Source of the DNA: Sneathiella marina
GTDB lineage: Bacteria; Pseudomonadota; Alphaproteobacteria; Sneathiellales; Sneathiellaceae
Assembly: GCF_023746535.1 (NCBI RefSeq)
Contig: NZ_CP098747.1
Span: forward strand, 3,647,501 to 3,711,500
Direction: 5' to 3'
Length of the DNA stretch: 64,000 nucleotides
The translations under genes were made by a program, and so were the position numbers. The notes beneath the pieces are model-generated. The model searched no databases. It was given only the letters and a program-made list of their open reading frames with translations, and had not been told where the DNA came from. Positions 1 through 64,000 of this stretch are shown one piece after another; within the stretch, counting starts at the first letter, position 1, and the number at the start of each line of letters is the position of its first letter.

Positions 1-131
1 TGGCCGGCTTTTTCGACGGCCTGGATTGCTACGCGGAAGGTATTTTTACGGCGGCCATAATAACCTTTGGCTGCCTTGATAACTTTTCTATGACGGGCAT
101 GCGTGGTGACGCCCCGTTTGACACGTGCCAT
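1..131 (-). CDS. rplT: 50S ribosomal protein L20, N-terminal part (cut by window edge)
   Basis: The reverse strand reads [19 protein letters not shown] and continues for 43 residues to the window edge, which is the conserved basic N-terminus of L20, a 23S rRNA-binding assembly protein of the large subunit. The ATG at 131-129 has an AAGGAG ribosome-binding site eight bases upstream that overlaps the stop codon of rpmI, so the two genes are cotranscribed and probably translationally coupled. The full protein is normally about 118 residues, so roughly two thirds lie beyond the window. The order infC, rpmI, rplT is the standard bacterial one. Confidence 0.97.
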
Positions 132-143
132 GGTTTTCTCTCC

Positions 144-341
144 TTAACCGTACGGTAAAAACTTTTTGACGATCCGTGCATCCTGATCGGCGAGAATTGT
201 GGTTCCCCGAAGATTACGAATCTGTTTGTTGGTCCGCTTGATCATTCCATGCTGTTTTCCAGCCTGGTTTGCACGTACCTTACCGTTGGCGGTAAGAGAG
301 AAACGCTTTTTCACGCCGCTCTTCGTTTTTAGCTTGGGCAT
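144..341 (-). CDS. rpmI: 50S ribosomal protein L35
   Basis: The 65-residue basic protein starts [14 protein letters not shown], the signature of L35, and has the usual family length. It is a small structural protein of the large ribosomal subunit. It lies 12 bases before rplT on the same strand. A terminator-like hairpin at 572-610 separates it from infC, so rpmI-rplT probably has a promoter of its own in the 342-571 gap. No classical L20 leader structure could be confirmed there by eye. Confidence 0.97.
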
Positions 342-571
342 TTTAAGGCTTCCTGTAAATCACAAGTTGAAGCGAAAGAGCAAACTCGGCAGCACCAATT
401 GGCCGGAATGCTCGACGAAGCGAGGGTTATAACCGCGGGACGGTTCAAATACAAGCCCTCTAACTGCTTTTTTTCATTCCCGTCCCCTGGATGACAATGA
501 TCATGTCTTCGCGGATCAATAAATTCTCAAACCCACGCAGTACATGTGGTGAGAACAGGGATAAATATCCA

Positions 572-610
572 CAAAAAAACCTGCGAATTCCCCCAAGGAG
601 CCGCAGGTTT
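572..610 (-). terminator. Rho-independent terminator after infC
   Basis: A perfect 9-bp stem pairs 577-585 with 602-610 (arm CGCAGGTTT on the plus strand). In the minus direction it is followed by a T run (complement of the A run 573-579). It sits 17 bases past the infC stop codon, as expected for an intrinsic terminator of infC. Confidence 0.8.
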
Positions 611-626
611 TCAGAAATTCAGCTAC

Positions 627-1163
627 TTACTTTATGGGCGCAATCACCATGGTCATTTGCCGGCCTTCCATTTTCGGATGCTGTTCGACTTTTGCCACTT
701 CTTCCGTCTCGTCACGCACTTTGTGAAGGAGTTTCATGCCCAGTTCCTGATGCGCCATTTCTCGCCCACGGAATCGCATGGTCACTTTCACTTTGTCGCC
801 TGTTCCCAAAAACTTGCTGACAGCCCGCATTTTGACATCATAGTCATGCTGATCAATGTTTGGCCGCATCTTGATTTCTTTGATCTCGAATGTTTTCTGC
901 TTCTTTCGAGCTTTTGATGCCTTTTTCTGTGCTTCAAAGCGCGCACGGCCATAATCCATGAGTTTGCAAACGGGTGATTCTCCCGGGGAAACCTCCACGA
1001 GATCAAGCCCGGCTTCATCCGCCAGCCCCATGGCTGCCTCAATGATCACCAATCCAATGTTATCACCATCATCATTTATCAATCGAACGCTGGAAGCCTG
1101 GATGTCTTCGTTCGTGCGTGGTCCGCTTTTTGTCGGAACCGTATTTCTTTGTGGGCGAGCTAT
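627..1163 (-). CDS. infC: Translation initiation factor IF-3, ATA start codon
   Basis: This is IF-3, which binds the 30S subunit and checks the start codon-initiator tRNA pairing. The 178-residue protein has the linker [12 protein letters not shown], then [11 protein letters not shown] and the C-domain motif [12 protein letters not shown]. The first in-frame ATG (1082) would remove the conserved N-terminus. Reading upstream gives MARPQRNTV...GPRTNEDI, starting at an ATA codon at 1163-1161 with AAGGAG seven bases before it. Non-canonical AUU, AUA or AUC starts are the known basis of infC autoregulation, because IF-3 rejects its own start codon. It follows thrS by 115 bases, so thrS-infC may be cotranscribed. 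Confidence 0.95.
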
Positions 1164-1278
1164 CTACTTTCTCCTTTAATCATTAATCATCGTTATCCCG
1201 TCCGTATAAGGCGGAATGCTGATATATTCTATATTTTTTAACGATTTATTTCCACCGCTTCTTTTTTTGAGTACAAAA

Positions 1279-3210
1279 TTAACTTCCCGGTACTTGCGCC
1301 TCTTCCACAAGCTGTGCAATTGCCTCGTCCAGATCCAGCACCTTTTGATGCTTTTCACCAAGACGGCGCACAGAAATCGTTTTCTCCTCTGCTTCTCGTT
1401 TACCGGCGACAAACATGGCCGGCACCTTGGCAAGACTATGCTCGCGTACTTTGTAATTGATCTTCTCATTTCGAAGATCAAGGGTCGCCCGCAAGCCTTT
1501 CGCTTTCAGTGCAGCAAGAACCTCCTCGGCATAACTGTCCGCTTCGTCAGTGATGGTCGCGACAACAACCTGAACCGGCGACAGCCAAAGTGGGAATCGC
1601 CCGGCATATTCCTCGATCAGAATACCGATAAACCGTTCCATGGATCCAAAGATCGCCCGATGCAACATGACAGGGCGATGCTTTGCACCGTCTTCGCCAA
1701 TGTAGGATGCCCCCAGTCGTTCCGGCAAGACAAAGTCAACCTGCAAGGTTCCGCATTGCCAATCGCGGCCAATCGCGTCGGTCAATACAAATTCCAGTTT
1801 TGGTCCGTAAAATGCCCCCTCGCCCGGGTTCATGGAATAGCTGAGACCTGTTGCATCGATCGCATCCCGTAAGGAACCCTCGGATTTGTCCCAAATCTCG
1901 TCTTCCCCAGCGCGCACTTCGGGGCGATCGGAGAATTTGACTGTCACGTCTGTAAATCCAAAATCCTTATAGATATCGAGCAGTAACGCGCAAAAAATTT
2001 CTGTCTCTGAGGTAATCTGGTCTTCTGTACAGAAAATATGGGCATCATCCTGGGTAAACCCACGCACCCGCATGATCCCGTGTAACGCGCCGGAGGGTTC
2101 ATATCGATGACAAGAGCCGAACTCGGCCATGCGAAGCGGCAGATCACGATAACTGGTGATCCCCTGATTGAAAATCTGCACATGGCACGGACAGTTCATT
2201 GGCTTCAGGGCAAATGTTCTGTCTTCTGATTCCGTGGTGTACATGGCATCGCGGAATTTCTCCCAATGACCGGACGCTTCCCACAGTTTGCGATCCACCA
2301 GCTGCGGGGTTTTAACTTCCTTATAGGCCGCCTGTTCCAGCTTATTTCGGATGTAGTTCTCCAATGTGCGGTATAGGGTCCAGCCCTTTTCGTGCCAAAA
2401 GACCATCCCAACGGCCTCTTCCTGAAGATGGAATAAGTCCATTTCCTTGCCCAGTTTGCGATGATCACGGCGTTCCGCTTCTTCCAGGCGGTGAAGATAG
2501 GCTTTCAGTTCCTTTTCATTGCGCCAGGCCGTTCCGTAAACCCTCTGCAGCATCTCATTGTTGGAATCACCACGCCAATAGGCGCCAGCAAGCTTCATCA
2601 GTTTGAAGGCATGGCCAAGTTTTTTGGTGGAGGGCAAATGCGGGCCGCGACACAAATCCTGAAATTCGCCTTGACGGTAAATGCCAATGGGTTGATCGGC
2701 CGGAATGCCAGCAATGATTTCCGCTTTGTAGTCCTCGCCAATGCTTTTAAAAAAATCAACGGCGGCATCGCGTTCCCACTCTTCACGGACAATCTGTTCG
2801 TCACGATCAACGATCTCATGCATTCGCTTTTCAATTTTTTCAAGATCAGCTGGTGTAAAAGGCTCATCCCGGGCAAAATCGTAATAGAAACCATTGTCGA
2901 TTGCCGGCCCAATGGTTACCTGAGTTTCCGGATATAACTCCTTGGCCGCTTCTGCAAGAACATGGGCCGCGTCATGGCGCAGAAGCTCAAGAACATCATC
3001 GCCCTCTTCACGAATGGTTACAATTTCGACGGTTGTATCGGTGTCCAATGTAGTTTTGAGGTCTTTGACCTCGCCATCAATCCGCAATGCCAGGGCTGCC
3101 TTGGCCAATCCCGGGCCAATATCAAGCGCCAATTCTTCCCCTGAAATAGGGCCCTCAAATGATCGTACACTGCCATCGGGGAGGGATATATTGAGTTTAC
3201 CGTTGTTCAC
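1279..3210 (-). CDS. thrS: Threonyl-tRNA synthetase
   Basis: This 643-residue cytoplasmic class II synthetase charges tRNA-Thr. In order it shows an N-terminal TGS domain (starts [18 protein letters not shown]), the editing SAD domain with [10 protein letters not shown], the catalytic core with [10 protein letters not shown] (zinc-ligand cysteine) and motif 2 [13 protein letters not shown], and a C-terminal anticodon-binding domain from about residue 545. Length is normal for the family. The start is a GTG at 3210-3208 that puts the TGS domain at the first residues. It lies directly upstream of infC, the usual arrangement. Confidence 0.97.
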
Positions 3211-3374
3211 TTTTTACCGCCAATTCTGTATGTGGTTCCGAGCAACACCCTGCCCTGAATCTTGGTTTTACGTGGGGGACTGTAGAAATCTGGCATGGCA
3301 TGTCAAGTTAAAGAGCCGCGCAAGCACCCTTTTTAAGGTTTTAATTTACCTGACCCCTCCCCTTTGCCGGCATA

Positions 3375-4556
3375 TTAGCGGGACAACAGATCTGAATATA
3401 CTTTCAATGTTGCCGAACACATGGTCTCGATATCGAATTTTTCCATTACATGTTGGCGGGATAGCGTTGCCACTGCTTCGCGTTGTTCCGACGTCATGTT
3501 GATGGCCGCGGTCAACGCCGCTGCGATGGCGTCGGAATCGTCAACCGGAATTAGCCAACCGGTCTCGCCATCCAGAATGGTTTCCATGGATCCACCATGC
3601 GCCGTCGCCACGACCGGGCGCCCCATGGCCTGGGCTTCCACGGCGACACGCCCGAACCCTTCGGGGACGGTTGTCGCAGACACAACGACATCGGAAAGCA
3701 TGAGGGCAACCGCCATATCGTCACAATGTCCTTTAATCTGCACCTTGCCTTCCAGATTCCTCGATCTGACGAGATCGCTGAGCTCTTCGCAATAGGCTTC
3801 TCGGCCATCAGTGCTGCCAACCATTAATGCCAGAAAATTGTCATTCTCTAATTTTGCCAGCGCTTCGATAAAGGCCGTGTGCCCTTTCAGGCGCGTCAAA
3901 CGGCCGGGTAACATGATGACCGGAACGCCATCTGGCAATTGCCAGTCGCTGGCCATTTTGATAATGCGCTCGGCACTGATGGCAGCCGGGTTAAATTTGC
4001 GACAATCAACACCCCGGGGGATTGTCACAACCTGGCTCTCAGCAACCTCATAATTCTCCCGGATATGGCGGGCAATAAAATCCGAAATAGCGATCACTTT
4101 TTCGCCCTTTGCCATGACCGAGTTATAATAGTTTTTGAGAAATCCGCCGCGCGTATATGCTGCATGAAAGGTTGTTACAAAATGGCAGCTTTCTTTCCTT
4201 GCGGCCTTCATGGCGCTCCAGGCAGGTGCCCGGCTCCGGGCATGAACAATATCCACATTGTGCTGCTTGATGATATCCCGCAAGCGTGTCACATTCCGCC
4301 GCATGACCACCGGGTTCTTGGAGGCGACGGGCAAAGTGATATGCCGCACACCCATTCTGGTCAATTCGTGTTCCATTATGCCGCCACTTGAAACAACGAT
4401 GGGGATCCAGCCTTCATTTTTCAGCGCCGCCGCTATTTCAATAGCCCCACGTTCGACACCTCCCCCGTTTAGGCTCGGAAGAATTTGCAGGACGGTCCGA
4501 ACATGTCTTTCATCATCGGTGGATGGAGTGTTATGTTGGGATTCAATCTTATTCAT
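3375..4556 (-). CDS. Family 4 glycosyltransferase (GT-B fold)
   Basis: The 393-residue protein has the two Rossmann-like halves of a GT-B enzyme. The N-terminal half carries the loop LPSLNGGGVERGAIE, an acceptor-side feature of GT4 enzymes. The C-terminal half carries MLPGRLTRLKGH and the E-x7-E motif PEGFGRVAVE, which binds the nucleotide-sugar donor. There is no signal peptide or clear membrane span, so a cytoplasmic or membrane-surface enzyme of lipopolysaccharide or other envelope glycan synthesis is likely. The sugar and acceptor cannot be read from sequence. Only 21 bases separate its start from the divergent hydrolase gene, so the promoters must overlap or lie within the genes. Confidence 0.88.
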   Translation of the reverse strand: MNKIESQHNTPSTDDERHVRTVLQILPSLNGGGVERGAIEIAAALKNEGWIPIVVSSGGIMEHELTRMGVRHITLPVASKNPVVMRRNVTRLRDIIKQHNVDIVHARSRAPAWSAMKAARKESCHFVTTFHAAYTRGGFLKNYYNSVMAKGEKVIAISDFIARHIRENYEVAESQVVTIPRGVDCRKFNPAAISAERIIKMASDWQLPDGVPVIMLPGRLTRLKGHTAFIEALAKLENDNFLALMVGSTDGREAYCEELSDLVRSRNLEGKVQIKGHCDDMAVALMLSDVVVSATTVPEGFGRVAVEAQAMGRPVVATAHGGSMETILDGETGWLIPVDDSDAIAAALTAAINMTSEQREAVATLSRQHVMEKFDIETMCSATLKVYSDLLSR

Positions 4557-4577
4557 AAATGGCTTCTATAATTCAAA

Positions 4578-5336
4578 ATGACGAATTCAAATACACCAAG
4601 TATGCTGTCCAGGCCAGATGGTCAATCCCTTGCCTTCCACCATAGCGCCGGAGAGACGCCGGGCGTTCTGTTTTGCTCCGGCTTTATGTCCGATATGGAG
4701 GGAACAAAAGCCGTCGCCCTTGAAAACGCGATGACAGGCCTTGGTAGGGGATTTACCCGGTTTGACTATCTGGGGCATGGTCAGTCTACCGGCCATTTCA
4801 CAGATGGCTCCATAAGTCGCTGGACCGATGACGCCCTCGCAATTTTGGATGAATGTACGGCAGGTCCGCAAATCATCGTCGGTTCCTCCATGGGCGGCTG
4901 GATCGGTCTTCGCATGGCATTGCTGCGGCCGGATCGCATTGCCGGTTTTATTGGTATCGCCGCAGCGCCTGATTTTACGACCCGTATGTGGGACGATATG
5001 CCCGAAGACGGTAAATCTGACATTTTATCGAAAGGTTCTTGGGAACAACCATCAGAATATTCCGACGAACCCTATATCATTACCAAGAAACTGATCGATG
5101 ATGGCCCGCGTAATTTCGTGATGAACGGGCAAATAGACATAACCTGCCCGGTTCATCTGCTTCAGGGAATGAAAGATGATAGTGTTCCCTGGAAAACGGC
5201 TTTGCAGATACAGGAAGCCCTGGAAAGCGACGATGTCACCGTATCCCTGGTCAAGAATGGAGACCATCGGTTATCCGAGCCCGACGACATCACCCGTCTG
5301 GTCCTGGCAACCGAACGGTTATGTGCTTCCATATAA
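4578..5336 (+). CDS. Alpha/beta hydrolase, ABHD10-like
   Basis: The 252-residue alpha/beta hydrolase shows a nucleophile elbow GSSMGG (Ser104), an acid region GMKDDSVPW (about Asp200-201) and a catalytic His in NGDHRLSE (His230). The stretches QPSEYSDEPY and LLQGMKDDSVPW resemble, from memory, mitochondrial ABHD10, a depalmitoylating or acyl-glucuronide esterase, so a small cytoplasmic acyl esterase or thioesterase is the best guess. No good Shine-Dalgarno site precedes the ATG at 4578; an ATG at 4602 is an alternative. It is divergent from the glycosyltransferase and followed by a palindrome at 5388-5413. Confidence 0.85.
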   Translation: MTNSNTPSMLSRPDGQSLAFHHSAGETPGVLFCSGFMSDMEGTKAVALENAMTGLGRGFTRFDYLGHGQSTGHFTDGSISRWTDDALAILDECTAGPQIIVGSSMGGWIGLRMALLRPDRIAGFIGIAAAPDFTTRMWDDMPEDGKSDILSKGSWEQPSEYSDEPYIITKKLIDDGPRNFVMNGQIDITCPVHLLQGMKDDSVPWKTALQIQEALESDDVTVSLVKNGDHRLSEPDDITRLVLATERLCASI

Positions 5337-5387
5337 ATTTGTCCGTATCCCTTGTCGGAAACCCCTTTTGCGGGTCGGTAGATTACG

Positions 5388-5413
5388 ATCTAACCAATTG
5401 AAATTGGTTAGAT
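5388..5413. repeat. 26-bp palindrome, terminator or operator
   Basis: Two perfect 12-bp arms (left arm ATCTAACCAATT) are separated by two bases and followed by a T-rich stretch on the plus strand. It lies 51 bases past the hydrolase stop codon. It may be an AT-rich terminator of that gene or an operator for what follows. Confidence 0.6.
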
Positions 5414-5451
5414 TTATTTAGTTTGGCGCTAATTTGGACAGGGGTAACATA

Positions 5452-5547
5452 ATGGTGATGAAAAAGAGTGATGAAGATCACTGGACATTAAGGAATATGA
5501 CACCACATAAGATGTATAGATTAGTACAGACGCAAGACCTTTGCTGA
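5452..5547 (+). CDS. Possible 31-residue peptide gene
   Basis: An ATG-to-TGA frame reads MVMKKSDEDHWTLRNMTPHK and ends LVQTQDLC. A GGGG stretch lies about seven bases before the ATG. It sits alone between the 5388-5413 palindrome and the terminator at 5588-5622, which together would bound a short transcript. The peptide is charged, has no membrane segment and is not recognised. It may equally be a non-coding RNA or nothing. Confidence 0.25.
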   Translation: MVMKKSDEDHWTLRNMTPHKMYRLVQTQDLC

Positions 5548-5587
5548 TCCTTGGGACAGTCCCCCTCTCCCAATGAAAAGCAATTTT

Positions 5588-5622
5588 AGCCGGATCGATC
5601 CCCCTCTCGATCCGGCTTTTTC
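5588..5622 (+). terminator. Strong hairpin terminator, plus strand
   Basis: A perfect 11-bp stem (arm AGCCGGATCGA at 5588-5598, partner 5607-5617) with an 8-base loop is followed by a T run. An outer repeat CCCAATG...CATTGGG surrounds it. The stop codon of the opposite-strand DUF2842 gene begins immediately after the T run. Confidence 0.8.
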
Positions 5623-5821
5623 ATTGGGTTTCCGGTGGCTGCATCCATTTAACGATTTTCATCGCCGGGAATATCCAAATAACACCAACGATTGGGTAAT
5701 AGATAAGTTCCGCTATTTTACTGTCCGGCAAAAAATTTACTGCAATCAGCATGCAGACAAGACTGTAAATCACTAAAAGGAGGATGAGGATAGCCATTCC
5801 GATGGCTTTGCGAGTATTCAT
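5621..5821 (-). CDS. DUF2842 small membrane protein
   Basis: A 66-residue protein starts MNTRKAIGMAILILLLV and ends MKIVKWMQPPETQ, with two hydrophobic segments and the terminal W-hydrophobic-PPAM-like and RWMQ-type pattern seen in DUF2842, a family of small inner-membrane proteins found mainly in Alphaproteobacteria and of unknown function. The longer frame starting at a TTG (5863) would add 14 residues with no support, so the internal ATG is used. It faces the plus-strand terminator at its 3' end. Confidence 0.8.
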   Translation of the reverse strand: MNTRKAIGMAILILLLVIYSLVCMLIAVNFLPDSKIAELIYYPIVGVIWIFPAMKIVKWMQPPETQ

Positions 5822-5994
5822 CTGTACTACCGATGAGAAAAAAATAAAGTATTCAAGGATCAATTATAAAGTGAAGCACCTGAAAAGCAAATTTTGGATC
5901 GAATGCCTCATTTTTGACAAATAAAATCCGCATGTCGGCCATTATTCTATGTCCAAACTAGCTTACCAAATTTACCCAACATAGGACGCTTGGC

Positions 5995-6591
5995 ATGTTT
6001 CAGAAGAAAACAAAATTGACCGATACCCCCGATACTGAAGCTGAGGCTTCCCTTCCAAAAGAAAACCCGATCGAAAGCAGAGTAAAACCGATGGCAAATA
6101 ATGCAGGTGGCAGAACCTATGGCGTCGACAACGCGCTCCGTCCGAAAACGCCCGTCTATGGACAAGCTCCTGAGGAAAAAAAGCAAGGAAGCCGATTGCA
6201 TGTTGGTGCCGATATCCATTTGAAAGGCGAAATCACAGCATGTGACCGCCTAATCGTCGAAGGAAAAGTAGAAGCCTCGATGGATAGTAAGGAAATCGAG
6301 ATCAGTAAAAGCGGTGTGTTTATAGGAACTGTGGATATTGATACCGCCGATATATCCGGCAAGTTCGACGGTACAATGAAGGCCCGCAAGCGGCTTGTCA
6401 TTCGTAAAACCGGACATGTTACCGGAAACATTAGTTATGGTGAAATTGAGATTGAGCCAGGCGGCGAAATTGGCGGATCCCTGAAAAAGGTTGGAAAGGA
6501 ACAACCCAATCTTCTTGCCGATGTCGAAAAAGAGTCTGTTAAAAAACCTGAGATAAAAATAGACGAAGAGCCATCTAAGGCCTCAGCCTAA
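5995..6591 (+). CDS. Bactofilin (polymer-forming cytoskeletal protein)
   Basis: The 198-residue protein has a disordered N-terminus (about 1-68), a central bactofilin beta-helix from GSRLHVGADIHLKGEI to GGSLKKV (about 69-165) with regularly spaced glycine-containing turns, and a charged C-tail rich in Lys and Glu. Bactofilins self-assemble without nucleotide into membrane-associated filaments that place cell-wall or polarity factors. The usual neighbouring M23 peptidase gene is absent here. The ATG at 5995 is the only start that keeps the N-terminal tail. A hairpin at 6628-6655 follows. Confidence 0.92.
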   Translation: MFQKKTKLTDTPDTEAEASLPKENPIESRVKPMANNAGGRTYGVDNALRPKTPVYGQAPEEKKQGSRLHVGADIHLKGEITACDRLIVEGKVEASMDSKEIEISKSGVFIGTVDIDTADISGKFDGTMKARKRLVIRKTGHVTGNISYGEIEIEPGGEIGGSLKKVGKEQPNLLADVEKESVKKPEIKIDEEPSKASA

Positions 6592-6627
6592 ATCCTGACA
6601 GCAACCTTTTTCCAAGTTTGAAAATTT

Positions 6628-6660
6628 GCCCCGAAATTTCGACGGATTTCGGGGCATTGT
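6628..6660 (+). terminator. Terminator-like hairpin after the bactofilin gene
   Basis: A perfect 10-bp stem (GCCCCGAAAT at 6628-6637 with 6646-6655) and an 8-base loop are followed by ATTGTTA, which is only weakly T-rich. It lies 36 bases past the bactofilin stop. Confidence 0.6.
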
Positions 6661-6723
6661 TACGTATAATGTCCAGTTGTGAAGGACAATTCCGGAATTT
6701 TCCGATCAGCCTGTTAGGTGAAG

Positions 6724-7293
6724 ATGCAGAATCTGAACGAGATTAAAAAAGATGCTGCTCTCATGCGGGCGGTTGCTGATGGTGATCAAAAGGCCTGTCG
6801 CGAGATAGCAAATACCTATCTGGACGGATCTTATCGGCTGGCTGTCCGCATTTTAGGGGATACAAGCTTGGCTGAAGATATGGCTCAGGAGGCGTTTTTA
6901 AAGCTCTGGAAGCAAGCTCCGGACTGGCAGGCAAAAGCGCAGATACGCACCTGGCTACATCGGGTTACTCACAATTTGTGTGTAGACCATTTGCGAAAAC
7001 AAAATAGATTTAGCGATGAAGAGGTGCCAGACATTGAAGACCCGGCATTGGGAGTGGTGGAGATAATGGAGCAGCGGCAAATCGGTGACAAAGTCACGGA
7101 TGCCCTGCAAAAACTCCCACCGCGGCAGAGAATCGCTATTTCACTGGTATATTTTGAAGAATGTGGAAATATAGAAGCTGCGGAAATAATGGGTTTATCG
7201 GTTGATGCCGTGGAATCGTTACTGGCAAGAGGCAGACGGAAATTGAAAGATTTGTTACTGCCCGCTCGCAGGCTAAGAGACGGAGAAATGTGA
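6724..7293 (+). CDS. RNA polymerase ECF-family sigma factor
   Basis: The protein of 189 residues has sigma region 2 (EDMAQEAFLKLWKQ and RTWLHRVTHNLCVDHLRK) and region 4 (LPPRQRIAISLVYFEE with a helix-turn-helix to VDAVESLLARGRRKLKDLL), and no regions 1 or 3, which defines the ECF group. AGGTGAAG directly precedes the ATG at 6724, so this start is preferred over the GTG at 6718. It overlaps the anti-sigma gene by one base, heading a tightly packed operon. It is likely released by its membrane anti-sigma partner on an envelope signal. Its target promoters are not visible. Confidence 0.93.
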   Translation: MQNLNEIKKDAALMRAVADGDQKACREIANTYLDGSYRLAVRILGDTSLAEDMAQEAFLKLWKQAPDWQAKAQIRTWLHRVTHNLCVDHLRKQNRFSDEEVPDIEDPALGVVEIMEQRQIGDKVTDALQKLPPRQRIAISLVYFEECGNIEAAEIMGLSVDAVESLLARGRRKLKDLLLPARRLRDGEM

Positions 7294-7742
7294 TGAAAGA
7301 AAAACAGTCTGCAGACCTTAATCATTTTAAATCTGTAGTGGAAAGCTATGGCGCGGAGAAGCGCAACTGGCCTGTTGAAGACCATGCCCTGATGGAAAAT
7401 TTACTGCAAAACTCAGATGTCGCCCGGAGCTTACTTCGCCAGGAAGAAAAATTTGATACCGCGTTGCGTTCTAGCGGCCCAGCACTGCAAGCGCCATCTG
7501 CATTGCTCTCGCGTGTGTTGTCCGACGCGCAAAATTTAAACCAGGGTTCCATTTTGCAAACCCTTTGGCCTTTTGGCGCCATCTGGCAACCGGCATCTGG
7601 TTTGGCAATGGCTGCTTTCGTCGGCGTAATGCTGGGAGTAGCCAGTCCTAATCTACTCAATGGATCTAGTAATTCATCCATAGACGAACCCGCCTTCAAT
7701 GACACATTGTTTGATCTGGAGTATGACAATGGCAATATCTAG
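7293..7742 (+). CDS. Putative membrane-bound anti-sigma factor
   Basis: A 149-residue protein follows the ECF sigma gene with a TGATG overlap. It has a charged N-terminal cytoplasmic part and one predicted membrane span around GLAMAAFVGVMLGVA near residue 105, with a short C-terminal tail. No zinc-binding HxxxCxxC motif is seen, so it is not a ZAS-type anti-sigma. The role is inferred from position, size and topology. Its last codons overlap the start of the next gene, pointing to fixed stoichiometry with the periplasmic sensor. Confidence 0.75.
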   Translation: MKEKQSADLNHFKSVVESYGAEKRNWPVEDHALMENLLQNSDVARSLLRQEEKFDTALRSSGPALQAPSALLSRVLSDAQNLNQGSILQTLWPFGAIWQPASGLAMAAFVGVMLGVASPNLLNGSSNSSIDEPAFNDTLFDLEYDNGNI

Positions 7743-8208
7743 GCCAAAAATTCTTTCAATTGCTCTTATTGTCTCGCTGGTTGTTAACGTCATCGTCGGT
7801 AGTTTTATCGCCGTGCAATGGTTCGGCCATGGTGCCGGTCAAGCGCGCGCAGGAGGGCCTCTGTTTAACCATCGCGCGGCAATGTCCATACTAGAAAAAG
7901 ATCCTCAGGAAAATGTTCGGAAAATATGGAAAGCCCGGCGCGAAATATTGCGCCCTTATTTCAAGGAGTATGGGCAATCCCGCCGGCAGCTCGCACAATT
8001 GCTTGGTGCTGAGAAACTGGACGAAGACGCCATAAATCTTGCTTATGGTGATATGCTTGCCAAGCGCCTGCAAATCGAAGAAATGCTTAAGGTCTCGTTG
8101 CTTGAATTCGCCAACGCCTTACCTGCAGATCAGCGTGCAATGTTTTTCAACGAAGGATTTCGCAAGCATAAGAAGCATAAGAGACCCGGCAAGGATAAAT
8201 CAAACTGA
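7729..8208 (+). CDS. Periplasmic Spy/CpxP-like heavy-metal sensor protein
   Basis: The 159-residue protein starts MAISRPKILSIALIV with an N-terminal hydrophobic anchor or uncleaved signal, then an all-helical periplasmic domain (WKARREILRPYFKEYGQSRRQLAQLL...) resembling the metal-sensor/Spy superfamily, and a basic His-Lys tail KHKKHKRPGKDK. CTGGAG seven bases before the ATG at 7729 decides this start over the ATG at 7723. It overlaps the anti-sigma gene by 14 bases. The likely job is to sense metal or misfolded protein and signal to the anti-sigma factor. Confidence 0.75.
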   Translation: MAISRPKILSIALIVSLVVNVIVGSFIAVQWFGHGAGQARAGGPLFNHRAAMSILEKDPQENVRKIWKARREILRPYFKEYGQSRRQLAQLLGAEKLDEDAINLAYGDMLAKRLQIEEMLKVSLLEFANALPADQRAMFFNEGFRKHKKHKRPGKDKSN

Positions 8209-8828
8209 TGGATAGACGGCAATATTCCGCTTCGGCCGCCCGCAACCGTGATCCCATTCTTGGTATTTTAAAAGACCATCTACCCGAATCCGGAACAGTT
8301 CTGGAAGTTGCCAGCGGATCGGGAGAGCATGCTGTTCATTTCGCCCCTCATTTTCCAAACCTCAATTGGCAGGCAACAAACTACGACACTACCCAGCTTA
8401 ACAGCGTTATCGACTGGATTGCGCATTCACCGTCCGGTAATTTGCTCCCACCACTTAAACTCGACGCAACCGCCACCATTTGGCCGATAGAGGCCGATGG
8501 TTACACAGCCATGCCCATAACGGCTATTTTTAACGTCAACATGATCCATATTTCACCTTGGTGTGTCTGTGAGGGCCTCATGGCCGGGGCCGGGCGTATT
8601 TTACAAAAAGGGGGACGCCTGTTCATCTACGGACCTTTTAAAATTGATGGCAAACATACAGCGCCAACAAATGAACAATTTGATGAGTGGCTACGGGCAG
8701 ACAATGCTGACTACGGTATTCGAGACCAACGAAACGTTATTGCGGAGGCTGAAAAAAATGGCCTCGTGCATATGCAAGCCATTTCCATGCCGGCCAATAA
8801 TTTCCTGCAGATTTTCGAACATACCTAA
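8208..8828 (+). CDS. DUF938 class I SAM-dependent methyltransferase
   Basis: The 206-residue protein starts MDRRQYSASAARNRDPIL and carries LEVASGSGEHAVHFA, the glycine-rich SAM-binding motif I, plus FNVNMIHISPW, a hallmark of the DUF938 family (METTL26 in animals). Substrate unknown. It shares one base (TGATG) with the sensor gene, so it belongs to the sigma operon by position, although a role in that regulon is unproven. It converges on groEL across a shared hairpin. Confidence 0.88.
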   Translation: MDRRQYSASAARNRDPILGILKDHLPESGTVLEVASGSGEHAVHFAPHFPNLNWQATNYDTTQLNSVIDWIAHSPSGNLLPPLKLDATATIWPIEADGYTAMPITAIFNVNMIHISPWCVCEGLMAGAGRILQKGGRLFIYGPFKIDGKHTAPTNEQFDEWLRADNADYGIRDQRNVIAEAEKNGLVHMQAISMPANNFLQIFEHT

Positions 8829-8838
8829 CTGGCTGTAC

Positions 8839-8866
8839 AAAAAAGGGCCATCCCGAAGGATGGCCC
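8839..8866 (-). terminator. groESL terminator
   Basis: A perfect 9-bp stem (GGGCCATCC, 8845-8853, with 8858-8866) and a CGAA loop is followed in the minus direction by six T residues. It lies 30 bases past the groEL stop. It may also weakly stop plus-strand transcripts from the DUF938 gene. Confidence 0.9.
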
Positions 8867-8895
8867 AATTCTTTGGCTTTAAAGGATGGGTTGGC

Positions 8896-10560
<1,665 letters not shown>

Positions 10561-10577
10561 TCAATTAATTCGTTTGG

Positions 10578-10865
10578 TTAGGCCATTACGCCCATGATAT
10601 CTGATTCTTTCATGATCAAGACGTCTTCGCCATCGACCTTGATTTCAGTTCCGGACCATTTGCCGAAAACAACTGTGTCGCCGACACCAACGTCAAGCGG
10701 ACGCACAGTTCCGTCTTCTGAGATAGAACCATTACCAGTCGCAAGGACTTCGCCTTGTGATGGTTTTTCCTGAGCACTGTCTACAAGAATAATACCGCCA
10801 GCTGTTTTCTCTTCAGCTTCAATGCGTTTGATCAATACTCGATCGTGCAACGGACGAAATGTCAT
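10578..10865 (-). CDS. groES: Co-chaperonin GroES
   Basis: The 95-residue lid of the GroEL chamber starts [18 protein letters not shown], contains the mobile loop ending [16 protein letters not shown] and ends [16 protein letters not shown] longer frame reaching 10922 would add 19 residues and run into the CIRCE operator, so the ATG at 10865 is used; GGGAGAAA precedes it. HrcA is the expected repressor, and heat shock the expected inducer. Confidence 0.98.
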
Positions 10866-10911
10866 CAAGTTTCTCCCTAAGTTTCGAATAATAAATGGGT
10901 TTACAACTGCA

Positions 10912-10938
10912 TTAGCACTCATAATGATCGAGTGCTAA
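10912..10938 (-). promoter_or_regulatory. CIRCE operator (HrcA-binding site)
   Basis: A perfect TTAGCACTC-N9-GAGTGCTAA inverted repeat lies 46 bases before the groES ATG, immediately downstream of the predicted -10 box. This is the HrcA operator found before groESL in many bacteria. Confidence 0.97.
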
Positions 10939-10952
10939 CAAAATTCCCTACG

Positions 10953-10981
10953 GATGTAGGCAATGCACATAAAAGAGTCAA
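10953..10981 (-). promoter_or_regulatory. Predicted sigma-70-type promoter of groESL
   Basis: On the minus strand TTGACT (10981-10976) and TACATC (10958-10953) are 17 bases apart, upstream of CIRCE. The predicted transcript start would fall at or in the operator, which suits repression by HrcA. Confidence 0.6.
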
Positions 10982-11094
10982 GAGGTCCCTGATTTTTTTT
11001 GAATTAATTGATTAAATCCATGCCCAAAAATCAATTTTTCGCCCTAAAACTCCCAAACCTCTTGGCCGTCATCCTTTTTTCCATTAGATAGAGC

Positions 11095-11110
11095 CGCAGC
11101 ATATGCTGCG
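11095..11110. repeat. 16-bp perfect palindrome upstream of argS
   Basis: CGCAGCATATGCTGCG is perfectly self-complementary with no spacer and lies 60 bases before the argS start. A second short inverted repeat GGATG-TG-CATCC follows at 11116-11127. The no-spacer form suits a dimeric DNA-binding regulator more than an RNA hairpin. Confidence 0.55.
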
Positions 11111-11169
11111 TAAATGGATGTGCATCCGCATATATACAAGTAGCGAACCAAAAAAAGGCTGACACGACA

Positions 11170-12939
11170 GTGACGACATCTCTCCTTACGCAACTCAGCG
11201 CCCTTGCCGGTGAAGCTTTCAAGGCTCTTGACCTGGATCCCGCCTTTGGAAAAGTCGTTGTTTCGCAGCGGCGCGAATTGGGGCAGTTCCAATGTAATGG
11301 CGCTCTTGGTGCTGCCAAGCAGGCCAAAAGAAACCCTCGGGAAATTGCGGATCAAATTGTTGGTCAGCTTGACCAAACAGGGCTTTTCAGCGAGTTGTCC
11401 CTTGCGGGTCCCGGCTTTATCAATATGCGGTTAAACGATGATTTCCTAACCGGGCATCTCGCGGAACTTGCGGAAGATCCATATTTTGGGTGCCGCCAGG
11501 ACAGGGAATCGCGCAAAGTAATCATCGATTTTGGCGGCCCAAATGTCGCAAAGGCAATGCATGTCGGGCATTTACGAGCGACCATCATTGGAGAGAGCCT
11601 GCGGCGGTTACATGATTTTTTGGGAAATGACATCGTCAGCGACGTTCATTTTGGGGACTGGGGCTTGCCCATGGGGCTGCTGATCAAGGAGATTGAAAAG
11701 GGGGAGCCCGACCTAATCTATTTCGACAGTGATTTTTCCGGCCCCTACCCGGAACAGTCCCCGGTATCAGTTGAAGCCCTTCAAATTCTTTATCCCGCGG
11801 CCTCGGCGCGCAGTAAATCAGATCCGGCCTTTCTTGAAAGCGCCCGCGAAGCAACATTCGAGTTGCAAAAGGGCCGGGCCGGGTATCGCGCCCTTTGGCA
11901 ACATATGAGGGATATTTCCATCGCCGAGACCAAAGAGGATTTCGATCTTCTGGGTGCTTTTTTTACGGAATGGAAAGGGGAAGCGGATACCAACGATCAT
12001 ATTCCGGTAATGCTTAAGCGCCTGGAGGCCGAGGGGTATTCCGAGCTTTCCGATGGCGCGGTTGTTGTGCCCGTGAAGGAAGAGACGGACAAAAAGGAAA
12101 TGCCGCCGTTGATTTTGCAAAAATCAGATGGTGCCGTGATGTATGGGACAACCGATCTGGCAACCATTGAACAACGTGTTCAGGAACGGGATCCGGATAG
12201 TATCCTGTACGTTGTCGATGCCCGCCAGAGCCTTCATTTTGAACAGGTGTTTCGCGCCGCCATCAAATGTAAAAGCGTCCGGCCCGGCTGTCATCTGGAG
12301 CATATCGGTTTTGGCACTGTAAATGGTAAAGATGGCAAGCCGCTCAAAACCAGGGATGGCGGGGTTGTCCGGCTGCGCTCCTTAATCGACGATGCCATAG
12401 GGGAAGCCCGGAAGGTTATTCTCGAAGCAGGCATGTCGGAGCGATTTGACGAGGCGGAACTGGACGATATTTCAAGAAAAGTCGGGCTGGCGGCCATCAA
12501 ATATGCAGACTTGTCAAATCAGCGCATGTCGAATTATGTGTTCGATCTCGAGCGTTTTACAAAATTTGAAGGGCGTACAGGACCGTATCAGATGTATGCT
12601 GCGGTCCGTATTAAATCCATGCTGCGGCGCGCTGCCGAACAAGAATTTTCCGATGGCCGCCTAATCGCAACCGCTGATGCCGAGCGAAACCTGATGTTGG
12701 CGATCGCGGGTCTGCAAGAAACAGTCACCGCCGCGACGGAGAAAAATGCCCCTAATATTCTCTGCGATCATGTATATAATCTGACGCAGGAATTTAATGC
12801 CTTTTATCACGATTGCCATGTGCTTGGAGAGAAAGACATTGATATTCGTGCGTCACGCCTCAGGTTATGCGCCATTGCATTGCGTCAAATCGAGCTGGTT
12901 CTACATATGCTGGGGATTGACGTACCCGAGCGGATGTAA
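11170..12939 (+). CDS. argS: Arginyl-tRNA synthetase
   Basis: This 589-residue class I synthetase charges tRNA-Arg. It has the N-terminal Add1 domain (RRELGQFQCNGAL), the HIGH-type signature in NVAKAMHVGHLRATIIGE, the segment DARQSLHFEQVFRA, and the C-terminal anticodon domain containing GPYQMYAAVRIKSML and ending ELVLHMLGIDVPERM. The start is a GTG at 11170; the Shine-Dalgarno match (AGG about a dozen bases upstream) is weak. Its leader holds two inverted repeats. Confidence 0.96.
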   Translation: MTTSLLTQLSALAGEAFKALDLDPAFGKVVVSQRRELGQFQCNGALGAAKQAKRNPREIADQIVGQLDQTGLFSELSLAGPGFINMRLNDDFLTGHLAELAEDPYFGCRQDRESRKVIIDFGGPNVAKAMHVGHLRATIIGESLRRLHDFLGNDIVSDVHFGDWGLPMGLLIKEIEKGEPDLIYFDSDFSGPYPEQSPVSVEALQILYPAASARSKSDPAFLESAREATFELQKGRAGYRALWQHMRDISIAETKEDFDLLGAFFTEWKGEADTNDHIPVMLKRLEAEGYSELSDGAVVVPVKEETDKKEMPPLILQKSDGAVMYGTTDLATIEQRVQERDPDSILYVVDARQSLHFEQVFRAAIKCKSVRPGCHLEHIGFGTVNGKDGKPLKTRDGGVVRLRSLIDDAIGEARKVILEAGMSERFDEAELDDISRKVGLAAIKYADLSNQRMSNYVFDLERFTKFEGRTGPYQMYAAVRIKSMLRRAAEQEFSDGRLIATADAERNLMLAIAGLQETVTAATEKNAPNILCDHVYNLTQEFNAFYHDCHVLGEKDIDIRASRLRLCAIALRQIELVLHMLGIDVPERM

Positions 12940-13011
12940 AAGATATGTAAATCATTATCGATCAAGTTACCGTCTCAGATCAAAATAGATGAAGTCAAAA
13001 AGGAAGAAGTT

Positions 13012-14091
13012 GTGCAACAGGAAACCGCAAAATTAAAAGCAGGTGTCGTCACGGGAAAAGATTACCTTGCTCTCGTTCGCAATTGTAAAGCCCAGGGCTA
13101 TGCCTTGCCGGCCATAAACATAACCGGCACCAATACAGTAAATGCCGCGATGGAAGGGGCTGCCAACAGCAATTCCGATTTAATTGTTCAGCTGTCGAAC
13201 GGCGGTGCACAGTTCTTTGCGGGCAAGGGAATTAAAGACACAAACCGGGCACGGGTTATCGGTGCAATATCCGCCGCCCGGCACGTCCATACCGTCGCCA
13301 AGGAGTATGGCATTTGCGTAGTCTTGCATACGGATCATGCCAATAAGGGTCTGATACCGTGGGTTGAAGGTATGATTGAAGCCAGTGAAGAAGAATTTGC
13401 CGCGACCGGCCGCCCCTTATTTTCCTCCCATATGCTGGATCTTTCCGAAGAAACCGTCGAAGACAATCTGGATGATTGCGAGAGAATCCTCAAACGGCTG
13501 GCAAAAATCGATATGAGCCTGGAAATAGAACTGGGGGTTACAGGCGGAGAAGAGGATGGTGTCGGCACAGATGTTGATCTGGTAGACAACAACAAGCTTT
13601 ACACCCAGCCCTCTGAAGTTCTTCAGGCCTATCAGCGTCTGTCACCCATCGGCCATTTCTCCGTTGCTGCCGCTTTTGGCAATGTTCACGGTGTCTATAA
13701 ACCCGGAAATGTCCAGTTGCGCCCTGAAATACTCGACAAGTCACAAGTTCATGTGCAGGAAACATATGGCACCGATCCAAAGCCGCTGGATTTCGTTTTC
13801 CACGGAGGCTCTGGATCCAGTCCGGACGAAATCCGCGAAGCCGTCAGTTACGGGGTGTTCAAGATGAATGTCGACACAGATACGCAGTTCGCATTTTCAA
13901 AGGCTGCCGGCCCCTATGTGGAAGAGCATTCCAAGGCCTTCAAATATCAGATTGATCCGGATGATGGCACGCCGTTCAAGAAACATTATGATCCACGTGC
14001 CTGGCTGCGTGCATGTGAGGTTTCCATGGCAGAACGCGTTGCGCAAGCCTGCCAGGAACTGGGCTCAGCCGGCAAGTCAATCGCAGAATAA
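13012..14091 (+). CDS. fba: Fructose-bisphosphate aldolase, class II
   Basis: The 359-residue zinc-dependent aldolase interconverts fructose 1,6-bisphosphate with dihydroxyacetone phosphate and glyceraldehyde 3-phosphate. It resembles the E. coli FbaA subgroup in length and in VVLHTDHANKGLIPWVEG (zinc His and catalytic Asp), EIELGVTGGEEDGV, AFGNVHGVY, FHGGSGSS and KMNVDTDTQ (phosphate binding). The GTG at 13012 follows AAGGAAGAA closely. It stands alone after argS and converges with the next gene across 24 bases. Confidence 0.96.
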   Translation: MQQETAKLKAGVVTGKDYLALVRNCKAQGYALPAINITGTNTVNAAMEGAANSNSDLIVQLSNGGAQFFAGKGIKDTNRARVIGAISAARHVHTVAKEYGICVVLHTDHANKGLIPWVEGMIEASEEEFAATGRPLFSSHMLDLSEETVEDNLDDCERILKRLAKIDMSLEIELGVTGGEEDGVGTDVDLVDNNKLYTQPSEVLQAYQRLSPIGHFSVAAAFGNVHGVYKPGNVQLRPEILDKSQVHVQETYGTDPKPLDFVFHGGSGSSPDEIREAVSYGVFKMNVDTDTQFAFSKAAGPYVEEHSKAFKYQIDPDDGTPFKKHYDPRAWLRACEVSMAERVAQACQELGSAGKSIAE

Positions 14092-14115
14092 AGATCTGAA
14101 TTTACGCGAAGACGG

Positions 14116-15705
14116 TTAATACGCCAATGCGCAACCGTCTTTGCGGGATTCCGACCCGGCAGACAACACACCGGTTTCTGGATTTACCATAATTATCTGC
14201 CCGCCACCGAGGGGCATGGCCGTGTCCTGTAATTGATAGCCCATATCCGATAATTCTTGTCGAACGCTTGCGGGTATCCCCTCTTCAACCTCCAGAACAC
14301 CGGCATTGTAAAAGGCCCGCGGACTATCGATCGCCTCCTGCGGATCCATCCCGAAATCCCAAATATTTGTCAGGACATGGGAATGCCCCACAGGCTGGTA
14401 TCCACCTCCCATGACGCCGTAACATATGGTGGCCTGATCTCCCCGCGTTACCATTCCGGGAATAATTGTATGAAGAGGGCGTTTTCCCGGAGCCACACAA
14501 TTGAGATGATCCGGGTCCACAACAAACCCAAACCCGCGGTTCTGGAAAATTACACCGGTATCGGGGCAAGCTATTCCGGAGCCAAATCCCATATACAGAG
14601 AGTTGATAAACGAGACAGCATTCCCGTTTCCATCAACGACGGAAGCGTAAATCGTATCGCGATGCCGTTCCAAGGCATAGGCGCCTGTGGGATCACCGGC
14701 TTTACCGACGTCAATATGCGAATTTAGCTGCTCCGCAAATTCATCGGAAAGCAGCATATCCAGGGGCACATCCGCTTTTGTTGGATCCGCAACAAATTTA
14801 TCCCGTGCCAAATACGCCAGACGCGCCGCCTCAGCCTCTATATGGAGGCGCTGCGCTCCATTTGGATCCAGGCCGGACAAATCATATTTCTTAAGTATAT
14901 TCATCATAATCAAGGTCGTAATTCCCTGACCACTGGGCGGGATTTGATGGATTGTATTCCCTTGATACTCTGAGGTAATGGACCCAACGAAATCAGCGGA
15001 AACCGAGGAGAAATCCTGTTCCTCATGAACGCCACCCGCCGCCTTCAGGCTCGCGACCATTTTCTCCGCAATGTCGCCGTCATAAAAAGCCGAGCGCCCC
15101 TTGCTGGCGATCACCCTTAGCGTTGCAGCAAGTTTTGGTAATTTCCAAATTGTTCCCGCTGCCGGTGCCTTGCCATTTTTCAGGTAAATATCACTTGCAG
15201 CCTGGTTCTTAAGAAGCTTTGGAACGCCAAGTTCCCAATCAATAGATGTTCTTTGCGTAACGACAAAACCGTTTTCAGCAAAATCGATGGCAGGCTGGAG
15301 TATGTCGGAAAATGCCATACTGCCGAACTTCTCATGAAGGCGCGTCCAGGCGTCAATGGCACCGGGAACAGTTATTGAATGGGGGCTGTTTTGATCCATT
15401 TCCGTAAAGCCCTGCCCCATCAGAAAGTCGGCAGTCAGGGCGCCGGGCGCTTTTCCCGATCCATTCAATCCGGCAATCTCACTGCTCCCGCCCATGGAAA
15501 CCAGCGCAAAACAATCGCCACCAATGCCTGTTTGCATCGGATCGACCACACATTGCACGGCGCAAGCGGCGATGGCGGCATCCATGGCATTTCCACCCGA
15601 CTTTAAAATTGTTAACGCGACTTGCGACGCATGGGTGCTTGACGTTGCGACCGCACCATTGACACCATAGGTTACGGAACGGCCTGCTTCATAAAAATTA
15701 CGCAC
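14116..15705 (-). CDS. Gamma-glutamyltransferase-family Ntn hydrolase
   Basis: The 529-residue protein belongs to the gamma-glutamyltranspeptidase family: SGGNAMDAAIAACAV and GIGGDCFALV near the N-terminus, and DTIYASVVDGNGNAVSF, whose Thr351 should be the self-cleavage nucleophile. GVMGGGYQPVGHSH and SESRKDGCALAY end the small subunit. There is no signal peptide, unlike classical periplasmic GGT, so it may be a cytoplasmic acylase or hydrolase of the family. The substrate (glutathione, a gamma-glutamyl compound or a cephalosporin-like acyl amide) is open. Confidence 0.9.
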   Translation of the reverse strand: MRNFYEAGRSVTYGVNGAVATSSTHASQVALTILKSGGNAMDAAIAACAVQCVVDPMQTGIGGDCFALVSMGGSSEIAGLNGSGKAPGALTADFLMGQGFTEMDQNSPHSITVPGAIDAWTRLHEKFGSMAFSDILQPAIDFAENGFVVTQRTSIDWELGVPKLLKNQAASDIYLKNGKAPAAGTIWKLPKLAATLRVIASKGRSAFYDGDIAEKMVASLKAAGGVHEEQDFSSVSADFVGSITSEYQGNTIHQIPPSGQGITTLIMMNILKKYDLSGLDPNGAQRLHIEAEAARLAYLARDKFVADPTKADVPLDMLLSDEFAEQLNSHIDVGKAGDPTGAYALERHRDTIYASVVDGNGNAVSFINSLYMGFGSGIACPDTGVIFQNRGFGFVVDPDHLNCVAPGKRPLHTIIPGMVTRGDQATICYGVMGGGYQPVGHSHVLTNIWDFGMDPQEAIDSPRAFYNAGVLEVEEGIPASVRQELSDMGYQLQDTAMPLGGGQIIMVNPETGVLSAGSESRKDGCALAY

Positions 15706-15819
15706 TGTGGACCCTTTTCTTTATTTGATTGAATTCAAACAATACGTGACGTCAGCATAATATGCAAAATCACTTTAGCGTATAATTACTAAATTCTGGC
15801 GATCAGCAAAGAAACGCGA

Positions 15820-16038
15820 TTACCACAAACGAACGATGACATATTTCGTAAAGGCATCATCAACCTTCAAATGACTTGCCGCCCGCCAGGAAGCCAGCGC
15901 GTCTTCATAATTCTGGTAAAACCCACGAACATCAAGATTATCCGTATCCGTAAAGTCTTTTCCTCTTGTGTCCGTCACCTTGCCGCCGAAAACGACAAAC
16001 AAATCCTTTTCAGAATTTGCAGAAACATTCTCTACCAT
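15820..16038 (-). CDS. DUF4170 small protein
   Basis: The 72-residue protein starts MVENVSANSEKDLFVVFGG and contains GFYQNYEDALASWRAAS and VDDAFTKYVIVRLW, the pattern of the alphaproteobacterial DUF4170 family, whose function is unknown. A GGGGG stretch nine bases before the ATG at 16038 supports this start over the GTG at 16074. It stands alone. Confidence 0.75.
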   Translation of the reverse strand: MVENVSANSEKDLFVVFGGKVTDTRGKDFTDTDNLDVRGFYQNYEDALASWRAASHLKVDDAFTKYVIVRLW

Positions 16039-16151
16039 ATTAGCCGACCCCCATACCGCAATAGGTCCAGCCACCTACCGCGTGATTTCAGAAGGTTAGG
16101 TTATAGCAAAAATTTGAAGAGTTGCAATTGAACCGAACAGATCGAGGAGAC

Positions 16152-16808
16152 TTACTCGCCCTCATCTCGTGACGCGGAAACGCCAAAGGACACAACAGCA
16201 AATGACAACAGAATATGGTAGATATTTGTCGCATCCAAGCCGGTGTTCAGAGCAATCCATTTAACGGCAACCCCAGACAGAACCAGACAGGCTGAACCTA
16301 TAATCAGGTACAGGGCTAAAACACCTGAGGATATCAGACGAACCAGTCCTACCAAAAAGACGACACCGACAACAATCTTTTGTACATCCGGCGTGATCCG
16401 CCATTGGCCCAAGAGAAGGGCTATCGTCAAGGCAATCACCAAGCCAAGTATGATCCACCACCAAAACCGAATAAATAAATTGGCAAACAAACCGCCGATA
16501 GCGCCAAGGGCAAAACAAATTAATCCAACGGAGCCGGCAAAATATTTAGCGGTCGTGTGATAGGATTCAACCTCTACAAAGCCTGCAAACTTAAAGGCGC
16601 CCAAAGCGGCCGCTATGCCAAAGGTGGCCGATCCAAACGCCCAGAAAAGGCTCACCGGGAAAAATGCCTGCCGGGCAAGGTAAAGTGAAATCATACAACT
16701 GGCCGTCAAAACGACCTCAAACGCAACAAGTGAGTTCATCATCATAGTATATCGCCCAATGGCTTTTTTTCCAATAGATCGATAAATCTTTGTAAACTCT
16801 GGTTGCAC
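16152..16808 (-). CDS. Unrecognised multi-pass membrane protein
   Basis: The 218-residue protein has about seven hydrophobic spans (for example LVAFEVVLTASCMISLYLA and WWWIILGLVIALTIALLLG) and a short charged tail ASRDEGE. No family was recognised. The start is a GTG; a shorter form from the MMM cluster 22 codons in is possible, as neither has a clear ribosome-binding site. It is divergent from the adenylate cyclase with 43 bases between them, so shared control is possible. Confidence 0.7.
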   Translation of the reverse strand: MQPEFTKIYRSIGKKAIGRYTMMMNSLVAFEVVLTASCMISLYLARQAFFPVSLFWAFGSATFGIAAALGAFKFAGFVEVESYHTTAKYFAGSVGLICFALGAIGGLFANLFIRFWWWIILGLVIALTIALLLGQWRITPDVQKIVVGVVFLVGLVRLISSGVLALYLIIGSACLVLSGVAVKWIALNTGLDATNIYHILLSFAVVSFGVSASRDEGE

Positions 16809-16851
16809 ATGCTATCTGAAGGCAGAAAGCTCAAGGAGAACAAGCATTTCC

Positions 16852-18651
16852 GTGTCATCTCGTAAATTTTTCCCTTCAATTCCGATCGCGACGGCACTCG
16901 CCTTAAGTTTCGGCTCGCTTGTTGTTATTGCCGTTTTAATCGTTTTAGGGATCGGCCTGATATCAGGGTTTGCCAATACGCGGGACCTGCTGATCGACAA
17001 AGCAAACTCGGCCATGGATGCGGCGCGGGGGGACTTGACGGATTTGCTGGACCCAGCCGAAGAACAAGCCAGATTTATTGCCGACCTCATCTATGCAGGC
17101 GATATAGATGTCCAGAACAACGAGGAACTTTCCGAGTTCTTGTTAGGAGCTCTTGCTGGCACCCCGCAAATTGCGTCATTGACATTTATTTCACCTAATT
17201 TTGAAGTTACGGCTGCCAGCCGCGAAGCCCGCCAGATTATCAATCTGAACGCCTCGGGCGATCCCGTTGGCAAGAAAATGTTTGAAGATATCTCGAAAAA
17301 GCAAACCGGCGAATGGGGAGCTTTATTCTACGTACCGCAACTTGATGATACAGTTATGAATTTCCGGCAGCCTGTTATTAAGGACGGTGAATTTATCGGT
17401 GCACTTTTTGCGACAATTCCGGTTTCCGCCGTAAACAAGAAACTACAGGCTGTCGAGGTTGCAAAAGGCGGAACCCGGTTCGTCCTCTATGGCCGAAACA
17501 ATGTGTTGTTACAGCAAGATGGAAACCGAAGCCAGATTCACATTTCCAAAGACGGTGCGGTCCCGACTTTGGATGAAATTGAAGATCCAATTTTGAAACA
17601 TATCTGGTCTCCTGAAAAGGACCCCCTATCCCTGATTAATAATCAGGTAGGCTATCAGGCACATCATCTTGAAATATTAAATAATGGATACCTGTTCTTT
17701 TACAGCAATCTGGAAGGTTATTCAGACAGGGACCTGATTGTCGGTTACTGGCTTCGCGATGAGGATGCCGGCGAGGAAATCAAACGTTTGGCGCTTGCCG
17801 GGCTCGTCGGACTGGTCATTATGATCCTGAGTGCAATCGTGGCTTTCTTCATGGGGCGGAAAATTGCCCGTCCCATTCGGGCGCTTTCGTCAGCTTCTCA
17901 AAAAATCTCCAATCTGGAGTTTGAAAATGTCGGTACTTTAGCGGGCAGTCGCTTCAAGGAAGTAAATGAAGCGAGCGATGCCTATAACACCATGATACGT
18001 GGATTGATCTGGTTCGAGACATATGTGCCGAAATCCCTCGTCCGCAAATTAATGGAAACCGGTGAGGCCAGATCCGAACAGCGGGCCGTAACCGTCATGT
18101 TCACGGATATTGTCGGCTTCACGCCGCAAGCGGAAAACATGAATTCCGAAGAGGTTGCAAATTTCCTCAACCATCATTTCAAGATTGTCACCTCCTGCAT
18201 TGAGGCCGAAGGCGGCACCATAGATAAATTCATTGGGGACGCGGTCATGGCGTTCTGGGGAGCACCCGAACATCAGGACGATCATGCGGCGCGTGCCTGC
18301 CGCGCTGCGACAGAGATCCGCAAAGCTATTATTGCTGACAATGAAGAGAGAGCAGAAGCCGGTCTTGAACCGGTTACCATGCGTATCGGCATCCATACCG
18401 GGCAATTGGTGGTCGGTAATATTGGCTCAAAAGGCCGGATGAATTACACGGTGGTTGGCGATACAGTCAATATTGCCCAGCGTATGGAGCAGCTGGGAAA
18501 AACCGTTTCAAAAGACACGTCGGAAACCGTTTTCACCCTGATTACGGACGCAACATACATCGCCGCCGGAAAAGAAATCATGGCCTCGGAAATCGGTGAT
18601 CATAATCTCAGGGGACGAGCCGACAGCGTCAAGATATACCACTTAAATTAA
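16852..18651 (+). CDS. Membrane adenylate/guanylate cyclase (class III) with extracytoplasmic sensor and HAMP
   Basis: The 599-residue protein has an N-terminal membrane span (ALSFGSLVVIAVLIVLGIGL), a periplasmic cache-like sensor (about 45-300), a second span (GLVGLVIMILSAIVAFFMG), a HAMP segment (GRKIARPIRALSSASQKIS) and a class III catalytic domain from about residue 410. VMFTDIVGFT holds the first metal Asp, DKFIGDAVMAFWG the second, and GRMNYTVVGDTVNIAQRMEQ the transition-state region. It should make cAMP (or cGMP) in response to an extracellular ligand. GTG start at 16852 with AAGGAG about 15 bases upstream. Confidence 0.92.
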   Translation: MSSRKFFPSIPIATALALSFGSLVVIAVLIVLGIGLISGFANTRDLLIDKANSAMDAARGDLTDLLDPAEEQARFIADLIYAGDIDVQNNEELSEFLLGALAGTPQIASLTFISPNFEVTAASREARQIINLNASGDPVGKKMFEDISKKQTGEWGALFYVPQLDDTVMNFRQPVIKDGEFIGALFATIPVSAVNKKLQAVEVAKGGTRFVLYGRNNVLLQQDGNRSQIHISKDGAVPTLDEIEDPILKHIWSPEKDPLSLINNQVGYQAHHLEILNNGYLFFYSNLEGYSDRDLIVGYWLRDEDAGEEIKRLALAGLVGLVIMILSAIVAFFMGRKIARPIRALSSASQKISNLEFENVGTLAGSRFKEVNEASDAYNTMIRGLIWFETYVPKSLVRKLMETGEARSEQRAVTVMFTDIVGFTPQAENMNSEEVANFLNHHFKIVTSCIEAEGGTIDKFIGDAVMAFWGAPEHQDDHAARACRAATEIRKAIIADNEERAEAGLEPVTMRIGIHTGQLVVGNIGSKGRMNYTVVGDTVNIAQRMEQLGKTVSKDTSETVFTLITDATYIAAGKEIMASEIGDHNLRGRADSVKIYHLN

Positions 18652-18723
18652 CGTAACGCAGACTCACATATTGCGTCTTGATATCGGCGCAGGAAAAGGA
18701 AGCACAGACCCTCGGTCCCGCTG

Positions 18724-19539
18724 TTATCCAGGTTGGTAATAGGGATTATTGCCTTCGGCATGCTCCGTAATATCCATCACTTGCGTGACCCGGGGCACCA
18801 GTTTCTGGATCTCGACAGCAACGCCCTGCTTCAAGGTGACATCCGCCATTCCGCAACCCTGACACCCTCCGTCCAGCCGGACATAGGCTATATTTTCCTT
18901 TAGATCGACAAGTGATATCCGGCCGCCATGGGCCGCAATCGACGGGTTGATGCTTTCTTCAAGCAGGTTTCTGATGGCGATGCCGTCGGGGCTGTCCAGG
19001 CCGGGGCGTGGCAGCGCTTCGCGATGATCGAGAACCGCCTGGATTTCCGGCACATAATGGCGCAACATATTCTGAATGCCGGTCAGCATTGAAAAGGCCG
19101 ACCCTTGCATTTTCAGGTACAGGTTTCCGTTTTTGTAACTATGAAAAGCAACATCTCCACCCGATTGCGTCACTGCCGGCACAATGCGCGTCGCCAGGAG
19201 ATCCTTCACCTGCTCTATTATTTCCGCATCAAACTCACCGGCTGCGGTGTCTGCTTCTCGCATCGCCGGCTCTCCCGTTTCAAAATGAGTGACGATCGCG
19301 GCAAAAATTTCCGTTCGCAAGGATGCCCAGTCCGCATCGGGCAATTTTGAAACCAGTATGCTTTCAGCTTTCAAAACCACCTGCGAGACACCGTCAACAG
19401 AATATAATTTTTGCCCGAGCGGAGACACTTTCTCCGCTGTTTCCCGGTCAATTTCCAGGGGCCCGTTTCCAAACACGGGCTTGCCGGGGAAAAATTCCAG
19501 TTCTGTTGCAGTTTCGCCGGGCTTTGTTTGAATAAACAT
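18724..19539 (-). CDS. Nfu-type iron-sulfur carrier with two NifU domains
   Basis: The 271-residue protein has an Nfu N-terminal scaffold domain (about 1-92), a first NifU-like domain (about 103-170) and a second (about 185-258). The second keeps the cluster-binding CQGC (Cys226, Cys229). The first has MQGSAFSMLTG where the family has a CxxC, so both cysteines are gone. Such proteins carry 4Fe-4S clusters to apoproteins. The family is normally a single N domain plus one NifU domain of about 185 residues, so the tandem is longer than usual. It stands alone, divergent from the enoyl-CoA hydratase. Confidence 0.87.
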   Translation of the reverse strand: MFIQTKPGETATELEFFPGKPVFGNGPLEIDRETAEKVSPLGQKLYSVDGVSQVVLKAESILVSKLPDADWASLRTEIFAAIVTHFETGEPAMREADTAAGEFDAEIIEQVKDLLATRIVPAVTQSGGDVAFHSYKNGNLYLKMQGSAFSMLTGIQNMLRHYVPEIQAVLDHREALPRPGLDSPDGIAIRNLLEESINPSIAAHGGRISLVDLKENIAYVRLDGGCQGCGMADVTLKQGVAVEIQKLVPRVTQVMDITEHAEGNNPYYQPG

Positions 19540-19645
19540 ATCTAAGTTCTCTGTTTTGCGTGACCGGGATTAAAAAATTTGTCACGACTGGCTATAGATG
19601 ATCTGACCCACAGATGTAAAACTAATAATAATATCGGAGAAAACA

Positions 19646-20422
19646 ATGGTGAATTTGATTAATACGACGATTGAGGATACGCCCGATGGCGCCATTGCAC
19701 TGATCACAATCGACAATCAGCGCAAGGCAAACACCCTTAATTCAGCCGCGATTGGTGATTTGAACAGATCCTTGAGTGAGCTCCATTCAAACCCGGACAT
19801 CGCCCTTGTTATATTAACGGGAGCAGGTGACAAGGTATTCATTGGCGGCGCCGATATTAAGGAAATGTCGACGCTGAATACGGAATCGGCCCGAACCTTT
19901 ATCACCAATCTGCACCATGTCTGTCACAAAATCAGGTATCTTCACGCCCCGGTTATTGCCCGCGTAAACGGCCTCGCTCTTGGGGCCGGTATGGAAATAG
20001 CGGCGGTCTGCGACATGGTTGTTGCCTGTCAGCATGCTGCGTTCGCCATGCCCGAGGTCAGGGTCGGCATCCCTTCCGTAATCGACGCTGCCCTGCTGCC
20101 GCGCATACTGGGCGCAGGACTGGCCCGTGATCTTGTCATGACCGGCAGAATGTTGTCAGCTGCGGATGCCCGTGTCGCCGGATTCGTCCAGCGCCTGGCA
20201 GAAGAAACCACCCTGGACGAAGAAATTCAAACTGTCATCGACGAAATTCTTGCGGGAGGCCGACAAGCCATCAGCTTGCAAAAACAGCTCTGTAATGACT
20301 GGGAAAACAATCCTCTGGCAAGCGGCATACAAATCGGCATCGAAACCTTTGCCCATTCCTATGATACAGCGGAGCCAAAAACCATGATGGAACGCTTTCT
20401 AAACCGGGATCGTTCCGGCTAA
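19646..20422 (+). CDS. Enoyl-CoA hydratase/isomerase family protein
   Basis: The 258-residue crotonase-fold protein shows the oxyanion-hole loops FIGGADIKEM and GLALGAGMEIAAVCD and the motif MPEVRVGIPSV. Both glutamates needed for hydration in the family (in GMEI and in PEV) are present, which favours a true hydratase over an isomerase or decarboxylase. Cytoplasmic; likely fatty-acid or short-chain acyl-CoA breakdown. It has a GGAGAAAACA ribosome-binding region before the ATG and no operon partner. Confidence 0.88.
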   Translation: MVNLINTTIEDTPDGAIALITIDNQRKANTLNSAAIGDLNRSLSELHSNPDIALVILTGAGDKVFIGGADIKEMSTLNTESARTFITNLHHVCHKIRYLHAPVIARVNGLALGAGMEIAAVCDMVVACQHAAFAMPEVRVGIPSVIDAALLPRILGAGLARDLVMTGRMLSAADARVAGFVQRLAEETTLDEEIQTVIDEILAGGRQAISLQKQLCNDWENNPLASGIQIGIETFAHSYDTAEPKTMMERFLNRDRSG

Positions 20423-20530
20423 ATGTAATTTGTGGATCGATAATGCACGAAATCTCTGCCGTTCGCTGACTATTCTTGCTATGTTTATAATAACATAATT
20501 CGCGAAGCGCCTGACGGGGGGACGGCAATC

Positions 20531-21730
20531 TTGTTTCGTTTTGTAAAAAGCATAATATCTGACAACTCAGGTACGTCGTCACCCACCTCTGAGCTGGATC
20601 GCCTGGTTTATGGAACGTCACATTCACCGCTCCTGAAACGGCGGCGCGCCCGGGTTATTGTCTCCCGCATCCGGCTGCTTTCTCTTTTATGCTTTGTTGC
20701 ATTTCCCTTTGGTTTTACATTGGATCTGCTCGCCTTTTCGGGAGATACGCTGCTAATTCTGGGGTTGAGCCGAGCTCTCATCGCGCTATTGTTTCTGGCC
20801 CTCTTCTTCGGTATCGGAAATGGCGAAACATTGCGCGATGCCTATCGGGCCGTCGGTATTTTTTTCGCCATCCTTCTCACCTTTCAGGCCATGTACCAGC
20901 CTTTATTGGATCTGCAGGATATTTCCGCGATTGCCGGTGTTCCCTCGGCGGGCTATGTCCTGTTTCCGTTTCTTATTGTCGTCTGTATCGGTATTTTCCC
21001 CTTCACCGTCAAGGAAGCCTTTTTAACACTCGTTATGTTCTACATTGTCGAGATGTTGATCCTGATCATTTTACCGGAGCAAAGTGATCCTCATCAGCGG
21101 CTGGGTATTCTGTTATCGCTTGTTGCGGCCGGCGTGCTCTGCGGTTTCTCAGCGATCAGTCAATTGCTCTATATGGCCTCCCTCGTTGATCAGGCGTCCA
21201 TAGATACCCTGACGCAATGCTACAGCCGTAATAGCGGCGAAGAAATAATCGACGTCCAATATCGAATTGCCCAGCGGGAAAAGGCGTTCTTGTCCGTTGT
21301 CTTTGTGGATCTTGATAATTTCAAGGCTATCAACGACAGATATGGTCACGAATCAGGGGACCGGGTCCTGCGTTCCGCGGCAGAGCATATTGCGAAGAAT
21401 GGCCGCGGATCTGATGTTCTTATCCGCTGGGGCGGTGAGGAGTTTGTCATCCTTCTGCCCAACACCAATGCAGCCGGTGCCCTCAAAACGGTTCGCCGGT
21501 TACGTAACATCGGGTTGGGGGAGCGTCCGGACGGCAGTTTCTTAACCGCCAGTTACGGTATTGCCGAGATGCAGTCTTCCAAAGCGAATGACTGGCAAGC
21601 ACTGGTCGAGTATGCCGATGACCAGATGTATCATGTGAAATCCAACGGTGGTAACGATATTGCCATGATCGATAGTCCGGCTCTTGCCGAAACATCTTAT
21701 AGCCAGCCCGAAGGGTCCATAACAGAATGA
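20531..21730 (+). CDS. Membrane diguanylate cyclase (GGDEF domain)
   Basis: The 399-residue protein has a six-span hydrophobic N-terminal half (about residues 45-215) and a GGDEF domain with IDTLTQCYSRNSG, FVDLDNFKAINDRYGHESGD and RWGGEEFVILLP. The active-site GGEEF (301-305) is intact, so c-di-GMP synthesis is expected. No inhibitory RxxD five residues before it is seen. Translation appears to start at TTG (20531) after GGGGGGAC. The last base pairs overlap a small membrane-protein gene (ATGA), so the two are probably coexpressed. Confidence 0.9.
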   Translation: MFRFVKSIISDNSGTSSPTSELDRLVYGTSHSPLLKRRRARVIVSRIRLLSLLCFVAFPFGFTLDLLAFSGDTLLILGLSRALIALLFLALFFGIGNGETLRDAYRAVGIFFAILLTFQAMYQPLLDLQDISAIAGVPSAGYVLFPFLIVVCIGIFPFTVKEAFLTLVMFYIVEMLILIILPEQSDPHQRLGILLSLVAAGVLCGFSAISQLLYMASLVDQASIDTLTQCYSRNSGEEIIDVQYRIAQREKAFLSVVFVDLDNFKAINDRYGHESGDRVLRSAAEHIAKNGRGSDVLIRWGGEEFVILLPNTNAAGALKTVRRLRNIGLGERPDGSFLTASYGIAEMQSSKANDWQALVEYADDQMYHVKSNGGNDIAMIDSPALAETSYSQPEGSITE

Positions 21731-21900
21731 TCCTGAAGATACTTTCCGTTGCGTTTATTGTTCTGTTTATCGCAAGAATATTATTTGCCAAAAAATTCAA
21801 GGAAATGGGCAAGGCTGCCGACCGGACCCTGAATTTATTCCTGATCGCCCTCGCTATATATCTGGGCCTGCAGGCACTGATTGTCTACGGGTTGTCGTAA
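21727..21900 (+). CDS. 57-residue two-span membrane protein
   Basis: An ATG overlapping the diguanylate cyclase stop codon as ATGA opens a 57-codon frame ending in TAA. It encodes MILKILSVAFIVLFIARILF, a charged loop AKKFKEMGKAADRTL, and a second hydrophobic segment NLFLIALAIYLGLQALIVYG. The topology is a helical hairpin with a basic loop. No family was recognised. The four-base overlap suggests translational coupling and a functional link, perhaps as a partner of the membrane-anchored cyclase. Confidence 0.7.
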   Translation: MILKILSVAFIVLFIARILFAKKFKEMGKAADRTLNLFLIALAIYLGLQALIVYGLS

Positions 21901-22045
21901 ACCGCAAGCATTTAAAATGCTCAATCACCGTTCCGAGGTTGCCGATAGCATTATTGTACCTGTTCCGTGAAAAATTCGTTTTACTTCGTATCTCGATGGC
22001 AGCAGAGTTATTGCTCTTGGATTTAAATTACGGGAGCAAGAACCT

Positions 22046-22855
22046 ATGACGACGGCGACCCAGATTATTACGCGCCAGCATATCGACGCCTTCCAGAGGG
22101 ATGGTGCCGTGCTCATTCCCGGCCTGTTCAGGGACTGGACCGATGTCCTGATCGCCGGTATTGATCGAAATATGGCGGAGCCCGGCCCCCATGCGTCGGA
22201 AAACCAGCGAACCGGGGAGGCAGGACGATTCTTTGATGATTATTGCAATTGGCCTCGCATTCCGGAATTTTCTGACTTTGTCATGAAATCTGATGCGGCG
22301 GCAGCGGCGGCGCAGCTTATGCAGTCAAAGCGGGTTCAAGTATTTCACGACCATGTTCTGGTTAAAGAACCGGGGACGTCGAAACCAACGCCCTGGCATC
22401 AGGATTCGCCCTATTACTTTGTCGACGGCGAACAGACGGTGAGCTTCTGGATCCCCGTTGACCCGGTGAAGGAGGCCTCGCTAAGGCTGGTGGCGGGATC
22501 GCATTTGTGGGACAAGCCGGTCCTGCCGACACGGTGGTTTTCAGATGAGGATTTTTACGCCTCAGAAGATGAATATCTTCCTGTTCCGGACCCCGATGCG
22601 GACCCGGACAAATATTCCGTTCTGGAATGGGAAATGGAACCGGGGGATGCCGTGGCCTTTCACTATAAGACGCTTCATGGTGCCAGAGGCAACAGGACCG
22701 ATGCAAGACGGCGGGCCTTTTCCCTTCGACTGGTTGGCGATGATGCTCGCTACACCGAACGACCCGGCCCGACATCCCCACCCTTTGACGGCCATGACAT
22801 GCAGCCCGGACAGACTTTGCGCGAAGACTGGTTTCCCGTAGTCTGGCAGGGGTGA
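22046..22855 (+). CDS. Phytanoyl-CoA dioxygenase (PhyH) family protein
   Basis: The 269-residue Fe(II)/2-oxoglutarate oxygenase-fold protein has the iron facial triad: WHQDSPYYF gives His118 and Asp120, and KTLHGARGNRT gives His211, with RRAF next to it as the likely 2-oxoglutarate arginine. The family hydroxylates acyl-CoAs, compatible solutes or small metabolites; the substrate is not predictable here. CGGGAG lies ten bases before the ATG. It has no operon partner. Confidence 0.88.
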   Translation: MTTATQIITRQHIDAFQRDGAVLIPGLFRDWTDVLIAGIDRNMAEPGPHASENQRTGEAGRFFDDYCNWPRIPEFSDFVMKSDAAAAAAQLMQSKRVQVFHDHVLVKEPGTSKPTPWHQDSPYYFVDGEQTVSFWIPVDPVKEASLRLVAGSHLWDKPVLPTRWFSDEDFYASEDEYLPVPDPDADPDKYSVLEWEMEPGDAVAFHYKTLHGARGNRTDARRRAFSLRLVGDDARYTERPGPTSPPFDGHDMQPGQTLREDWFPVVWQG

Positions 22856-22937
22856 GATCGGGACCTCCGGGCGAGAGGTGACATTAAAAAAAACGGCTGA
22901 GAAAATAATACCCTGTCCGGAAACCGGCAGGTCTGAA

Positions 22938-23603
22938 TTAAGTTACAACGCGATCGGCTCTCAGCCCTAGCTCAAGCTCTTTAGGTAAGGGGCCTTCAGA
23001 TCTCGTCTGTTTAAAGGCATCATTCTGTTCCAGTCTATTGCTTAAAGATTGGAGATTGTCACACTTCATCCGCTTGCAGAACTCCGGCCTTTTTTCTCCT
23101 GCAAACCGCCAGAACACAGCGGCTGAGATATCAGCTTGCGTCAATTCATCGCCAAAAAATGACCCCGGTCGGAGCTTGGAGTTCAGCCAGATAAACCCAT
23201 CTTCGACTTGTTGTTCGCACATCTTGATCCATGGTTTGTAAACGATCTCTCGCGGACGGAAATGATATTCGTATAAAATCGTCACCAATTTGTCCGCAGT
23301 AGCAGAAGCAACTCCGGCTAAGCTCAGAACCTCTCTTCGGGCCTTGCCTGAAACGGGGGTCAGTCTTTGGTCTTCGTCAACCAGTGAATCAAGATATTCT
23401 ATAATTACGTGGCTCTCGGAAATACACTCCCCGTCATCCAATTGCAAAACCGGAACCCGCCCCAGTGGATTTATTTTTCTGAGGAATTCTTTCTCTTCTC
23501 CGAACGGAGTGAGTTTTTGCAGTTCATGTTCCAAACCATAAAATCTTAGGGTGATGGCGACCCGGCGCACATAGGGAGAACTGAAAGATCCAAATAATTT
23601 CAT
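22938..23603 (-). CDS. Glutathione S-transferase family protein
   Basis: The 221-residue protein starts MKLFGSFSSPYVRRVAITL, a thioredoxin-like glutathione site with a likely catalytic Ser in the FSSPY loop, then NPLGRVPVLQLDDG with the cis-Pro, and SESHVIIEYLDSL (glutathione gamma-glutamyl contact). The C-terminal half is helical. The substrate is unknown. It stands alone on the minus strand with the 380-base gap behind it. Confidence 0.87.
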   Translation of the reverse strand: MKLFGSFSSPYVRRVAITLRFYGLEHELQKLTPFGEEKEFLRKINPLGRVPVLQLDDGECISESHVIIEYLDSLVDEDQRLTPVSGKARREVLSLAGVASATADKLVTILYEYHFRPREIVYKPWIKMCEQQVEDGFIWLNSKLRPGSFFGDELTQADISAAVFWRFAGEKRPEFCKRMKCDNLQSLSNRLEQNDAFKQTRSEGPLPKELELGLRADRVVT

Positions 23604-23984
23604 TTTTGATACCAGTTCACTTGGGAGCGTAATTATCGATCCTCATGGATGCCTGTCGGCGACTTGAGCCGAGGGCAATACTTTAGGGGTCGGCAAAGAA
23701 ATGTCAACAAGACCAGTTTCCTGCCATTTTATGGTGCCCTGTCATAAGGCAGTTTCCGGATTTTCCATCCAGGCGCTGAGCCATTTTTTTCCTCATTCTA
23801 AAAAATCAACCGCCTGATCCTGCAGGACAACAAACTACATCTTTTATTTGTCTCCGGAAACAGCGGGCGTGGCGCTTAATCCTGACTGGCACTGTCTTTT
23901 ACAAGTCGAACGCATTCATATTGTTCAAATGCGCATCATACGATAAGCTTGCAATGCTCTTAAATAAACTTGGATCCAATAATA
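23604..23984. other. 381-base intergenic region, nothing identified
   Basis: This divergent gap between the glutathione transferase and CoA transferase genes holds no open frame with a ribosome-binding site, no tRNA and no clear hairpin terminator. It presumably carries both promoters. Confidence 0.5.
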
Positions 23985-25379
23985 ATGAATAACGCTTTCC
24001 AGGAATTGATGCAGGTTCGTAACCGACCTGAAGATCCCAATGCCCTAATCACGGGAGAAGATCCTGTTTTCTCCACCCGCTTCAAAGTCGCAGATATGGC
24101 CGCCGCCATACTGGCTGCGAACGGGGTTGCCGTCTCCGATATCTGGCAAATGAAAACCGGTCGGCGACAACAGGTTTCCGTCGATACACGTCATGCCGCG
24201 GCCGCTGTCAGCAGCAGCAATTACCTTGAGTTTCGGCAGCCCGACGGTACCTACCAGGCGATGGAGGATTCGCCCGCAGCGAAAGCCGCCTACGGGACCA
24301 TAATTCCCTATCCCACCAAGGACGGGCGGTTGTTTATGCCGCATTTCGGCATAAAGCATCTGAAGGAAACCGTGCTCGGCATTCTTGGCTGTGATTTCGA
24401 CATACAATCCATCACCAAGGCTGTGGCAAAATGGGATGCCGAAGAGCTGGACCAAACCATCGCCGCCGCCAATGCCTGTGGTGGCATTGTCCGGACCCGC
24501 GATGAATGGATGGCCCATCCCCATGGCAAAGCCATGGCGGCGCAGGCTGTGGTGGAAATCGAGAAAATTGGTGACAGTGACCCCGAACCCTTTCCTGAAG
24601 CCGGACCGCCGCTTGCCGGTGTGCGGGTGCTGGATCTGACCCGTATTCTTGCGGGCCCGGTTGCCGCCCGCACCCTGGGTGAATATGGCGCGGATATCCT
24701 GATGGTTGCCGCTCGCCATACACCGCAAATCAAGAAATTCGTCATCGATTTGTCCCATGGCAAACGCAGTTGTTTTCTGGATATTGGCGACAAGCAGGAT
24801 GCGGCGCAGCTTAAGCAGCTTGTCCGGACCGGAGATGTTTTTTCACAAGGCTATCGACCAGGTGTCCTGGAAGCCCGGGGATTTGGCCCCGAAGAACTGG
24901 CGGCCCATCGTCCGGGCCTCATCTATACCTCCATAAACTGTTATGGATCGGGCGGGCCCTTCAGCAATCGCGGCGGGTGGGAGCAGATCGCGCAAACCGT
25001 GACCGGCCTGAGCCATGAAAATGCCGATTTCCCGGAGCTGTTGCCCGTTTATATTTGTGACTATTCCACCGGCTATCTCGGGGCCTATGGCACCTTGCTT
25101 GCGCTGGCGCGCCGGGCCGAAGAAGGGGGCAGCTATCATGTGAAGGTTTCCCTGTGCCAGTCTGCCATGTTGCTGCAACGCCAGGGGCGGGTTGATTATC
25201 CACGGGACGGCATGGGGCTGGACGCGGCGGAAGTCGCCCGCCTGCAAATGCAGAGCGAGACAAGTTACGGATCATTGCGTCATCTCGGGCCCGTTATCGG
25301 CTATTCGGAAACCCAGCCCCATTGGTCCGGTCCCTCCTGCGCCCTTGGTGGCCATAAGGCGGAGTGGCTGGCGGCCTGA
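23985..25379 (+). CDS. CaiB/BaiF-type (family III) CoA transferase, atypical domain order
   Basis: The 464-residue protein ends with a recognisable family III CoA-transferase N-domain: LAGVRVLDLTRILAGPVAARTLGEYGAD, then YTSINCYGSGGPF and VYICDYSTGYLGAYGTLLAL, whose Asp is the expected catalytic residue. The first 190 residues instead resemble the family's middle and C-terminal part (SVDTRHAAAAVSSS, then YPTKDGRLFM). The halves thus appear swapped relative to the usual order. The substrate is not predictable. The ATG at 23985 is used; an in-frame TTG lies five codons upstream. Neither has a strong ribosome-binding site. Confidence 0.82.
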   Translation: MNNAFQELMQVRNRPEDPNALITGEDPVFSTRFKVADMAAAILAANGVAVSDIWQMKTGRRQQVSVDTRHAAAAVSSSNYLEFRQPDGTYQAMEDSPAAKAAYGTIIPYPTKDGRLFMPHFGIKHLKETVLGILGCDFDIQSITKAVAKWDAEELDQTIAAANACGGIVRTRDEWMAHPHGKAMAAQAVVEIEKIGDSDPEPFPEAGPPLAGVRVLDLTRILAGPVAARTLGEYGADILMVAARHTPQIKKFVIDLSHGKRSCFLDIGDKQDAAQLKQLVRTGDVFSQGYRPGVLEARGFGPEELAAHRPGLIYTSINCYGSGGPFSNRGGWEQIAQTVTGLSHENADFPELLPVYICDYSTGYLGAYGTLLALARRAEEGGSYHVKVSLCQSAMLLQRQGRVDYPRDGMGLDAAEVARLQMQSETSYGSLRHLGPVIGYSETQPHWSGPSCALGGHKAEWLAA

Positions 25380-25478
25380 TTTTCCGAAATCGCACAGAAT
25401 CCAACCTAATAAATATTATTTATTTTGAGGTTTGAAGTCTTTCCGGAATTCTCATATGACGCGTATATTAGATATGAA

Positions 25479-25494
25479 TGTTTCACGTGAAACA
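25479..25494. promoter_or_regulatory. parS: parS site (ParB binding), copy 1
   Basis: TGTTTCACGTGAAACA is a perfect match to the universal chromosomal parS palindrome and extends to 18 bp with flanking A and T. It lies in the convergent gap between the CoA transferase and the ankyrin-flavoprotein genes. ParB nucleates here for chromosome segregation and SMC loading. The 38 bases at 25461-25498 are nearly the same as those around copy 2 (43249-43286). Confidence 0.93.
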
Positions 25495-25649
25495 TGTGCT
25501 TTCCCGACGGAAAAGAAGGGGCGGATGCAGGAAAACGACCCCTGACAGAGCAGTTACCATGTTTCTGTCAGGGATATCTTCACATTTTCACCGCAGGAGA
25601 TGCGGGTCTCTAACCTGGAATTGGCCCCGAATGCTCAGGATAGAGAGTG

Positions 25650-28139
25650 TCAGTCATCCAGGTCATCATATTCATCCATGCCCTCCAGCTCATCCAGATC
25701 ATCGAGATCGTCCTGCGCATCCTGGTCTTTGTCGCCTTGGTCCATATCCTCAACCAGGCCGCCCGGATTTGGTTCCCACCCCGGGTCCGAAACCGATAAG
25801 CCTTCACTGCTGATAAATGCATCCAGCGCCTTGCTCTCTTTACGCCACAACTCCCCTTCTCCCACGCTGTAAGCGAATTCAGCCGCGTAGATTTTAGCCA
25901 CAACTTTAGCGTATTTGAGAACACCGGGAACAGATTGTAAGTCGAATAGTTGTGCCTGCAAAAAATACCCGACGCCGCGCCGGTCCGGTGCATGCTCCTT
26001 GTTTCGATCCAGCAACTCAAAAGTGCCGTCATCACTGATAAAAGCGTGGCTTTCCATGGTGTCGGCTGTTGCAGTCGGCGCCGTAAAACTGAGACGGTCA
26101 TCTGCCTGCAGGCCCTGCGTCAGAGCAGATTCATCCAGATAAAATTTGCTGCCCAGGCCAATGGTGCCCAGTAAATAATCGCAATTCGTAACCTGTAGGG
26201 ACCCCTCCTGATCCCGGTAGGTAATGTCCAGTGTTCTATCGTCAGGGGCAACGGCGGGGGCCCCTACCACGACACGGGCATTCAATGCTCCGGCTTTATG
26301 CATGGCCATGAGAATTTTTGCGGAACGAAGGGGCATTGGCGCCACGGCCCAGAGTGTTTGAGAGTTATACTTATTATAATATTCCTTCCGCTCCTCCGCC
26401 GTGAACTGGCTAAACAGCAGCCTGATAGCTCCCAGCATCCCACTGCCGACCAGCCACCAGGCCACATATGCCTTATCCGGCGTCCGGCCATCCCCGACGA
26501 CAGCGCGTTCGATATCTTTTTCGATAATCTTGAACGGATCTTTCTTGTATTCCGGCCGGCTCTGCAGAGGGTCGATTTCTTGCCTCACGTCAATGGGACG
26601 ACCCAATTGATGCGTAAATTCCCTGTTAAACAGGTCCATCACCTTGCTGAACGAAACTCGTCCGTTATTGAGGCGGCGCTGAACTTTTTCCATACTCAAA
26701 TATTTAAAATCAAGATCGGCATTCTGGAGAGGACGAACCCTGGGAAAAAGACCGCGGCGTGAATAGGTGGCAACTTTCCATCTCTTGTCAAACAAGGTAT
26801 AGCGCACATTGCCATCGTCATCCCATGTCAGCTTTCCGACTTTCGGATGCAAGAGGATCGTGAATATCGCGTCTATGGCCGACAAGGATGATCCTAAAAT
26901 CGCAATCTCTTTTGGCTGCTTGAAAATTCCCTTGGCATCAAGTTCCTCAAAATTCATGGGAAAAGGGATATAGGCATCCGTTTCTTCGTACGGTTTCGGT
27001 TTGTCCGATAGCTCTTGCCAATGACCGACCGCATAAAAGCATTGCGTCGCCTCCAGTTCCTGTGGCGCGGCCTCGGGCTCGGCCAAATTTTTTATCTGAA
27101 GCATCAACGGCGCAAGGCCGGATTTGCCGGGCGCTGCCGGTACTTCCTTAATTACTTCAGCTTGAGATAAAACCGTCACATGTATGCCAGCGTCCTGGGC
27201 AATTTTCACCCATTTTGCAACTCGTTCCTTGGCATATTGTCCGAAAAACAACCGGGGATAAAAACCGTTGGGGTCAACCGACCCACCGACAACACCCATC
27301 TTATAGGCTTTCCCAAGCCTGTTCTTGAGCTCGCCCTTGTCATCCAGATCCTTAATCCACTCGACAAAATCATTGCTTTCATCGGCAACCAGGCTCATTG
27401 AGCTCGCCGCAACATTTAGAACGGATGTGTCGGCATTCAACTCTTCAGAATAGGGTGTCCCGGTTCCCAGATTCTTGCGCCGGTCAATCAGAACCAGACT
27501 ATGTTTTTTAAGATAATCCCTTCCCCCAAGCAAAAGACTGTCAGCGATCATGTTTTTGACAAGAGCAATAAACAAACTTACACCGGCCGGGCCGCCCCCA
27601 ATGATTGCCAACTGATGGAGGACAGCCTGACCGTTCAGTGTTTTGGCGCCGTGCGCGATTTTTTTCCACTGCTTATATTGCCCGCGTGCCAGAACCCCCT
27701 GCACACCAGTGACAGGGCGCGCGGCCATGCGACCTCCCCCACCCGGAATTTCGAGGTTAAAATCAGTTTGATAGTAGTTGATTTTATTCACGTCATCCAC
27801 GTTATCAATCAGCGCCCTGACGAATTCCACATTGTCGGATTCACAGGCGTAATGAAGAGCGGTCTTTCCGGAAAAATAATTCTTGCGGTTTATCTCCGCA
27901 CCCGATGCGAGGAGAATTTTGGTAATCTCCGCCGTATTATTAGAAGGCATGCGCTTATTATTGGGCGAATACCTATGCTTGGCGGCCCGCATAAGGAGCG
28001 TCATTCCGGATCTATCCGTATTATTCACGACATCAATATTAGTAGATATAATACTCCGTAATTCAGATATACTTCCTTTTCTGACAGATATACTTGCTTT
28101 CCTAGAAATATTTGTTAAAATTTTCTCAGATTTTGGCAA
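25650..28139 (-). CDS. Ankyrin repeats fused to an FAD/NAD(P)-binding flavoprotein
   Basis: The 829-residue protein has ankyrin repeats (about 38-122, for example SGKTALHYACESDNVEFVRALI), a linker, then an FAD-NAD(P)-binding domain starting LHQLAIIGGGPAGVSL (dinucleotide motif at 180-188) with GTGTPYSEELNADTSVLNVAASSMS, which fits the PF13454/YdhS-like group related to N-hydroxylating flavin monooxygenases. The last 40 residues are very acidic (DDLDDLDELEGMDEYDDLDD). The start is a TTG with GGAG six bases upstream. It is the last gene of the minus-strand nitrile cluster. A role in amine oxidation to an aldoxime is a hypothesis only. Confidence 0.8.
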   Translation of the reverse strand: MPKSEKILTNISRKASISVRKGSISELRSIISTNIDVVNNTDRSGMTLLMRAAKHRYSPNNKRMPSNNTAEITKILLASGAEINRKNYFSGKTALHYACESDNVEFVRALIDNVDDVNKINYYQTDFNLEIPGGGGRMAARPVTGVQGVLARGQYKQWKKIAHGAKTLNGQAVLHQLAIIGGGPAGVSLFIALVKNMIADSLLLGGRDYLKKHSLVLIDRRKNLGTGTPYSEELNADTSVLNVAASSMSLVADESNDFVEWIKDLDDKGELKNRLGKAYKMGVVGGSVDPNGFYPRLFFGQYAKERVAKWVKIAQDAGIHVTVLSQAEVIKEVPAAPGKSGLAPLMLQIKNLAEPEAAPQELEATQCFYAVGHWQELSDKPKPYEETDAYIPFPMNFEELDAKGIFKQPKEIAILGSSLSAIDAIFTILLHPKVGKLTWDDDGNVRYTLFDKRWKVATYSRRGLFPRVRPLQNADLDFKYLSMEKVQRRLNNGRVSFSKVMDLFNREFTHQLGRPIDVRQEIDPLQSRPEYKKDPFKIIEKDIERAVVGDGRTPDKAYVAWWLVGSGMLGAIRLLFSQFTAEERKEYYNKYNSQTLWAVAPMPLRSAKILMAMHKAGALNARVVVGAPAVAPDDRTLDITYRDQEGSLQVTNCDYLLGTIGLGSKFYLDESALTQGLQADDRLSFTAPTATADTMESHAFISDDGTFELLDRNKEHAPDRRGVGYFLQAQLFDLQSVPGVLKYAKVVAKIYAAEFAYSVGEGELWRKESKALDAFISSEGLSVSDPGWEPNPGGLVEDMDQGDKDQDAQDDLDDLDELEGMDEYDDLDD

Positions 28140-28289
28140 TTTTTTCTCCAGTATGTAGGGATTTATTTACTATAAGGAGACGGGGGAAATTATTTATTCG
28201 TGAATACTTTATGCCAAAATCCGCAATGTAATTCAGAAGACTTTCCCCCAGCATCAAAAACCAAAAATATAGACTGGTATGAACCTGAT

Positions 28290-28679
28290 CTAATTTTCTG
28301 AATTCCGGTCAAGCTGACCCTCTCTGATTTCCGCGACGGTCGAGCGAATGCCGTCCATTTGCACCCGCAGTTCATGTGCTTCAAGAAAGCCGTCTTCGCG
28401 CAAGATTTCTTCCGCCGCCGCCAGCCAGCAGTCAAAATACTGTAAATCAATCTCTTCCATACTCAATTGAAGATCTGCATTTTGCTGTTGCGCAAGCCCA
28501 TGGACGAGACGCTGCTGAAAAGATTTCCAGGAAATTTGATCCCTGTTCACCATGGCAACGACAAGCGCAAAAATCCTGCCATGCCATGCCAGCCGAAACA
28601 ACGGCTCCCCCTCCGGTTTTGCAGGAATAGCTGCTTCAGCCTGTTCACGTATGCCGGGGTGTAAATCAGATGTGTTCAA
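28290..28679 (-). CDS. Nitrile hydratase accessory protein
   Basis: The 129-residue protein starts (TTG read as Met) MNTSDLHPGIREQAEAA and contains EPLFRLAWHGRIFALVVAM and YFDCWLAAAEEILREDG, which resemble the helical part of the nitrile hydratase beta subunit. This is the pattern of the activator/accessory family that helps insert cobalt into the alpha subunit. GGAGG six bases before the TTG decides the start, and the gene overlaps the beta-subunit stop by 14 bases. The longer frame to 28868 is only antisense reading of the beta gene. Confidence 0.85.
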   Translation of the reverse strand: MNTSDLHPGIREQAEAAIPAKPEGEPLFRLAWHGRIFALVVAMVNRDQISWKSFQQRLVHGLAQQQNADLQLSMEEIDLQYFDCWLAAAEEILREDGFLEAHELRVQMDGIRSTVAEIREGQLDRNSEN

Positions 28680-29334
28680 GATAGGCCTCCGCCAAATCCA
28701 GATAAACATAATCGCCCGGATTTTCCGCATTTTCGCCCCATAAAGCTTTTGCTGAAAAGGCGACATTGTAGCAATGTTGTGGATGCGGTCCCTGACCAGC
28801 AGCAACCGTATCGGCAAACTGAAAAACCCCCTCATCTTTGGTGATCTTCCCCAGTCTGCCGCGCACATATCGAGGGACCCTGGTATGCCCTTGCGGACAA
28901 TTAGCCCGAACCCGTACGGTCTGGCCCACGATAAATCCAGCGGGATAATCTGCCGGCGGAAAGCGCATGTCCTGACCGGTTTTCATGGCATCGACCAACG
29001 CTTCCGGGCGTGATGGCGGATGGGCGTCCAGATCCACGCTGAACTGCATTTTTCCCTCTCGCAATTCATCTTCACTGACTAATCCGGCATCTTTCATCAG
29101 CTCTTCCGTCGCATATAGCCATTTGTCAAAATAGTCCCATCGAAGGTAGTCAACGGCCGGCAGCTGTTCGATTTTTTGGCGATGCATATCGGCAACGTAA
29201 GGTGTTGGTCCCGCCAATGCCTGGACCAGCGCAAAGGCACGGCGCTGACAGTGCCACTTGAAGGCAACGTCCTCTTCCTTGATCGGAACCGGCCCGAAAC
29301 CATGCATTCCGCCCAGGTCATGTATACCGTCCAT
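28666..29334 (-). CDS. nthB: Nitrile hydratase beta subunit
   Basis: The 222-residue protein starts MDGIHDLGGMHGFGPV, the invariant N-terminus of nitrile hydratase beta subunits, and ends with the SH3-like C-terminal domain (VRVRANCPQGHTRVPRYVRG...YVYLDLAEAYLEHI). It packs against the alpha subunit around the metal centre. The frame could open 18 bases earlier at a GTG, but the conserved N-terminus fixes the ATG at 29334. It lies 38 bases after the alpha gene and overlaps the accessory gene. Confidence 0.95.
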   Translation of the reverse strand: MDGIHDLGGMHGFGPVPIKEEDVAFKWHCQRRAFALVQALAGPTPYVADMHRQKIEQLPAVDYLRWDYFDKWLYATEELMKDAGLVSEDELREGKMQFSVDLDAHPPSRPEALVDAMKTGQDMRFPPADYPAGFIVGQTVRVRANCPQGHTRVPRYVRGRLGKITKDEGVFQFADTVAAGQGPHPQHCYNVAFSAKALWGENAENPGDYVYLDLAEAYLEHI

Positions 29335-29372
29335 ATCCTTTTCCCCTTGCACATCCAGGCCCGCATTGGCGG

Positions 29373-30020
29373 CTAGATGAAAGCCGTTCCAATCATCCCG
29401 TTTCGGGTTACCAGTTCAGCCAGTTGACATGCATCCAGCTCGTCCGTGCCGTGCGGTCGCTGGGGCAGAACCATAAACCTGATCTCGGCCGTGCTGTCCC
29501 AAACCTTAATTTCAATATTCTTTGATAACTGCAGGCCAAATTCGGCCAGTACACTTCGAGGTTCCCGAACAATTCGCGACCGATACGCTGCCCCCTTATA
29601 CCAGGCCGGCGGCAGGCCAAGGACCGGCCAGGGATAACAGGAACATAAAGTACAGACAATGACGTTATGAACATCAGGTGTATTCTCGACAACCCGCATA
29701 TGCTCCCCTTGATAGCCCTTGAAGCCCATGCTGTGAATTGCTGCCGTACCATCGGCAAGCAACCAGTCCTTGAACTCCGCATCGACCCACGCTCTTGCAA
29801 CAACCGACGCGCCGTTACGGGGGCCGGTTTCACGCTCGTAATATTCAATAATCCTGTCCAGGGCTTCTGGATCGACCAGGCCTTTTGCAACCGCCAATTC
29901 CTCAAGCGCCCTTACCCGCAAAGTTGCCCCTTCCTCCAGCGGATCGTGATCATGGTCATGTTCATGGTCATGGGGCTGGCCAGACTTCCCCGGTATATCC
30001 CTGTTGTCGTTATGTGACAT
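29373..30020 (-). CDS. nthA: Nitrile hydratase alpha subunit, cobalt type
   Basis: The 215-residue metal-bearing subunit hydrates nitriles to amides. The claw motif [11 protein letters not shown] (cysteines 123, 126, 128; Ser127) binds the metal. Thr in CTLC marks the cobalt class, where iron enzymes have Ser. The N-terminus [10 protein letters not shown] (about 17-26) is an extra metal-binding His-Asp stretch. It lies 15 bases after the amidase gene on the same strand, so amide made here passes to the amidase product. Confidence 0.95.
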
Positions 30021-30035
30021 TATTCTTCACCCCTG

Positions 30036-31421
30036 TTAAAGCCCAGATCTAACGCTATTGATCTCTGCCAGCTGACATTGCGTGATGGCTTGATAATGCG
30101 GTCGAATTGAAAATAATTGCTCAAGCTGCCGCGCGATCATGAGGATGTCGCCATCGCCCTCACAACGGCCGACCAGTTGAATACTCACGGCCCGGCCGTC
30201 CGGCCTGAGAACCGCTGGCATTGAGACAGTCGGATGGCCGGTTTGGTTAAATAACGACGTATAGCGAACAGTTACTTCCAGCTTGCTCCTGCTAACCCCT
30301 CCAACCTGCACAGCCATTTCTCCCCTCAGCGGTGAATCTGTGGGCAATGTCGGCAATATTATCGCATCAACCTCTTTCAGAATACTATCAACAGTCAAAT
30401 ACGCATTATAGCGCAAACGTTCAGCCTCATTGCACATCTCAACCGTTAGATCTCGACCGAACTCAACAGTATTGCGGGCGACTTCCGGATAGTCCGGCCA
30501 ATCACCCGGAAAATGGGCAATGTGGAAATCTGCCGCTTCCCGTGAAAGATTAATCATGTGAAAATTCATAACCTGATCCGGGTCGGGCAAGGTGACGTTT
30601 CTCATCTCAATACCCTCGACCACAAGCGCACAAGCGACCTGCTCCATGGCCGCCCGTATATCCGGGTCAGCATCCTGGAAAAAAACCACTGGCATCCCCA
30701 GCCTAATGTGTTGCAAGGGCACTCTGGTATCAGGTTTCTCGAATTTCGGATCAATGATCGATTGAAGGATCTGTAAGTCTTCAACAGATCTCGCCATCGG
30801 TCCAACATGATCAAGGGAGGGGGCAAGAGGAAAAACGCCCAGGGCATCCACCCGGCCCCAGGTCGGTTTAAACCCATATACGGAACAGCAAGCAGCGGGT
30901 ATTCGAATGCTGCCACCCGTATCTGTTCCAAGGGCCGCATACGCCATTCCGGCGGCGATGACGGCCCCCGATCCGCCACTTGAGCCGCCGACCGTCCGAT
31001 TCGGGGCAAGCGGGTTGATGACATTTGGCGTGTCTGTGGAAAAAGCGCCGGGGTCGGTTTCTGTCACACCAATGACAACGGCCCCGGCGCCTCGCAATGC
31101 CTTTACAACAGGAGCATCAAGGGCGGGCTGATGGCCAGAGCGACTGGCAAGACCCGCACTGCAAATTGCAGGACTGGTATCGATTAAATCCTTGATCGCG
31201 ATTGGGACACCGTCCAAAAGGCCCTTTGATACGCCTTGCTGCCTTCGCGTATCAGACGCCTTGGCTTCTTCAAGGGCTGTCTCGGGCAGAAGCTGGCTAT
31301 ACGCACCAATGGACGGGTTCAATCGCCGAATTATCGAAAATAATTCGCTGCAAAGCTCGAAAGATGAAATTTCTCCGGATCCTAGTTTTTCTGAAACAGC
31401 TTTAAGGGTTTCAAAACTCAT
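30036..31421 (-). CDS. Amidase (amidase-signature family)
   Basis: The 461-residue protein has the Ser-cisSer-Lys triad of the amidase-signature family: VPIAIKDLID (Lys77), VGGSSGGSGAV (cis-Ser147) and GTDTGGSIRIPA (nucleophile Ser171). It hydrolyses amides to the acid plus ammonia. Placed directly before nitrile hydratase, it is expected to take that enzyme's amide product. A 209-base gap before it (31422-31630) has TTGTAAAAATACAA, a short inverted repeat, at 31448-31461, and may contain a promoter for the amidase-nthAB unit. Confidence 0.92.
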   Translation of the reverse strand: MSFETLKAVSEKLGSGEISSFELCSELFSIIRRLNPSIGAYSQLLPETALEEAKASDTRRQQGVSKGLLDGVPIAIKDLIDTSPAICSAGLASRSGHQPALDAPVVKALRGAGAVVIGVTETDPGAFSTDTPNVINPLAPNRTVGGSSGGSGAVIAAGMAYAALGTDTGGSIRIPAACCSVYGFKPTWGRVDALGVFPLAPSLDHVGPMARSVEDLQILQSIIDPKFEKPDTRVPLQHIRLGMPVVFFQDADPDIRAAMEQVACALVVEGIEMRNVTLPDPDQVMNFHMINLSREAADFHIAHFPGDWPDYPEVARNTVEFGRDLTVEMCNEAERLRYNAYLTVDSILKEVDAIILPTLPTDSPLRGEMAVQVGGVSRSKLEVTVRYTSLFNQTGHPTVSMPAVLRPDGRAVSIQLVGRCEGDGDILMIARQLEQLFSIRPHYQAITQCQLAEINSVRSGL

Positions 31422-31630
31422 ATAATTCAGCTTTCAGTGACGGTATGTTGTAAAAATACAATTTTAAACAGCATTCATTCCGTGAAGATTGTAAATGCGG
31501 CCACCGACCTGAAGTATCCAAACCTAATAATGTTTACATTGACTTCTTTATAAGTAATAGGGGAATAGAGTCGGGCTAATCGTTCTGATGGAAAGGCCTC
31601 CTAAAAAGAAATTTTGATTATTACAGTGCT

Positions 31631-32680
31631 CTAAACTGAATTGAGCATTCCCGTCTGGCGATGACAGTTGAAATATTCGAACTGCTGATCACAGGCTCTT
31701 AGAACACTCATTTCATGATATAAGCGAAGCTTGTACCCTTCGCCGGCGGTTTTGTAATGTTGGATACCGGCCCTGAAGATGGCCAAATGTGTTTCTTTTT
31801 GAACCCATTCCTCGATTGCTGCCAGTGAGTGCCATGCGCTCAAACTATAAGTCTTGTCTGTTGAGCCCTGTTCCGTCAGCAACGTCATATAGCGATTGAA
31901 AAAGCAGCCGATACCGGCACCGCCGTCGCGAATTTCCAGCATTCCCCTGTCGAGAAACGGTTTCACTTCACGAAGATAAAAATCCCGCTCCTGCTGCTCG
32001 GTATCAGACCAGTCCTGGCCGGATCGCAAGAGACATAAATTCTCGTGCGGTGCGATCGAAACAAGACGCCCCCGTGTTTCCGGGCGGATTTCAGACCCAG
32101 CTTTAAGGGCGGCCGTTGGCTCCAGGGCCTCCGTTTGGGCGCGCGGAAGGCGGTCCCGCGCACTCCCCCAATAACCATGGGTATCCGTCTCACCGCTCAT
32201 GCCCCTTGCAATTTTGGAATATCCTTCAGGATACGGATGGGAGAAGGTCGTTTCCGTGTCGGCAATGCCCGGCGTGTAACATTCTTTGAAAAATCCAAGA
32301 TCCCCATCAAGACTCGCGTCCGCATGCCACCAGTCCGGCGTTAATCCGGTTTGCCAACGGTGAAATTCCTGCGCGTCATCCCAGTACCCGACAACGATGA
32401 CATTCGTGTATTCAGCCTCATCGACATAACTGGCCATATCCCAGAATGACGGTTTATGCGGGGCTGAAAACCCTTGTTTCAACCGGTCAACTGCTGCAAT
32501 AGCCTGCTCGGTTTCCACCCGATATTGCACCCCGAAATAAGCCATGACCAATGTCACCACATCAGGGTCAAAGCGTGCTGAAAACGAGGGAGATACAGGC
32601 TTGAAAGTCTCATCTGCGCCAAGCGGGCGGGTACGCGGGACACGCAGATGCGCCGGAATTGCAGCTTCAAGCTTTTTCAT
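31631..32680 (-). CDS. oxd: Aldoxime dehydratase (haem enzyme, OxdA/OxdB family)
   Basis: The 349-residue protein matches the phenylacetaldoxime/aliphatic aldoxime dehydratase family in length and in the C-terminal KLRLYHEMSVL...FEYFNCHRQTGML. These enzymes bind haem b and convert aldoximes to nitriles in the cytoplasm. By position relative to known enzymes, His298 (THLAIF) is the likely axial haem ligand, and His322, Ser220 (LLRSGQDW) and an Arg in ARDRLPR (175-180) the likely catalytic residues. It is last in the ABC-transporter run, 66 bases after livM. Confidence 0.93.
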   Translation of the reverse strand: MKKLEAAIPAHLRVPRTRPLGADETFKPVSPSFSARFDPDVVTLVMAYFGVQYRVETEQAIAAVDRLKQGFSAPHKPSFWDMASYVDEAEYTNVIVVGYWDDAQEFHRWQTGLTPDWWHADASLDGDLGFFKECYTPGIADTETTFSHPYPEGYSKIARGMSGETDTHGYWGSARDRLPRAQTEALEPTAALKAGSEIRPETRGRLVSIAPHENLCLLRSGQDWSDTEQQERDFYLREVKPFLDRGMLEIRDGGAGIGCFFNRYMTLLTEQGSTDKTYSLSAWHSLAAIEEWVQKETHLAIFRAGIQHYKTAGEGYKLRLYHEMSVLRACDQQFEYFNCHRQTGMLNSV

Positions 32681-32746
32681 TCTGTCAAATCTCCCAACCC
32701 ACTCAAACGAACTGTCGACTGATGTCCAAATCCGCTTTCTGTCCTT

Positions 32747-33793
32747 TTATGAACTTTGCGCCCGCACCGGTTTCGCACGCTGCTCCTTTGCATTCCTGCC
32801 CGTATTCTGGCCAAGCCGTGATAAAATTCCGCGCGGGGCGCCGGCAATTCCTTTCGGTAGAAAAAGAACGAAAATCACAAGGACAATCCCGATGGCCGTG
32901 TTGCGTATATCCCCCATGCTTTTGGCGACCTCGACGAGGATCATCATGGCCATTGCCCCGAAAATCGGGCCCCATGTGGATTTCAACCCGCCGACCACCA
33001 GCATGGCCAGAATGAAAACAAGTGTTGGAAACTCCAGCAGGCTTGGCCCGGCAAACCGGAAATGGGCGGCATAGACGGCCCCGGAAAGGCCGGTAAAAAA
33101 AGCCGTAATTACAAACGCGATAATGTGAAATTTTGTTCTGTTAAGGCCCCGGCTCGCGGCATAGGCGGGGCTGTCATTCAATGCGCGGAACGCCAGCCCC
33201 AAGCGACCGTGAATGACCAGTATTGATGCCACGAACGACACCGCCAGGGACGCCAGCACAACAAAATAGTTGCCGACAATCCAGTTTCCTTTCAGCAGCT
33301 TGCGAAATCCCAAATCCTGGAAAGCCGAAAATCCATTGCCTCCCCCGAACAAGGGCTGACAGGTTCCACCTGCCGTGACAAAACATTCCGCGTCCGTAAT
33401 GATCAGGGTATGAACCATAAAGACAATGGCAAAGGTCAAAAGGGCCACATAGGCGGTTCCCAGGCGCAGGCAGGCAAGCCCGATAACCAGGGCAATTAGC
33501 GCGGCTACCGCCGCACCGACCGGCAAACCCAGCCAGGGCGAAAAATCGAGGTAAGTCGCCGACATTCCGACCATATATGCCCCAATTGCAAAAAACAGCA
33601 TTTGGCCGAGCGAAAAAACGCCGGCATGGCCCAGCAGGACGTTCCACTGAATAGCGACCGAGGCCCACAGCATAAAAATAATGATCTCGCCCATGAAGTA
33701 ACGTTGGGTGATAAAGAACGGTAATATGGCCATTCCCATGAGAAAAAAAGCTGCCAGTAAAATATTGCGTTGTATCTCGCTTAAACGGCTCAT
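32747..33793 (-). CDS. livM: Liv-type ABC transporter permease LivM
   Basis: The 348-residue permease of the branched-chain amino acid/amide/urea importer class has about ten hydrophobic spans and the family pattern GRLGLAFRALNDSPAYAASRGLNRTKFHI. Its gene overlaps livH by four bases. It pairs with LivH in the membrane to carry ligand from the periplasmic binding protein. In this cluster the likely cargo is a nitrile, amide or amino-acid-like compound, which sequence cannot settle. Confidence 0.92.
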   Translation of the reverse strand: MSRLSEIQRNILLAAFFLMGMAILPFFITQRYFMGEIIIFMLWASVAIQWNVLLGHAGVFSLGQMLFFAIGAYMVGMSATYLDFSPWLGLPVGAAVAALIALVIGLACLRLGTAYVALLTFAIVFMVHTLIITDAECFVTAGGTCQPLFGGGNGFSAFQDLGFRKLLKGNWIVGNYFVVLASLAVSFVASILVIHGRLGLAFRALNDSPAYAASRGLNRTKFHIIAFVITAFFTGLSGAVYAAHFRFAGPSLLEFPTLVFILAMLVVGGLKSTWGPIFGAMAMMILVEVAKSMGDIRNTAIGIVLVIFVLFLPKGIAGAPRGILSRLGQNTGRNAKEQRAKPVRAQSS

Positions 33794-34668
33794 GACCGCA
33801 CCACCTCATGCTTGCCGAACAGGCCGGTCGGTTTAAAAATCAAGACACAGATAACAAGGCCGAGCATAACTGGAAATCCATATCGCACGCCGAAGTAATA
33901 CCCGATCGCAGCCTCGAATAAACCGAGGCTGATCGCGGCGAAACCCGCACCTGTGACACTTCCCAATCCGGCGACAACACAGATGATGAAGGCCCGGATC
34001 AACGGGTTCGAGCCCATATCAGGAGAGAGGCTTGCCAGGGACGAAATCAATATCCCGGCAGCGCCTGCAAGGACCCCGGCAATGATAATCACCTGAAGAT
34101 AGACATGCTCGGTTTTCACCCCCATCAGCTTCGCCGCATCCTGATTCATTGCAGTCGCCCGGATAGCCATTCCAAACCGCGTCCTTTTCAGAAGCCAGGC
34201 CATGATGCCGATCATGGCGGCGGCGATGACTAAGATGGCGATTGACTGATAGGTGACGGCCGTGTTGGCAAATTTGAAACTTCCCTCAATCTGAACCGGT
34301 TGCTTGAACGGATAGGCGCCATACTGCTTCAGGATCAGATCCTGCAACAAGATGGCAACCCCGGCTGTGGCAACCATGATGGTTGTCTGAAAATCCTCCC
34401 TCTGCAGCATAAAGCGGACAACCAGCACATGCATTATGGCGCCAACGGCACCGCCGGCAAAAACGCCGGCAAGCAACGCCAGGGGGAGGGACAGCCCCCA
34501 CAATGTCGCGGCGGAATAGGCGCCATATGCTCCGATCGTCATAAACAGGCCATGGGCCATATTGAACATACCCATGGTGCCATAGGTCAATGCCAGGCCG
34601 ACAGATGCCAACGCATACATGGAGCCCAGGGTGAGGCCGGTAACCAATATCTGAAAAATCGCATCCAA
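33790..34668 (-). CDS. livH: Liv-type ABC transporter permease LivH
   Basis: The 292-residue permease starts MDAIFQILVTGLTLGSMYAL and contains the cytoplasmic coupling motif FGMAIRATAMNQDAAKLMGV and GLGSVTGAGFAAISLGLFEA, typical of the LivH half of these importers. It starts four bases after the ATPase gene livF (34673) stop and overlaps livM, so the operon is translated as a coupled unit. Confidence 0.93.
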   Translation of the reverse strand: MDAIFQILVTGLTLGSMYALASVGLALTYGTMGMFNMAHGLFMTIGAYGAYSAATLWGLSLPLALLAGVFAGGAVGAIMHVLVVRFMLQREDFQTTIMVATAGVAILLQDLILKQYGAYPFKQPVQIEGSFKFANTAVTYQSIAILVIAAAMIGIMAWLLKRTRFGMAIRATAMNQDAAKLMGVKTEHVYLQVIIIAGVLAGAAGILISSLASLSPDMGSNPLIRAFIICVVAGLGSVTGAGFAAISLGLFEAAIGYYFGVRYGFPVMLGLVICVLIFKPTGLFGKHEVVRS

Positions 34669-34672
34669 TGCC

Positions 34673-35383
34673 CTATCCCCCCAAATATGTTTTCAGGATA
34701 TCACCCGAATTCGCCAACTCTTCAGCGGACCCGTTCCACGCGAAGTCGCCGCCATCCATCAAATGAAAGGCACTTGCCACCTTGGCAACACGGCTCGGAT
34801 TTTCCTCGACGACAAGGATAGATTTCTGTCCGCCCGCGAGATGCCCGAGCGCGTCATAAATCTGCTCAATTATTAACGGAGCCAAACCCAGGGAGGGCTC
34901 GTCAATCATCATCATCTGCCCATCCGCCATCATGCCGCGGCCAATACCGACCATCCGGCGCTCTCCGCCCGACAAGCTATTCGCCCGTTGCTGTCGCCTC
35001 TCAAGCAATCGGGGAAACAAGTCATACACTTCGTGTAATGTTTGACGGATGGCCCGGGCGTTCTTCCGGGAAAATGAGCCCATCATGAGATTTTCCTCAA
35101 CGGTCATACTGCTGAAAAGCTGGTCACCCTGGGGGACCAGAACCAGCCCGATCCGCGCCCGATCCGGCGCGCTCGCAGGAACGGCGGCGCCATCAAACAA
35201 TATCTCGCCGCTCAACGTCGGCAGCAGTCCGGAAATTGCCTTGAGAAGTGTTGATTTTCCATGCCCGTTCGGCCCGATAATAGCCGTAATACTCCCGCGC
35301 TCAACGTCCATATCTATGTTATGAAGAACTTTCAGATTCTTATAGCCAGAAGACAGTCCCTTAACGGATAATATTTTATCCAT
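34673..35383 (-). CDS. livF: Liv-type ABC transporter ATPase LivF
   Basis: The 236-residue ATPase has all canonical motifs: Walker A GPNGHGKST, signature NSLSGGERRM, Walker B MMMIDEP and an H-loop region VVEENPSRV (Glu/Asn variant usual for LivF). It pairs with LivG in the cytoplasm to power uptake. It lies four bases after livG. Confidence 0.94.
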   Translation of the reverse strand: MDKILSVKGLSSGYKNLKVLHNIDMDVERGSITAIIGPNGHGKSTLLKAISGLLPTLSGEILFDGAAVPASAPDRARIGLVLVPQGDQLFSSMTVEENLMMGSFSRKNARAIRQTLHEVYDLFPRLLERRQQRANSLSGGERRMVGIGRGMMADGQMMMIDEPSLGLAPLIIEQIYDALGHLAGGQKSILVVEENPSRVAKVASAFHLMDGGDFAWNGSAEELANSGDILKTYLGG

Positions 35384-35387
35384 ATGC

Positions 35388-36185
35388 TCAGTCTCCCCCC
35401 ATCTCGTCAGCCTCGGATCCCAAATAGACTGACTTCACCAGAGGATCCGCCGCCATTCCCGGGGGAGTGCCATCATAAATGAGCTTTCCTTGATGCATGA
35501 TCAGGGCTCTGTCCGCAACTGTGGTCAGAAATCGCATCACATGCTCGATAAAGACGATACAAGTTCCCTTACCCCGTAGATTTATCATCAGCTCAATGAA
35601 TTCATCGATCTCCGCCGGCATCAATCCGCCAACAGGCTCGTCCAGCAATAAAATTTGCGGGTGATGAACAACAGCGGACGCCACCATCAGTTTTTTCCGG
35701 TCAAGCACCGGGATGTTGGAAACCAGATCATCCGCAATATCAGCCAGTCCATACTCCGCAAGGCAAGACATCGATTTTTCACGATGCGCCTTGCTCAGCA
35801 GCAGGCCCGCTTCCTCGTTACCCGACCCATTCACAACAGAGGCCAGCATATTCTGCAACACAGTCAGGCTTCCGAATCCGCTGGTAACCTGAAAGGTCCG
35901 CGCCATCCCCATATGAAACAGCTTGTGCGGTGCTATCCCGGTAATTGCCTGCCCGTTAAACAGAACCTGACCCGCAGAAACCGCTGTCAGGCCGGAAATC
36001 AAATCGAAAAAAGTCGTCTTTCCGGCTCCGTTAGGTCCCCCGATACCAATTGTCTCGCCAGCTGCGATGTTCAAATTGATGCCGTCAACAGCTTTCAAGG
36101 CACCATAGTGCTTTTTTACCTGTCGACACTCAAGAAGGGACTCAACGGATCCGGTCACGACCATGCGCCTTCCTATGTCATCCAC
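35388..36185 (-). CDS. livG: Liv-type ABC transporter ATPase LivG, degenerate signature
   Basis: The 265-residue ATPase has Walker A GPNGAGKTT, Walker B ILLLDEPVGG and the H-loop FIEHVMRF. The ABC signature, normally PYGQQR or SGGQ-like, is replaced by PVLDRKKL (about residues 159-166). One of the two ATP sites of the LivF-LivG dimer would therefore be non-canonical. The start overlaps the binding-protein gene by 13 bases; an ATG seven codons later is possible. Confidence 0.9.
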   Translation of the reverse strand: MDDIGRRMVVTGSVESLLECRQVKKHYGALKAVDGINLNIAAGETIGIGGPNGAGKTTFFDLISGLTAVSAGQVLFNGQAITGIAPHKLFHMGMARTFQVTSGFGSLTVLQNMLASVVNGSGNEEAGLLLSKAHREKSMSCLAEYGLADIADDLVSNIPVLDRKKLMVASAVVHHPQILLLDEPVGGLMPAEIDEFIELMINLRGKGTCIVFIEHVMRFLTTVADRALIMHQGKLIYDGTPPGMAADPLVKSVYLGSEADEMGGD

Positions 36186-37498
36186 GAGGGTTTTTCAAAT
36201 TTTGCAATATCGTATGGTGCCGGCGAAATGATATAGCCATTATCCTCCTTCTTCTTGATCTGGCTGAATATATGCGGCATCCCAAGCGAGGGATCATCGG
36301 TCTCCACCGGATAGGAGTATCCGGACTGGGTATCCGCATGGAATCGCATGACCCCAAGCGGTGTCCGATATATACTGTCTTTCAAGCGCGCCGCAATTTT
36401 GCGGTTTTGCTCCTCTTCGTAAGGCTCCCCTGCACCCCCGGCCAGGGCTGCCGCCTGAGCGTATAAATGCAAGGCAGAATAAGTTTGCCCGCCCCCATTC
36501 GGAGAGGCTTTGTCGCCATATTTCTCAAGATAGGTTGTTGTGAAGTCCTGACCGATCACGCCGGAGAGAACGCCGATATTGGTCGCGTACAGGACACCCT
36601 CCGACGCGCTACCGGCAATATCCCTGAACGCCGCCAATGAAGCACCATACTGAAGATAAATCAGGCTATCCGTCGGATTGTTCATAAACTGGATCATAAA
36701 CTGAGCCTGATCCTGAGGGAAGAAATGCGTATTTACAATGAAGGCCGGCGGATCCGCCCGGAGTTTTGCCAGCGTAGGACCCCATTCCGATGTTGGCGCC
36801 TGCACAGTTTCATACAAGGAAATTTCATATCCATATTCTTTCGCCCGCCCCTCAATCGCCTTGGCAATATTGATCGAGTAGGTAATGGGACCTGTAATAA
36901 GGGCTATTTTTCTGTTTGGCGGCGTAAATTGCCCGGTATCTTCCAGGTTTTTTATGAAATCGAGATAGGCAAATCCGTAAAAAAGCTCGGACGGGCAATA
37001 CATAAAGGATCCCCAAAACCGTTTTGGGTCGTTGCTGACGAGATCGGCATGCGCCCGGGCGGTATCCGCATGCATGTAAAGCACAGAGGAATCAGCCGCC
37101 ACGTTCTGAAGCGCAATCTGCGATCCAAGGTTATAACCGGAAATCAGGACACTCGCGTTGCTGCGATCAATCAGCCGCTGTGCGGCACTGCTGATAACGT
37201 CATCGCCTTTTGTCTCCGTGTCCTCGAACGCCAGCTCGATAGGTCGGCCGAGAATGCCACCGGCAGCGTTAATTTCCTCAGCGGCCATCTCCAGACCCCG
37301 CTTGAATTCCGCCCCATCCGCGGCAACCCCGCCGGTCAGCGGTAGCGGGCCGCCGACAACGACAGGGTCCGAAGATTGAGCAGATGCGGTTTGGTTAAGC
37401 CCTGCCAATACAGCAGCCGAGCCAACACCGCCCAGGCCTGCTGTTTTCAGAAAATTACGTCGCGACGCTACTGTTTTACCCTTTGAGCTGCGTGTCAT
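36173..37498 (-). CDS. Liv-type substrate-binding protein with Tat signal
   Basis: The 441-residue periplasmic protein starts with a twin-arginine signal (ASRRNFLKTAG, hydrophobic core, cleavage near ASAQS) and continues as a type I Leu/Ile/Val/amide-binding fold (VVVGGPLPLTGGVAADGAEFKRGLEMA). It should capture the ligand for LivHMGF. Tat export means it folds in the cytoplasm first. It is the first gene of the importer run; a LysR gene ends 283 bases upstream, leaving room for a promoter. Confidence 0.92.
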   Translation of the reverse strand: MTRSSKGKTVASRRNFLKTAGLGGVGSAAVLAGLNQTASAQSSDPVVVGGPLPLTGGVAADGAEFKRGLEMAAEEINAAGGILGRPIELAFEDTETKGDDVISSAAQRLIDRSNASVLISGYNLGSQIALQNVAADSSVLYMHADTARAHADLVSNDPKRFWGSFMYCPSELFYGFAYLDFIKNLEDTGQFTPPNRKIALITGPITYSINIAKAIEGRAKEYGYEISLYETVQAPTSEWGPTLAKLRADPPAFIVNTHFFPQDQAQFMIQFMNNPTDSLIYLQYGASLAAFRDIAGSASEGVLYATNIGVLSGVIGQDFTTTYLEKYGDKASPNGGGQTYSALHLYAQAAALAGGAGEPYEEEQNRKIAARLKDSIYRTPLGVMRFHADTQSGYSYPVETDDPSLGMPHIFSQIKKKEDNGYIISPAPYDIAKFEKPSWMT

Positions 37499-37706
37499 TT
37501 TGTCCCTCTCCTGTCTTAGGTTGTTTTCAGATTTTCATGCCCGGCAAGATTCTTCCGAGAATATTCAAATCAAATATCCGGAGGCGCCAACACCACATCA
37601 GTGCTGCATGTCAAACCACCTGCCAGCCGGTGATGTTCCGGCTTCTACACATAAAGATGACAGATATTCCCATCTAGAAATATCCAAATGTAATAATATT
37701 CAGTTT

Positions 37707-37722
37707 GAGAATTATCTATGTA
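37707..37722. promoter_or_regulatory. Candidate shared operator, copy before the importer operon
   Basis: GAGAATTATCTATGTA on the plus strand matches GAGATTTATCTATGTA on the minus strand at 38711-38696 at 15 of 16 positions. Both copies lie upstream of genes in this cluster, next to the LysR gene. It is a candidate LysR-type binding site. Confidence 0.4.
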
Positions 37723-37781
37723 TTACCGATGATATGAGATCAGACCACGAGAAGCACCGCCCCGCCAAAATCGGCCCCCGG

Positions 37782-38684
37782 CTATGTTCTGAACTCTCGC
37801 AATAGCTCATAAAATTTCTTCTCCGCAGGGGTTCGGGCTGCCGACTTGCGACGGATCATTTCATACTGCGAATTATACCTATACTCTTGCGGAAGAACCG
37901 ACCGCATCAACCCTTCCGAAATCCAGTGACTGGCGTAATGCACAGGCAAAAACGCCAGATACTGGCCGGATAAAATGAGATGTGCGAGGCCCTCAATCGT
38001 CTGGGCGCGGGCGGTAAACTTGAACGGGCGCTCGTTTTCAGGCAGCTGATCGAAAGAGACATAGCCCCGCTGTGCATGATCGAATTGGGCTACATCTTCG
38101 GGTGTCAGATTTTGCTCCGGCGCCTCAAATAACGGATGATATTTGCCACAATACAGTTCCATATTTGATGTAAAGGCCGGTTCATATTCGAGCTGGGTCA
38201 GACGGCGCGGGAAAAAACCGATGGCTATGTGCGCCTGGCTGCTCAAAACCATTTGTTCAAGTTGGTTTGGCGGTGCCACATGAACCGTAATGTCTACATT
38301 GTGGTCCAGCTTGCCGAATTCCCGAATAACGTGACCGACTTGAAAAGTTGGATGGTTCACCGTGTTGTCGATGATTGCGATCTGCAGCTCGCCAACAAGT
38401 TTCTCATATCCCAGCACCAAACTGCGAAAGTCTTCCAGATGATTGAAGAGGGCATTGGACGCATCATAAACGCGCTGACCGTCCTCGGTCAGTGCGAAAC
38501 CGCCCCGGCCCCGTTGACACAATGTAAGTCCCAATCGCGTTTCCAGGTTTTTAATGTGAATACTGATGGTCGCCTGGCTGACATTCAACTCCGTTTGGGC
38601 CAGCGAGAATCCTCCGCTTTGCGCGACCGCCCTGAAAACGCTCAGCAACTTTAAATCCACATTACTCACTGAAGGTAACGGCAT
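37782..38684 (-). CDS. LysR-family transcriptional regulator
   Basis: The 300-residue protein has an N-terminal winged helix-turn-helix (LLSVFRAVAQSGGFSLAQTELNVSQATISIHIKNLE) and a C-terminal ligand-binding domain. It sits between the divergent amidohydrolase operon and the importer operon, so it is the likely local regulator of both. The inducer would be a pathway compound. A candidate operator lies at 38696-38711 in its divergent promoter region. Confidence 0.92.
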   Translation of the reverse strand: MPLPSVSNVDLKLLSVFRAVAQSGGFSLAQTELNVSQATISIHIKNLETRLGLTLCQRGRGGFALTEDGQRVYDASNALFNHLEDFRSLVLGYEKLVGELQIAIIDNTVNHPTFQVGHVIREFGKLDHNVDITVHVAPPNQLEQMVLSSQAHIAIGFFPRRLTQLEYEPAFTSNMELYCGKYHPLFEAPEQNLTPEDVAQFDHAQRGYVSFDQLPENERPFKFTARAQTIEGLAHLILSGQYLAFLPVHYASHWISEGLMRSVLPQEYRYNSQYEMIRRKSAARTPAEKKFYELLREFRT

Positions 38685-38695
38685 CAGCTTCCCTC

Positions 38696-38711
38696 TACAT
38701 AGATAAATCTC
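38696..38711. promoter_or_regulatory. Candidate shared operator, copy before lysR and the plus-strand operon
   Basis: TACATAGATAAATCTC on the plus strand (minus strand GAGATTTATCTATGTA) repeats the element at 37707-37722 with one mismatch. It lies 12 bases before the LysR start in the divergent region with the amidohydrolase gene. Confidence 0.4.
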
Positions 38712-38822
38712 TAACTAAACATTGTTACATCTAAATTTCCATGGATACCAGCCTCATCTAATATGCGTTCATTCTTTGAGCCGGAAGCAATTCCGGACAG
38801 GCCGATGCCAGCGGGAGTAATC

Positions 38823-40070
38823 ATGCTTTTAGACAAACCAAATACATTGGAGATAAATGACCAAAGGTTATGGGATACACTTATGGTGTCCGCCACAATT
38901 GGACCGGGGAAAAGTACGGGCCTTCGTCGTCTGGCGCTCAGCGACGAAGACAAAAAGATGCGGGATCAATTTGTGCGCTGGTGTGTAACGGCGGGCTGCA
39001 AAATCGCGATTGATCGTGTTGGCAATATATTTGCGCGGCGGGACGGGCAAGATGCCTCTCTGTCACCGGTCCTGATGGGAAGCCATCTTGATACGCAAAT
39101 CGCGGGCGGAAAATATGATGGCATCCTGGGCGTTCTCTCAGGTTTGGAAGTCATCAGAACGCTGAATGACCGGAATATCGAAACACGTCGCCCGATTGAA
39201 GTTGTATGCTGGACAAATGAGGAAGGCGTTCGCTTTCAGCCCCCGATGATGGGCGCGGGAGCATTTGCCGGCGCCCATGAAATTGACTGGGTCCTGTCAC
39301 AAACAGACGATGAGGGGATCGTCTTTGGGGAAGAATTGCAGCGAATTGGATATGCGGGGGAAACCGATCGCAACCCGGCTGATATAGATTCCTATTTTGA
39401 ACTGCATATCGAACAGGGACCAATTCTTGAAGAGGAAGGTATTGACGTCGGGATAGTAACGGGCGGCTTCACGTCATTCGGAGCCCAGTTGATTATGAAA
39501 GGCGAGCATGCCCATTCCGGCCCAACGACCATGAAGCAACGCAAAGACGCCCTTGTTGGCGCCGCTGTCATCGTCGCCAAGGTAAATGAAATCGGCTGGG
39601 ACTATGAGCCGAAGGGGCGCGCCACATGCGCCCGGATCGACGTCTCGCCCAACAAATACGGCATTATCGCCGATCATGCGGAGGTAACCATTGATGTCCG
39701 CCACCCCGACCCCGACCTGGCCGACGAAATGTATCAAAAAGCCCTTGCCCTGATCCCCGTAGCCTCAAAACAGGCCAATGTGGAAATTGCGTTAGTCAAG
39801 GAATGGTCTTTTGGCAATGTGGGGTTTAATCCGGACATGGTAAATCTCATTCGCAGTGTCGCCTCGGATCTGGAGGTCCCGCACAAGCATTTGTTGAGTG
39901 CCGCCGGTCATGACGCCTATCATTTGTCCGAGATTGCGCCGACCGCCATGATCTTTACTCCCTGCAAGGGCGGTGTATCCCATAACGAAAATGAACATAT
40001 CGAGCGGAGCTACACGATCCCGGGCGTCAATGTCCTGCTCAATGCTGTTCTACGCCGCGCAAACAGCTGA
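38823..40070 (+). CDS. M20-family zinc amidohydrolase (N-carbamoylase/allantoate amidohydrolase type)
   Basis: The 415-residue protein shows GSHLDTQIAGGKYDG (zinc His and bridging Asp), NEEGVRF, FELHIEQGP and GVSHNENEH, the pattern of the HyuC/AmaB/allantoate amidohydrolase group that removes carbamoyl or ureido groups. GGGAG six bases before the ATG at 38823 decides the start over the ATG at 38763. Its stop overlaps the next frame (TGATG). In this cluster it may release an amino acid from a carbamoyl or amide form. The substrate is open. Confidence 0.9.
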   Translation: MLLDKPNTLEINDQRLWDTLMVSATIGPGKSTGLRRLALSDEDKKMRDQFVRWCVTAGCKIAIDRVGNIFARRDGQDASLSPVLMGSHLDTQIAGGKYDGILGVLSGLEVIRTLNDRNIETRRPIEVVCWTNEEGVRFQPPMMGAGAFAGAHEIDWVLSQTDDEGIVFGEELQRIGYAGETDRNPADIDSYFELHIEQGPILEEEGIDVGIVTGGFTSFGAQLIMKGEHAHSGPTTMKQRKDALVGAAVIVAKVNEIGWDYEPKGRATCARIDVSPNKYGIIADHAEVTIDVRHPDPDLADEMYQKALALIPVASKQANVEIALVKEWSFGNVGFNPDMVNLIRSVASDLEVPHKHLLSAAGHDAYHLSEIAPTAMIFTPCKGGVSHNENEHIERSYTIPGVNVLLNAVLRRANS

Positions 40071-40093
40071 TGAAAATTCAAGGGACGAAAACC

Positions 40094-41386
40094 ATGTTAA
40101 CGAATGAAGCGGTTCTAACACGAAAAAACAACGCCATCGCCCGCGGTGTTGGCATGATGACGGAAATTTTTGCGGACAGAGCCGAGAACTCCGAGCTTTG
40201 GGATATCCAGGGCAATCGATTTATCGATTTTGCGGCCGGCATTGCCGTCGTCAATACCGGTCATCGGCATCCACGGGTCATTGAAGCCGTCAAAGCCCAG
40301 CTGGATCGCTTCACCCATACCTGCCATCAAGTTGTTCCCTATGAAAATTATGTGTCACTGGCGGAACGGCTGAATGATTTGGTCCCCGGTGATTTCCCTA
40401 AAAAAACAGTTTTTGTCACAACCGGGGCAGAAGCCGTCGAAAATTCCGTTAAAATTGCCCGCGCGGCAACCGGCCGCTCCGCCGTTATCGCCTTTACCGG
40501 CGGCTTTCATGGCCGGACCTTTATGGGCATGTCTCTCACCGGTAAGGTGTTCCCGTACAAAGCTGGCTTTGGCCCCATGCCAGGGGACGTATATCACGCC
40601 CCGTTTCCCGTAGAATTGCACGGCGTGTCGTCCGATATGTCTCTGGCAGCGCTGGACAAGCTGTTTAAGGCTGATGTTGAACCCGCCCGCGTTGCGGCGA
40701 TTATCATTGAACCCGTACAGGGTGAAGGTGGTTTCTATGAAGCATCGACATCGTTTTTGAAATCCTTGCGCGAGATTTGCGATACTCACGGCATTTTGCT
40801 GATCGCCGATGAGGTACAAACCGGGTTCGCGAGAACCGGGAAAGTTTTTGCCATGGAACATCATGGCGTGGCGGCAGATCTGACAACAATGGCAAAAGGC
40901 CTTGCCGGTGGTTTTCCACTGGCCGCGGTCACAGGCAAGGCGGACATCATGGATGCTGCTAATCCGGGGGGGCTTGGCGGCACTTATGGCGGCAGCCCCG
41001 TCGGCATCGCTGCGGCCCATGCTGTTCTTGACGTGATCGAGGAGGAGGAATTATGCGCCAGGGCCGTCCTGCTTGGATCCCGGTTGACGCAAAGGCTTCA
41101 GGGATTGGTTGGCCATATCCCGGAAATTTCCGATATCCGCGGACCCGGTTTCATGAACGCAATTGAATTCAAGCAGATCGGTTCGGGCCTGCCAAACCCC
41201 GAATTTACAAATATGGTTCGTCAACAGGCCTACAAGAGGGGGTTGCTGTTATTGTCCTGCGGAATACATGCCAATGTCATTCGATTCCTGGCACCCCTTA
41301 CCATCGAGAATTCGATTTTTCAGGAGGCGCTCGACATCCTTGAAATGTCCCTCAAGGATGCGCATGCATCGGCGGGGGCAGGCTGA
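40094..41386 (+). CDS. gabT: 4-aminobutyrate-type aminotransferase
   Basis: The 430-residue PLP enzyme of the class III group has FVTTGAEAVENSVKIARAAT, LIADEVQTGFARTGK, and MAKGLAGGFPLAAV with the PLP lysine. It transfers the omega-amino group of 4-aminobutyrate or a similar omega-amino acid to an oxo acid. AAGGGACG before the ATG at 40094 supports this start over the ATG at 40070. It overlaps gabD by one base (TGATGG), which points to sequential steps. Confidence 0.88.
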   Translation: MLTNEAVLTRKNNAIARGVGMMTEIFADRAENSELWDIQGNRFIDFAAGIAVVNTGHRHPRVIEAVKAQLDRFTHTCHQVVPYENYVSLAERLNDLVPGDFPKKTVFVTTGAEAVENSVKIARAATGRSAVIAFTGGFHGRTFMGMSLTGKVFPYKAGFGPMPGDVYHAPFPVELHGVSSDMSLAALDKLFKADVEPARVAAIIIEPVQGEGGFYEASTSFLKSLREICDTHGILLIADEVQTGFARTGKVFAMEHHGVAADLTTMAKGLAGGFPLAAVTGKADIMDAANPGGLGGTYGGSPVGIAAAHAVLDVIEEEELCARAVLLGSRLTQRLQGLVGHIPEISDIRGPGFMNAIEFKQIGSGLPNPEFTNMVRQQAYKRGLLLLSCGIHANVIRFLAPLTIENSIFQEALDILEMSLKDAHASAGAG

Positions 41387-42867
41387 TGGTTGAAATGGAC
41401 CCGCTATCGAACCGCCTGGAGGACCCGTCCTTGCTTCTAAGCAGCGCCTTCATAGGCGGTATATGGCACACCCGTTCCTCGGCGAACAAGACATTTGATG
41501 TGGTCAATCCATCAACGGGGAAGGTGCTTGCGACGCTTCCCGATATGGGTATCAAGGAAACAAGGACAGCAATCGACATTGCCCATAGAGCCCAGATCGA
41601 CTGGGCCGGGAGAACCGGCAAGGAGCGTGCGGGCATATTACGAAACTGGTTCGACCTGATGGTCTCCAATGCGGATGACCTGGGCGCCATCTTGACGGCG
41701 GAAATGGGAAAGCCACTGACCGAAGCCGTTGGCGAAATACTGTATGGCGCCAGCTTCATAGAATGGTTCGCTGAAGAAGCAAAACGGGTTTATGGTGATG
41801 TCATACCCGGCCATCAACCTGACAAGCGAATTGTCGTCTTGAAACAACCTGTCGGCGTGGTCGCGTCAATCACCCCCTGGAATTTTCCCAATGCAATGAT
41901 TGCCCGTAAAGTTGGTCCGGCGCTTGCCGTCGGATGCGCCTTCGTTGCCAAACCCGCCCAGCAAACCCCCTTGTCTGCGCTGGCGATGGCCTTGCTGGCG
42001 GAACGTGCCGGTGTTCCAAGCGGTCTTTTCAGTGTCATCCCCTCGACGTCCAGTTCCAAAATCGGGCAGGAATTCTGTGCGAACGAGAAAATCAGGAAGC
42101 TGACCTTTACGGGATCAACCGAGGTTGGCCGTATCCTGATGCGGCAGTCGGCCGACCAGATTATGAAAACGTCGATGGAGCTGGGCGGCAATGCCCCCTT
42201 TATCGTTTTCGATGATGCGGATCTCGACGCCGCCGTCGAGGGTGCGATGATATCCAAATATCGCAACAATGGTCAGACATGCGTTTGCGCGAACCGTATT
42301 TATGTCCAGGCAGGTGTCTATGAGGCGTTCGCCGAAAAACTGGTGACTGCCGTAGAGAAAATAAAAGTCGGAGATGGCTACACGGAGGGCGTGACAGCCG
42401 GGCCTCTTATTGATGAGGCCGCCCTCGTCAAGGTTCGGGCTTTGGTGGCAGACGCTGCGTCCAAAGGGGCCCGGATTGTCACCGGCGGCGCCCGGCACGC
42501 ATTGGGTGGTACCTTCTATCAACCAACGGTACTGACCAATATTACCCCTGATATGGCGCTGGCTCAGGAAGAAATTTTCGGGCCCGTTGCGCCGCTGTTC
42601 AAATTCGACACTGTTGAGGATGTGATCAATCAGGCGAACGACACAATTTTCGGTCTTGCCTCGTATTTCTACGCACGCGACCTGTCGAAAGTCTGGCAGG
42701 TTGCCGAAGCGCTTGAATATGGCATGGTGGGTGTCAATACAGGCCTTATATCAACCGAAGTCGCCCCTTTTGGGGGCGTGAAGCAATCAGGACAGGGGCG
42801 TGAAGGATCAAAATACGGCACCGAAGACTATCTTGAGATGAAATATATATGCATGGGAGATATATGA
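41386..42867 (+). CDS. gabD: Succinate-semialdehyde-type aldehyde dehydrogenase
   Basis: The 493-residue NAD(P)-dependent aldehyde dehydrogenase has SITPWNFPNAMIARKVGPAL, TFTGSTEVGR, the catalytic Glu in MELGGNAPFIVF and the catalytic Cys in NNGQTCVCANRIYV. Family and its place after gabT point to oxidation of succinate semialdehyde or a close omega-semialdehyde, feeding the TCA cycle. A strong terminator at 42969-43008 ends the operon. Confidence 0.93.
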   Translation: MVEMDPLSNRLEDPSLLLSSAFIGGIWHTRSSANKTFDVVNPSTGKVLATLPDMGIKETRTAIDIAHRAQIDWAGRTGKERAGILRNWFDLMVSNADDLGAILTAEMGKPLTEAVGEILYGASFIEWFAEEAKRVYGDVIPGHQPDKRIVVLKQPVGVVASITPWNFPNAMIARKVGPALAVGCAFVAKPAQQTPLSALAMALLAERAGVPSGLFSVIPSTSSSKIGQEFCANEKIRKLTFTGSTEVGRILMRQSADQIMKTSMELGGNAPFIVFDDADLDAAVEGAMISKYRNNGQTCVCANRIYVQAGVYEAFAEKLVTAVEKIKVGDGYTEGVTAGPLIDEAALVKVRALVADAASKGARIVTGGARHALGGTFYQPTVLTNITPDMALAQEEIFGPVAPLFKFDTVEDVINQANDTIFGLASYFYARDLSKVWQVAEALEYGMVGVNTGLISTEVAPFGGVKQSGQGREGSKYGTEDYLEMKYICMGDI

Positions 42868-42968
42868 CTGTCCCTGTATGTGCTGACCCTATTCAGCCTT
42901 ACCCTGAAGACAAATTCAGATTATTGCCAAGGCTCTCCCCATACTCCCAAGTGACCCTGGCATACTTC

Positions 42969-43008
42969 GCCGACGGACGTTCTACCTTCCGTTCGTCGGC
43001 TTTTTTTT
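42969..43008 (+). terminator. Terminator of the amidohydrolase-gabT-gabD operon
   Basis: GCCGACG (42969-42975) pairs with CGTCGGC (42994-43000), with further pairing inside the loop, and is followed by eight T residues. It lies about 100 bases past the gabD stop. Confidence 0.9.
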
Positions 43009-43266
43009 ATCCTGTTATTGGTGCAATGGCGAAGGGGTGGGAAATTATAGCGGATCTAATCTTCAATGATGATATCTGTGATAGGGGCGAAACGGTTATT
43101 GTCATTTGTGCAAAATGGCTGCGGATTAGCATGGCGTTGCACGTGAACGAGTCGTTCCGGCTACCTGATTTTCCTCATTTGCATGGAATTTGATAAAATA
43201 AAAATGGTTTCTTAGGGGTTTACAGCCATTCGATTTTTATCTGTATACGGGTATATTAGGCATGAA

Positions 43267-43282
43267 TGTTTCACGTGAAACA
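43267..43282. promoter_or_regulatory. parS: parS site (ParB binding), copy 2
   Basis: A second perfect TGTTTCACGTGAAACA, in the convergent gap between gabD and the MltR-like gene. The surrounding 38 bases (43249-43286) match copy 1 except for three positions, so the two sites are extended repeats and not just isolated 16-mers. They are 17.8 kb apart. Confidence 0.93.
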
Positions 43283-43326
43283 TGTGTCCGCTTGGCCGAA
43301 AATTCTACTAAACCACCTGAAAATTG

Positions 43327-43340
43327 GAGCGGGCGAAGCG
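43327..43340. repeat. 14-bp copy of the tRNA-Gly 3' end (att-like)
   Basis: TGGAGCGGGCGAAG repeats 44311-44324 exactly, which is the 3' end of the tRNA-Gly gene including CCA. The repeat lies 970 bases downstream of the tRNA and brackets the AT-rich MltR-like gene, as an att site of an integrated element would. Confidence 0.65.
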
Positions 43341-43381
43341 GCCTAATTAATTCAACATCCTAAATCATCGCACTACTGTCA

Positions 43382-44122
43382 TCAGGAAGCAATATCTTCG
43401 CTGCCCAACAGTTTGAGAAGTACATCAGAAAGCCTCAAATTTATATCCCGACAAGGCTCTGGCATTGAATCGAATCCGGATTTCATTATATCATTGGGGG
43501 ATACCTTATGGGCCATCGCTGAAGGCAGAACTAAGTAATCCAAAAAAGTTCTATGAGCCAGAATTGACAAATTAGCCAAAAATTCTTTTTCAATGCTAAT
43601 AGCGTCTTTTTCAAGAAGTGGAGCAATCCCATTCTCAATCAGACTACTTCGTATCGGGTTTAGAAATTCATCTAAATCGTAATCCATTGTCTTCAAAAAA
43701 CTCTGTATTTTGGGATCATCAAAATTTGTCCTAAAAGCATTGTGAGCGAATTCATTTCGCATTTTTCTAAATGCATTCAACTTGTTTTTTTGTGCGGAAT
43801 TTAGCCAACCTAAATGATACGATAAGAAGATTCTACTTTCAAAGGAACTAAATGGACCTGACCCAGAAAACATACGCCGTTCGTCGGATTTCGAATCTAG
43901 GAAGAAAAGTCTCAAGCTTATCAATTCAAACATTTTGTCTTCTAGATAAGAGGAATAAATTAGCACTTGAGCAGTTAAGGATTCATCTGTCAGTCTAGAA
44001 AATATTTCCGGTAACTCATCAAATCTAACTTCAAGAGAATTAATACTCTCAATCGCTTTCGCCAATGCTTGCAAGTAAAGAGCCTCGGCGACTATATTTT
44101 TAACTTCTGACTCTTCAACCAT
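43382..44122 (-). CDS. MltR-like protein of unknown role, AT-rich
   Basis: The 246-residue protein has YSSYLEDKMFELISLRL, GPFSSFESRIFLSYHLGWL and FRKMRNEFAHNAF, the pattern of the MltR/mannitol-repressor-like group, which includes both regulators and toxin-like proteins with an R-N-x-F-A-H signature. The specific function is not clear. Its base composition is visibly more AT-rich than the neighbouring genes. It lies between the tRNA-Gly gene and a copy of the tRNA 3' end, so it was likely acquired by integration. Confidence 0.7.
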   Translation of the reverse strand: MVEESEVKNIVAEALYLQALAKAIESINSLEVRFDELPEIFSRLTDESLTAQVLIYSSYLEDKMFELISLRLFFLDSKSDERRMFSGSGPFSSFESRIFLSYHLGWLNSAQKNKLNAFRKMRNEFAHNAFRTNFDDPKIQSFLKTMDYDLDEFLNPIRSSLIENGIAPLLEKDAISIEKEFLANLSILAHRTFLDYLVLPSAMAHKVSPNDIMKSGFDSMPEPCRDINLRLSDVLLKLLGSEDIAS

Positions 44123-44310
44123 ACATCACCGCATCATTGTCAATCTTTCTCAGCAAAAAATATGAGAAAGTATCCACGCCTAAATGCACCCTATAAGAGA
44201 AATTTACAAACTTCAATCTCCCTAAAATTCTATCCAATTTACAACTCAATTCTTTTGTGGGACACTTTTCTTCTAAGGCTTTTAAATATACCATTAAATC
44301 AATGCGGAGC

Positions 44311-44384
44311 TGGAGCGGGCGAAGGGAATCGAACCCTCGTCGTAAGCTTGGGAAGCTTCTGCTCTGCCATTGAGCTACGCCCGC
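44311..44384 (-). tRNA. tRNA-Gly (anticodon CCC)
   Basis: The minus strand folds as a 74-base cloverleaf: acceptor GCGGGCG pairs with CGCCCGC, D-arm GCTC...GAGC, anticodon loop TTCCCAA, T-arm GAGGGTTCGATTCCCTT, and encoded CCA. The 32-38 loop places CCC at the anticodon, which reads GGG codons. It closely resembles E. coli glyU. Its 3' end is the candidate integration site. Confidence 0.96.
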
Positions 44385-44444
44385 ATTCTTTCAAACTAGT
44401 CAAATCCGGCGTTGAAATCACCCCCTAAATAATGTTTCACCCTA

Positions 44445-44471
44445 TTGACAGCGGGTGTCCAGGGGGATAAT
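44445..44471 (+). promoter_or_regulatory. Predicted metZ promoter
   Basis: TTGACA (44445-44450) and GATAAT (44466-44471) are 15 bases apart, slightly short of optimal, and lie just before the SAM-II riboswitch. Confidence 0.5.
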
Positions 44472-44476
44472 GATCA

Positions 44477-44533
44477 AGTCGTGGTGATTTGTGCCGACCG
44501 GCTTGCGGCCACGTTAAAAGAAACGCTAAAAGG
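44477..44533 (+). ncRNA. SAM-II riboswitch
   Basis: The conserved core GTGGTGATTTG, then CCGGCTTGCGGCCACGTTAAA and GCTAAAAGG, follows the SAM-II (metA-type) consensus closely. P1 pairs CGTGG (44480-44484) with CCACG (44509-44513), and the downstream GCTAAAA forms the pseudoknot. It senses S-adenosylmethionine and lies directly before metZ, the usual alphaproteobacterial placement. Confidence 0.93.
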
Positions 44534-44547
44534 TCGGGGCTCGTAGG

Positions 44548-44575
44548 AACCCTGACTGGTGGTCGGGGTTTTTTT
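44548..44575 (+). terminator. Riboswitch-controlled terminator before metZ
   Basis: AACCCTGAC (44548-44556) pairs with GTCGGGGTT (44562-44570), followed by a run of seven T. The left arm can instead pair with GTCGGGG at 44533-44539 at the end of the riboswitch, which gives an antiterminator and a terminator as exclusive states. Confidence 0.8.
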
Positions 44576-44591
44576 ATGCCTCGAGGACAAG

Positions 44592-45806
44592 ATGACAAAC
44601 CAGCACGATACGCAAAAACACCGTATAGACGCTGCCAGAACCGCAACAAAGCTGGTTCGCGGCGGCACGAAGCGATCCCTCTTCAATGAAACCTCCGAAG
44701 CCATCTTCATGAATTCCGGCTTCGTCTATGACAGCGCCGAACAGGCGGCAGGGCGGTTTAAAGGCGAAAATGACGGGTTTATTTATTCCCGCTATGCCAA
44801 TCCGACCCTGACCATGTTCGAGGAGAGGATGATTCTCCTGGAAGGCGCCGAAGCCGCGCGCGGGACGGCAAGCGGTATGGCCGCTGTCAATGCCGCGCTG
44901 CTGTCGCAACTGAAAACCGGCGATCATGTGGTCGCGGCGAAAGCCCTGTTCGGGTCCTGCCTGTACATCATCGAGACCATCCTGCCGCGCTTTGGCATTG
45001 ATATTACGCTTGTTGACGGCACGGATATTGATCAATGGAAGCAGGCCATCACCCAAAAGACGGCCAGCGTTTTCTTTGAAACCCCGTCCAACCCGACCCT
45101 CGACCTTGTCGATATTGCAGCGGTTTCGGACATTGCCCATGCCGCCGGCGCCAAAGTCATCATCGATAATGTTTTTGCCACCCCCATCTTACAGAAGCCG
45201 CTGGAGCTGGGGGCGGATATCGTTGTTTATTCCGCGACAAAGCATATCGACGGGCAAGGGCGCTGCCTGGGCGGTATCGTCCTGGCGGATGAAGAGTTTG
45301 TGGAAGAGACATTGGCCCCCTTCTTGAAGCATACGGGGCCGGCCCTCAGCCCGTTCAATGCCTGGAACATGTTGAAGGGACTGGAAACCCTTGAACTGCG
45401 GGTTGACCGTCAATGTGACAACGCCGAAAAAATCGCAGATTTCCTGGGCGATCACCCCGCCGTCAAACGGGTCATCTATCCCGGACGCGAAGATCATCCG
45501 CAGGCAGCCCTGGCAAAGCAGCAAATGTCCCGCGGCAGCACCTTGATCAGTGTCGAGATTGACGGTAACCAGCAAACAACATTCGATGTTCTTAACCGCT
45601 TGTCCATCATCGATATCAGCAACAATCTGGGCGATGCGAAATCCCTGATTACCCATCCATCGACCACCACCCATTCCAGTGTCGATGACGAGACCAAGGC
45701 AGAGCTTGGCATTTCAGAAAGCCTGTTGAGGCTGTCCGTCGGCCTTGAAGATGTCAACGACCTGATTGATGATCTGGGCTACGCGTTAAGTAAACAGAGT
45801 ACGTAA
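44592..45806 (+). CDS. metZ: O-succinylhomoserine sulfhydrylase
   Basis: The 404-residue PLP enzyme of the Cys/Met-metabolism family makes homocysteine from O-succinylhomoserine and sulfide. It shows YSRYANPTLTMFEERM, SGMAAVNAALLS and YSATKHIDGQGRCLGG (PLP lysine). The ATG at 44592 is preceded by GAGGACAAG and follows the terminator; the longer frame would start inside the hairpin. Regulation by SAM through the riboswitch is expected, giving end-product control of methionine synthesis. Confidence 0.94.
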   Translation: MTNQHDTQKHRIDAARTATKLVRGGTKRSLFNETSEAIFMNSGFVYDSAEQAAGRFKGENDGFIYSRYANPTLTMFEERMILLEGAEAARGTASGMAAVNAALLSQLKTGDHVVAAKALFGSCLYIIETILPRFGIDITLVDGTDIDQWKQAITQKTASVFFETPSNPTLDLVDIAAVSDIAHAAGAKVIIDNVFATPILQKPLELGADIVVYSATKHIDGQGRCLGGIVLADEEFVEETLAPFLKHTGPALSPFNAWNMLKGLETLELRVDRQCDNAEKIADFLGDHPAVKRVIYPGREDHPQAALAKQQMSRGSTLISVEIDGNQQTTFDVLNRLSIIDISNNLGDAKSLITHPSTTTHSSVDDETKAELGISESLLRLSVGLEDVNDLIDDLGYALSKQST

Positions 45807-45928
45807 CGGCCGTAATTAGACCCCTTGTCTGATCGAATTACTGGACAAATCCGTGTGATGTCGCAATATTCGTACTCAGATTAAAGAAGAAAACAGGATT
45901 GCCCTGGGAATCGGACAAGGGGTACGGC

Positions 45929-46336
45929 ATGGATAAAACCAACGCATATATAAAAACAACCAAGGACATTGCGGTTTCGGTCGTGCCAATATATCTGGTG
46001 GACCGGTCCGTTCCTGAAGATGGGTTTTTTGTGTGGGCATATAAAATTTGCATAGAAAACAACGGCATATGCACGGTTACCCTGCGCAACAGGCATTGGA
46101 AAATTACCGATGCCGAGGGAAATACAGAAGTTGTGGATGGTGAAGGTGTTGTCGGGGAGCAGCCAATTCTTGCCCCCGGGCAATCATATGAATACACCAG
46201 CGGGACCCCTCTTCCAACGCCCTCGGGTATTATGGTAGGGTCCTATGAAATGGAATCTGACGAAGGAACCATGTTCGCTGTCGATATCCCGGCCTTTTCG
46301 CTGGACAGCCCGCATGAATCCTCTCCGCTCCACTAA
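45929..46336 (+). CDS. apaG: ApaG-family protein
   Basis: The 135-residue protein starts MDKTNAYIKTTKDIAVSVVP and contains CTVTLRNRHWKITDAEG, VVGEQPILAPGQSYEYTSG and GSYEMESDEG, the pattern of ApaG (DUF525), a small beta-sandwich protein linked to divalent cation or nucleotide stress. AAGGGG seven bases before the ATG at 45929 fixes the start. It lies after metZ in the same orientation, with its own likely promoter. Confidence 0.93.
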   Translation: MDKTNAYIKTTKDIAVSVVPIYLVDRSVPEDGFFVWAYKICIENNGICTVTLRNRHWKITDAEGNTEVVDGEGVVGEQPILAPGQSYEYTSGTPLPTPSGIMVGSYEMESDEGTMFAVDIPAFSLDSPHESSPLH

Positions 46337-46374
46337 ATTGCAGTATTTACCGAGCATGAGGACGGCGTAAAAAA

Positions 46375-46980
46375 ATGAATGAACATTACAAGCCTACCGC
46401 ATCACAGGATGAAAAGCCTGCGAAGGAAGAAGTTGAAGAAGCAATCCGCACGCTTATCCGATGGGCGGGAGATGACCCCGACCGTGAAGGCCTGGTCGGC
46501 ACACCGGATCGCGTCGCCCGATCTTACCTCGAGTTCTTCGCCGGCTATAACGAAGATCCCGATGCCTATTTGGCCCGCACCTTTGAAGAAGTGAACGGCT
46601 ATGATGAAATGGTCGTGCTCAAGGATATTCGCGTTGAAAGCTATTGCGAGCATCATATGGTGCCCATAATTGGAGTAGCCCATGTCGCCTATATGCCGAA
46701 CAGCCGTGTTGTCGGCATCTCAAAATTGGCGCGTGTGGTGGACGCCTATAGCAAGCGTCTGCAGATCCAGGAAAAGCTGACCCGCCAAATCGCCGAGACG
46801 ATTGACCGGACCCTGAGCCCAAAGGGTGTCGCCGTCATAATCGAGAGTGCCCATCAATGCATGACAACACGGGGAGTTCATAAAGACGGCGTGACAATGG
46901 TCACCAGCACCATGCTTGGCACGTTCAGAAAATCGGATATCACACGCCGTGAGCTGCTCGCCTTTATAGGTAAAAGCTAA
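46375..46980 (+). CDS. folE: GTP cyclohydrolase I
   Basis: The 201-residue enzyme opens folate synthesis by converting GTP to dihydroneopterin triphosphate. It has [20 protein letters not shown] (zinc Cys and His) and [16 protein letters not shown] (zinc Cys and active-site residues), with [15 protein letters not shown]. Length is standard. It starts 38 bases after apaG. Confidence 0.97.
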
Positions 46981-46992
46981 CCCTGCCCCGCC

Positions 46993-48444
46993 GTGATTAA
47001 TATACGCATTATCCTGTCCATTATCGGACTTTTGCTGGTCATTCTGGGGCTGGCAATGCTGATCCCTGTGATTGTCGATCTTGCCGTGGGAAATCGCGAT
47101 TGGCAGGTGTTTTTTGCGTCCGCAACCGTTGCCCTTTTTGTCGGCGGCGGCCTGTTTCTTTCCAACCGCGGTACGGGGGGGGATTTTGGAATCCGGCAGG
47201 CCTTTATCCTCACCACGGTTGCCTGGATCGCCATCCCGGCATTTGCCGCCCTGCCGCTGACATTCAGCGAATTGAATATCTCCTATACCGATGCTTTTTT
47301 CGAGGCCATGTCCGGGCTGACGACCACCGGCTCGACGATCCTGACCGGACTGGATGATGCCCCACCCGGCATCTTACTTTGGCGCGCCTTGCTGCAATGG
47401 CTTGGTGGTATCGGGATCATCGTCATGGCCATCGCCATCCTGCCGCTTCTCAGCGTTGGCGGGATGCAGCTTTTCCGCATGGAAGCATCTGATGCCTCGG
47501 CAGAGAAAGCCATGCCGCGGTTGACGGAAATTGTTAAAATGATCGCCTTTATCTATCTCGCCTTGAGCGTCATATGCGCAATTTGCCTGTGGGCTGCCGG
47601 GATGACGGTGTTCGAAGCGATCGCCCATACCATGACAACCATTTCAACGGCCGGATTTTCAACCTCGGATGGCTCTATCGGTTATTTCAACAGCCCGCTA
47701 ATCGAAAGCATCCTCGTCGTCTTTATGATCATGGGCGCCCTTCCCTTCCTGATGTATATGCATCTGATGCTGGGCAAGCCCGGCAGCTTCCTCAAAGACA
47801 GCCAGATTCGCTGGTTCCTCAGCATCCTCCTGATTGGAATTCTTGCCATGGTTCTGTGGCAAATGACCGAGGAAAATCTGGGATTTTGGCTGGCATTACG
47901 CTATGCGACTTTCAATGTAACCTCGGTCATCACCGGGACCGGCTACGCAACAACCGATTACAACGCCTGGGGCGGTTTTGCCGTCACTGCCTTTTTCTTC
48001 TTCATGTTTATCGGCGGCTGTGCGGGATCGACATCCTGCGGGATCAAGGTGTTTCGCTATCAGATCCTTATTGAGACCGTTCGTTGCCAGCTCATGCAAC
48101 TGATCCGGCCCAATGGCATATACAAGCCACGGTACAATGGCAGGCCGCTGGCTGAGGATGCCATCAGCGCCGTCATGAGCTATATATTCCTTTTCCTGCT
48201 GACCTTCGCCGTGTTAACGGTTTGCCTGAGCCTGACCGGGCTGGATTTCATAACGGCCATTTCCAGTGCCGGCACCTCCATCGCCAATGTCGGACCGGGA
48301 CTGGGGGAGATTGTCGGTCCCTCCGGATCGTTCAAGCCCCTGCCCGATAGCGCGAAATGGCTTATGGCACTTGGCATGTTACTGGGGCGGCTGGAATTAT
48401 TTACGGTTCTCGTTCTCTTCTCTAGTCGTTTCTGGCAGCGTTAG
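46993..48444 (+). CDS. trkH: TrkH-type potassium uptake protein
   Basis: The 483-residue membrane transporter has four pore-loop repeats of the TrkH/KtrB type (for example MSGLTTTGSTILTG, TTISTAGFSTSDGS and VTSVITGTGYATTDY) and repeated membrane spans. It imports K+ with a TrkA partner that is not in this window. It starts at GTG 13 bases after folE. Its last 23 bases overlap the convergent RND gene. Confidence 0.93.
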   Translation: MINIRIILSIIGLLLVILGLAMLIPVIVDLAVGNRDWQVFFASATVALFVGGGLFLSNRGTGGDFGIRQAFILTTVAWIAIPAFAALPLTFSELNISYTDAFFEAMSGLTTTGSTILTGLDDAPPGILLWRALLQWLGGIGIIVMAIAILPLLSVGGMQLFRMEASDASAEKAMPRLTEIVKMIAFIYLALSVICAICLWAAGMTVFEAIAHTMTTISTAGFSTSDGSIGYFNSPLIESILVVFMIMGALPFLMYMHLMLGKPGSFLKDSQIRWFLSILLIGILAMVLWQMTEENLGFWLALRYATFNVTSVITGTGYATTDYNAWGGFAVTAFFFFMFIGGCAGSTSCGIKVFRYQILIETVRCQLMQLIRPNGIYKPRYNGRPLAEDAISAVMSYIFLFLLTFAVLTVCLSLTGLDFITAISSAGTSIANVGPGLGEIVGPSGSFKPLPDSAKWLMALGMLLGRLELFTVLVLFSSRFWQR

Positions 48445-51400
48445 GATCCGGACCTCCTGAGGTCGGAAAATACAGTTTTTTGAACCATCCGAAAATATGA
48501 CCGAAATCCTGTTGCATGATGAGCAGGGACGGAACCACGAACAGCACCAGAACCGTTGATGCCATCAATCCAAACACCAATGTAATGGCCATGGGGATGA
48601 GGAACTGGGCCTGCAGGCTGGTTTCAAATAGCAATGGTGTCAGCCCGCCGATTGTCGTGAGCGACGTCAACAGGACAGCACGCAACCGGTCGCAGGTACC
48701 GTTAATGACCGCCTCCCTGTAGCGTTCTCCATTTTTCAGTCTTTCATCAATGATACTGACAAGAATGATCGAATTATTAACCAATATTCCGGAGAGGCCG
48801 AGCAAGGCGATCAGTGATAAGATCGTCAGGTTGAAACCCAGTAAATAATGCCCGAAAATCGCCCCGACAACACCGAAGGGGATGATCGCCATAACGACGA
48901 TGGGGCGCCAATAGGACGAAAATACCCAGGCCAGCACCAGATAGATTGCGGACAGTCCGATCATGGCACCAAACTCCATATCCGCCAATGTGTCCGCTTG
49001 TTCCTCCGATTTGCCGGCGAAGCGGTATTTCAACCCGTATTTTTGCGCGATCGCGTCCAGTCCATCCTCGGCGATGACATCCAGAACCTGATCAGAAGAC
49101 GTCAAATTCTCGTCCACTTCAGCCGTTACCGCCACTTCACGGACGCCGTCCTCTCTTTTAATGCGGGCGAATCCGACCTGGCTTCTTTCGGCAACGACTT
49201 CGGACAAAGGCACATCAATTCCGCCGGGGCTTTTAACATAAAAATTTCGCAGCGCACTGACGGAGACCTGATCCCGCGGCAGCTGCACTCTTACGGTAAC
49301 TTCCTCATCCCCACGGGCAAATCTCTTGGCGATAATCCCTTCAAAGCCGGCGCGGACCTGAGAGGAGATATCCTCCGTTGTAAAGCCGAGCGCCCGGCCG
49401 CGCGGGGTTAATTCCAGAATGATTTCCTGTTTCCCGATGGGCAAGTCATCCTCGATATCGGAGATTCCACGATATTGGGCGAGGAGGGCCTTCACCTCCA
49501 GGGACGCCGCCTTCAAGCCATCAACATTATCCCCTTTCAGGCGAATATCCAGCTCCCGGCCCGGCGGGCCGCCGATCCGTTCTGTCAATGCTATGCGCTG
49601 TAATCCCGGCAGCTCACGGATTTCCTCGCGCCAGGCCTTGATAAAATCGGCGGTCCGAATGTCCCTGAAATCCGCGGATACAAGCTCGACCGTCATGCCG
49701 CCCCGGTTATCTCCGGCGACAGAACTAAAGGCATCGCCGATACTGACGCCGATTTTGCCGATGGCGTTTTCGATCAAGCCGCCCTGTCCATCGGTTAGCG
49801 CCTCTTCCGTTGCATAAAGCGAACGATCCAGTTCCGCGACCATGACCTCTGTGCGATCCCGTGAAATCCCGGGGGCAAACACCACATTCGCATTGATCAC
49901 ATCGGCTTCGGGTGTCGGGAAAAAGTTGAAGGCAAGCCGGCCTCCTGCCATGAAACCTATGGAAATAATCAACATGGCCACGGCGGCGGCCAGGGTGGCA
50001 TATCGCCAGCCAACGGCGATGCTGACGATACGCTTGAAAAGATGGGTCTGGAAATAGCGAAACTTTGCGTCAAACCATTGCCGCATCCGGCTGTCAGTTC
50101 CAGCCTGGTATTGCAGGGCCTGTTTCATATGGCCCGGCAGAATAAGAAAGCATTCAATCAGGCTGGCCACCAGCACAGAGACCACAACCGCCGGGATGGC
50201 GCCAATGATCTGGCCGATGATATCACCGATCATGAAGATCGGCAGGAAGGCGGCAATGGTTGTCAGGCTGGAGGCGAAAACCGGCGCCAACATCCGCAAT
50301 GCCCCTTTTTCAGCGGCGTCTGCAGCGCTCAACCCCGTAGAGCGTAAATGGGACGCATGTTCGCCGACAACAATGGCGTCATCGACGATAATTCCCAGCG
50401 ACATGATGATCGCGAACAGGCTGATCATGTTTATGGATTGCCCGGTTATCAACATCACGCCCGCCGTCGCAAAAATTGCCACCGGAATACCGGCGGCGAC
50501 CCAAAAGGCGACTCGCACATTCAAAAAGATAAAGAGGACGATCAGGACGAGAATCAACCCGCTTGCGCCGTTGGTAATCAGCAACCGAATGCGATCTTCG
50601 ATCAGCCCTGCCTGAACATCATATTTCTTGATTTGCAGATCTGCCGGCCAGCGGCCTTTTTCCTGAGCGAAATAATCGTCAACGATTTTTGCAGCCTGCA
50701 AGGCGTCCGTGGACTGGGCGCGCTGAATTTGTATCTCGACGGCCTGGCTACCCCCTTTTTGCAGCCCGGTTTTCCCTTTTTCCGTAAATTGATCCTGAAC
50801 ATTGGCAATATCACGCAAATAGATTTTCTGGCCGTTTTCCAGCGATTTTATTTCCAGTTCGCCAACCGATTTGGCGTCGTTTTTCTGTTCCAGAGATCGC
50901 AGTTGACGTTCAAAGCCGCCGGCGAGGGTCCCCAAGGGAACATCCTTGGAATTCGATTGAATAACCCGCGCAACATCATTCAACGACATGTTCATGCGCC
51001 GCAATTCCCGGCGGTTCACATCAACCCAGATTTCCTCGTCACGTGTTCCGAACAACGTGATCTTGTCAATGCCGAGATCCAGAAGATCGTCGCGCATTGT
51101 TTTCGCAATTTGTTTGAGGGCAGCTTCCGAATAGGGGCCCGAAACAGACAGGCGGGCAATGGGATCATAGATGATGACCCGGTTTATTATGGGCGTTTCC
51201 GATGTTTCCGGAAAGGTCGTTATCTGGGTAATGCCCTGTTCCACCTCGGAAAGAGCCGCCTGCATGTCGCTGCCCGGTTCGAACTCGACAACGACCGTGC
51301 TGCTGCCCTCCACCGAATAGGATGTGACCCGCTTGACACCGCTTAAAAACCGTACCTCCGGCAGGATTGCCGTGGTGATATTGGTATCGACATCATCAGC

Positions 51401-51574
51401 ACTGGCGCCCGGCCAGACAATTGTCGCCGTGACGACTTCCGTCCCGAAATCCGGGAAAAACTGTGTATTGAGACGGAAGATTGACGCTATTCCAATGACA
51501 ATCATCATGATCATCAGCAAATTTGCAGCATTCCTGTGGCGGACAAATATCCTGACGAGACCGGGTAAATCCAT
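48422..51574 (-). CDS. RND-family efflux pump inner-membrane subunit
   Basis: The 1050-residue AcrB-type transporter has twelve membrane spans in two halves and two large periplasmic loops. It begins with LVRIFVRHRNAANLLMIMMIV and contains SLGIIVDDAIVVGE in TM4, with the proton-relay aspartates. Its gene starts at the stop of the adaptor gene on the same strand. Substrates are unknown. It ends inside the trkH 3' end. Confidence 0.95.
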   Translation of the reverse strand: MDLPGLVRIFVRHRNAANLLMIMMIVIGIASIFRLNTQFFPDFGTEVVTATIVWPGASADDVDTNITTAILPEVRFLSGVKRVTSYSVEGSSTVVVEFEPGSDMQAALSEVEQGITQITTFPETSETPIINRVIIYDPIARLSVSGPYSEAALKQIAKTMRDDLLDLGIDKITLFGTRDEEIWVDVNRRELRRMNMSLNDVARVIQSNSKDVPLGTLAGGFERQLRSLEQKNDAKSVGELEIKSLENGQKIYLRDIANVQDQFTEKGKTGLQKGGSQAVEIQIQRAQSTDALQAAKIVDDYFAQEKGRWPADLQIKKYDVQAGLIEDRIRLLITNGASGLILVLIVLFIFLNVRVAFWVAAGIPVAIFATAGVMLITGQSINMISLFAIIMSLGIIVDDAIVVGEHASHLRSTGLSAADAAEKGALRMLAPVFASSLTTIAAFLPIFMIGDIIGQIIGAIPAVVVSVLVASLIECFLILPGHMKQALQYQAGTDSRMRQWFDAKFRYFQTHLFKRIVSIAVGWRYATLAAAVAMLIISIGFMAGGRLAFNFFPTPEADVINANVVFAPGISRDRTEVMVAELDRSLYATEEALTDGQGGLIENAIGKIGVSIGDAFSSVAGDNRGGMTVELVSADFRDIRTADFIKAWREEIRELPGLQRIALTERIGGPPGRELDIRLKGDNVDGLKAASLEVKALLAQYRGISDIEDDLPIGKQEIILELTPRGRALGFTTEDISSQVRAGFEGIIAKRFARGDEEVTVRVQLPRDQVSVSALRNFYVKSPGGIDVPLSEVVAERSQVGFARIKREDGVREVAVTAEVDENLTSSDQVLDVIAEDGLDAIAQKYGLKYRFAGKSEEQADTLADMEFGAMIGLSAIYLVLAWVFSSYWRPIVVMAIIPFGVVGAIFGHYLLGFNLTILSLIALLGLSGILVNNSIILVSIIDERLKNGERYREAVINGTCDRLRAVLLTSLTTIGGLTPLLFETSLQAQFLIPMAITLVFGLMASTVLVLFVVPSLLIMQQDFGHIFGWFKKLYFPTSGGPDPNAARND

Positions 51575-52824
51575 TATCGAACCTCTACCCTGAGATTTGG
51601 CCCGATTTCGGGGAATCGCGTTATGATGAGGCGTTCTTCATCGCTCAGGTTCCCGCGGATAAAATAGTCCCCGCCGTTCTTGGCAATGACGACAATTTCC
51701 CGCGGCTCGATTTTCCCCTCCTTCGCCACGTAAACCGTGTCATCGTCAAAGACACTATATTCCGGCACCTTGATGACATCGTCATATGTATTGCCCTTCA
51801 GGATGATCTCGACGAAGGCGCCGGGCCGCAGCAGATCGAGATTATCATTTCCCTCCAGAACCGCGTAAACCTCAACCCCGCCCGAATTGAAACTGATCTC
51901 CGAGCTCAGCCGGGACACCGTCCCCACATAGGAAACCTCTGTTTCACCGGAGGACCAGCGCACCGTGACCGGACGGCCGATAATGCCTGCTGTATTGGCC
52001 AGCAACAGGCCGTACTGGCTGTCGGATAGTAAAAACCGTGCTTCCAGTTGAGAGGCATCTATAAGACGGGCAACCTTGTCCTTGGCATCAATGTTCTTTC
52101 CATATTCCGCATTAACCTCTGCCAGATAGCCCCGAAACGGGGCACGTAACTCCGTATTTTTGAGATCTCTTTCAGCCCGGCGGACACCAACATCCAGGCG
52201 GTCTATGACAGCCTGTTGCTGGCCGATGCGTGCCTCAAGAATATCCAGCTGGGCCTGACGCAATTCAACGGTCTGTTTTTGCCGTGTCAGGGCGGATTTG
52301 GCATCATCCAGTGCTTTTTCCGAGATATTGCCGCGCTTGGAAAGACTATTGGACCGCTCGACGTTGCGCATCTCACGTTCCAGCACCTCACTATCGCGGA
52401 CAAGGGCCGTTTTTTCCGATTTTCGCGTGGCAACAAGCTCGTTCAGCCGGGATTTCGCTTCCAGCAATCCGGCCTGGTTTTCATCCAGGCTTGCCTGAAA
52501 ATCAAACGGATCGACAGCGATGAGCAATTCCCCCTGATCCAGTATGCCGCCTTCACGGAAATTTGGGCTGACATCAATAACCTCGCCGCCGACGAGGGAT
52601 CGCAATTCGACATCGCGCGCGGCAACCAGGGTGCCAAACAGCAACAGGTTTATGGACTGGTCCTTATGCTGAACGGCAAGAGTGTCTACCGGCCATATTC
52701 TCTCCCCGGCGATTTCCGGTTCAATGACCGGCTTCGTCGCCACCAGATAATATAAAATTCCCGCACCAAGCAGCAGAATTACTAGCGGGATAACCACCTT
52801 GAGAGCAATTGTTATAAACCGCAT
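51574..52824 (-). CDS. RND efflux periplasmic adaptor subunit
   Basis: The 416-residue HlyD/MFP-family adaptor has an N-terminal membrane anchor (VVIPLVILLLGAGILYYLV), a lipoyl-like half (ELRSLVGGEVIDVSPNFREG), a long coiled-coil hairpin and a barrel domain (ELRAPFRGYLAEV). It links the RND pump to an outer-membrane channel. It shares one base with the pump gene and starts seven bases after the regulator gene. Confidence 0.94.
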   Translation of the reverse strand: MRFITIALKVVIPLVILLLGAGILYYLVATKPVIEPEIAGERIWPVDTLAVQHKDQSINLLLFGTLVAARDVELRSLVGGEVIDVSPNFREGGILDQGELLIAVDPFDFQASLDENQAGLLEAKSRLNELVATRKSEKTALVRDSEVLEREMRNVERSNSLSKRGNISEKALDDAKSALTRQKQTVELRQAQLDILEARIGQQQAVIDRLDVGVRRAERDLKNTELRAPFRGYLAEVNAEYGKNIDAKDKVARLIDASQLEARFLLSDSQYGLLLANTAGIIGRPVTVRWSSGETEVSYVGTVSRLSSEISFNSGGVEVYAVLEGNDNLDLLRPGAFVEIILKGNTYDDVIKVPEYSVFDDDTVYVAKEGKIEPREIVVIAKNGGDYFIRGNLSDEERLIITRFPEIGPNLRVEVR

Positions 52825-52831
52825 TATATTG

Positions 52832-53506
52832 TTACCTCACCCGCGTTTGGGGAATATATTCGCCAAGTTCCAGGATCCTTAGAACCATCGTGGTCAACGA
52901 TGATTTGATAATGTGAGTTTCAGATGCTCCCATCTTTTTCCATCCCAGCCTTGCGGTAATCAAGGGTTCATTCAGCGCATATTGCAGGCACATTATCAGG
53001 ATGGAATGTGTTGTCAGCTTGACGGACGGGCTCGCCGCCGGCTCTTTTAAAATTTTGGCGACCAGCATGCCCAGCAAATCATGCATGACATTTATATGCC
53101 CCTCCAGGACCAGATCGAAGCAATCGGTGGGTGCCTGCATTTCCCGTATGATCAAGCGCATGCGCCAGCGCGGATTCTCCGGGGACATCACGCTGTCCAG
53201 TAGATCATTGACGAACTTTATGACGATTTCCGCCAGCGCCTGACGATCATCACCGGCAGCCTGCATTTTCGTGCTCAGGTAAAGACCGAAACCAACCCGG
53301 ATTGGCTTGAGATCTTCGATAATTTTTTCGAAAATTGCCCGGTAAAGGCCTTCCTTATTTTCGAAATGATAGGAAATAGCCGATAAATTGACACCGGCAG
53401 CTTTGGCAATTTGTCGTGTCGAGACCGCATCAAAGGGCTGATCGGCGAAGAGCGGGCCGGCCGTCTCGATCATTCTGGTTGCAGCCGTGTTTTTTTCTGT
53501 ATCCAT
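52832..53506 (-). CDS. TetR-family regulator (CecR-like)
   Basis: The 224-residue protein has an N-terminal TetR helix-turn-helix (STRQIAKAAGVNLSAISYHFENKEGLYRAIF) and a C-terminal half resembling the DUF1956/CecR group, which typically sits before efflux pumps. It is first in the regulator-adaptor-pump operon, so it likely autoregulates it. A candidate operator lies at 53516-53527. Confidence 0.9.
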   Translation of the reverse strand: MDTEKNTAATRMIETAGPLFADQPFDAVSTRQIAKAAGVNLSAISYHFENKEGLYRAIFEKIIEDLKPIRVGFGLYLSTKMQAAGDDRQALAEIVIKFVNDLLDSVMSPENPRWRMRLIIREMQAPTDCFDLVLEGHINVMHDLLGMLVAKILKEPAASPSVKLTTHSILIMCLQYALNEPLITARLGWKKMGASETHIIKSSLTTMVLRILELGEYIPQTRVR

Positions 53507-53515
53507 ATTTTTAGG

Positions 53516-53527
53516 TCAATCGTTTGA
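53516..53527. promoter_or_regulatory. Candidate TetR operator
   Basis: TCAATCGTTTGA is a TCAA-TCGT-TTGA inverted repeat, just upstream of the regulator start and followed by TTTGATCAA. The position suits repression of the efflux operon. Confidence 0.35.
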
Positions 53528-53647
53528 TCAATTTTAAAATACTAGCAATTCCGGGGCGGCGCTGCAAGTGAGCGCCGTCACAAAATCAATATATACGAAA
53601 AACGCTGGCTCTTATGCTGATGCCAGAGGGCGCAGCATAACGCTTTC

Positions 53648-54241
53648 TTAGCGGATATAACTTCCCAGGAAGCTTCGAATATTCTTTTCCATCTCGACAT
53701 CAAACCCACGCATCAATGCCTCGACCTGTGTGTAATATGTCTGTTCCCGCTGATTAAGGGTAATGCCTTCGGGCACGGATTTGGAGCGGGTCGCCTCCGC
53801 CGTGACAAAGCCGGACGCGCCGGATATTTCGCTCACCTTCACTTCAACAAGAACATGGAATTTATACAGCTCGGACTGGCTTTTGGTCACCACGCCCTTA
53901 AGGCCGCCCTGCTTTTCAAGACGCTCTTCCACGGCACTGGCGTCCTTGATTGTAACGGTTGCAACGGCCCCGCTATTACCCGTTGCCCGCAATCGATCCC
54001 GCACCCAGTTTCGAACGGATTGATCAATTTTCACCGGCAGCTCATGCTCTACGTTCGGCGCCTTCAATGTCGGCCTGAATTCGTTGACAACCTTGATCTC
54101 GCTCACATTGAGCATGATCGGGTTAAGATGCTGAAACGTGATTTCCGGATAAGTGGGAACCGGAGGCGCCTTCACACATCCTATGAGAAAAACGGTTGTC
54201 ATCAAGGTCAATGCCGTGATTACGTGACGCATGCCGATCAT
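53648..54241 (-). CDS. Unrecognised lipoprotein
   Basis: The 197-residue protein has a lipoprotein signal (hydrophobic stretch to LIGC, lipidated Cys about residue 22) and a mature beta-rich region ending EMEKNIRSFLGSYIR. AGGTGAGG before the ATG at 54241 sets the start. No characterised family was recognised. It stands alone between the TetR gene and hslO. Confidence 0.75.
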   Translation of the reverse strand: MIGMRHVITALTLMTTVFLIGCVKAPPVPTYPEITFQHLNPIMLNVSEIKVVNEFRPTLKAPNVEHELPVKIDQSVRNWVRDRLRATGNSGAVATVTIKDASAVEERLEKQGGLKGVVTKSQSELYKFHVLVEVKVSEISGASGFVTAEATRSKSVPEGITLNQREQTYYTQVEALMRGFDVEMEKNIRSFLGSYIR

Positions 54242-54301
54242 TTTGTCCTCACCTGTAGTATGGGTTGAATATCCTACAATATTACCGAGCGGACTGTAAT
54301 A

Positions 54302-55222
54302 TCAACCCTGAGATTTTAATTCTTCAAGGCTGATTTCATACTTGTTGTTGCAGAACTGACAATCGGCAGTAATAACACCCTCATCCGCCATATCGCTCAA
54401 ATCAGCTTCACCGAACGACTTCAAGGTCGTCAAAACACGATCGGCGCTGCAACTGCATTGGTCCAATAATTCCTGCGGATCATACAACCACACCCCGTCT
54501 TCATGGTACAGGTTATATAAAAGCTCCGAACTTTTAAGGATCGGGTTAATCAGTTCGCCTGCCGTTACGGTGGCCGCCAGGGCTTGCGCGTTTCTCCAGT
54601 TTTCCTCTTCTTCATCCTTCACAATCTCAAGGGAACTTTCATCCGGTAGCCGTTGGATCATTAACCCGCCTGCGCGCCATTTTCCGTCAACTTTATCAAC
54701 AGCAATGCGCAAAAGCGTATCCAGCTGCTCGGATTTATCGAAATAGTTCTCCATACATTTTGCGAGGCTCTCTCCTTCAAGATCAACTATTCCCTGATAG
54801 CGGTTTCGCTCGACACCTGCATCGATCGTAAACGCCACATATCCCTTCCCCAGGAACCGTTCCACCCGGTCCCCGCTCCCCTTGGATTGCTCAGCAGTTG
54901 CCAGTCTATCCTCATCAAAGCCGGCATAGCCCCGTAAATTCCCCGGGGTCGTCATATCTGCGGCAATCATGGTAATCGGGCCGTCGCCCTTTGTCTGGAC
55001 CGTAAATATTCCTTCAAATTTGAGGGCGCCGCCCAGCATCGCAGCCAAAACCAGTCCTTCCCCTAGAAAGGAGGCAACAATATCTGGATAAGCATGTCGG
55101 TTGAGAATGCTGTCAATGGCATCCCCCAAACGCACAAGCCGGCCACGCACCCCCGCTTTCGCCATTTGAAAGGGTTGAATTACATTATCGGTCAATATTT
55201 TCTGATCCAGCTCTTCAGGCAT
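54302..55222 (-). CDS. hslO: Redox-regulated chaperone Hsp33
   Basis: The 306-residue cytoplasmic holdase is activated by oxidation. Its C-terminal redox switch has CSC (Cys256, Cys258) and CQFC (Cys288, Cys291), which bind zinc when reduced. The N-terminal part has the ILTDNVIQPFQM and FLGKGYVAFTID patterns. It follows argF by 28 bases on the same strand, a common alphaproteobacterial order. Confidence 0.95.
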   Translation of the reverse strand: MPEELDQKILTDNVIQPFQMAKAGVRGRLVRLGDAIDSILNRHAYPDIVASFLGEGLVLAAMLGGALKFEGIFTVQTKGDGPITMIAADMTTPGNLRGYAGFDEDRLATAEQSKGSGDRVERFLGKGYVAFTIDAGVERNRYQGIVDLEGESLAKCMENYFDKSEQLDTLLRIAVDKVDGKWRAGGLMIQRLPDESSLEIVKDEEEENWRNAQALAATVTAGELINPILKSSELLYNLYHEDGVWLYDPQELLDQCSCSADRVLTTLKSFGEADLSDMADEGVITADCQFCNNKYEISLEELKSQG

Positions 55223-55250
55223 CTGGCACCTTTCTCAAATGGAAAATTGA

Positions 55251-56180
55251 TCAGGACGTGCCGAGGCACCAACGCAAAACCGCTTTTTGAGCGTGCAGCC
55301 GGTTCTCCGCCTCATCGAAGATCACCGATTGCGGACCATCCATAACAGCGGTTGTGGCTTCTTCTTCACGGTGAGCCGGCAGACAATGCATGAAAATCGC
55401 ATCCCCCGCTGCTTTCGACATCATTTCTTCATCCACCCGAAAGGGTGCCAGAATATTATGTCGGTTAGCCGCGTCATCCCCCATGGAAACCCAGGTATCG
55501 GCGACAATACAATGAGCTCCCGCCGCCGCCTCTTGCGCATCCTGGGTCACATGAACGTTCGCGCCAACTTCCTTGGCCCAGTCAAGAGCCCGGGAATCCG
55601 GCGATAATTCCGCCGGACAGGCCACCCGAAACTCGAAGCCAAACTGTCCAGCGGCGTGAATCCATGACGTCACCATATTGTTGCCATCGCCACTCCAGGT
55701 GACAATTTTGTCCTCAATGGATCCAAGATGCTCTTCAAATGTCATGACATCCGCCATAAGCTGGCAGGGATGGCTGTCATTGGTCAGGCCGTTAATGACG
55801 GGGACAGTCGCATACTCCGCCAGCTCTTGAAGTTTGCCATGATCATCAGTTCGGATCATGATCGCATCCACATAACGCGACAACACCCGTGCTGTATCGG
55901 CGATGGTTTCTCCGCGGCCCAGTTGCATGTCCGTACTGTTAAGAACAATCGTATCACCGCCGAGCTGGCGCATGGCCATATCGAAGGATACCCGGGTCCG
56001 GGTCGAGGGAAACTCGAATATGGCCGCAAGGGTATGCCCCTCAAGCGCGGCATCACCGTCAACAGTCCCGCGCGGCAACCCACTCCGCGCTTGTTTTACC
56101 GAGATCCCGTCATCAATAATATGACGAAGCGCCTCTTTCCCAATCATATTGAGATCTAGAAAGTGATTGGGACTAGCCAT
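55251..56180 (-). CDS. argF: Ornithine carbamoyltransferase
   Basis: The 309-residue enzyme joins carbamoyl phosphate and ornithine to make citrulline in arginine synthesis. It has the carbamoyl-phosphate motif [30 protein letters not shown] and [10 protein letters not shown]. The ATG at 56180 ([10 protein letters not shown]) is preferred to an upstream start at 56207; it overlaps the argD stop by eight bases, so argD-argF-hslO is probably one transcript. Confidence 0.96.
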
Positions 56181-57348
56181 TTTCAAGCTCCGTGCAGGCC
56201 TCATCAAGGGCGGCGATCAATTCGGAAATTTGCGCATCTTCGATGATTAGCGGCGGTAGAAGGCGCACAACATTATCGCCACCCTTGGCCGCCAGCACGC
56301 CATGCTCCATCAACTTGCTCAATAGAAGCGAGTTTTCATTCTTGCATTTCAAACCAATATGCAGGCCAATACCGCGCAATTCTTCAACGACATCGGGATG
56401 ACGGTCAACAATCCCCGCCAGGCCTTGTTTCAAATGATTTCCCATTTCCACCACATGGTCGAGAAAACCGTCCTCTGTCATGACATCGACGACGGCGCCG
56501 GCGACAGCCATCGCCATCGGGTTCCCGCCATAGGTTGAGCCGTGGCTTCCAACCGTCATTGCCTTTGCCACTTTTTCAACCGCAAGGCAGGCACCGACCG
56601 GAAAACCACCACCAAGTGCCTTGGCAGATGTCATGATGTCCGGTGCCATGTCCGCATGCTCATAGGCGAATAACTTGCCGGTACGGCCCATGCCGGTTTG
56701 AATCTCATCAAAAACCAGCAGCAGGTCCTGCTCATCACATAGTTTCCTCAATTCCCGCAGGAAGGCAGGTTCAACAACACGGATACCCCCTTCCCCCATG
56801 ACCGGTTCAATAAGAATAGCCGCCGTTTCATCGCTGATTGCCGCTTTCACCGCGTCGATATCGCCAACGGCAATATGATCAAATCCATCCATTACGGGAC
56901 CGAAACCGTCCAGCAGTTTATCCTGACCCGCCGCCGCGATCGTCGCCAGCGTCCGGCCGTGAAAAGATCCCTCAAATGCCAAGACACGGTATTTTTGAGG
57001 CTGTCCTTGGTCACTGAAATATTTCCGCACCATCTTGAGGGCACATTCATTGGCTTCGGCCCCGGAATTACAAAAATAGACGGCATCGGCAAATGTCGCA
57101 TCGACCAGTTTTTGCGCCAGTTCTTCCTGCCCTGGAATGCGAAACAAGTTGGACACATGCCAGACCTTTGATGCCTGGTCGTTGAGCGCGGCCACAAGAC
57201 GTGGATGCGCATGCCCCAATGAGCTTACAGCAATACCTGCGGCAAAATCGAGATATCGTCGACCATCATTTCCATAGAGATAGGGGCCGTCTCCTTTTTC
57301 AAAGGAAAGATCGGCGGGAGCATAGTTTGATAACAATGCCGGAATCAT
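56173..57348 (-). CDS. argD: Acetylornithine aminotransferase
   Basis: The 391-residue PLP enzyme has [37 protein letters not shown]-like [17 protein letters not shown], and [16 protein letters not shown] with the PLP lysine. It makes N-acetylornithine in arginine synthesis. GGAG eight bases before the ATG at 57348 supports this start; the upstream 19 codons of the longer frame have no such support. It is adjacent to argF, which favours ArgD over a GABA-type enzyme. Confidence 0.95.
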
Positions 57349-57496
57349 ATGCTTTCTCCACAGTTTGAAATGACAGTACAAATTGGTGTAAGGGGCCTGA
57401 AACAACAGGTTTTCAGATTAACGAACCCCAGAAAGCGGCGAAGTATTGACAGGAGAGGCCTCTGTGTCAATCAAACTCTCAGTTTAGGGGGATTTT

Positions 57497-58333
57497 TTAG
57501 GCTTTCAGCTTGTATCCGCGTTTAATTAGGGCCCAAACGGTCACATACAGGGCGATATCGAGTATGGCAATTACGATAACACCAATCCAGACCGAACTAT
57601 CCGATGAGCCGATAAAACCATATCGAAAGCCGTCAATCATGTAGAAGAACGGGTTTATGTGGCTGATCTGATACCAGACGCCTGTTAGCCGGTCGATGGA
57701 ATAGAAGGTCCCGGATAAAAACGAAAGCGGCATAATCACGAAATTCGTCATTGCCGCCATATGATCAAACTTTTCAGATACGATCCCGCCGATCATTCCA
57801 AGCAGGGACAGCATTAAACCTGCACCGACAACAAAATACAGAACGGCCGCCCAGGAGTAAACGGTCAGGTCGATCAACAGCCACATGCAAAATCCAACGG
57901 CGACGGCAACAGCCATGCCGCGGGCCAGGCCGGACAGAGAAATTGCGAAAGTCAGTTCAGCCGCCGACAGGGGCGGCATCAGAATATCAACAATATTGCC
58001 CTGTACTTTGGAAATCAGAATTGAAGAAGATGTATTGGCGAATGAATTCTGAATAACAGCCATCATGATCAGGCCGGGACCCAAAAATGTCGCATAGGGC
58101 AGATCTCCCATATACCGCTCGCCATTTCCGAAAGCCAACGTAAAAATTGCCAGGAACAGCATTGTTGTCATCATCGGGGCGAAAACCGTTTGCAAGGGCA
58201 CCTTGAGAAATCGCCGTACTTCTTTTGATAACAGGGTGTAGACACCCAGCCAATTCACCAACCCGATCTGGTTCTCGGGAACCATTGAGGGTGCGGTTCG
58301 TGTTTCGGTTTGCGGATCTGTTGTAGAAGTCAT
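57497..58333 (-). CDS. ABC-2-type transporter permease without an adjacent ATPase
   Basis: The 278-residue protein has six or so membrane spans and the ABC-2 pattern GMIGGIVSEKFDHMAAMTNFVIMPLSFLSGTFYS, typical of YadH/NodJ-type export permeases for lipids or polysaccharides. No ABC ATPase lies next to it, so the partner must be elsewhere. It stands alone between argD and the ArsC-like gene. Confidence 0.88.
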   Translation of the reverse strand: MTSTTDPQTETRTAPSMVPENQIGLVNWLGVYTLLSKEVRRFLKVPLQTVFAPMMTTMLFLAIFTLAFGNGERYMGDLPYATFLGPGLIMMAVIQNSFANTSSSILISKVQGNIVDILMPPLSAAELTFAISLSGLARGMAVAVAVGFCMWLLIDLTVYSWAAVLYFVVGAGLMLSLLGMIGGIVSEKFDHMAAMTNFVIMPLSFLSGTFYSIDRLTGVWYQISHINPFFYMIDGFRYGFIGSSDSSVWIGVIVIAILDIALYVTVWALIKRGYKLKA

Positions 58334-58491
58334 GGCGCATAGATATTCAATAAGTAAGAATTACGCAAGGAAACTATGACACGGCAAATTTTGAAACCGG
58401 CAATTGAAAAAATTCCATTCTGGATTACCTGTATTGACTACGCTAAAAAGAATAATAGCCGATCCATCAATTTTCTTGGGAGTCTCCATAT

Positions 58492-58839
58492 ATGTCTGTT
58501 GAAATGCTGCATAATCCGCGCTGTAGTAAATCGCGCCAAACTCTTGCAATTTTGGAAGAAAATGGAATTGAGCCAATAATCATCGACTATCTTTCGAGCC
58601 CGCCAAGCCTGGAGGAGCTTCGTGACATATTAAAATTGCTTGATATGCAACCGAGGGATCTCATGAGAAAAGGTGAAGCAGAATATAAGGAAAATAATCT
58701 TTCCGACGCAAATCTGACGACCGATCAGCTTCTTCAAGCCATGGTAGATTTCCCAAAACTTATTGAGCGCCCTATCGTACTGGCAAATGGCAAGGCGCGG
58801 ATTGGGCGTCCGCCGGAATCAGTATTGGAAATCGTCTAA
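58492..58839 (+). CDS. ArsC/YfgD-family protein (glutaredoxin-dependent arsenate reductase fold)
   Basis: The 115-residue protein starts MSVEMLHNPRCSKSRQTLA (catalytic Cys11 in NPRCSKS) and contains LIERPIVLANGKARIGRPPE, the ArsC-family arginine region. Many members do not reduce arsenate in vivo. No ars operon genes are near, so function is not fixed. Confidence 0.88.
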   Translation: MSVEMLHNPRCSKSRQTLAILEENGIEPIIIDYLSSPPSLEELRDILKLLDMQPRDLMRKGEAEYKENNLSDANLTTDQLLQAMVDFPKLIERPIVLANGKARIGRPPESVLEIV

Positions 58840-59001
58840 ACCGGCTCTTTGGGAGACTATTTTCCCAGTTTTTTGGTTGCTAATCCGCTTTCTGCATTTT
58901 CCGTCTTTTCATTGTGCATGACACTATATAGAATTGCGCCCAATAGCCGCCGACACTAGGAAAGTGTCGTTTAAACAAGAATAACAAACAGGAGAAGTCC
59001 A

Positions 59002-60186
59002 ATGGCTGAAGCCGTTATCGTATCCACCGCAAGAACCCCCATCGGCAAAGCATATCGCGGCGCCTTTAACAATACGCATGGTGCAGATATGGGAGGGCAT
59101 GTCATCAAAAACGCGGTTGAACGCGCTGGTGTCGATCCTGCCGAAGTTGAAGATGTTATCTTTGGCGTTGCCAATCCCGAAGGAGCAACGGGCGGCAATA
59201 TTGCCCGGCAGGCGTCTTTGCGTGCGGGCATGCCAATTACCACTGCAGGAACAACCGTCAATCGCTTTTGTTCTTCCGGGTTGCAAACCATTTCAATGGC
59301 AGCACAGCGCGTAATTGTCGACAAGGTGCCCGTCATGGTTGCCGGTGGTATGGATAGCATCAGCCTGACACAGAATGAACATTCGAATACTTTCCGGGCG
59401 CGCAATGAATGGCTGACGGAAAACAAGCCGGCTATTTACGACCCAATGCTGAAAACCGCAGAAACAGTCGCAACCCGTTACGGCATTACGCGAGAGCAAA
59501 TGGATGAGTACAGCTTGCAAAGCCAGATGCGGACAGCCGCCGGACAAGAAGCGGGACGATTCGACAAAGAAATCGTGCCAATGACGACGACCAAAATACT
59601 GGTCAATAAGGAAACGGGCGAGACTTTGGAAGAAGAAGTCACATTGATGAAAGATGAAGGCAATCGCGCGAGCACAACGCTTGACGGTCTGGCCAATTTG
59701 AAACCCGTCCTTGGCGAAGATTGTTTCATTACAGCCGGTAATGCCAGCCAACTTTCCGACGGGGCGTCGGCATGCGTCGTTATGGATAGCAAACTAGCAG
59801 AGCAGCGCAATATTGAGCCCCTTGGTACCTATCGCGGTCTTGTCGTTGCTGGCTGTGAGCCCGATGAAATGGGTATTGGACCGGTTTTCGCAATTCCAAA
59901 ACTTTTGGAACGTCATGGTCTTGGCATGGATGATATTGGCCTTTGGGAACTGAACGAAGCCTTCGCCGTTCAGGTTCTTTATTGCCGCGACAAACTTGGC
60001 ATTCCCAACGATCTGCTGAATGTTGACGGCGGGGCAATTTCAATCGGCCATCCTTACGGAATGTCCGGTGCACGTCTTGCTGGTCATGCGCTTATCGAGG
60101 GCAAGCGCCGCGGTGCAAAATATGTTGTCGTGACCATGTGTATTGGTGGCGGTATGGGTGCAGCGGGCTTGTTTGAAGTAAACTAA
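59002..60186 (+). CDS. Acetyl-CoA acyltransferase (thiolase)
   Basis: The 394-residue enzyme of the thiolase family has the nucleophile in [11 protein letters not shown] (Cys90), [17 protein letters not shown] (His) and [12 protein letters not shown] (second Cys). It cleaves 3-oxoacyl-CoA in beta-oxidation or condenses acetyl-CoA. GGAGAAG before the ATG is clear. It heads the beta-oxidation genes at the right edge; a strong terminator follows. Confidence 0.95.
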
Positions 60187-60207
60187 GTATTCGCTCACAA
60201 AATTATT

Positions 60208-60245
60208 TCCCGGACGTTTGTAATGGATGTCCGGGATTTTTTTTG
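60208..60245 (+). terminator. Terminator of the thiolase gene
   Basis: A perfect 8-bp stem (TCCCGGAC, 60208-60215, with 60229-60236) is followed by eight T residues. Confidence 0.92.
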
Positions 60246-60338
60246 TCTTGATACTGGAATATGGTTAATGTGAAATATCTATAAACGTTGAGGCCCGATG
60301 AAATGGCAATCAACGTTGCTATTATAGGAACCGCTTGA

Positions 60339-61418
60339 ATGACCGTATCGATACCGCGCAGTGTTGAAGAAATTACTCCTCAATGGTTCGAAGAAATCGT
60401 TTTCCCGAACTCCGGCTTTCCACATCTCAGCCGGATTACGAAAACGAATGTCGGCGAAGGCCGGGGATTTCTGAGCCAGACTTTTAAAGTGGGACTGCAA
60501 TTCGAAGACACTGAATCAAATACTGCGCCAAAATCCGTGATTGTTAAACTTCAGCCGACAAGCGGCCTCTACCAGGCAACAGCAAATGAACTGCATGCTT
60601 TCCTCAGGGAAGTCAGTTTTTATCGTGATGTCGCACCAACAGCGCCTTTAAGGCTGCCGGAAATATATTTTGCGGATGCAACAGCCGGTGCAGGTGCATT
60701 GGTCATGGAAGATTTGGGATCCCTTGCAAGTGGGGATCAAATTCTGGGGATCGAGCATTCTCAGGCTGTCACGACTGCCCGTGAGATTGCCAAAATACAC
60801 GCTGCCTACTGGAATAGCCCCAAACTCGAGAATCTGGATTGGGCCCCTGCACGGGACCACTTCAACTCTGACCATTATGCCGAATACTGGCCGAAATTTG
60901 CTAAAGCCCATGGCACGGTTATTGGCGCGGAAGCTCTCAGCATTGGGGCAAAGGTGGCTAAAAATATCGATTGGCTGGAAGAGAAAATTGCCAGCCGCCC
61001 CAGGTCAATTATCCATGGGGACTTGCGAGCTGATAACCTGATGTTTAGCAGGGAAACCGGCGGCAATGAGGTTGTTATTCTAGATTGGCAACTGGTCACT
61101 AAAAACCTTGGAACCATCGATATTGCTCGCCTTCTTGGCGGCAGCGAACCGATTTTGCAACGCCAGGGCCATCAAATGGAAATCGTACATGCGTGGTATG
61201 ATTCTCTTGTGGAATCCGGTGTAACTGACTACAGCCGCAGCGAAGCTGAGGATGATTTTCGCCTCGGAATTCTGCACTGCCTGCTAGTTCCGGTTAGAAT
61301 TTTTTCGACTGGAAAGGGAGCGATATCCGGACGACGGCAACAGCTCTTGGATACAATAATTTCAAGGTTTTTTTCAGCAGCTTTGGAATTAAATGCGGGT
61401 TCCGTATTCCCGGACTAA
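60339..61418 (+). CDS. Phosphotransferase-fold protein (aminoglycoside phosphotransferase-like)
   Basis: The 359-residue protein has the kinase-like core of the APH/choline kinase superfamily: SIIHGDLRADNLMFSRETGG (catalytic Asp and metal Asn) and VVILDWQLVTKNLGTIDIARL (DFG-like metal Asp). Members phosphorylate small molecules; a similar acyl-CoA-linked group appears beside beta-oxidation genes. The substrate is unknown. It lies between the thiolase terminator and a shared hairpin. Confidence 0.85.
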   Translation: MTVSIPRSVEEITPQWFEEIVFPNSGFPHLSRITKTNVGEGRGFLSQTFKVGLQFEDTESNTAPKSVIVKLQPTSGLYQATANELHAFLREVSFYRDVAPTAPLRLPEIYFADATAGAGALVMEDLGSLASGDQILGIEHSQAVTTAREIAKIHAAYWNSPKLENLDWAPARDHFNSDHYAEYWPKFAKAHGTVIGAEALSIGAKVAKNIDWLEEKIASRPRSIIHGDLRADNLMFSRETGGNEVVILDWQLVTKNLGTIDIARLLGGSEPILQRQGHQMEIVHAWYDSLVESGVTDYSRSEAEDDFRLGILHCLLVPVRIFSTGKGAISGRRQQLLDTIISRFFSAALELNAGSVFPD

Positions 61419-61421
61419 ATT

Positions 61422-61447
61422 AAAAAGGGCGGATTAGAAATCCGCCC
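61422..61447 (-). terminator. Terminator of the etf-hbd run
   Basis: GGGCGGATT (61427-61435) pairs with AATCCGCCC (61439-61447) with a 3-base loop, followed in the minus direction by a T run (complement of 61422-61426). On the plus strand it lacks a good T run. Confidence 0.85.
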
Positions 61448-61472
61448 CTTCAAATCCTCGATGCCGCTTGAC

Positions 61473-62345
61473 TTATCTTGTTGGCACGGGTTCATCCCCG
61501 GTGTAGTCGTAAAAGCCACGCCCTGATTTTTGACCAAGCCATCCAGCTTCGACATATTTAACCAATAACGGGCAGGGGCGATATTTTGTATCGGCCAAGC
61601 CTTCATATAAAACCTGCATGATGGCCAGGCAAACATCTAGTCCGATAAAATCAGCCAACTGCAAAGGACCCATAGGATGATTGGCACCTAATCGCATGGC
61701 TGTATCAATGGCCCGAACAGAGCCAACACCTTCATACAATGTGTAAACTGCTTCATTTATCATGGGAAGCAAAATGCGGTTGACGATAAAGGCAGGAAAA
61801 TCTTCCGCCGGTGTCGGGGTTTTATTCAGACGTGTGGTCAATTGTTTGACTTTTTCAAAAGTCTCTTCATTGGTCGCAATGCCCCGGATCAATTCCACCA
61901 GCTGCATAACCGGAACAGGGTTCATAAAATGCATGCCCATAAACTGGTCGGGCCTATCCGTTACCGCAGCAAGGCGGGTTACAGATATAGACGATGTATT
62001 CGTTGCAATAATCGTTTCCGGCTTCAGCTTTACGCATATATCCGCGAGAATCACTTTTTTGATCTCTTCGTTTTCCGTTGCAGCTTCAACAACAAGATCA
62101 ACATCAGACATCAGATCATCTGTAATCGTCGGATTTATGCGGGTTAAGGCCGACGCCATTTCCTCTTCGGTCAATTTACCCCGGCCAACCTGCCGCTGCA
62201 AATTTGTTTCGATGACTTTCAAGCCTTTCTCAAGCTGTTCGTTCGAAACATCCTTCAGAACCACATCAATACCCGCGACAGCCATAACATGGGCAATACC
62301 ATTGCCCATTTGGCCCGCTCCAATAACGCCAACTTTATTAATCAT
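61473..62345 (-). CDS. hbd: 3-hydroxybutyryl-CoA dehydrogenase
   Basis: The 290-residue NAD-dependent enzyme starts with the Rossmann motif VGVIGAGQMGNGIAHVMAVAG and has TNTSSISVTRLA, GMHFMNPVPVMQLVE (catalytic His) and FIVNRILLPMINEA. It oxidises 3-hydroxyacyl-CoA. It lies after etfA on the same strand with 63 bases between, a common arrangement. Confidence 0.95.
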   Translation of the reverse strand: MINKVGVIGAGQMGNGIAHVMAVAGIDVVLKDVSNEQLEKGLKVIETNLQRQVGRGKLTEEEMASALTRINPTITDDLMSDVDLVVEAATENEEIKKVILADICVKLKPETIIATNTSSISVTRLAAVTDRPDQFMGMHFMNPVPVMQLVELIRGIATNEETFEKVKQLTTRLNKTPTPAEDFPAFIVNRILLPMINEAVYTLYEGVGSVRAIDTAMRLGANHPMGPLQLADFIGLDVCLAIMQVLYEGLADTKYRPCPLLVKYVEAGWLGQKSGRGFYDYTGDEPVPTR

Positions 62346-62408
62346 CGCCTGTTCCTGCGTATATTGTGAACGTAATCATAATCCGGGTTTCTCGGCCCGC
62401 ACAAGCCA

Positions 62409-63338
62409 TTAAAGCTCCGCTTCCAATTCCGGAATTGCTTTAAACAAATCGGCAACAAGCCCGTAATCCGCCACCTGGAATATCGGCGCTTCTTCATCCT
62501 TGTTTATAGCAACAATGACTTTACTGTCCTTCATACCGGCAAGATGCTGAATCGCGCCAGAAATCCCAACCGCAATATATAGGTCCGGTGCCACAACTTT
62601 ACCTGTTTGCCCGACCTGATAATCGTTGGGAACAAATCCGGCATCAACGGCCGCACGACTGGCCCCGACAGCTGCACCCAATTTATCAGCAACGGCTTCG
62701 ATAAGCGGAAAATTATCGCCCGATTGCATACCACGGCCGCCAGAGATAACGATTTTCGCTGATGTCAATTCCGGGCGTTCGGATTTCGAAAGCTCTTCGC
62801 CAACAAAAGTCGACAAGCCGCCATCTGCTGTCGCCGAACCCGCTTCGATTGCGGCAGATCCGCCCGTTGCTTCAGCTGCTGCAAAATTCGTGGCGCGCAC
62901 AGTGATCACTTTCTTTGCATCACCTGATTGGACTGTTGCCATGGCATTGCCAGCATAAATAGGGCGAACAAAGGTATCAGCAGAGATGATTTCCGTTATT
63001 TCAGAAATTTGTGCAACGTCTAACAGCGCGGCAACCCGCGGCAGAATATTTTTACCCGACGTCGTTGCCGCAGCAACAATTGCATCATATGCGCCAGCGA
63101 GGGAGACAATGAGGTCCGCAGTATTCTCCGCCAGAGAATTTGCGTAGAGACCATCATCTACAAGAACTACTTTTGCAACGCCGGATACTTTGGCTGCTTC
63201 ATCGGCAACTGAGCTACAGCCAGATCCAGCGACAAGCACATGAACATCACCGCCCAATTCACCAGCTGCCGTAACAGCGTTTAAGGTTGCAGCGCCTAAT
63301 GCGCTGTTATCGTGATCTGCAAGGACAAGAACAGACAT
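62409..63338 (-). CDS. etfA: Electron transfer flavoprotein alpha subunit
   Basis: The 309-residue subunit starts [20 protein letters not shown] and its C-terminal FAD domain has [63 protein letters not shown] and the final [21 protein letters not shown]. It passes electrons from acyl-CoA dehydrogenases to the respiratory chain. It starts directly after the etfB stop. Confidence 0.97.
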
Positions 63339-64000
63339 TTATATAACTCCCTCATCTTTGAGCTTGCTGACCAGTTCAGCGACGGATTCTACTATAACAC
63401 CAGCTTCGCGTTTCGCCGGTTCTTCAACTTTCAAGGTTGTCAGGCGCGCTGCAATATCAACGCCCAGATCCTCAGGAGATTTTTCGTCGATGGGCTTTTT
63501 CTTTGCTTTCATAATATTCGGCAAAGAAGCATAACGCGGCTCATTCAATCGAAGGTCCGTTGTCACGACAATCGGCATTTTCAGATCAAGTGTTTGTAGG
63601 CCGCCATCAATCTCGCGTGTGACTTTAGCTGTCCCACCGTCGAGATTAACTTCTGACGCAAAAGTTCCCTGAGCCCAACCCAGCAATGCCGCGAGCATTT
63701 GACCGGTTTGATTTGAATCATCGTCAATGGCTTGCTTACCGACGATAATAAGGTCTGGCTTTTCTTCATCCGCGACTGCCTTGAGGAGCTTTGCAACTCC
63801 GAGCGGCTCAACTTCCGCATCCGTTTTTACAAGAATTCCCCTATCTGCACCCATAGCAAGTGCAGTTCGAATTGTTTCTTGAGCGGCTTGCGGGCCAACA
63901 GAGAAAGCAACGACTTCTGTTGCAGTACCTGCTTCACGCAAGCGAAGGGCTTCTTCAACAGCAATTTCATCAAAAGGGTTCATGGACATTTTGACATTCG
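63339..64000 (-). CDS. etfB: Electron transfer flavoprotein beta subunit (N-terminus cut by window edge)
   Basis: At least 220 codons are present. Upstream of the internal ATG at 63989 the frame continues as NVK before [17 protein letters not shown], the conserved EtfB motif, which normally sits about 30 residues into the protein, so roughly the first 30 residues lie beyond the window. The AMP-binding region and ANKDD-like ending are compatible with EtfB. It partners EtfA. Confidence 0.95.

Follow-up and report, generated by a model that had tools for sequence, protein, structure and literature searches.

Two perfect copies of the chromosome-segregation site parS in Sneathiella marina most likely arrived with foreign DNA, on islands at tRNA-Gly genes, as judged by comparison with related genomes. 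The sites, here called A and B, lie in the window, a 64,000-nucleotide stretch of contig NZ_CP098747.1 (see the table). Each forms the right end of a module of ~125 bp, which occurs a third time in another insert. We put the probability that the parS modules came with the islands and are usable by the host ParB at roughly 70%.

As the earlier note had reported, TGTTTCACGTGAAACA is present exactly twice in the window. It fits what we take to be the 16-bp palindromic consensus of chromosomal parS, and A and B are the sole matches in the window at up to three mismatches, with 0.30 expected and with 5 of 100 shuffles reaching two matches at that tolerance. The placement of both sites in gaps between convergent genes agrees with the strands of the flanking ORFs: A lies between genes for a CoA-transferase (+) and an ankyrin-FAD protein (-), and B between an aldehyde dehydrogenase gene (+) and the ORF at 43382-44122 (-). 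The genome, a single contig of 4.07 Mb, was searched for perfect and one-mismatch sites. Eight perfect parS were observed versus ~0.001 expected for an exact 16-bp palindrome, and all eight lie within 444 kb of gidB-parAB; a one-mismatch site is located far from the origin, at contig position 2482852.

The contig starts with dnaA (PF08299 match). A gene encoding ParB adjoins parS at 51217-51726 (TIGR00180 match above the cut-off), with sites at 49686 and 49965 that are both within the gene preceding parA, and a second TIGR00180 match, at 469078, is partial and below the cut-off. In a comparison with solved ParB structures, the ParB protein aligns across 223 residues (4.9e-65) to chain 6t1f_A, presumably Caulobacter ParB bound to parS. 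By these matches, the ParB encoded in the genome is of the usual kind, with a parS cluster beside its gene. To the left of dnaA, GC skew is negative with the exception of a 40-kb segment that starts at -180 kb; it stays near zero between 20 and 140 kb and is positive further on. Over the ~700 kb examined, its cumulative minimum falls at +122 kb. Sites A and B are 444 and 426 kb, respectively, from the native gidB-parAB cluster. The window belongs to the origin-proximal parS region, as had been supposed from its letters alone.

Features of the window and of the insert that holds parS sites A and B (window coordinates)
Feature	Position	Strand	Remark
Acquired insert (insert 1), ~22.4 kb, holding A and B	~21904..44310		empty site in relatives
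Cargo left of A: PhyH, GST, CoA-transferase III	22046..25379		missing there in relatives
parS module, copy A	25375..25498	+	72% identity to copy B over 123 bp
parS site A, TGTTTCACGTGAAACA	25479..25494	+	exact match
Degenerate match, 18/26, to tRNA-Gly(CCC) 3' end	25517..25542	+	22 bp right of parS A; weak
Nitrile/aldoxime genes	28290..32680	-	between A and B
NHase accessory	28290-28868	-	
NHase beta	28666-29352	-	
NHase alpha	29373-30020	-	
Amidase	30036-31421	-	
Aldoxime dehydratase (oxd)	31631-32680	-	
Other cargo between sites: branched-chain-type ABC transporter genes, LysR, M20 peptidase, class-III aminotransferase, aldehyde dehydrogenase	32747..42867		
parS module, copy B	43164..43286	+	alignment to copy A
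parS site B, TGTTTCACGTGAAACA	43267..43282	+	exact match
Exact 14-bp copy of tRNA-Gly(CCC) 3' end, TGGAGCGGGCGAAG	43325..43338	+	att-like direct repeat
ORF between the two tRNA-end repeats	43382..44122	-	MtlR match below family cut-off
tRNA-Gly(CCC)	44311..44384	-	3' end is right edge of insert 1

Insert 1 is flanked on the left by a small conserved ORF that follows a GGDEF gene and on the right by the 3' end of tRNA-Gly(CCC). In all 20 same-genus relatives that were fetched (of 23), the distance from the GGDEF gene to metZ is 0.35 to 2.7 kb. Across nine aligned relative intervals, the match reaches ~21903 at the furthest and resumes at 44306-44311, and the insert boundary encloses both A and B. 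No parS-like sequence (two mismatches or fewer) was found between the flanks in any of the 20 fetched relatives. On these observations we reject chance spacing of chromosomal sites, and equally entry of the cluster between two existing sites, both of which the earlier note had entertained. The result that it had named as a refutation was relatives with a single site and no cluster; zero sites were found instead. The aldoxime/nitrile cluster does lie between the sites, with all five of its genes (oxd, NHase alpha and beta, accessory, and amidase). The statement that housekeeping genes lie outside holds only in part, since PhyH, GST, and CoA-transferase to the left of A and the ORF to the right of B are inside the insert. 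A second nitrile cluster was considered as a source and rejected: around the second aldoxime dehydratase gene, at 3080819, neither further members of the window's cluster nor parS-like sites at up to three mismatches were found within 3062-3100 kb.

The sequences around A and B, described previously as nearly alike, are similar beyond that claim. Left of parS, 17 of 20 bases are identical, as is the motif TGTG right of it, and the likeness continues for ~100 bp further left; the alignment upstream of the core beats 400 of 400 shuffles, and neighboring stretches show no such similarity. The third copy, with parS at 211121, lies 0.6 Mb away inside insert 2. All three modules are identical over the 16 bases of parS, and over the aligned stretch the copies diverge by 24 to 28%. 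The suggestion that a site was duplicated along with the cluster comes closest to the data, except that the repeated unit is the ~125 bp module, which is also present in the second insert. Insert 2 measures 46 kb (203499 to 249729) and begins 6 bp past tRNA-Gly(GCC), at its 3' end. Its flanks are joined in the relative G018, an empty site, and none of its genes was found in 20 fetched relative stretches of 1.8 to 12.9 kb each. Because G018 lacks segments that amount to ~30% of the 660 kb over which it was compared, the location of all three modules in such segments is weak evidence when taken alone (0.3 cubed is ~0.03).

Both inserts are absent from relatives in which the flanks are contiguous, and both are bounded by a tRNA 3' end, as in tRNA-integrated islands. 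The exact 14-mer, the window's only such copy apart from the tRNA itself, lies 42 bp beyond parS B and 986 bp from its tRNA counterpart. The degenerate repeat, 22 bp beyond A, is a possible old attachment site; over the ~700 kb examined, scores equaling it occur in 0.064% of 150-bp windows, and scores of 18 to 20 are also seen at 130291, 118408, and 83738, all outside the window. Given these two repeats, A and B may mark the ends of stacked islands. The left edge of insert 1, the surroundings of the 211121 parS, and the far end of insert 2 showed no att-like repeat. Neither insert contains an integrase (the three PF00589 matches of the genome are at 114, 324, and 806 kb); an integrase would also be expected to be missing from a decayed island. 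No mobility gene is present among the annotated insert ORFs, and a scan of 19 ORFs in insert 1 and 20 in insert 2 revealed no plasmid or partition gene. The annotated cargo is mostly metabolic. Base composition is not unusual (GC3 of 0.56 and 0.48 in the inserts versus 0.53, sd 0.08, in the core).

The module was not found in a fourth copy in this genome or in a sample of 385 genomes of the class, which included this genome (G000); its three copies scored 92.7 to 115.5 bits against the module model, and the best other hit scored 21.1 bits. Of the 23 genus relatives, a part were searched whole with the model in this sample and others by scans of fetched stretches, and parS flanks were seen in relatives other than G004, G006, G007, G008, G010, G015, G017, G019, and G023. 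The core pattern TATATT-N9-parS was retrieved from 2 viral contigs and from 101 stretches in a set of 84,980 species, each represented by one genome, a search that may omit records of or near the source genome. By title, the 80 stretches listed of these 101 come mostly from Firmicutes and Bacteroidetes and include a Micavibrio and a Holosporales record. None of the 103 pattern stretches exceeded 23 bits against the module model (local nhmmer), and a phage or plasmid source was rejected. In plasmid searches, the site A region had three weak matches, and the insert had five partial ones, in coding sequence. An RNA family was also rejected, as Rfam at gathering scores matched only the tRNA and a SAM_alpha riboswitch. 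Unlike a MITE or small transposon, the module shows no terminal inverted repeats, and its palindromes are internal (alignment inspection and palindrome scan).

Perfect parS number 2 to 4 in 20 of the 23 relatives, 1 in two, and 7 in G014, compared with 8 here. A one-mismatch parS of G014 lies ~2.4 kb from its tRNA-Gly(GCC) and is unlike the module. The count in G014 would suit parS arising in place, under selection for more ParB loading, with the likeness of the modules due to convergence. So would the perfect parS at 27787 and 3882651, which sit in genes conserved in G018; their best counterparts in G018 differ from parS by 5 and 4 mismatches, which suggests that sites can be gained by substitution. 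Such an origin of A, B, and 211121, however, is contradicted by the apparent homology of the modules, including the shuffle result, and by their location in inserts rather than conserved DNA, and we give it hardly any credence. A role of the module in regulation or at transcript ends, through another protein that binds CACGTG palindromes and with ParB binding secondary, also seems very unlikely. All three copies do lie in convergent gaps, and those at A and 211121 contain further AT-rich palindromes, but the full 16-bp parS is intact in each, in a genome that encodes a typical ParB, and no promoter box common to the three is apparent by eye.

Two further readings give competing answers on the purpose of the module. 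The islands may stem from a donor bacterium, from DNA near its origin, with parS as passive baggage of no benefit to the island, which we regard as possible, at less than even odds. In the relatives with sites listed, most parS are found as pairs or small groups with a spacing of ~2 kb, like those at gidA/gidB in this genome (an identity taken from spacing and flanks), which would suit such a source, as would the metabolic cargo free of plasmid or partition genes. Passive baggage is expected to decay, though, and the intact parS in three otherwise divergent modules at two loci counts against it. Alternatively, the module could be a working host-type centromere of islands that target tRNA-Gly, the excised or integrated element using the host ParABS. 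Three copies at two tRNA-Gly sites, two of them adjoined by att-like repeats, favor this idea, for which there is a precedent: according to PMC10954446, SGI1 carries two mimics of the parS of IncC plasmids, an integrated element with two parS copies fitting the ParB of another replicon. The likeness is one of arrangement, and here the target would be the ParB of the host chromosome. We consider this use of the host system doubtful: no integrase or other mobility gene was seen in the inserts, the module is known from one genome, and the 211121 copy lacks an att-like repeat.

For the arrival of parS on tRNA-Gly islands, it is tempting to assume a pool of elements that integrate at the shared tRNA-Gly 3' end TGGAGCGGGCGA and carry the module. 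The 17.8-kb spacing of A and B would then be one unit of an island stack, each unit ending in module plus att-like repeat, and the host ParB would load at A and B just as at native sites. The islands would persist in place because, close to the native cluster, extra parS is tolerated better than at mid-arm. The probability given at the outset is for the core claim and does not extend to each of these steps. In its fullest form, which we think unlikely, a tRNA-Gly island family carries copies of the host's centromere site within a conserved end module of ~125 bp, recruiting host ParB (and possibly SMC), aiding its own segregation, and confining successful landings to the origin region. According to PMC5815017, Caulobacter tolerates a second parS cluster within ~500 kb around the native one, and an engineered extra cluster does best near the native one and is disfavored at mid-arm. 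The distances of A and B, 426 to 444 kb, exceed half of that zone. Against the main explanation also stand the missing integrase, a GC3 near that of the core, the absence of att-like repeats at two insert edges and beside the third parS, the equal or better matches elsewhere to the degenerate repeat by A, and the one-mismatch site far from the origin.

Like known chromosomal parS of the Spo0J/ParB type, A and B have the exact consensus 16-mer, an origin-proximal position, and a nearby gene for a typical ParB, but here they lie on acquired inserts in a repeated module. The inserts, in turn, share with tRNA-integrated islands the tRNA 3'-end edge, an att-like repeat, metabolic cargo, and empty sites in relatives; they differ in lacking an integrase and in carrying a perfect chromosomal-type parS. 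Extra or displaced parS is tolerated or effective only around the native cluster or oriC in the experiments of PMC5815017 (Caulobacter) and PMC5098823 (Pseudomonas aeruginosa); those ectopic sites were man-made, whereas here they were apparently gained by island acquisition. Among the titles and abstract openings listed in a limited literature search, none reports chromosomal-type parS on tRNA islands. Our results suggest that chromosome-segregation sites can travel with gene islands. A natural case of parS arriving with foreign DNA would be evidence of horizontal movement of centromere sites, and would make it testable whether parS limits the sites at which islands survive or whether islands exploit the partition machinery of the host.

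The exact parS 16-mer was found twice in a scan of the window (sites A and B), with no further match in the window even when three mismatches were allowed; the earlier observation of two identical sites is sound, and stronger than first stated. The Sneathiella marina genome, one contig of 4,067,215 bp on which the window occupies 3647501-3711500, contains eight perfect sites, two with one mismatch and three with two mismatches, while the chance expectation for exact sites is ~0.001. The earlier note had also placed the window in a ParB zone near the origin, and this is borne out: the contig starts with dnaA (PF08299 match), parB (TIGR00180 match) follows, the gene preceding parA contains two parS sites, and none of the eight perfect sites is more than 444 kb from gidB, a span that takes in 22% of the genome. 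We take gidA, gidB and parA, as well as LutB-type and lactate/malate-dehydrogenase-type genes, to be such from recognition of their translated sequences. Five perfect sites lie beyond the gidA/gidB cluster; for five random sites all to fall inside that span, p is ~0.0005, or ~0.002 with A and B as a single event (both rough, as the span was chosen from the data). To the left of dnaA the GC skew is negative, bar one 40-kb segment from −180 kb; it is ~0 between 20 and 140 kb and turns positive further on. Its cumulative minimum within the 700 kb examined lies at +122 kb, and skew does not fix the exact origin. A short second ParB-like match, a 93-aa open frame under the family cutoff, is also present (L016).

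Coordinates of parS sites and associated features in S. marina
Feature	Window	Genome	Remark
parS A	25479	3672979	perfect; module match 3672875-3672998
parS B	43267	3690767	perfect
parS in insert 2		211121	perfect; module match 211117-211207
Other perfect parS		27787, 47622, 49686, 49965, 3882651	27787 and 3882651 inside conserved genes
One-mismatch parS		2482852, 3986724	
parB		51.2 kb	
Second ParB-like match		469078-469275	
GGDEF gene, end	21730		
Insert 1	~21904-44310		
metZ	44559		
SAM_alpha riboswitch	44471-44549		
Ankyrin-repeat protein	25653-28139		829 aa
tRNA-Gly(CCC)-end copy	43325		exact, 14 bp
tRNA-Gly(CCC)-end match	25517		degenerate, 18/26
tRNA-Gly(GCC)		203419-203493	
DNA shared with G018		ends 203499, restarts 249729	flanks of insert 2
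Far flank gene of insert 2		249674	
Second aldoxime dehydratase (L331)		3080819-3081865	
Nitrile hydratase alpha		162097, 1268506, 3676882	

A nitrile/aldoxime cluster bracketed by two resident sites is not the right picture. We searched metZ in 24 genomes of the genus and took the upstream DNA from 20 of the 23 relatives (the others being G009, G017 and G023). The GGDEF gene and metZ are separated by only 0.35 to 2.7 kb in all 20, and parS-like sequence (≤2 mismatches) is absent from the fetched DNA of every one (stretch L168 partly masked). Nine of these intervals were aligned to the window and match up to 21903 at most, resuming from 44306-44311; by these limits, insert 1 encloses both A and B. 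tRNA-Gly(CCC) was found at this place in 14 of the 20. Immediately upstream of metZ is a SAM_alpha riboswitch (Rfam RF00521, 69.9 bits), consistent with an alphaproteobacterial host, and insert 1 also encodes a protein with ankyrin repeats and an FAD/NAD(P)-binding domain. The window aldoxime dehydratase is matched in 4 of 385 class genomes, S. marina included; a second S. marina enzyme is 61% identical to it, with no other gene of the window cluster found nearby. S. marina has three nitrile hydratase alpha genes; one or more such genes occur in 21 of the 24 genus genomes.

The third module-bearing site lies in a second island, insert 2, at tRNA-Gly(GCC). DNA shared with the relative G018 ends 6 bp beyond this tRNA, and in G018 the tRNA and both flanks are together. 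The place was fetched from 20 relatives (G018 included; G004, G006 and G013 were not among them) as stretches of 1.8 to 12.9 kb, none of which holds an insert 2 gene at ≥40% identity. The tRNA is present in 19 of them, the remaining one (L338) being too short. The far flank gene is within the stretch in five, right after the tRNA in G018 and ~5 to 6.5 kb past it in four. Twenty ORFs of insert 2, part of the total, were annotated, among them GntR and LysR regulators, TRAP and ABC transporters, oxidoreductases, an amidase, PhyH, and a DNA glycosylase-like protein. An aminotransferase there is 75% identical to that of insert 1. The ~700 kb examined has seven tRNA genes, six of which lie in or ≤1.5 kb from segments missing in the compared G018 region, and of these tRNA-associated segments only the two at tRNA-Gly bear the module. 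Around the origin, from −420 kb to +240 kb, ~198 of 660 kb lack a counterpart, at the thresholds used, in the G018 sequence compared (600 kb).

The module is a ~125-bp repeat with parS at its right end, and its three copies share GTATATT-N9-parS-TGTG. Left of this core, the A-B alignment beats all 400 shuffles; the scores of A and B with the third copy are reached by 4/400 and 2/400; stretches further upstream and downstream show no similarity among copies. Used as a DNA query against the whole genome, B recovered itself, the insert 2 copy (76%) and A (72%); the weaker matches were either short or bare parS with little flanking sequence. In the 385 class genomes (S. marina included), searched with stricter filters, a sequence model built from the three copies scored these at 92.7 to 115.5 bits and all else at ≤21.1 bits; such a model finds its own three sequences by construction. 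Twenty-seven genomes passed E 0.01, the weak ones apparently via parS plus AT-rich flanks. The right frame is inserts at tRNA-Gly genes containing parS modules.

The two tRNA-Gly genes are identical in their last 12 bases. For tRNA-Gly(CCC), the exact end copy sits 42 bp past parS B and the degenerate match 22 bp past parS A, the latter with a score reached by 0.064% of 150-bp windows. These tRNA-end-like repeats suggest that insert 1 may be built of stacked units, one of them the 17.8 kb from A to B. Several results count against stacking: three other places in ~700 kb also score 18 to 20/26; no att-like repeat was found beside the insert 2 site, nor at insert 1's left edge or insert 2's far end; and both inserts lack an integrase.

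Substitution in this lineage also seems to yield new parS sites, since two perfect sites lie inside genes conserved in G018 whose counterpart stretches there have best parS-like matches with 5 (for 27787) and 4 (for 3882651) mismatches. Among the 23 same-genus genomes, several of which are incomplete drafts, 22 have one to four perfect sites; most of the sites listed form pairs or small clusters ~2 kb apart, like gidA/gidB in S. marina. G014 has seven, three within 100 bp (positions C1:403145, 466.0 kb, 593574 and ~184.0 kb noted), and a one-mismatch site ~2.4 kb from its tRNA-Gly(GCC).

The S. marina ParB matches the solved ParB chain 6t1f_A (4.9e-65 over 223 residues), so that it very likely binds the perfect parS consensus. 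Caulobacter is reported to tolerate a second parS cluster within a zone of ~500 kb surrounding its native cluster (PMC5815017), and Pseudomonas aeruginosa to have a competent zone of ~650 kb around oriC (PMC5098823). A and B, 426 to 444 kb from gidB, would by distance fall outside the Caulobacter zone. Among islands bearing partition sites, the closest precedent we found is SGI1, with its two copies that mimic plasmid parS (PMC10954446).
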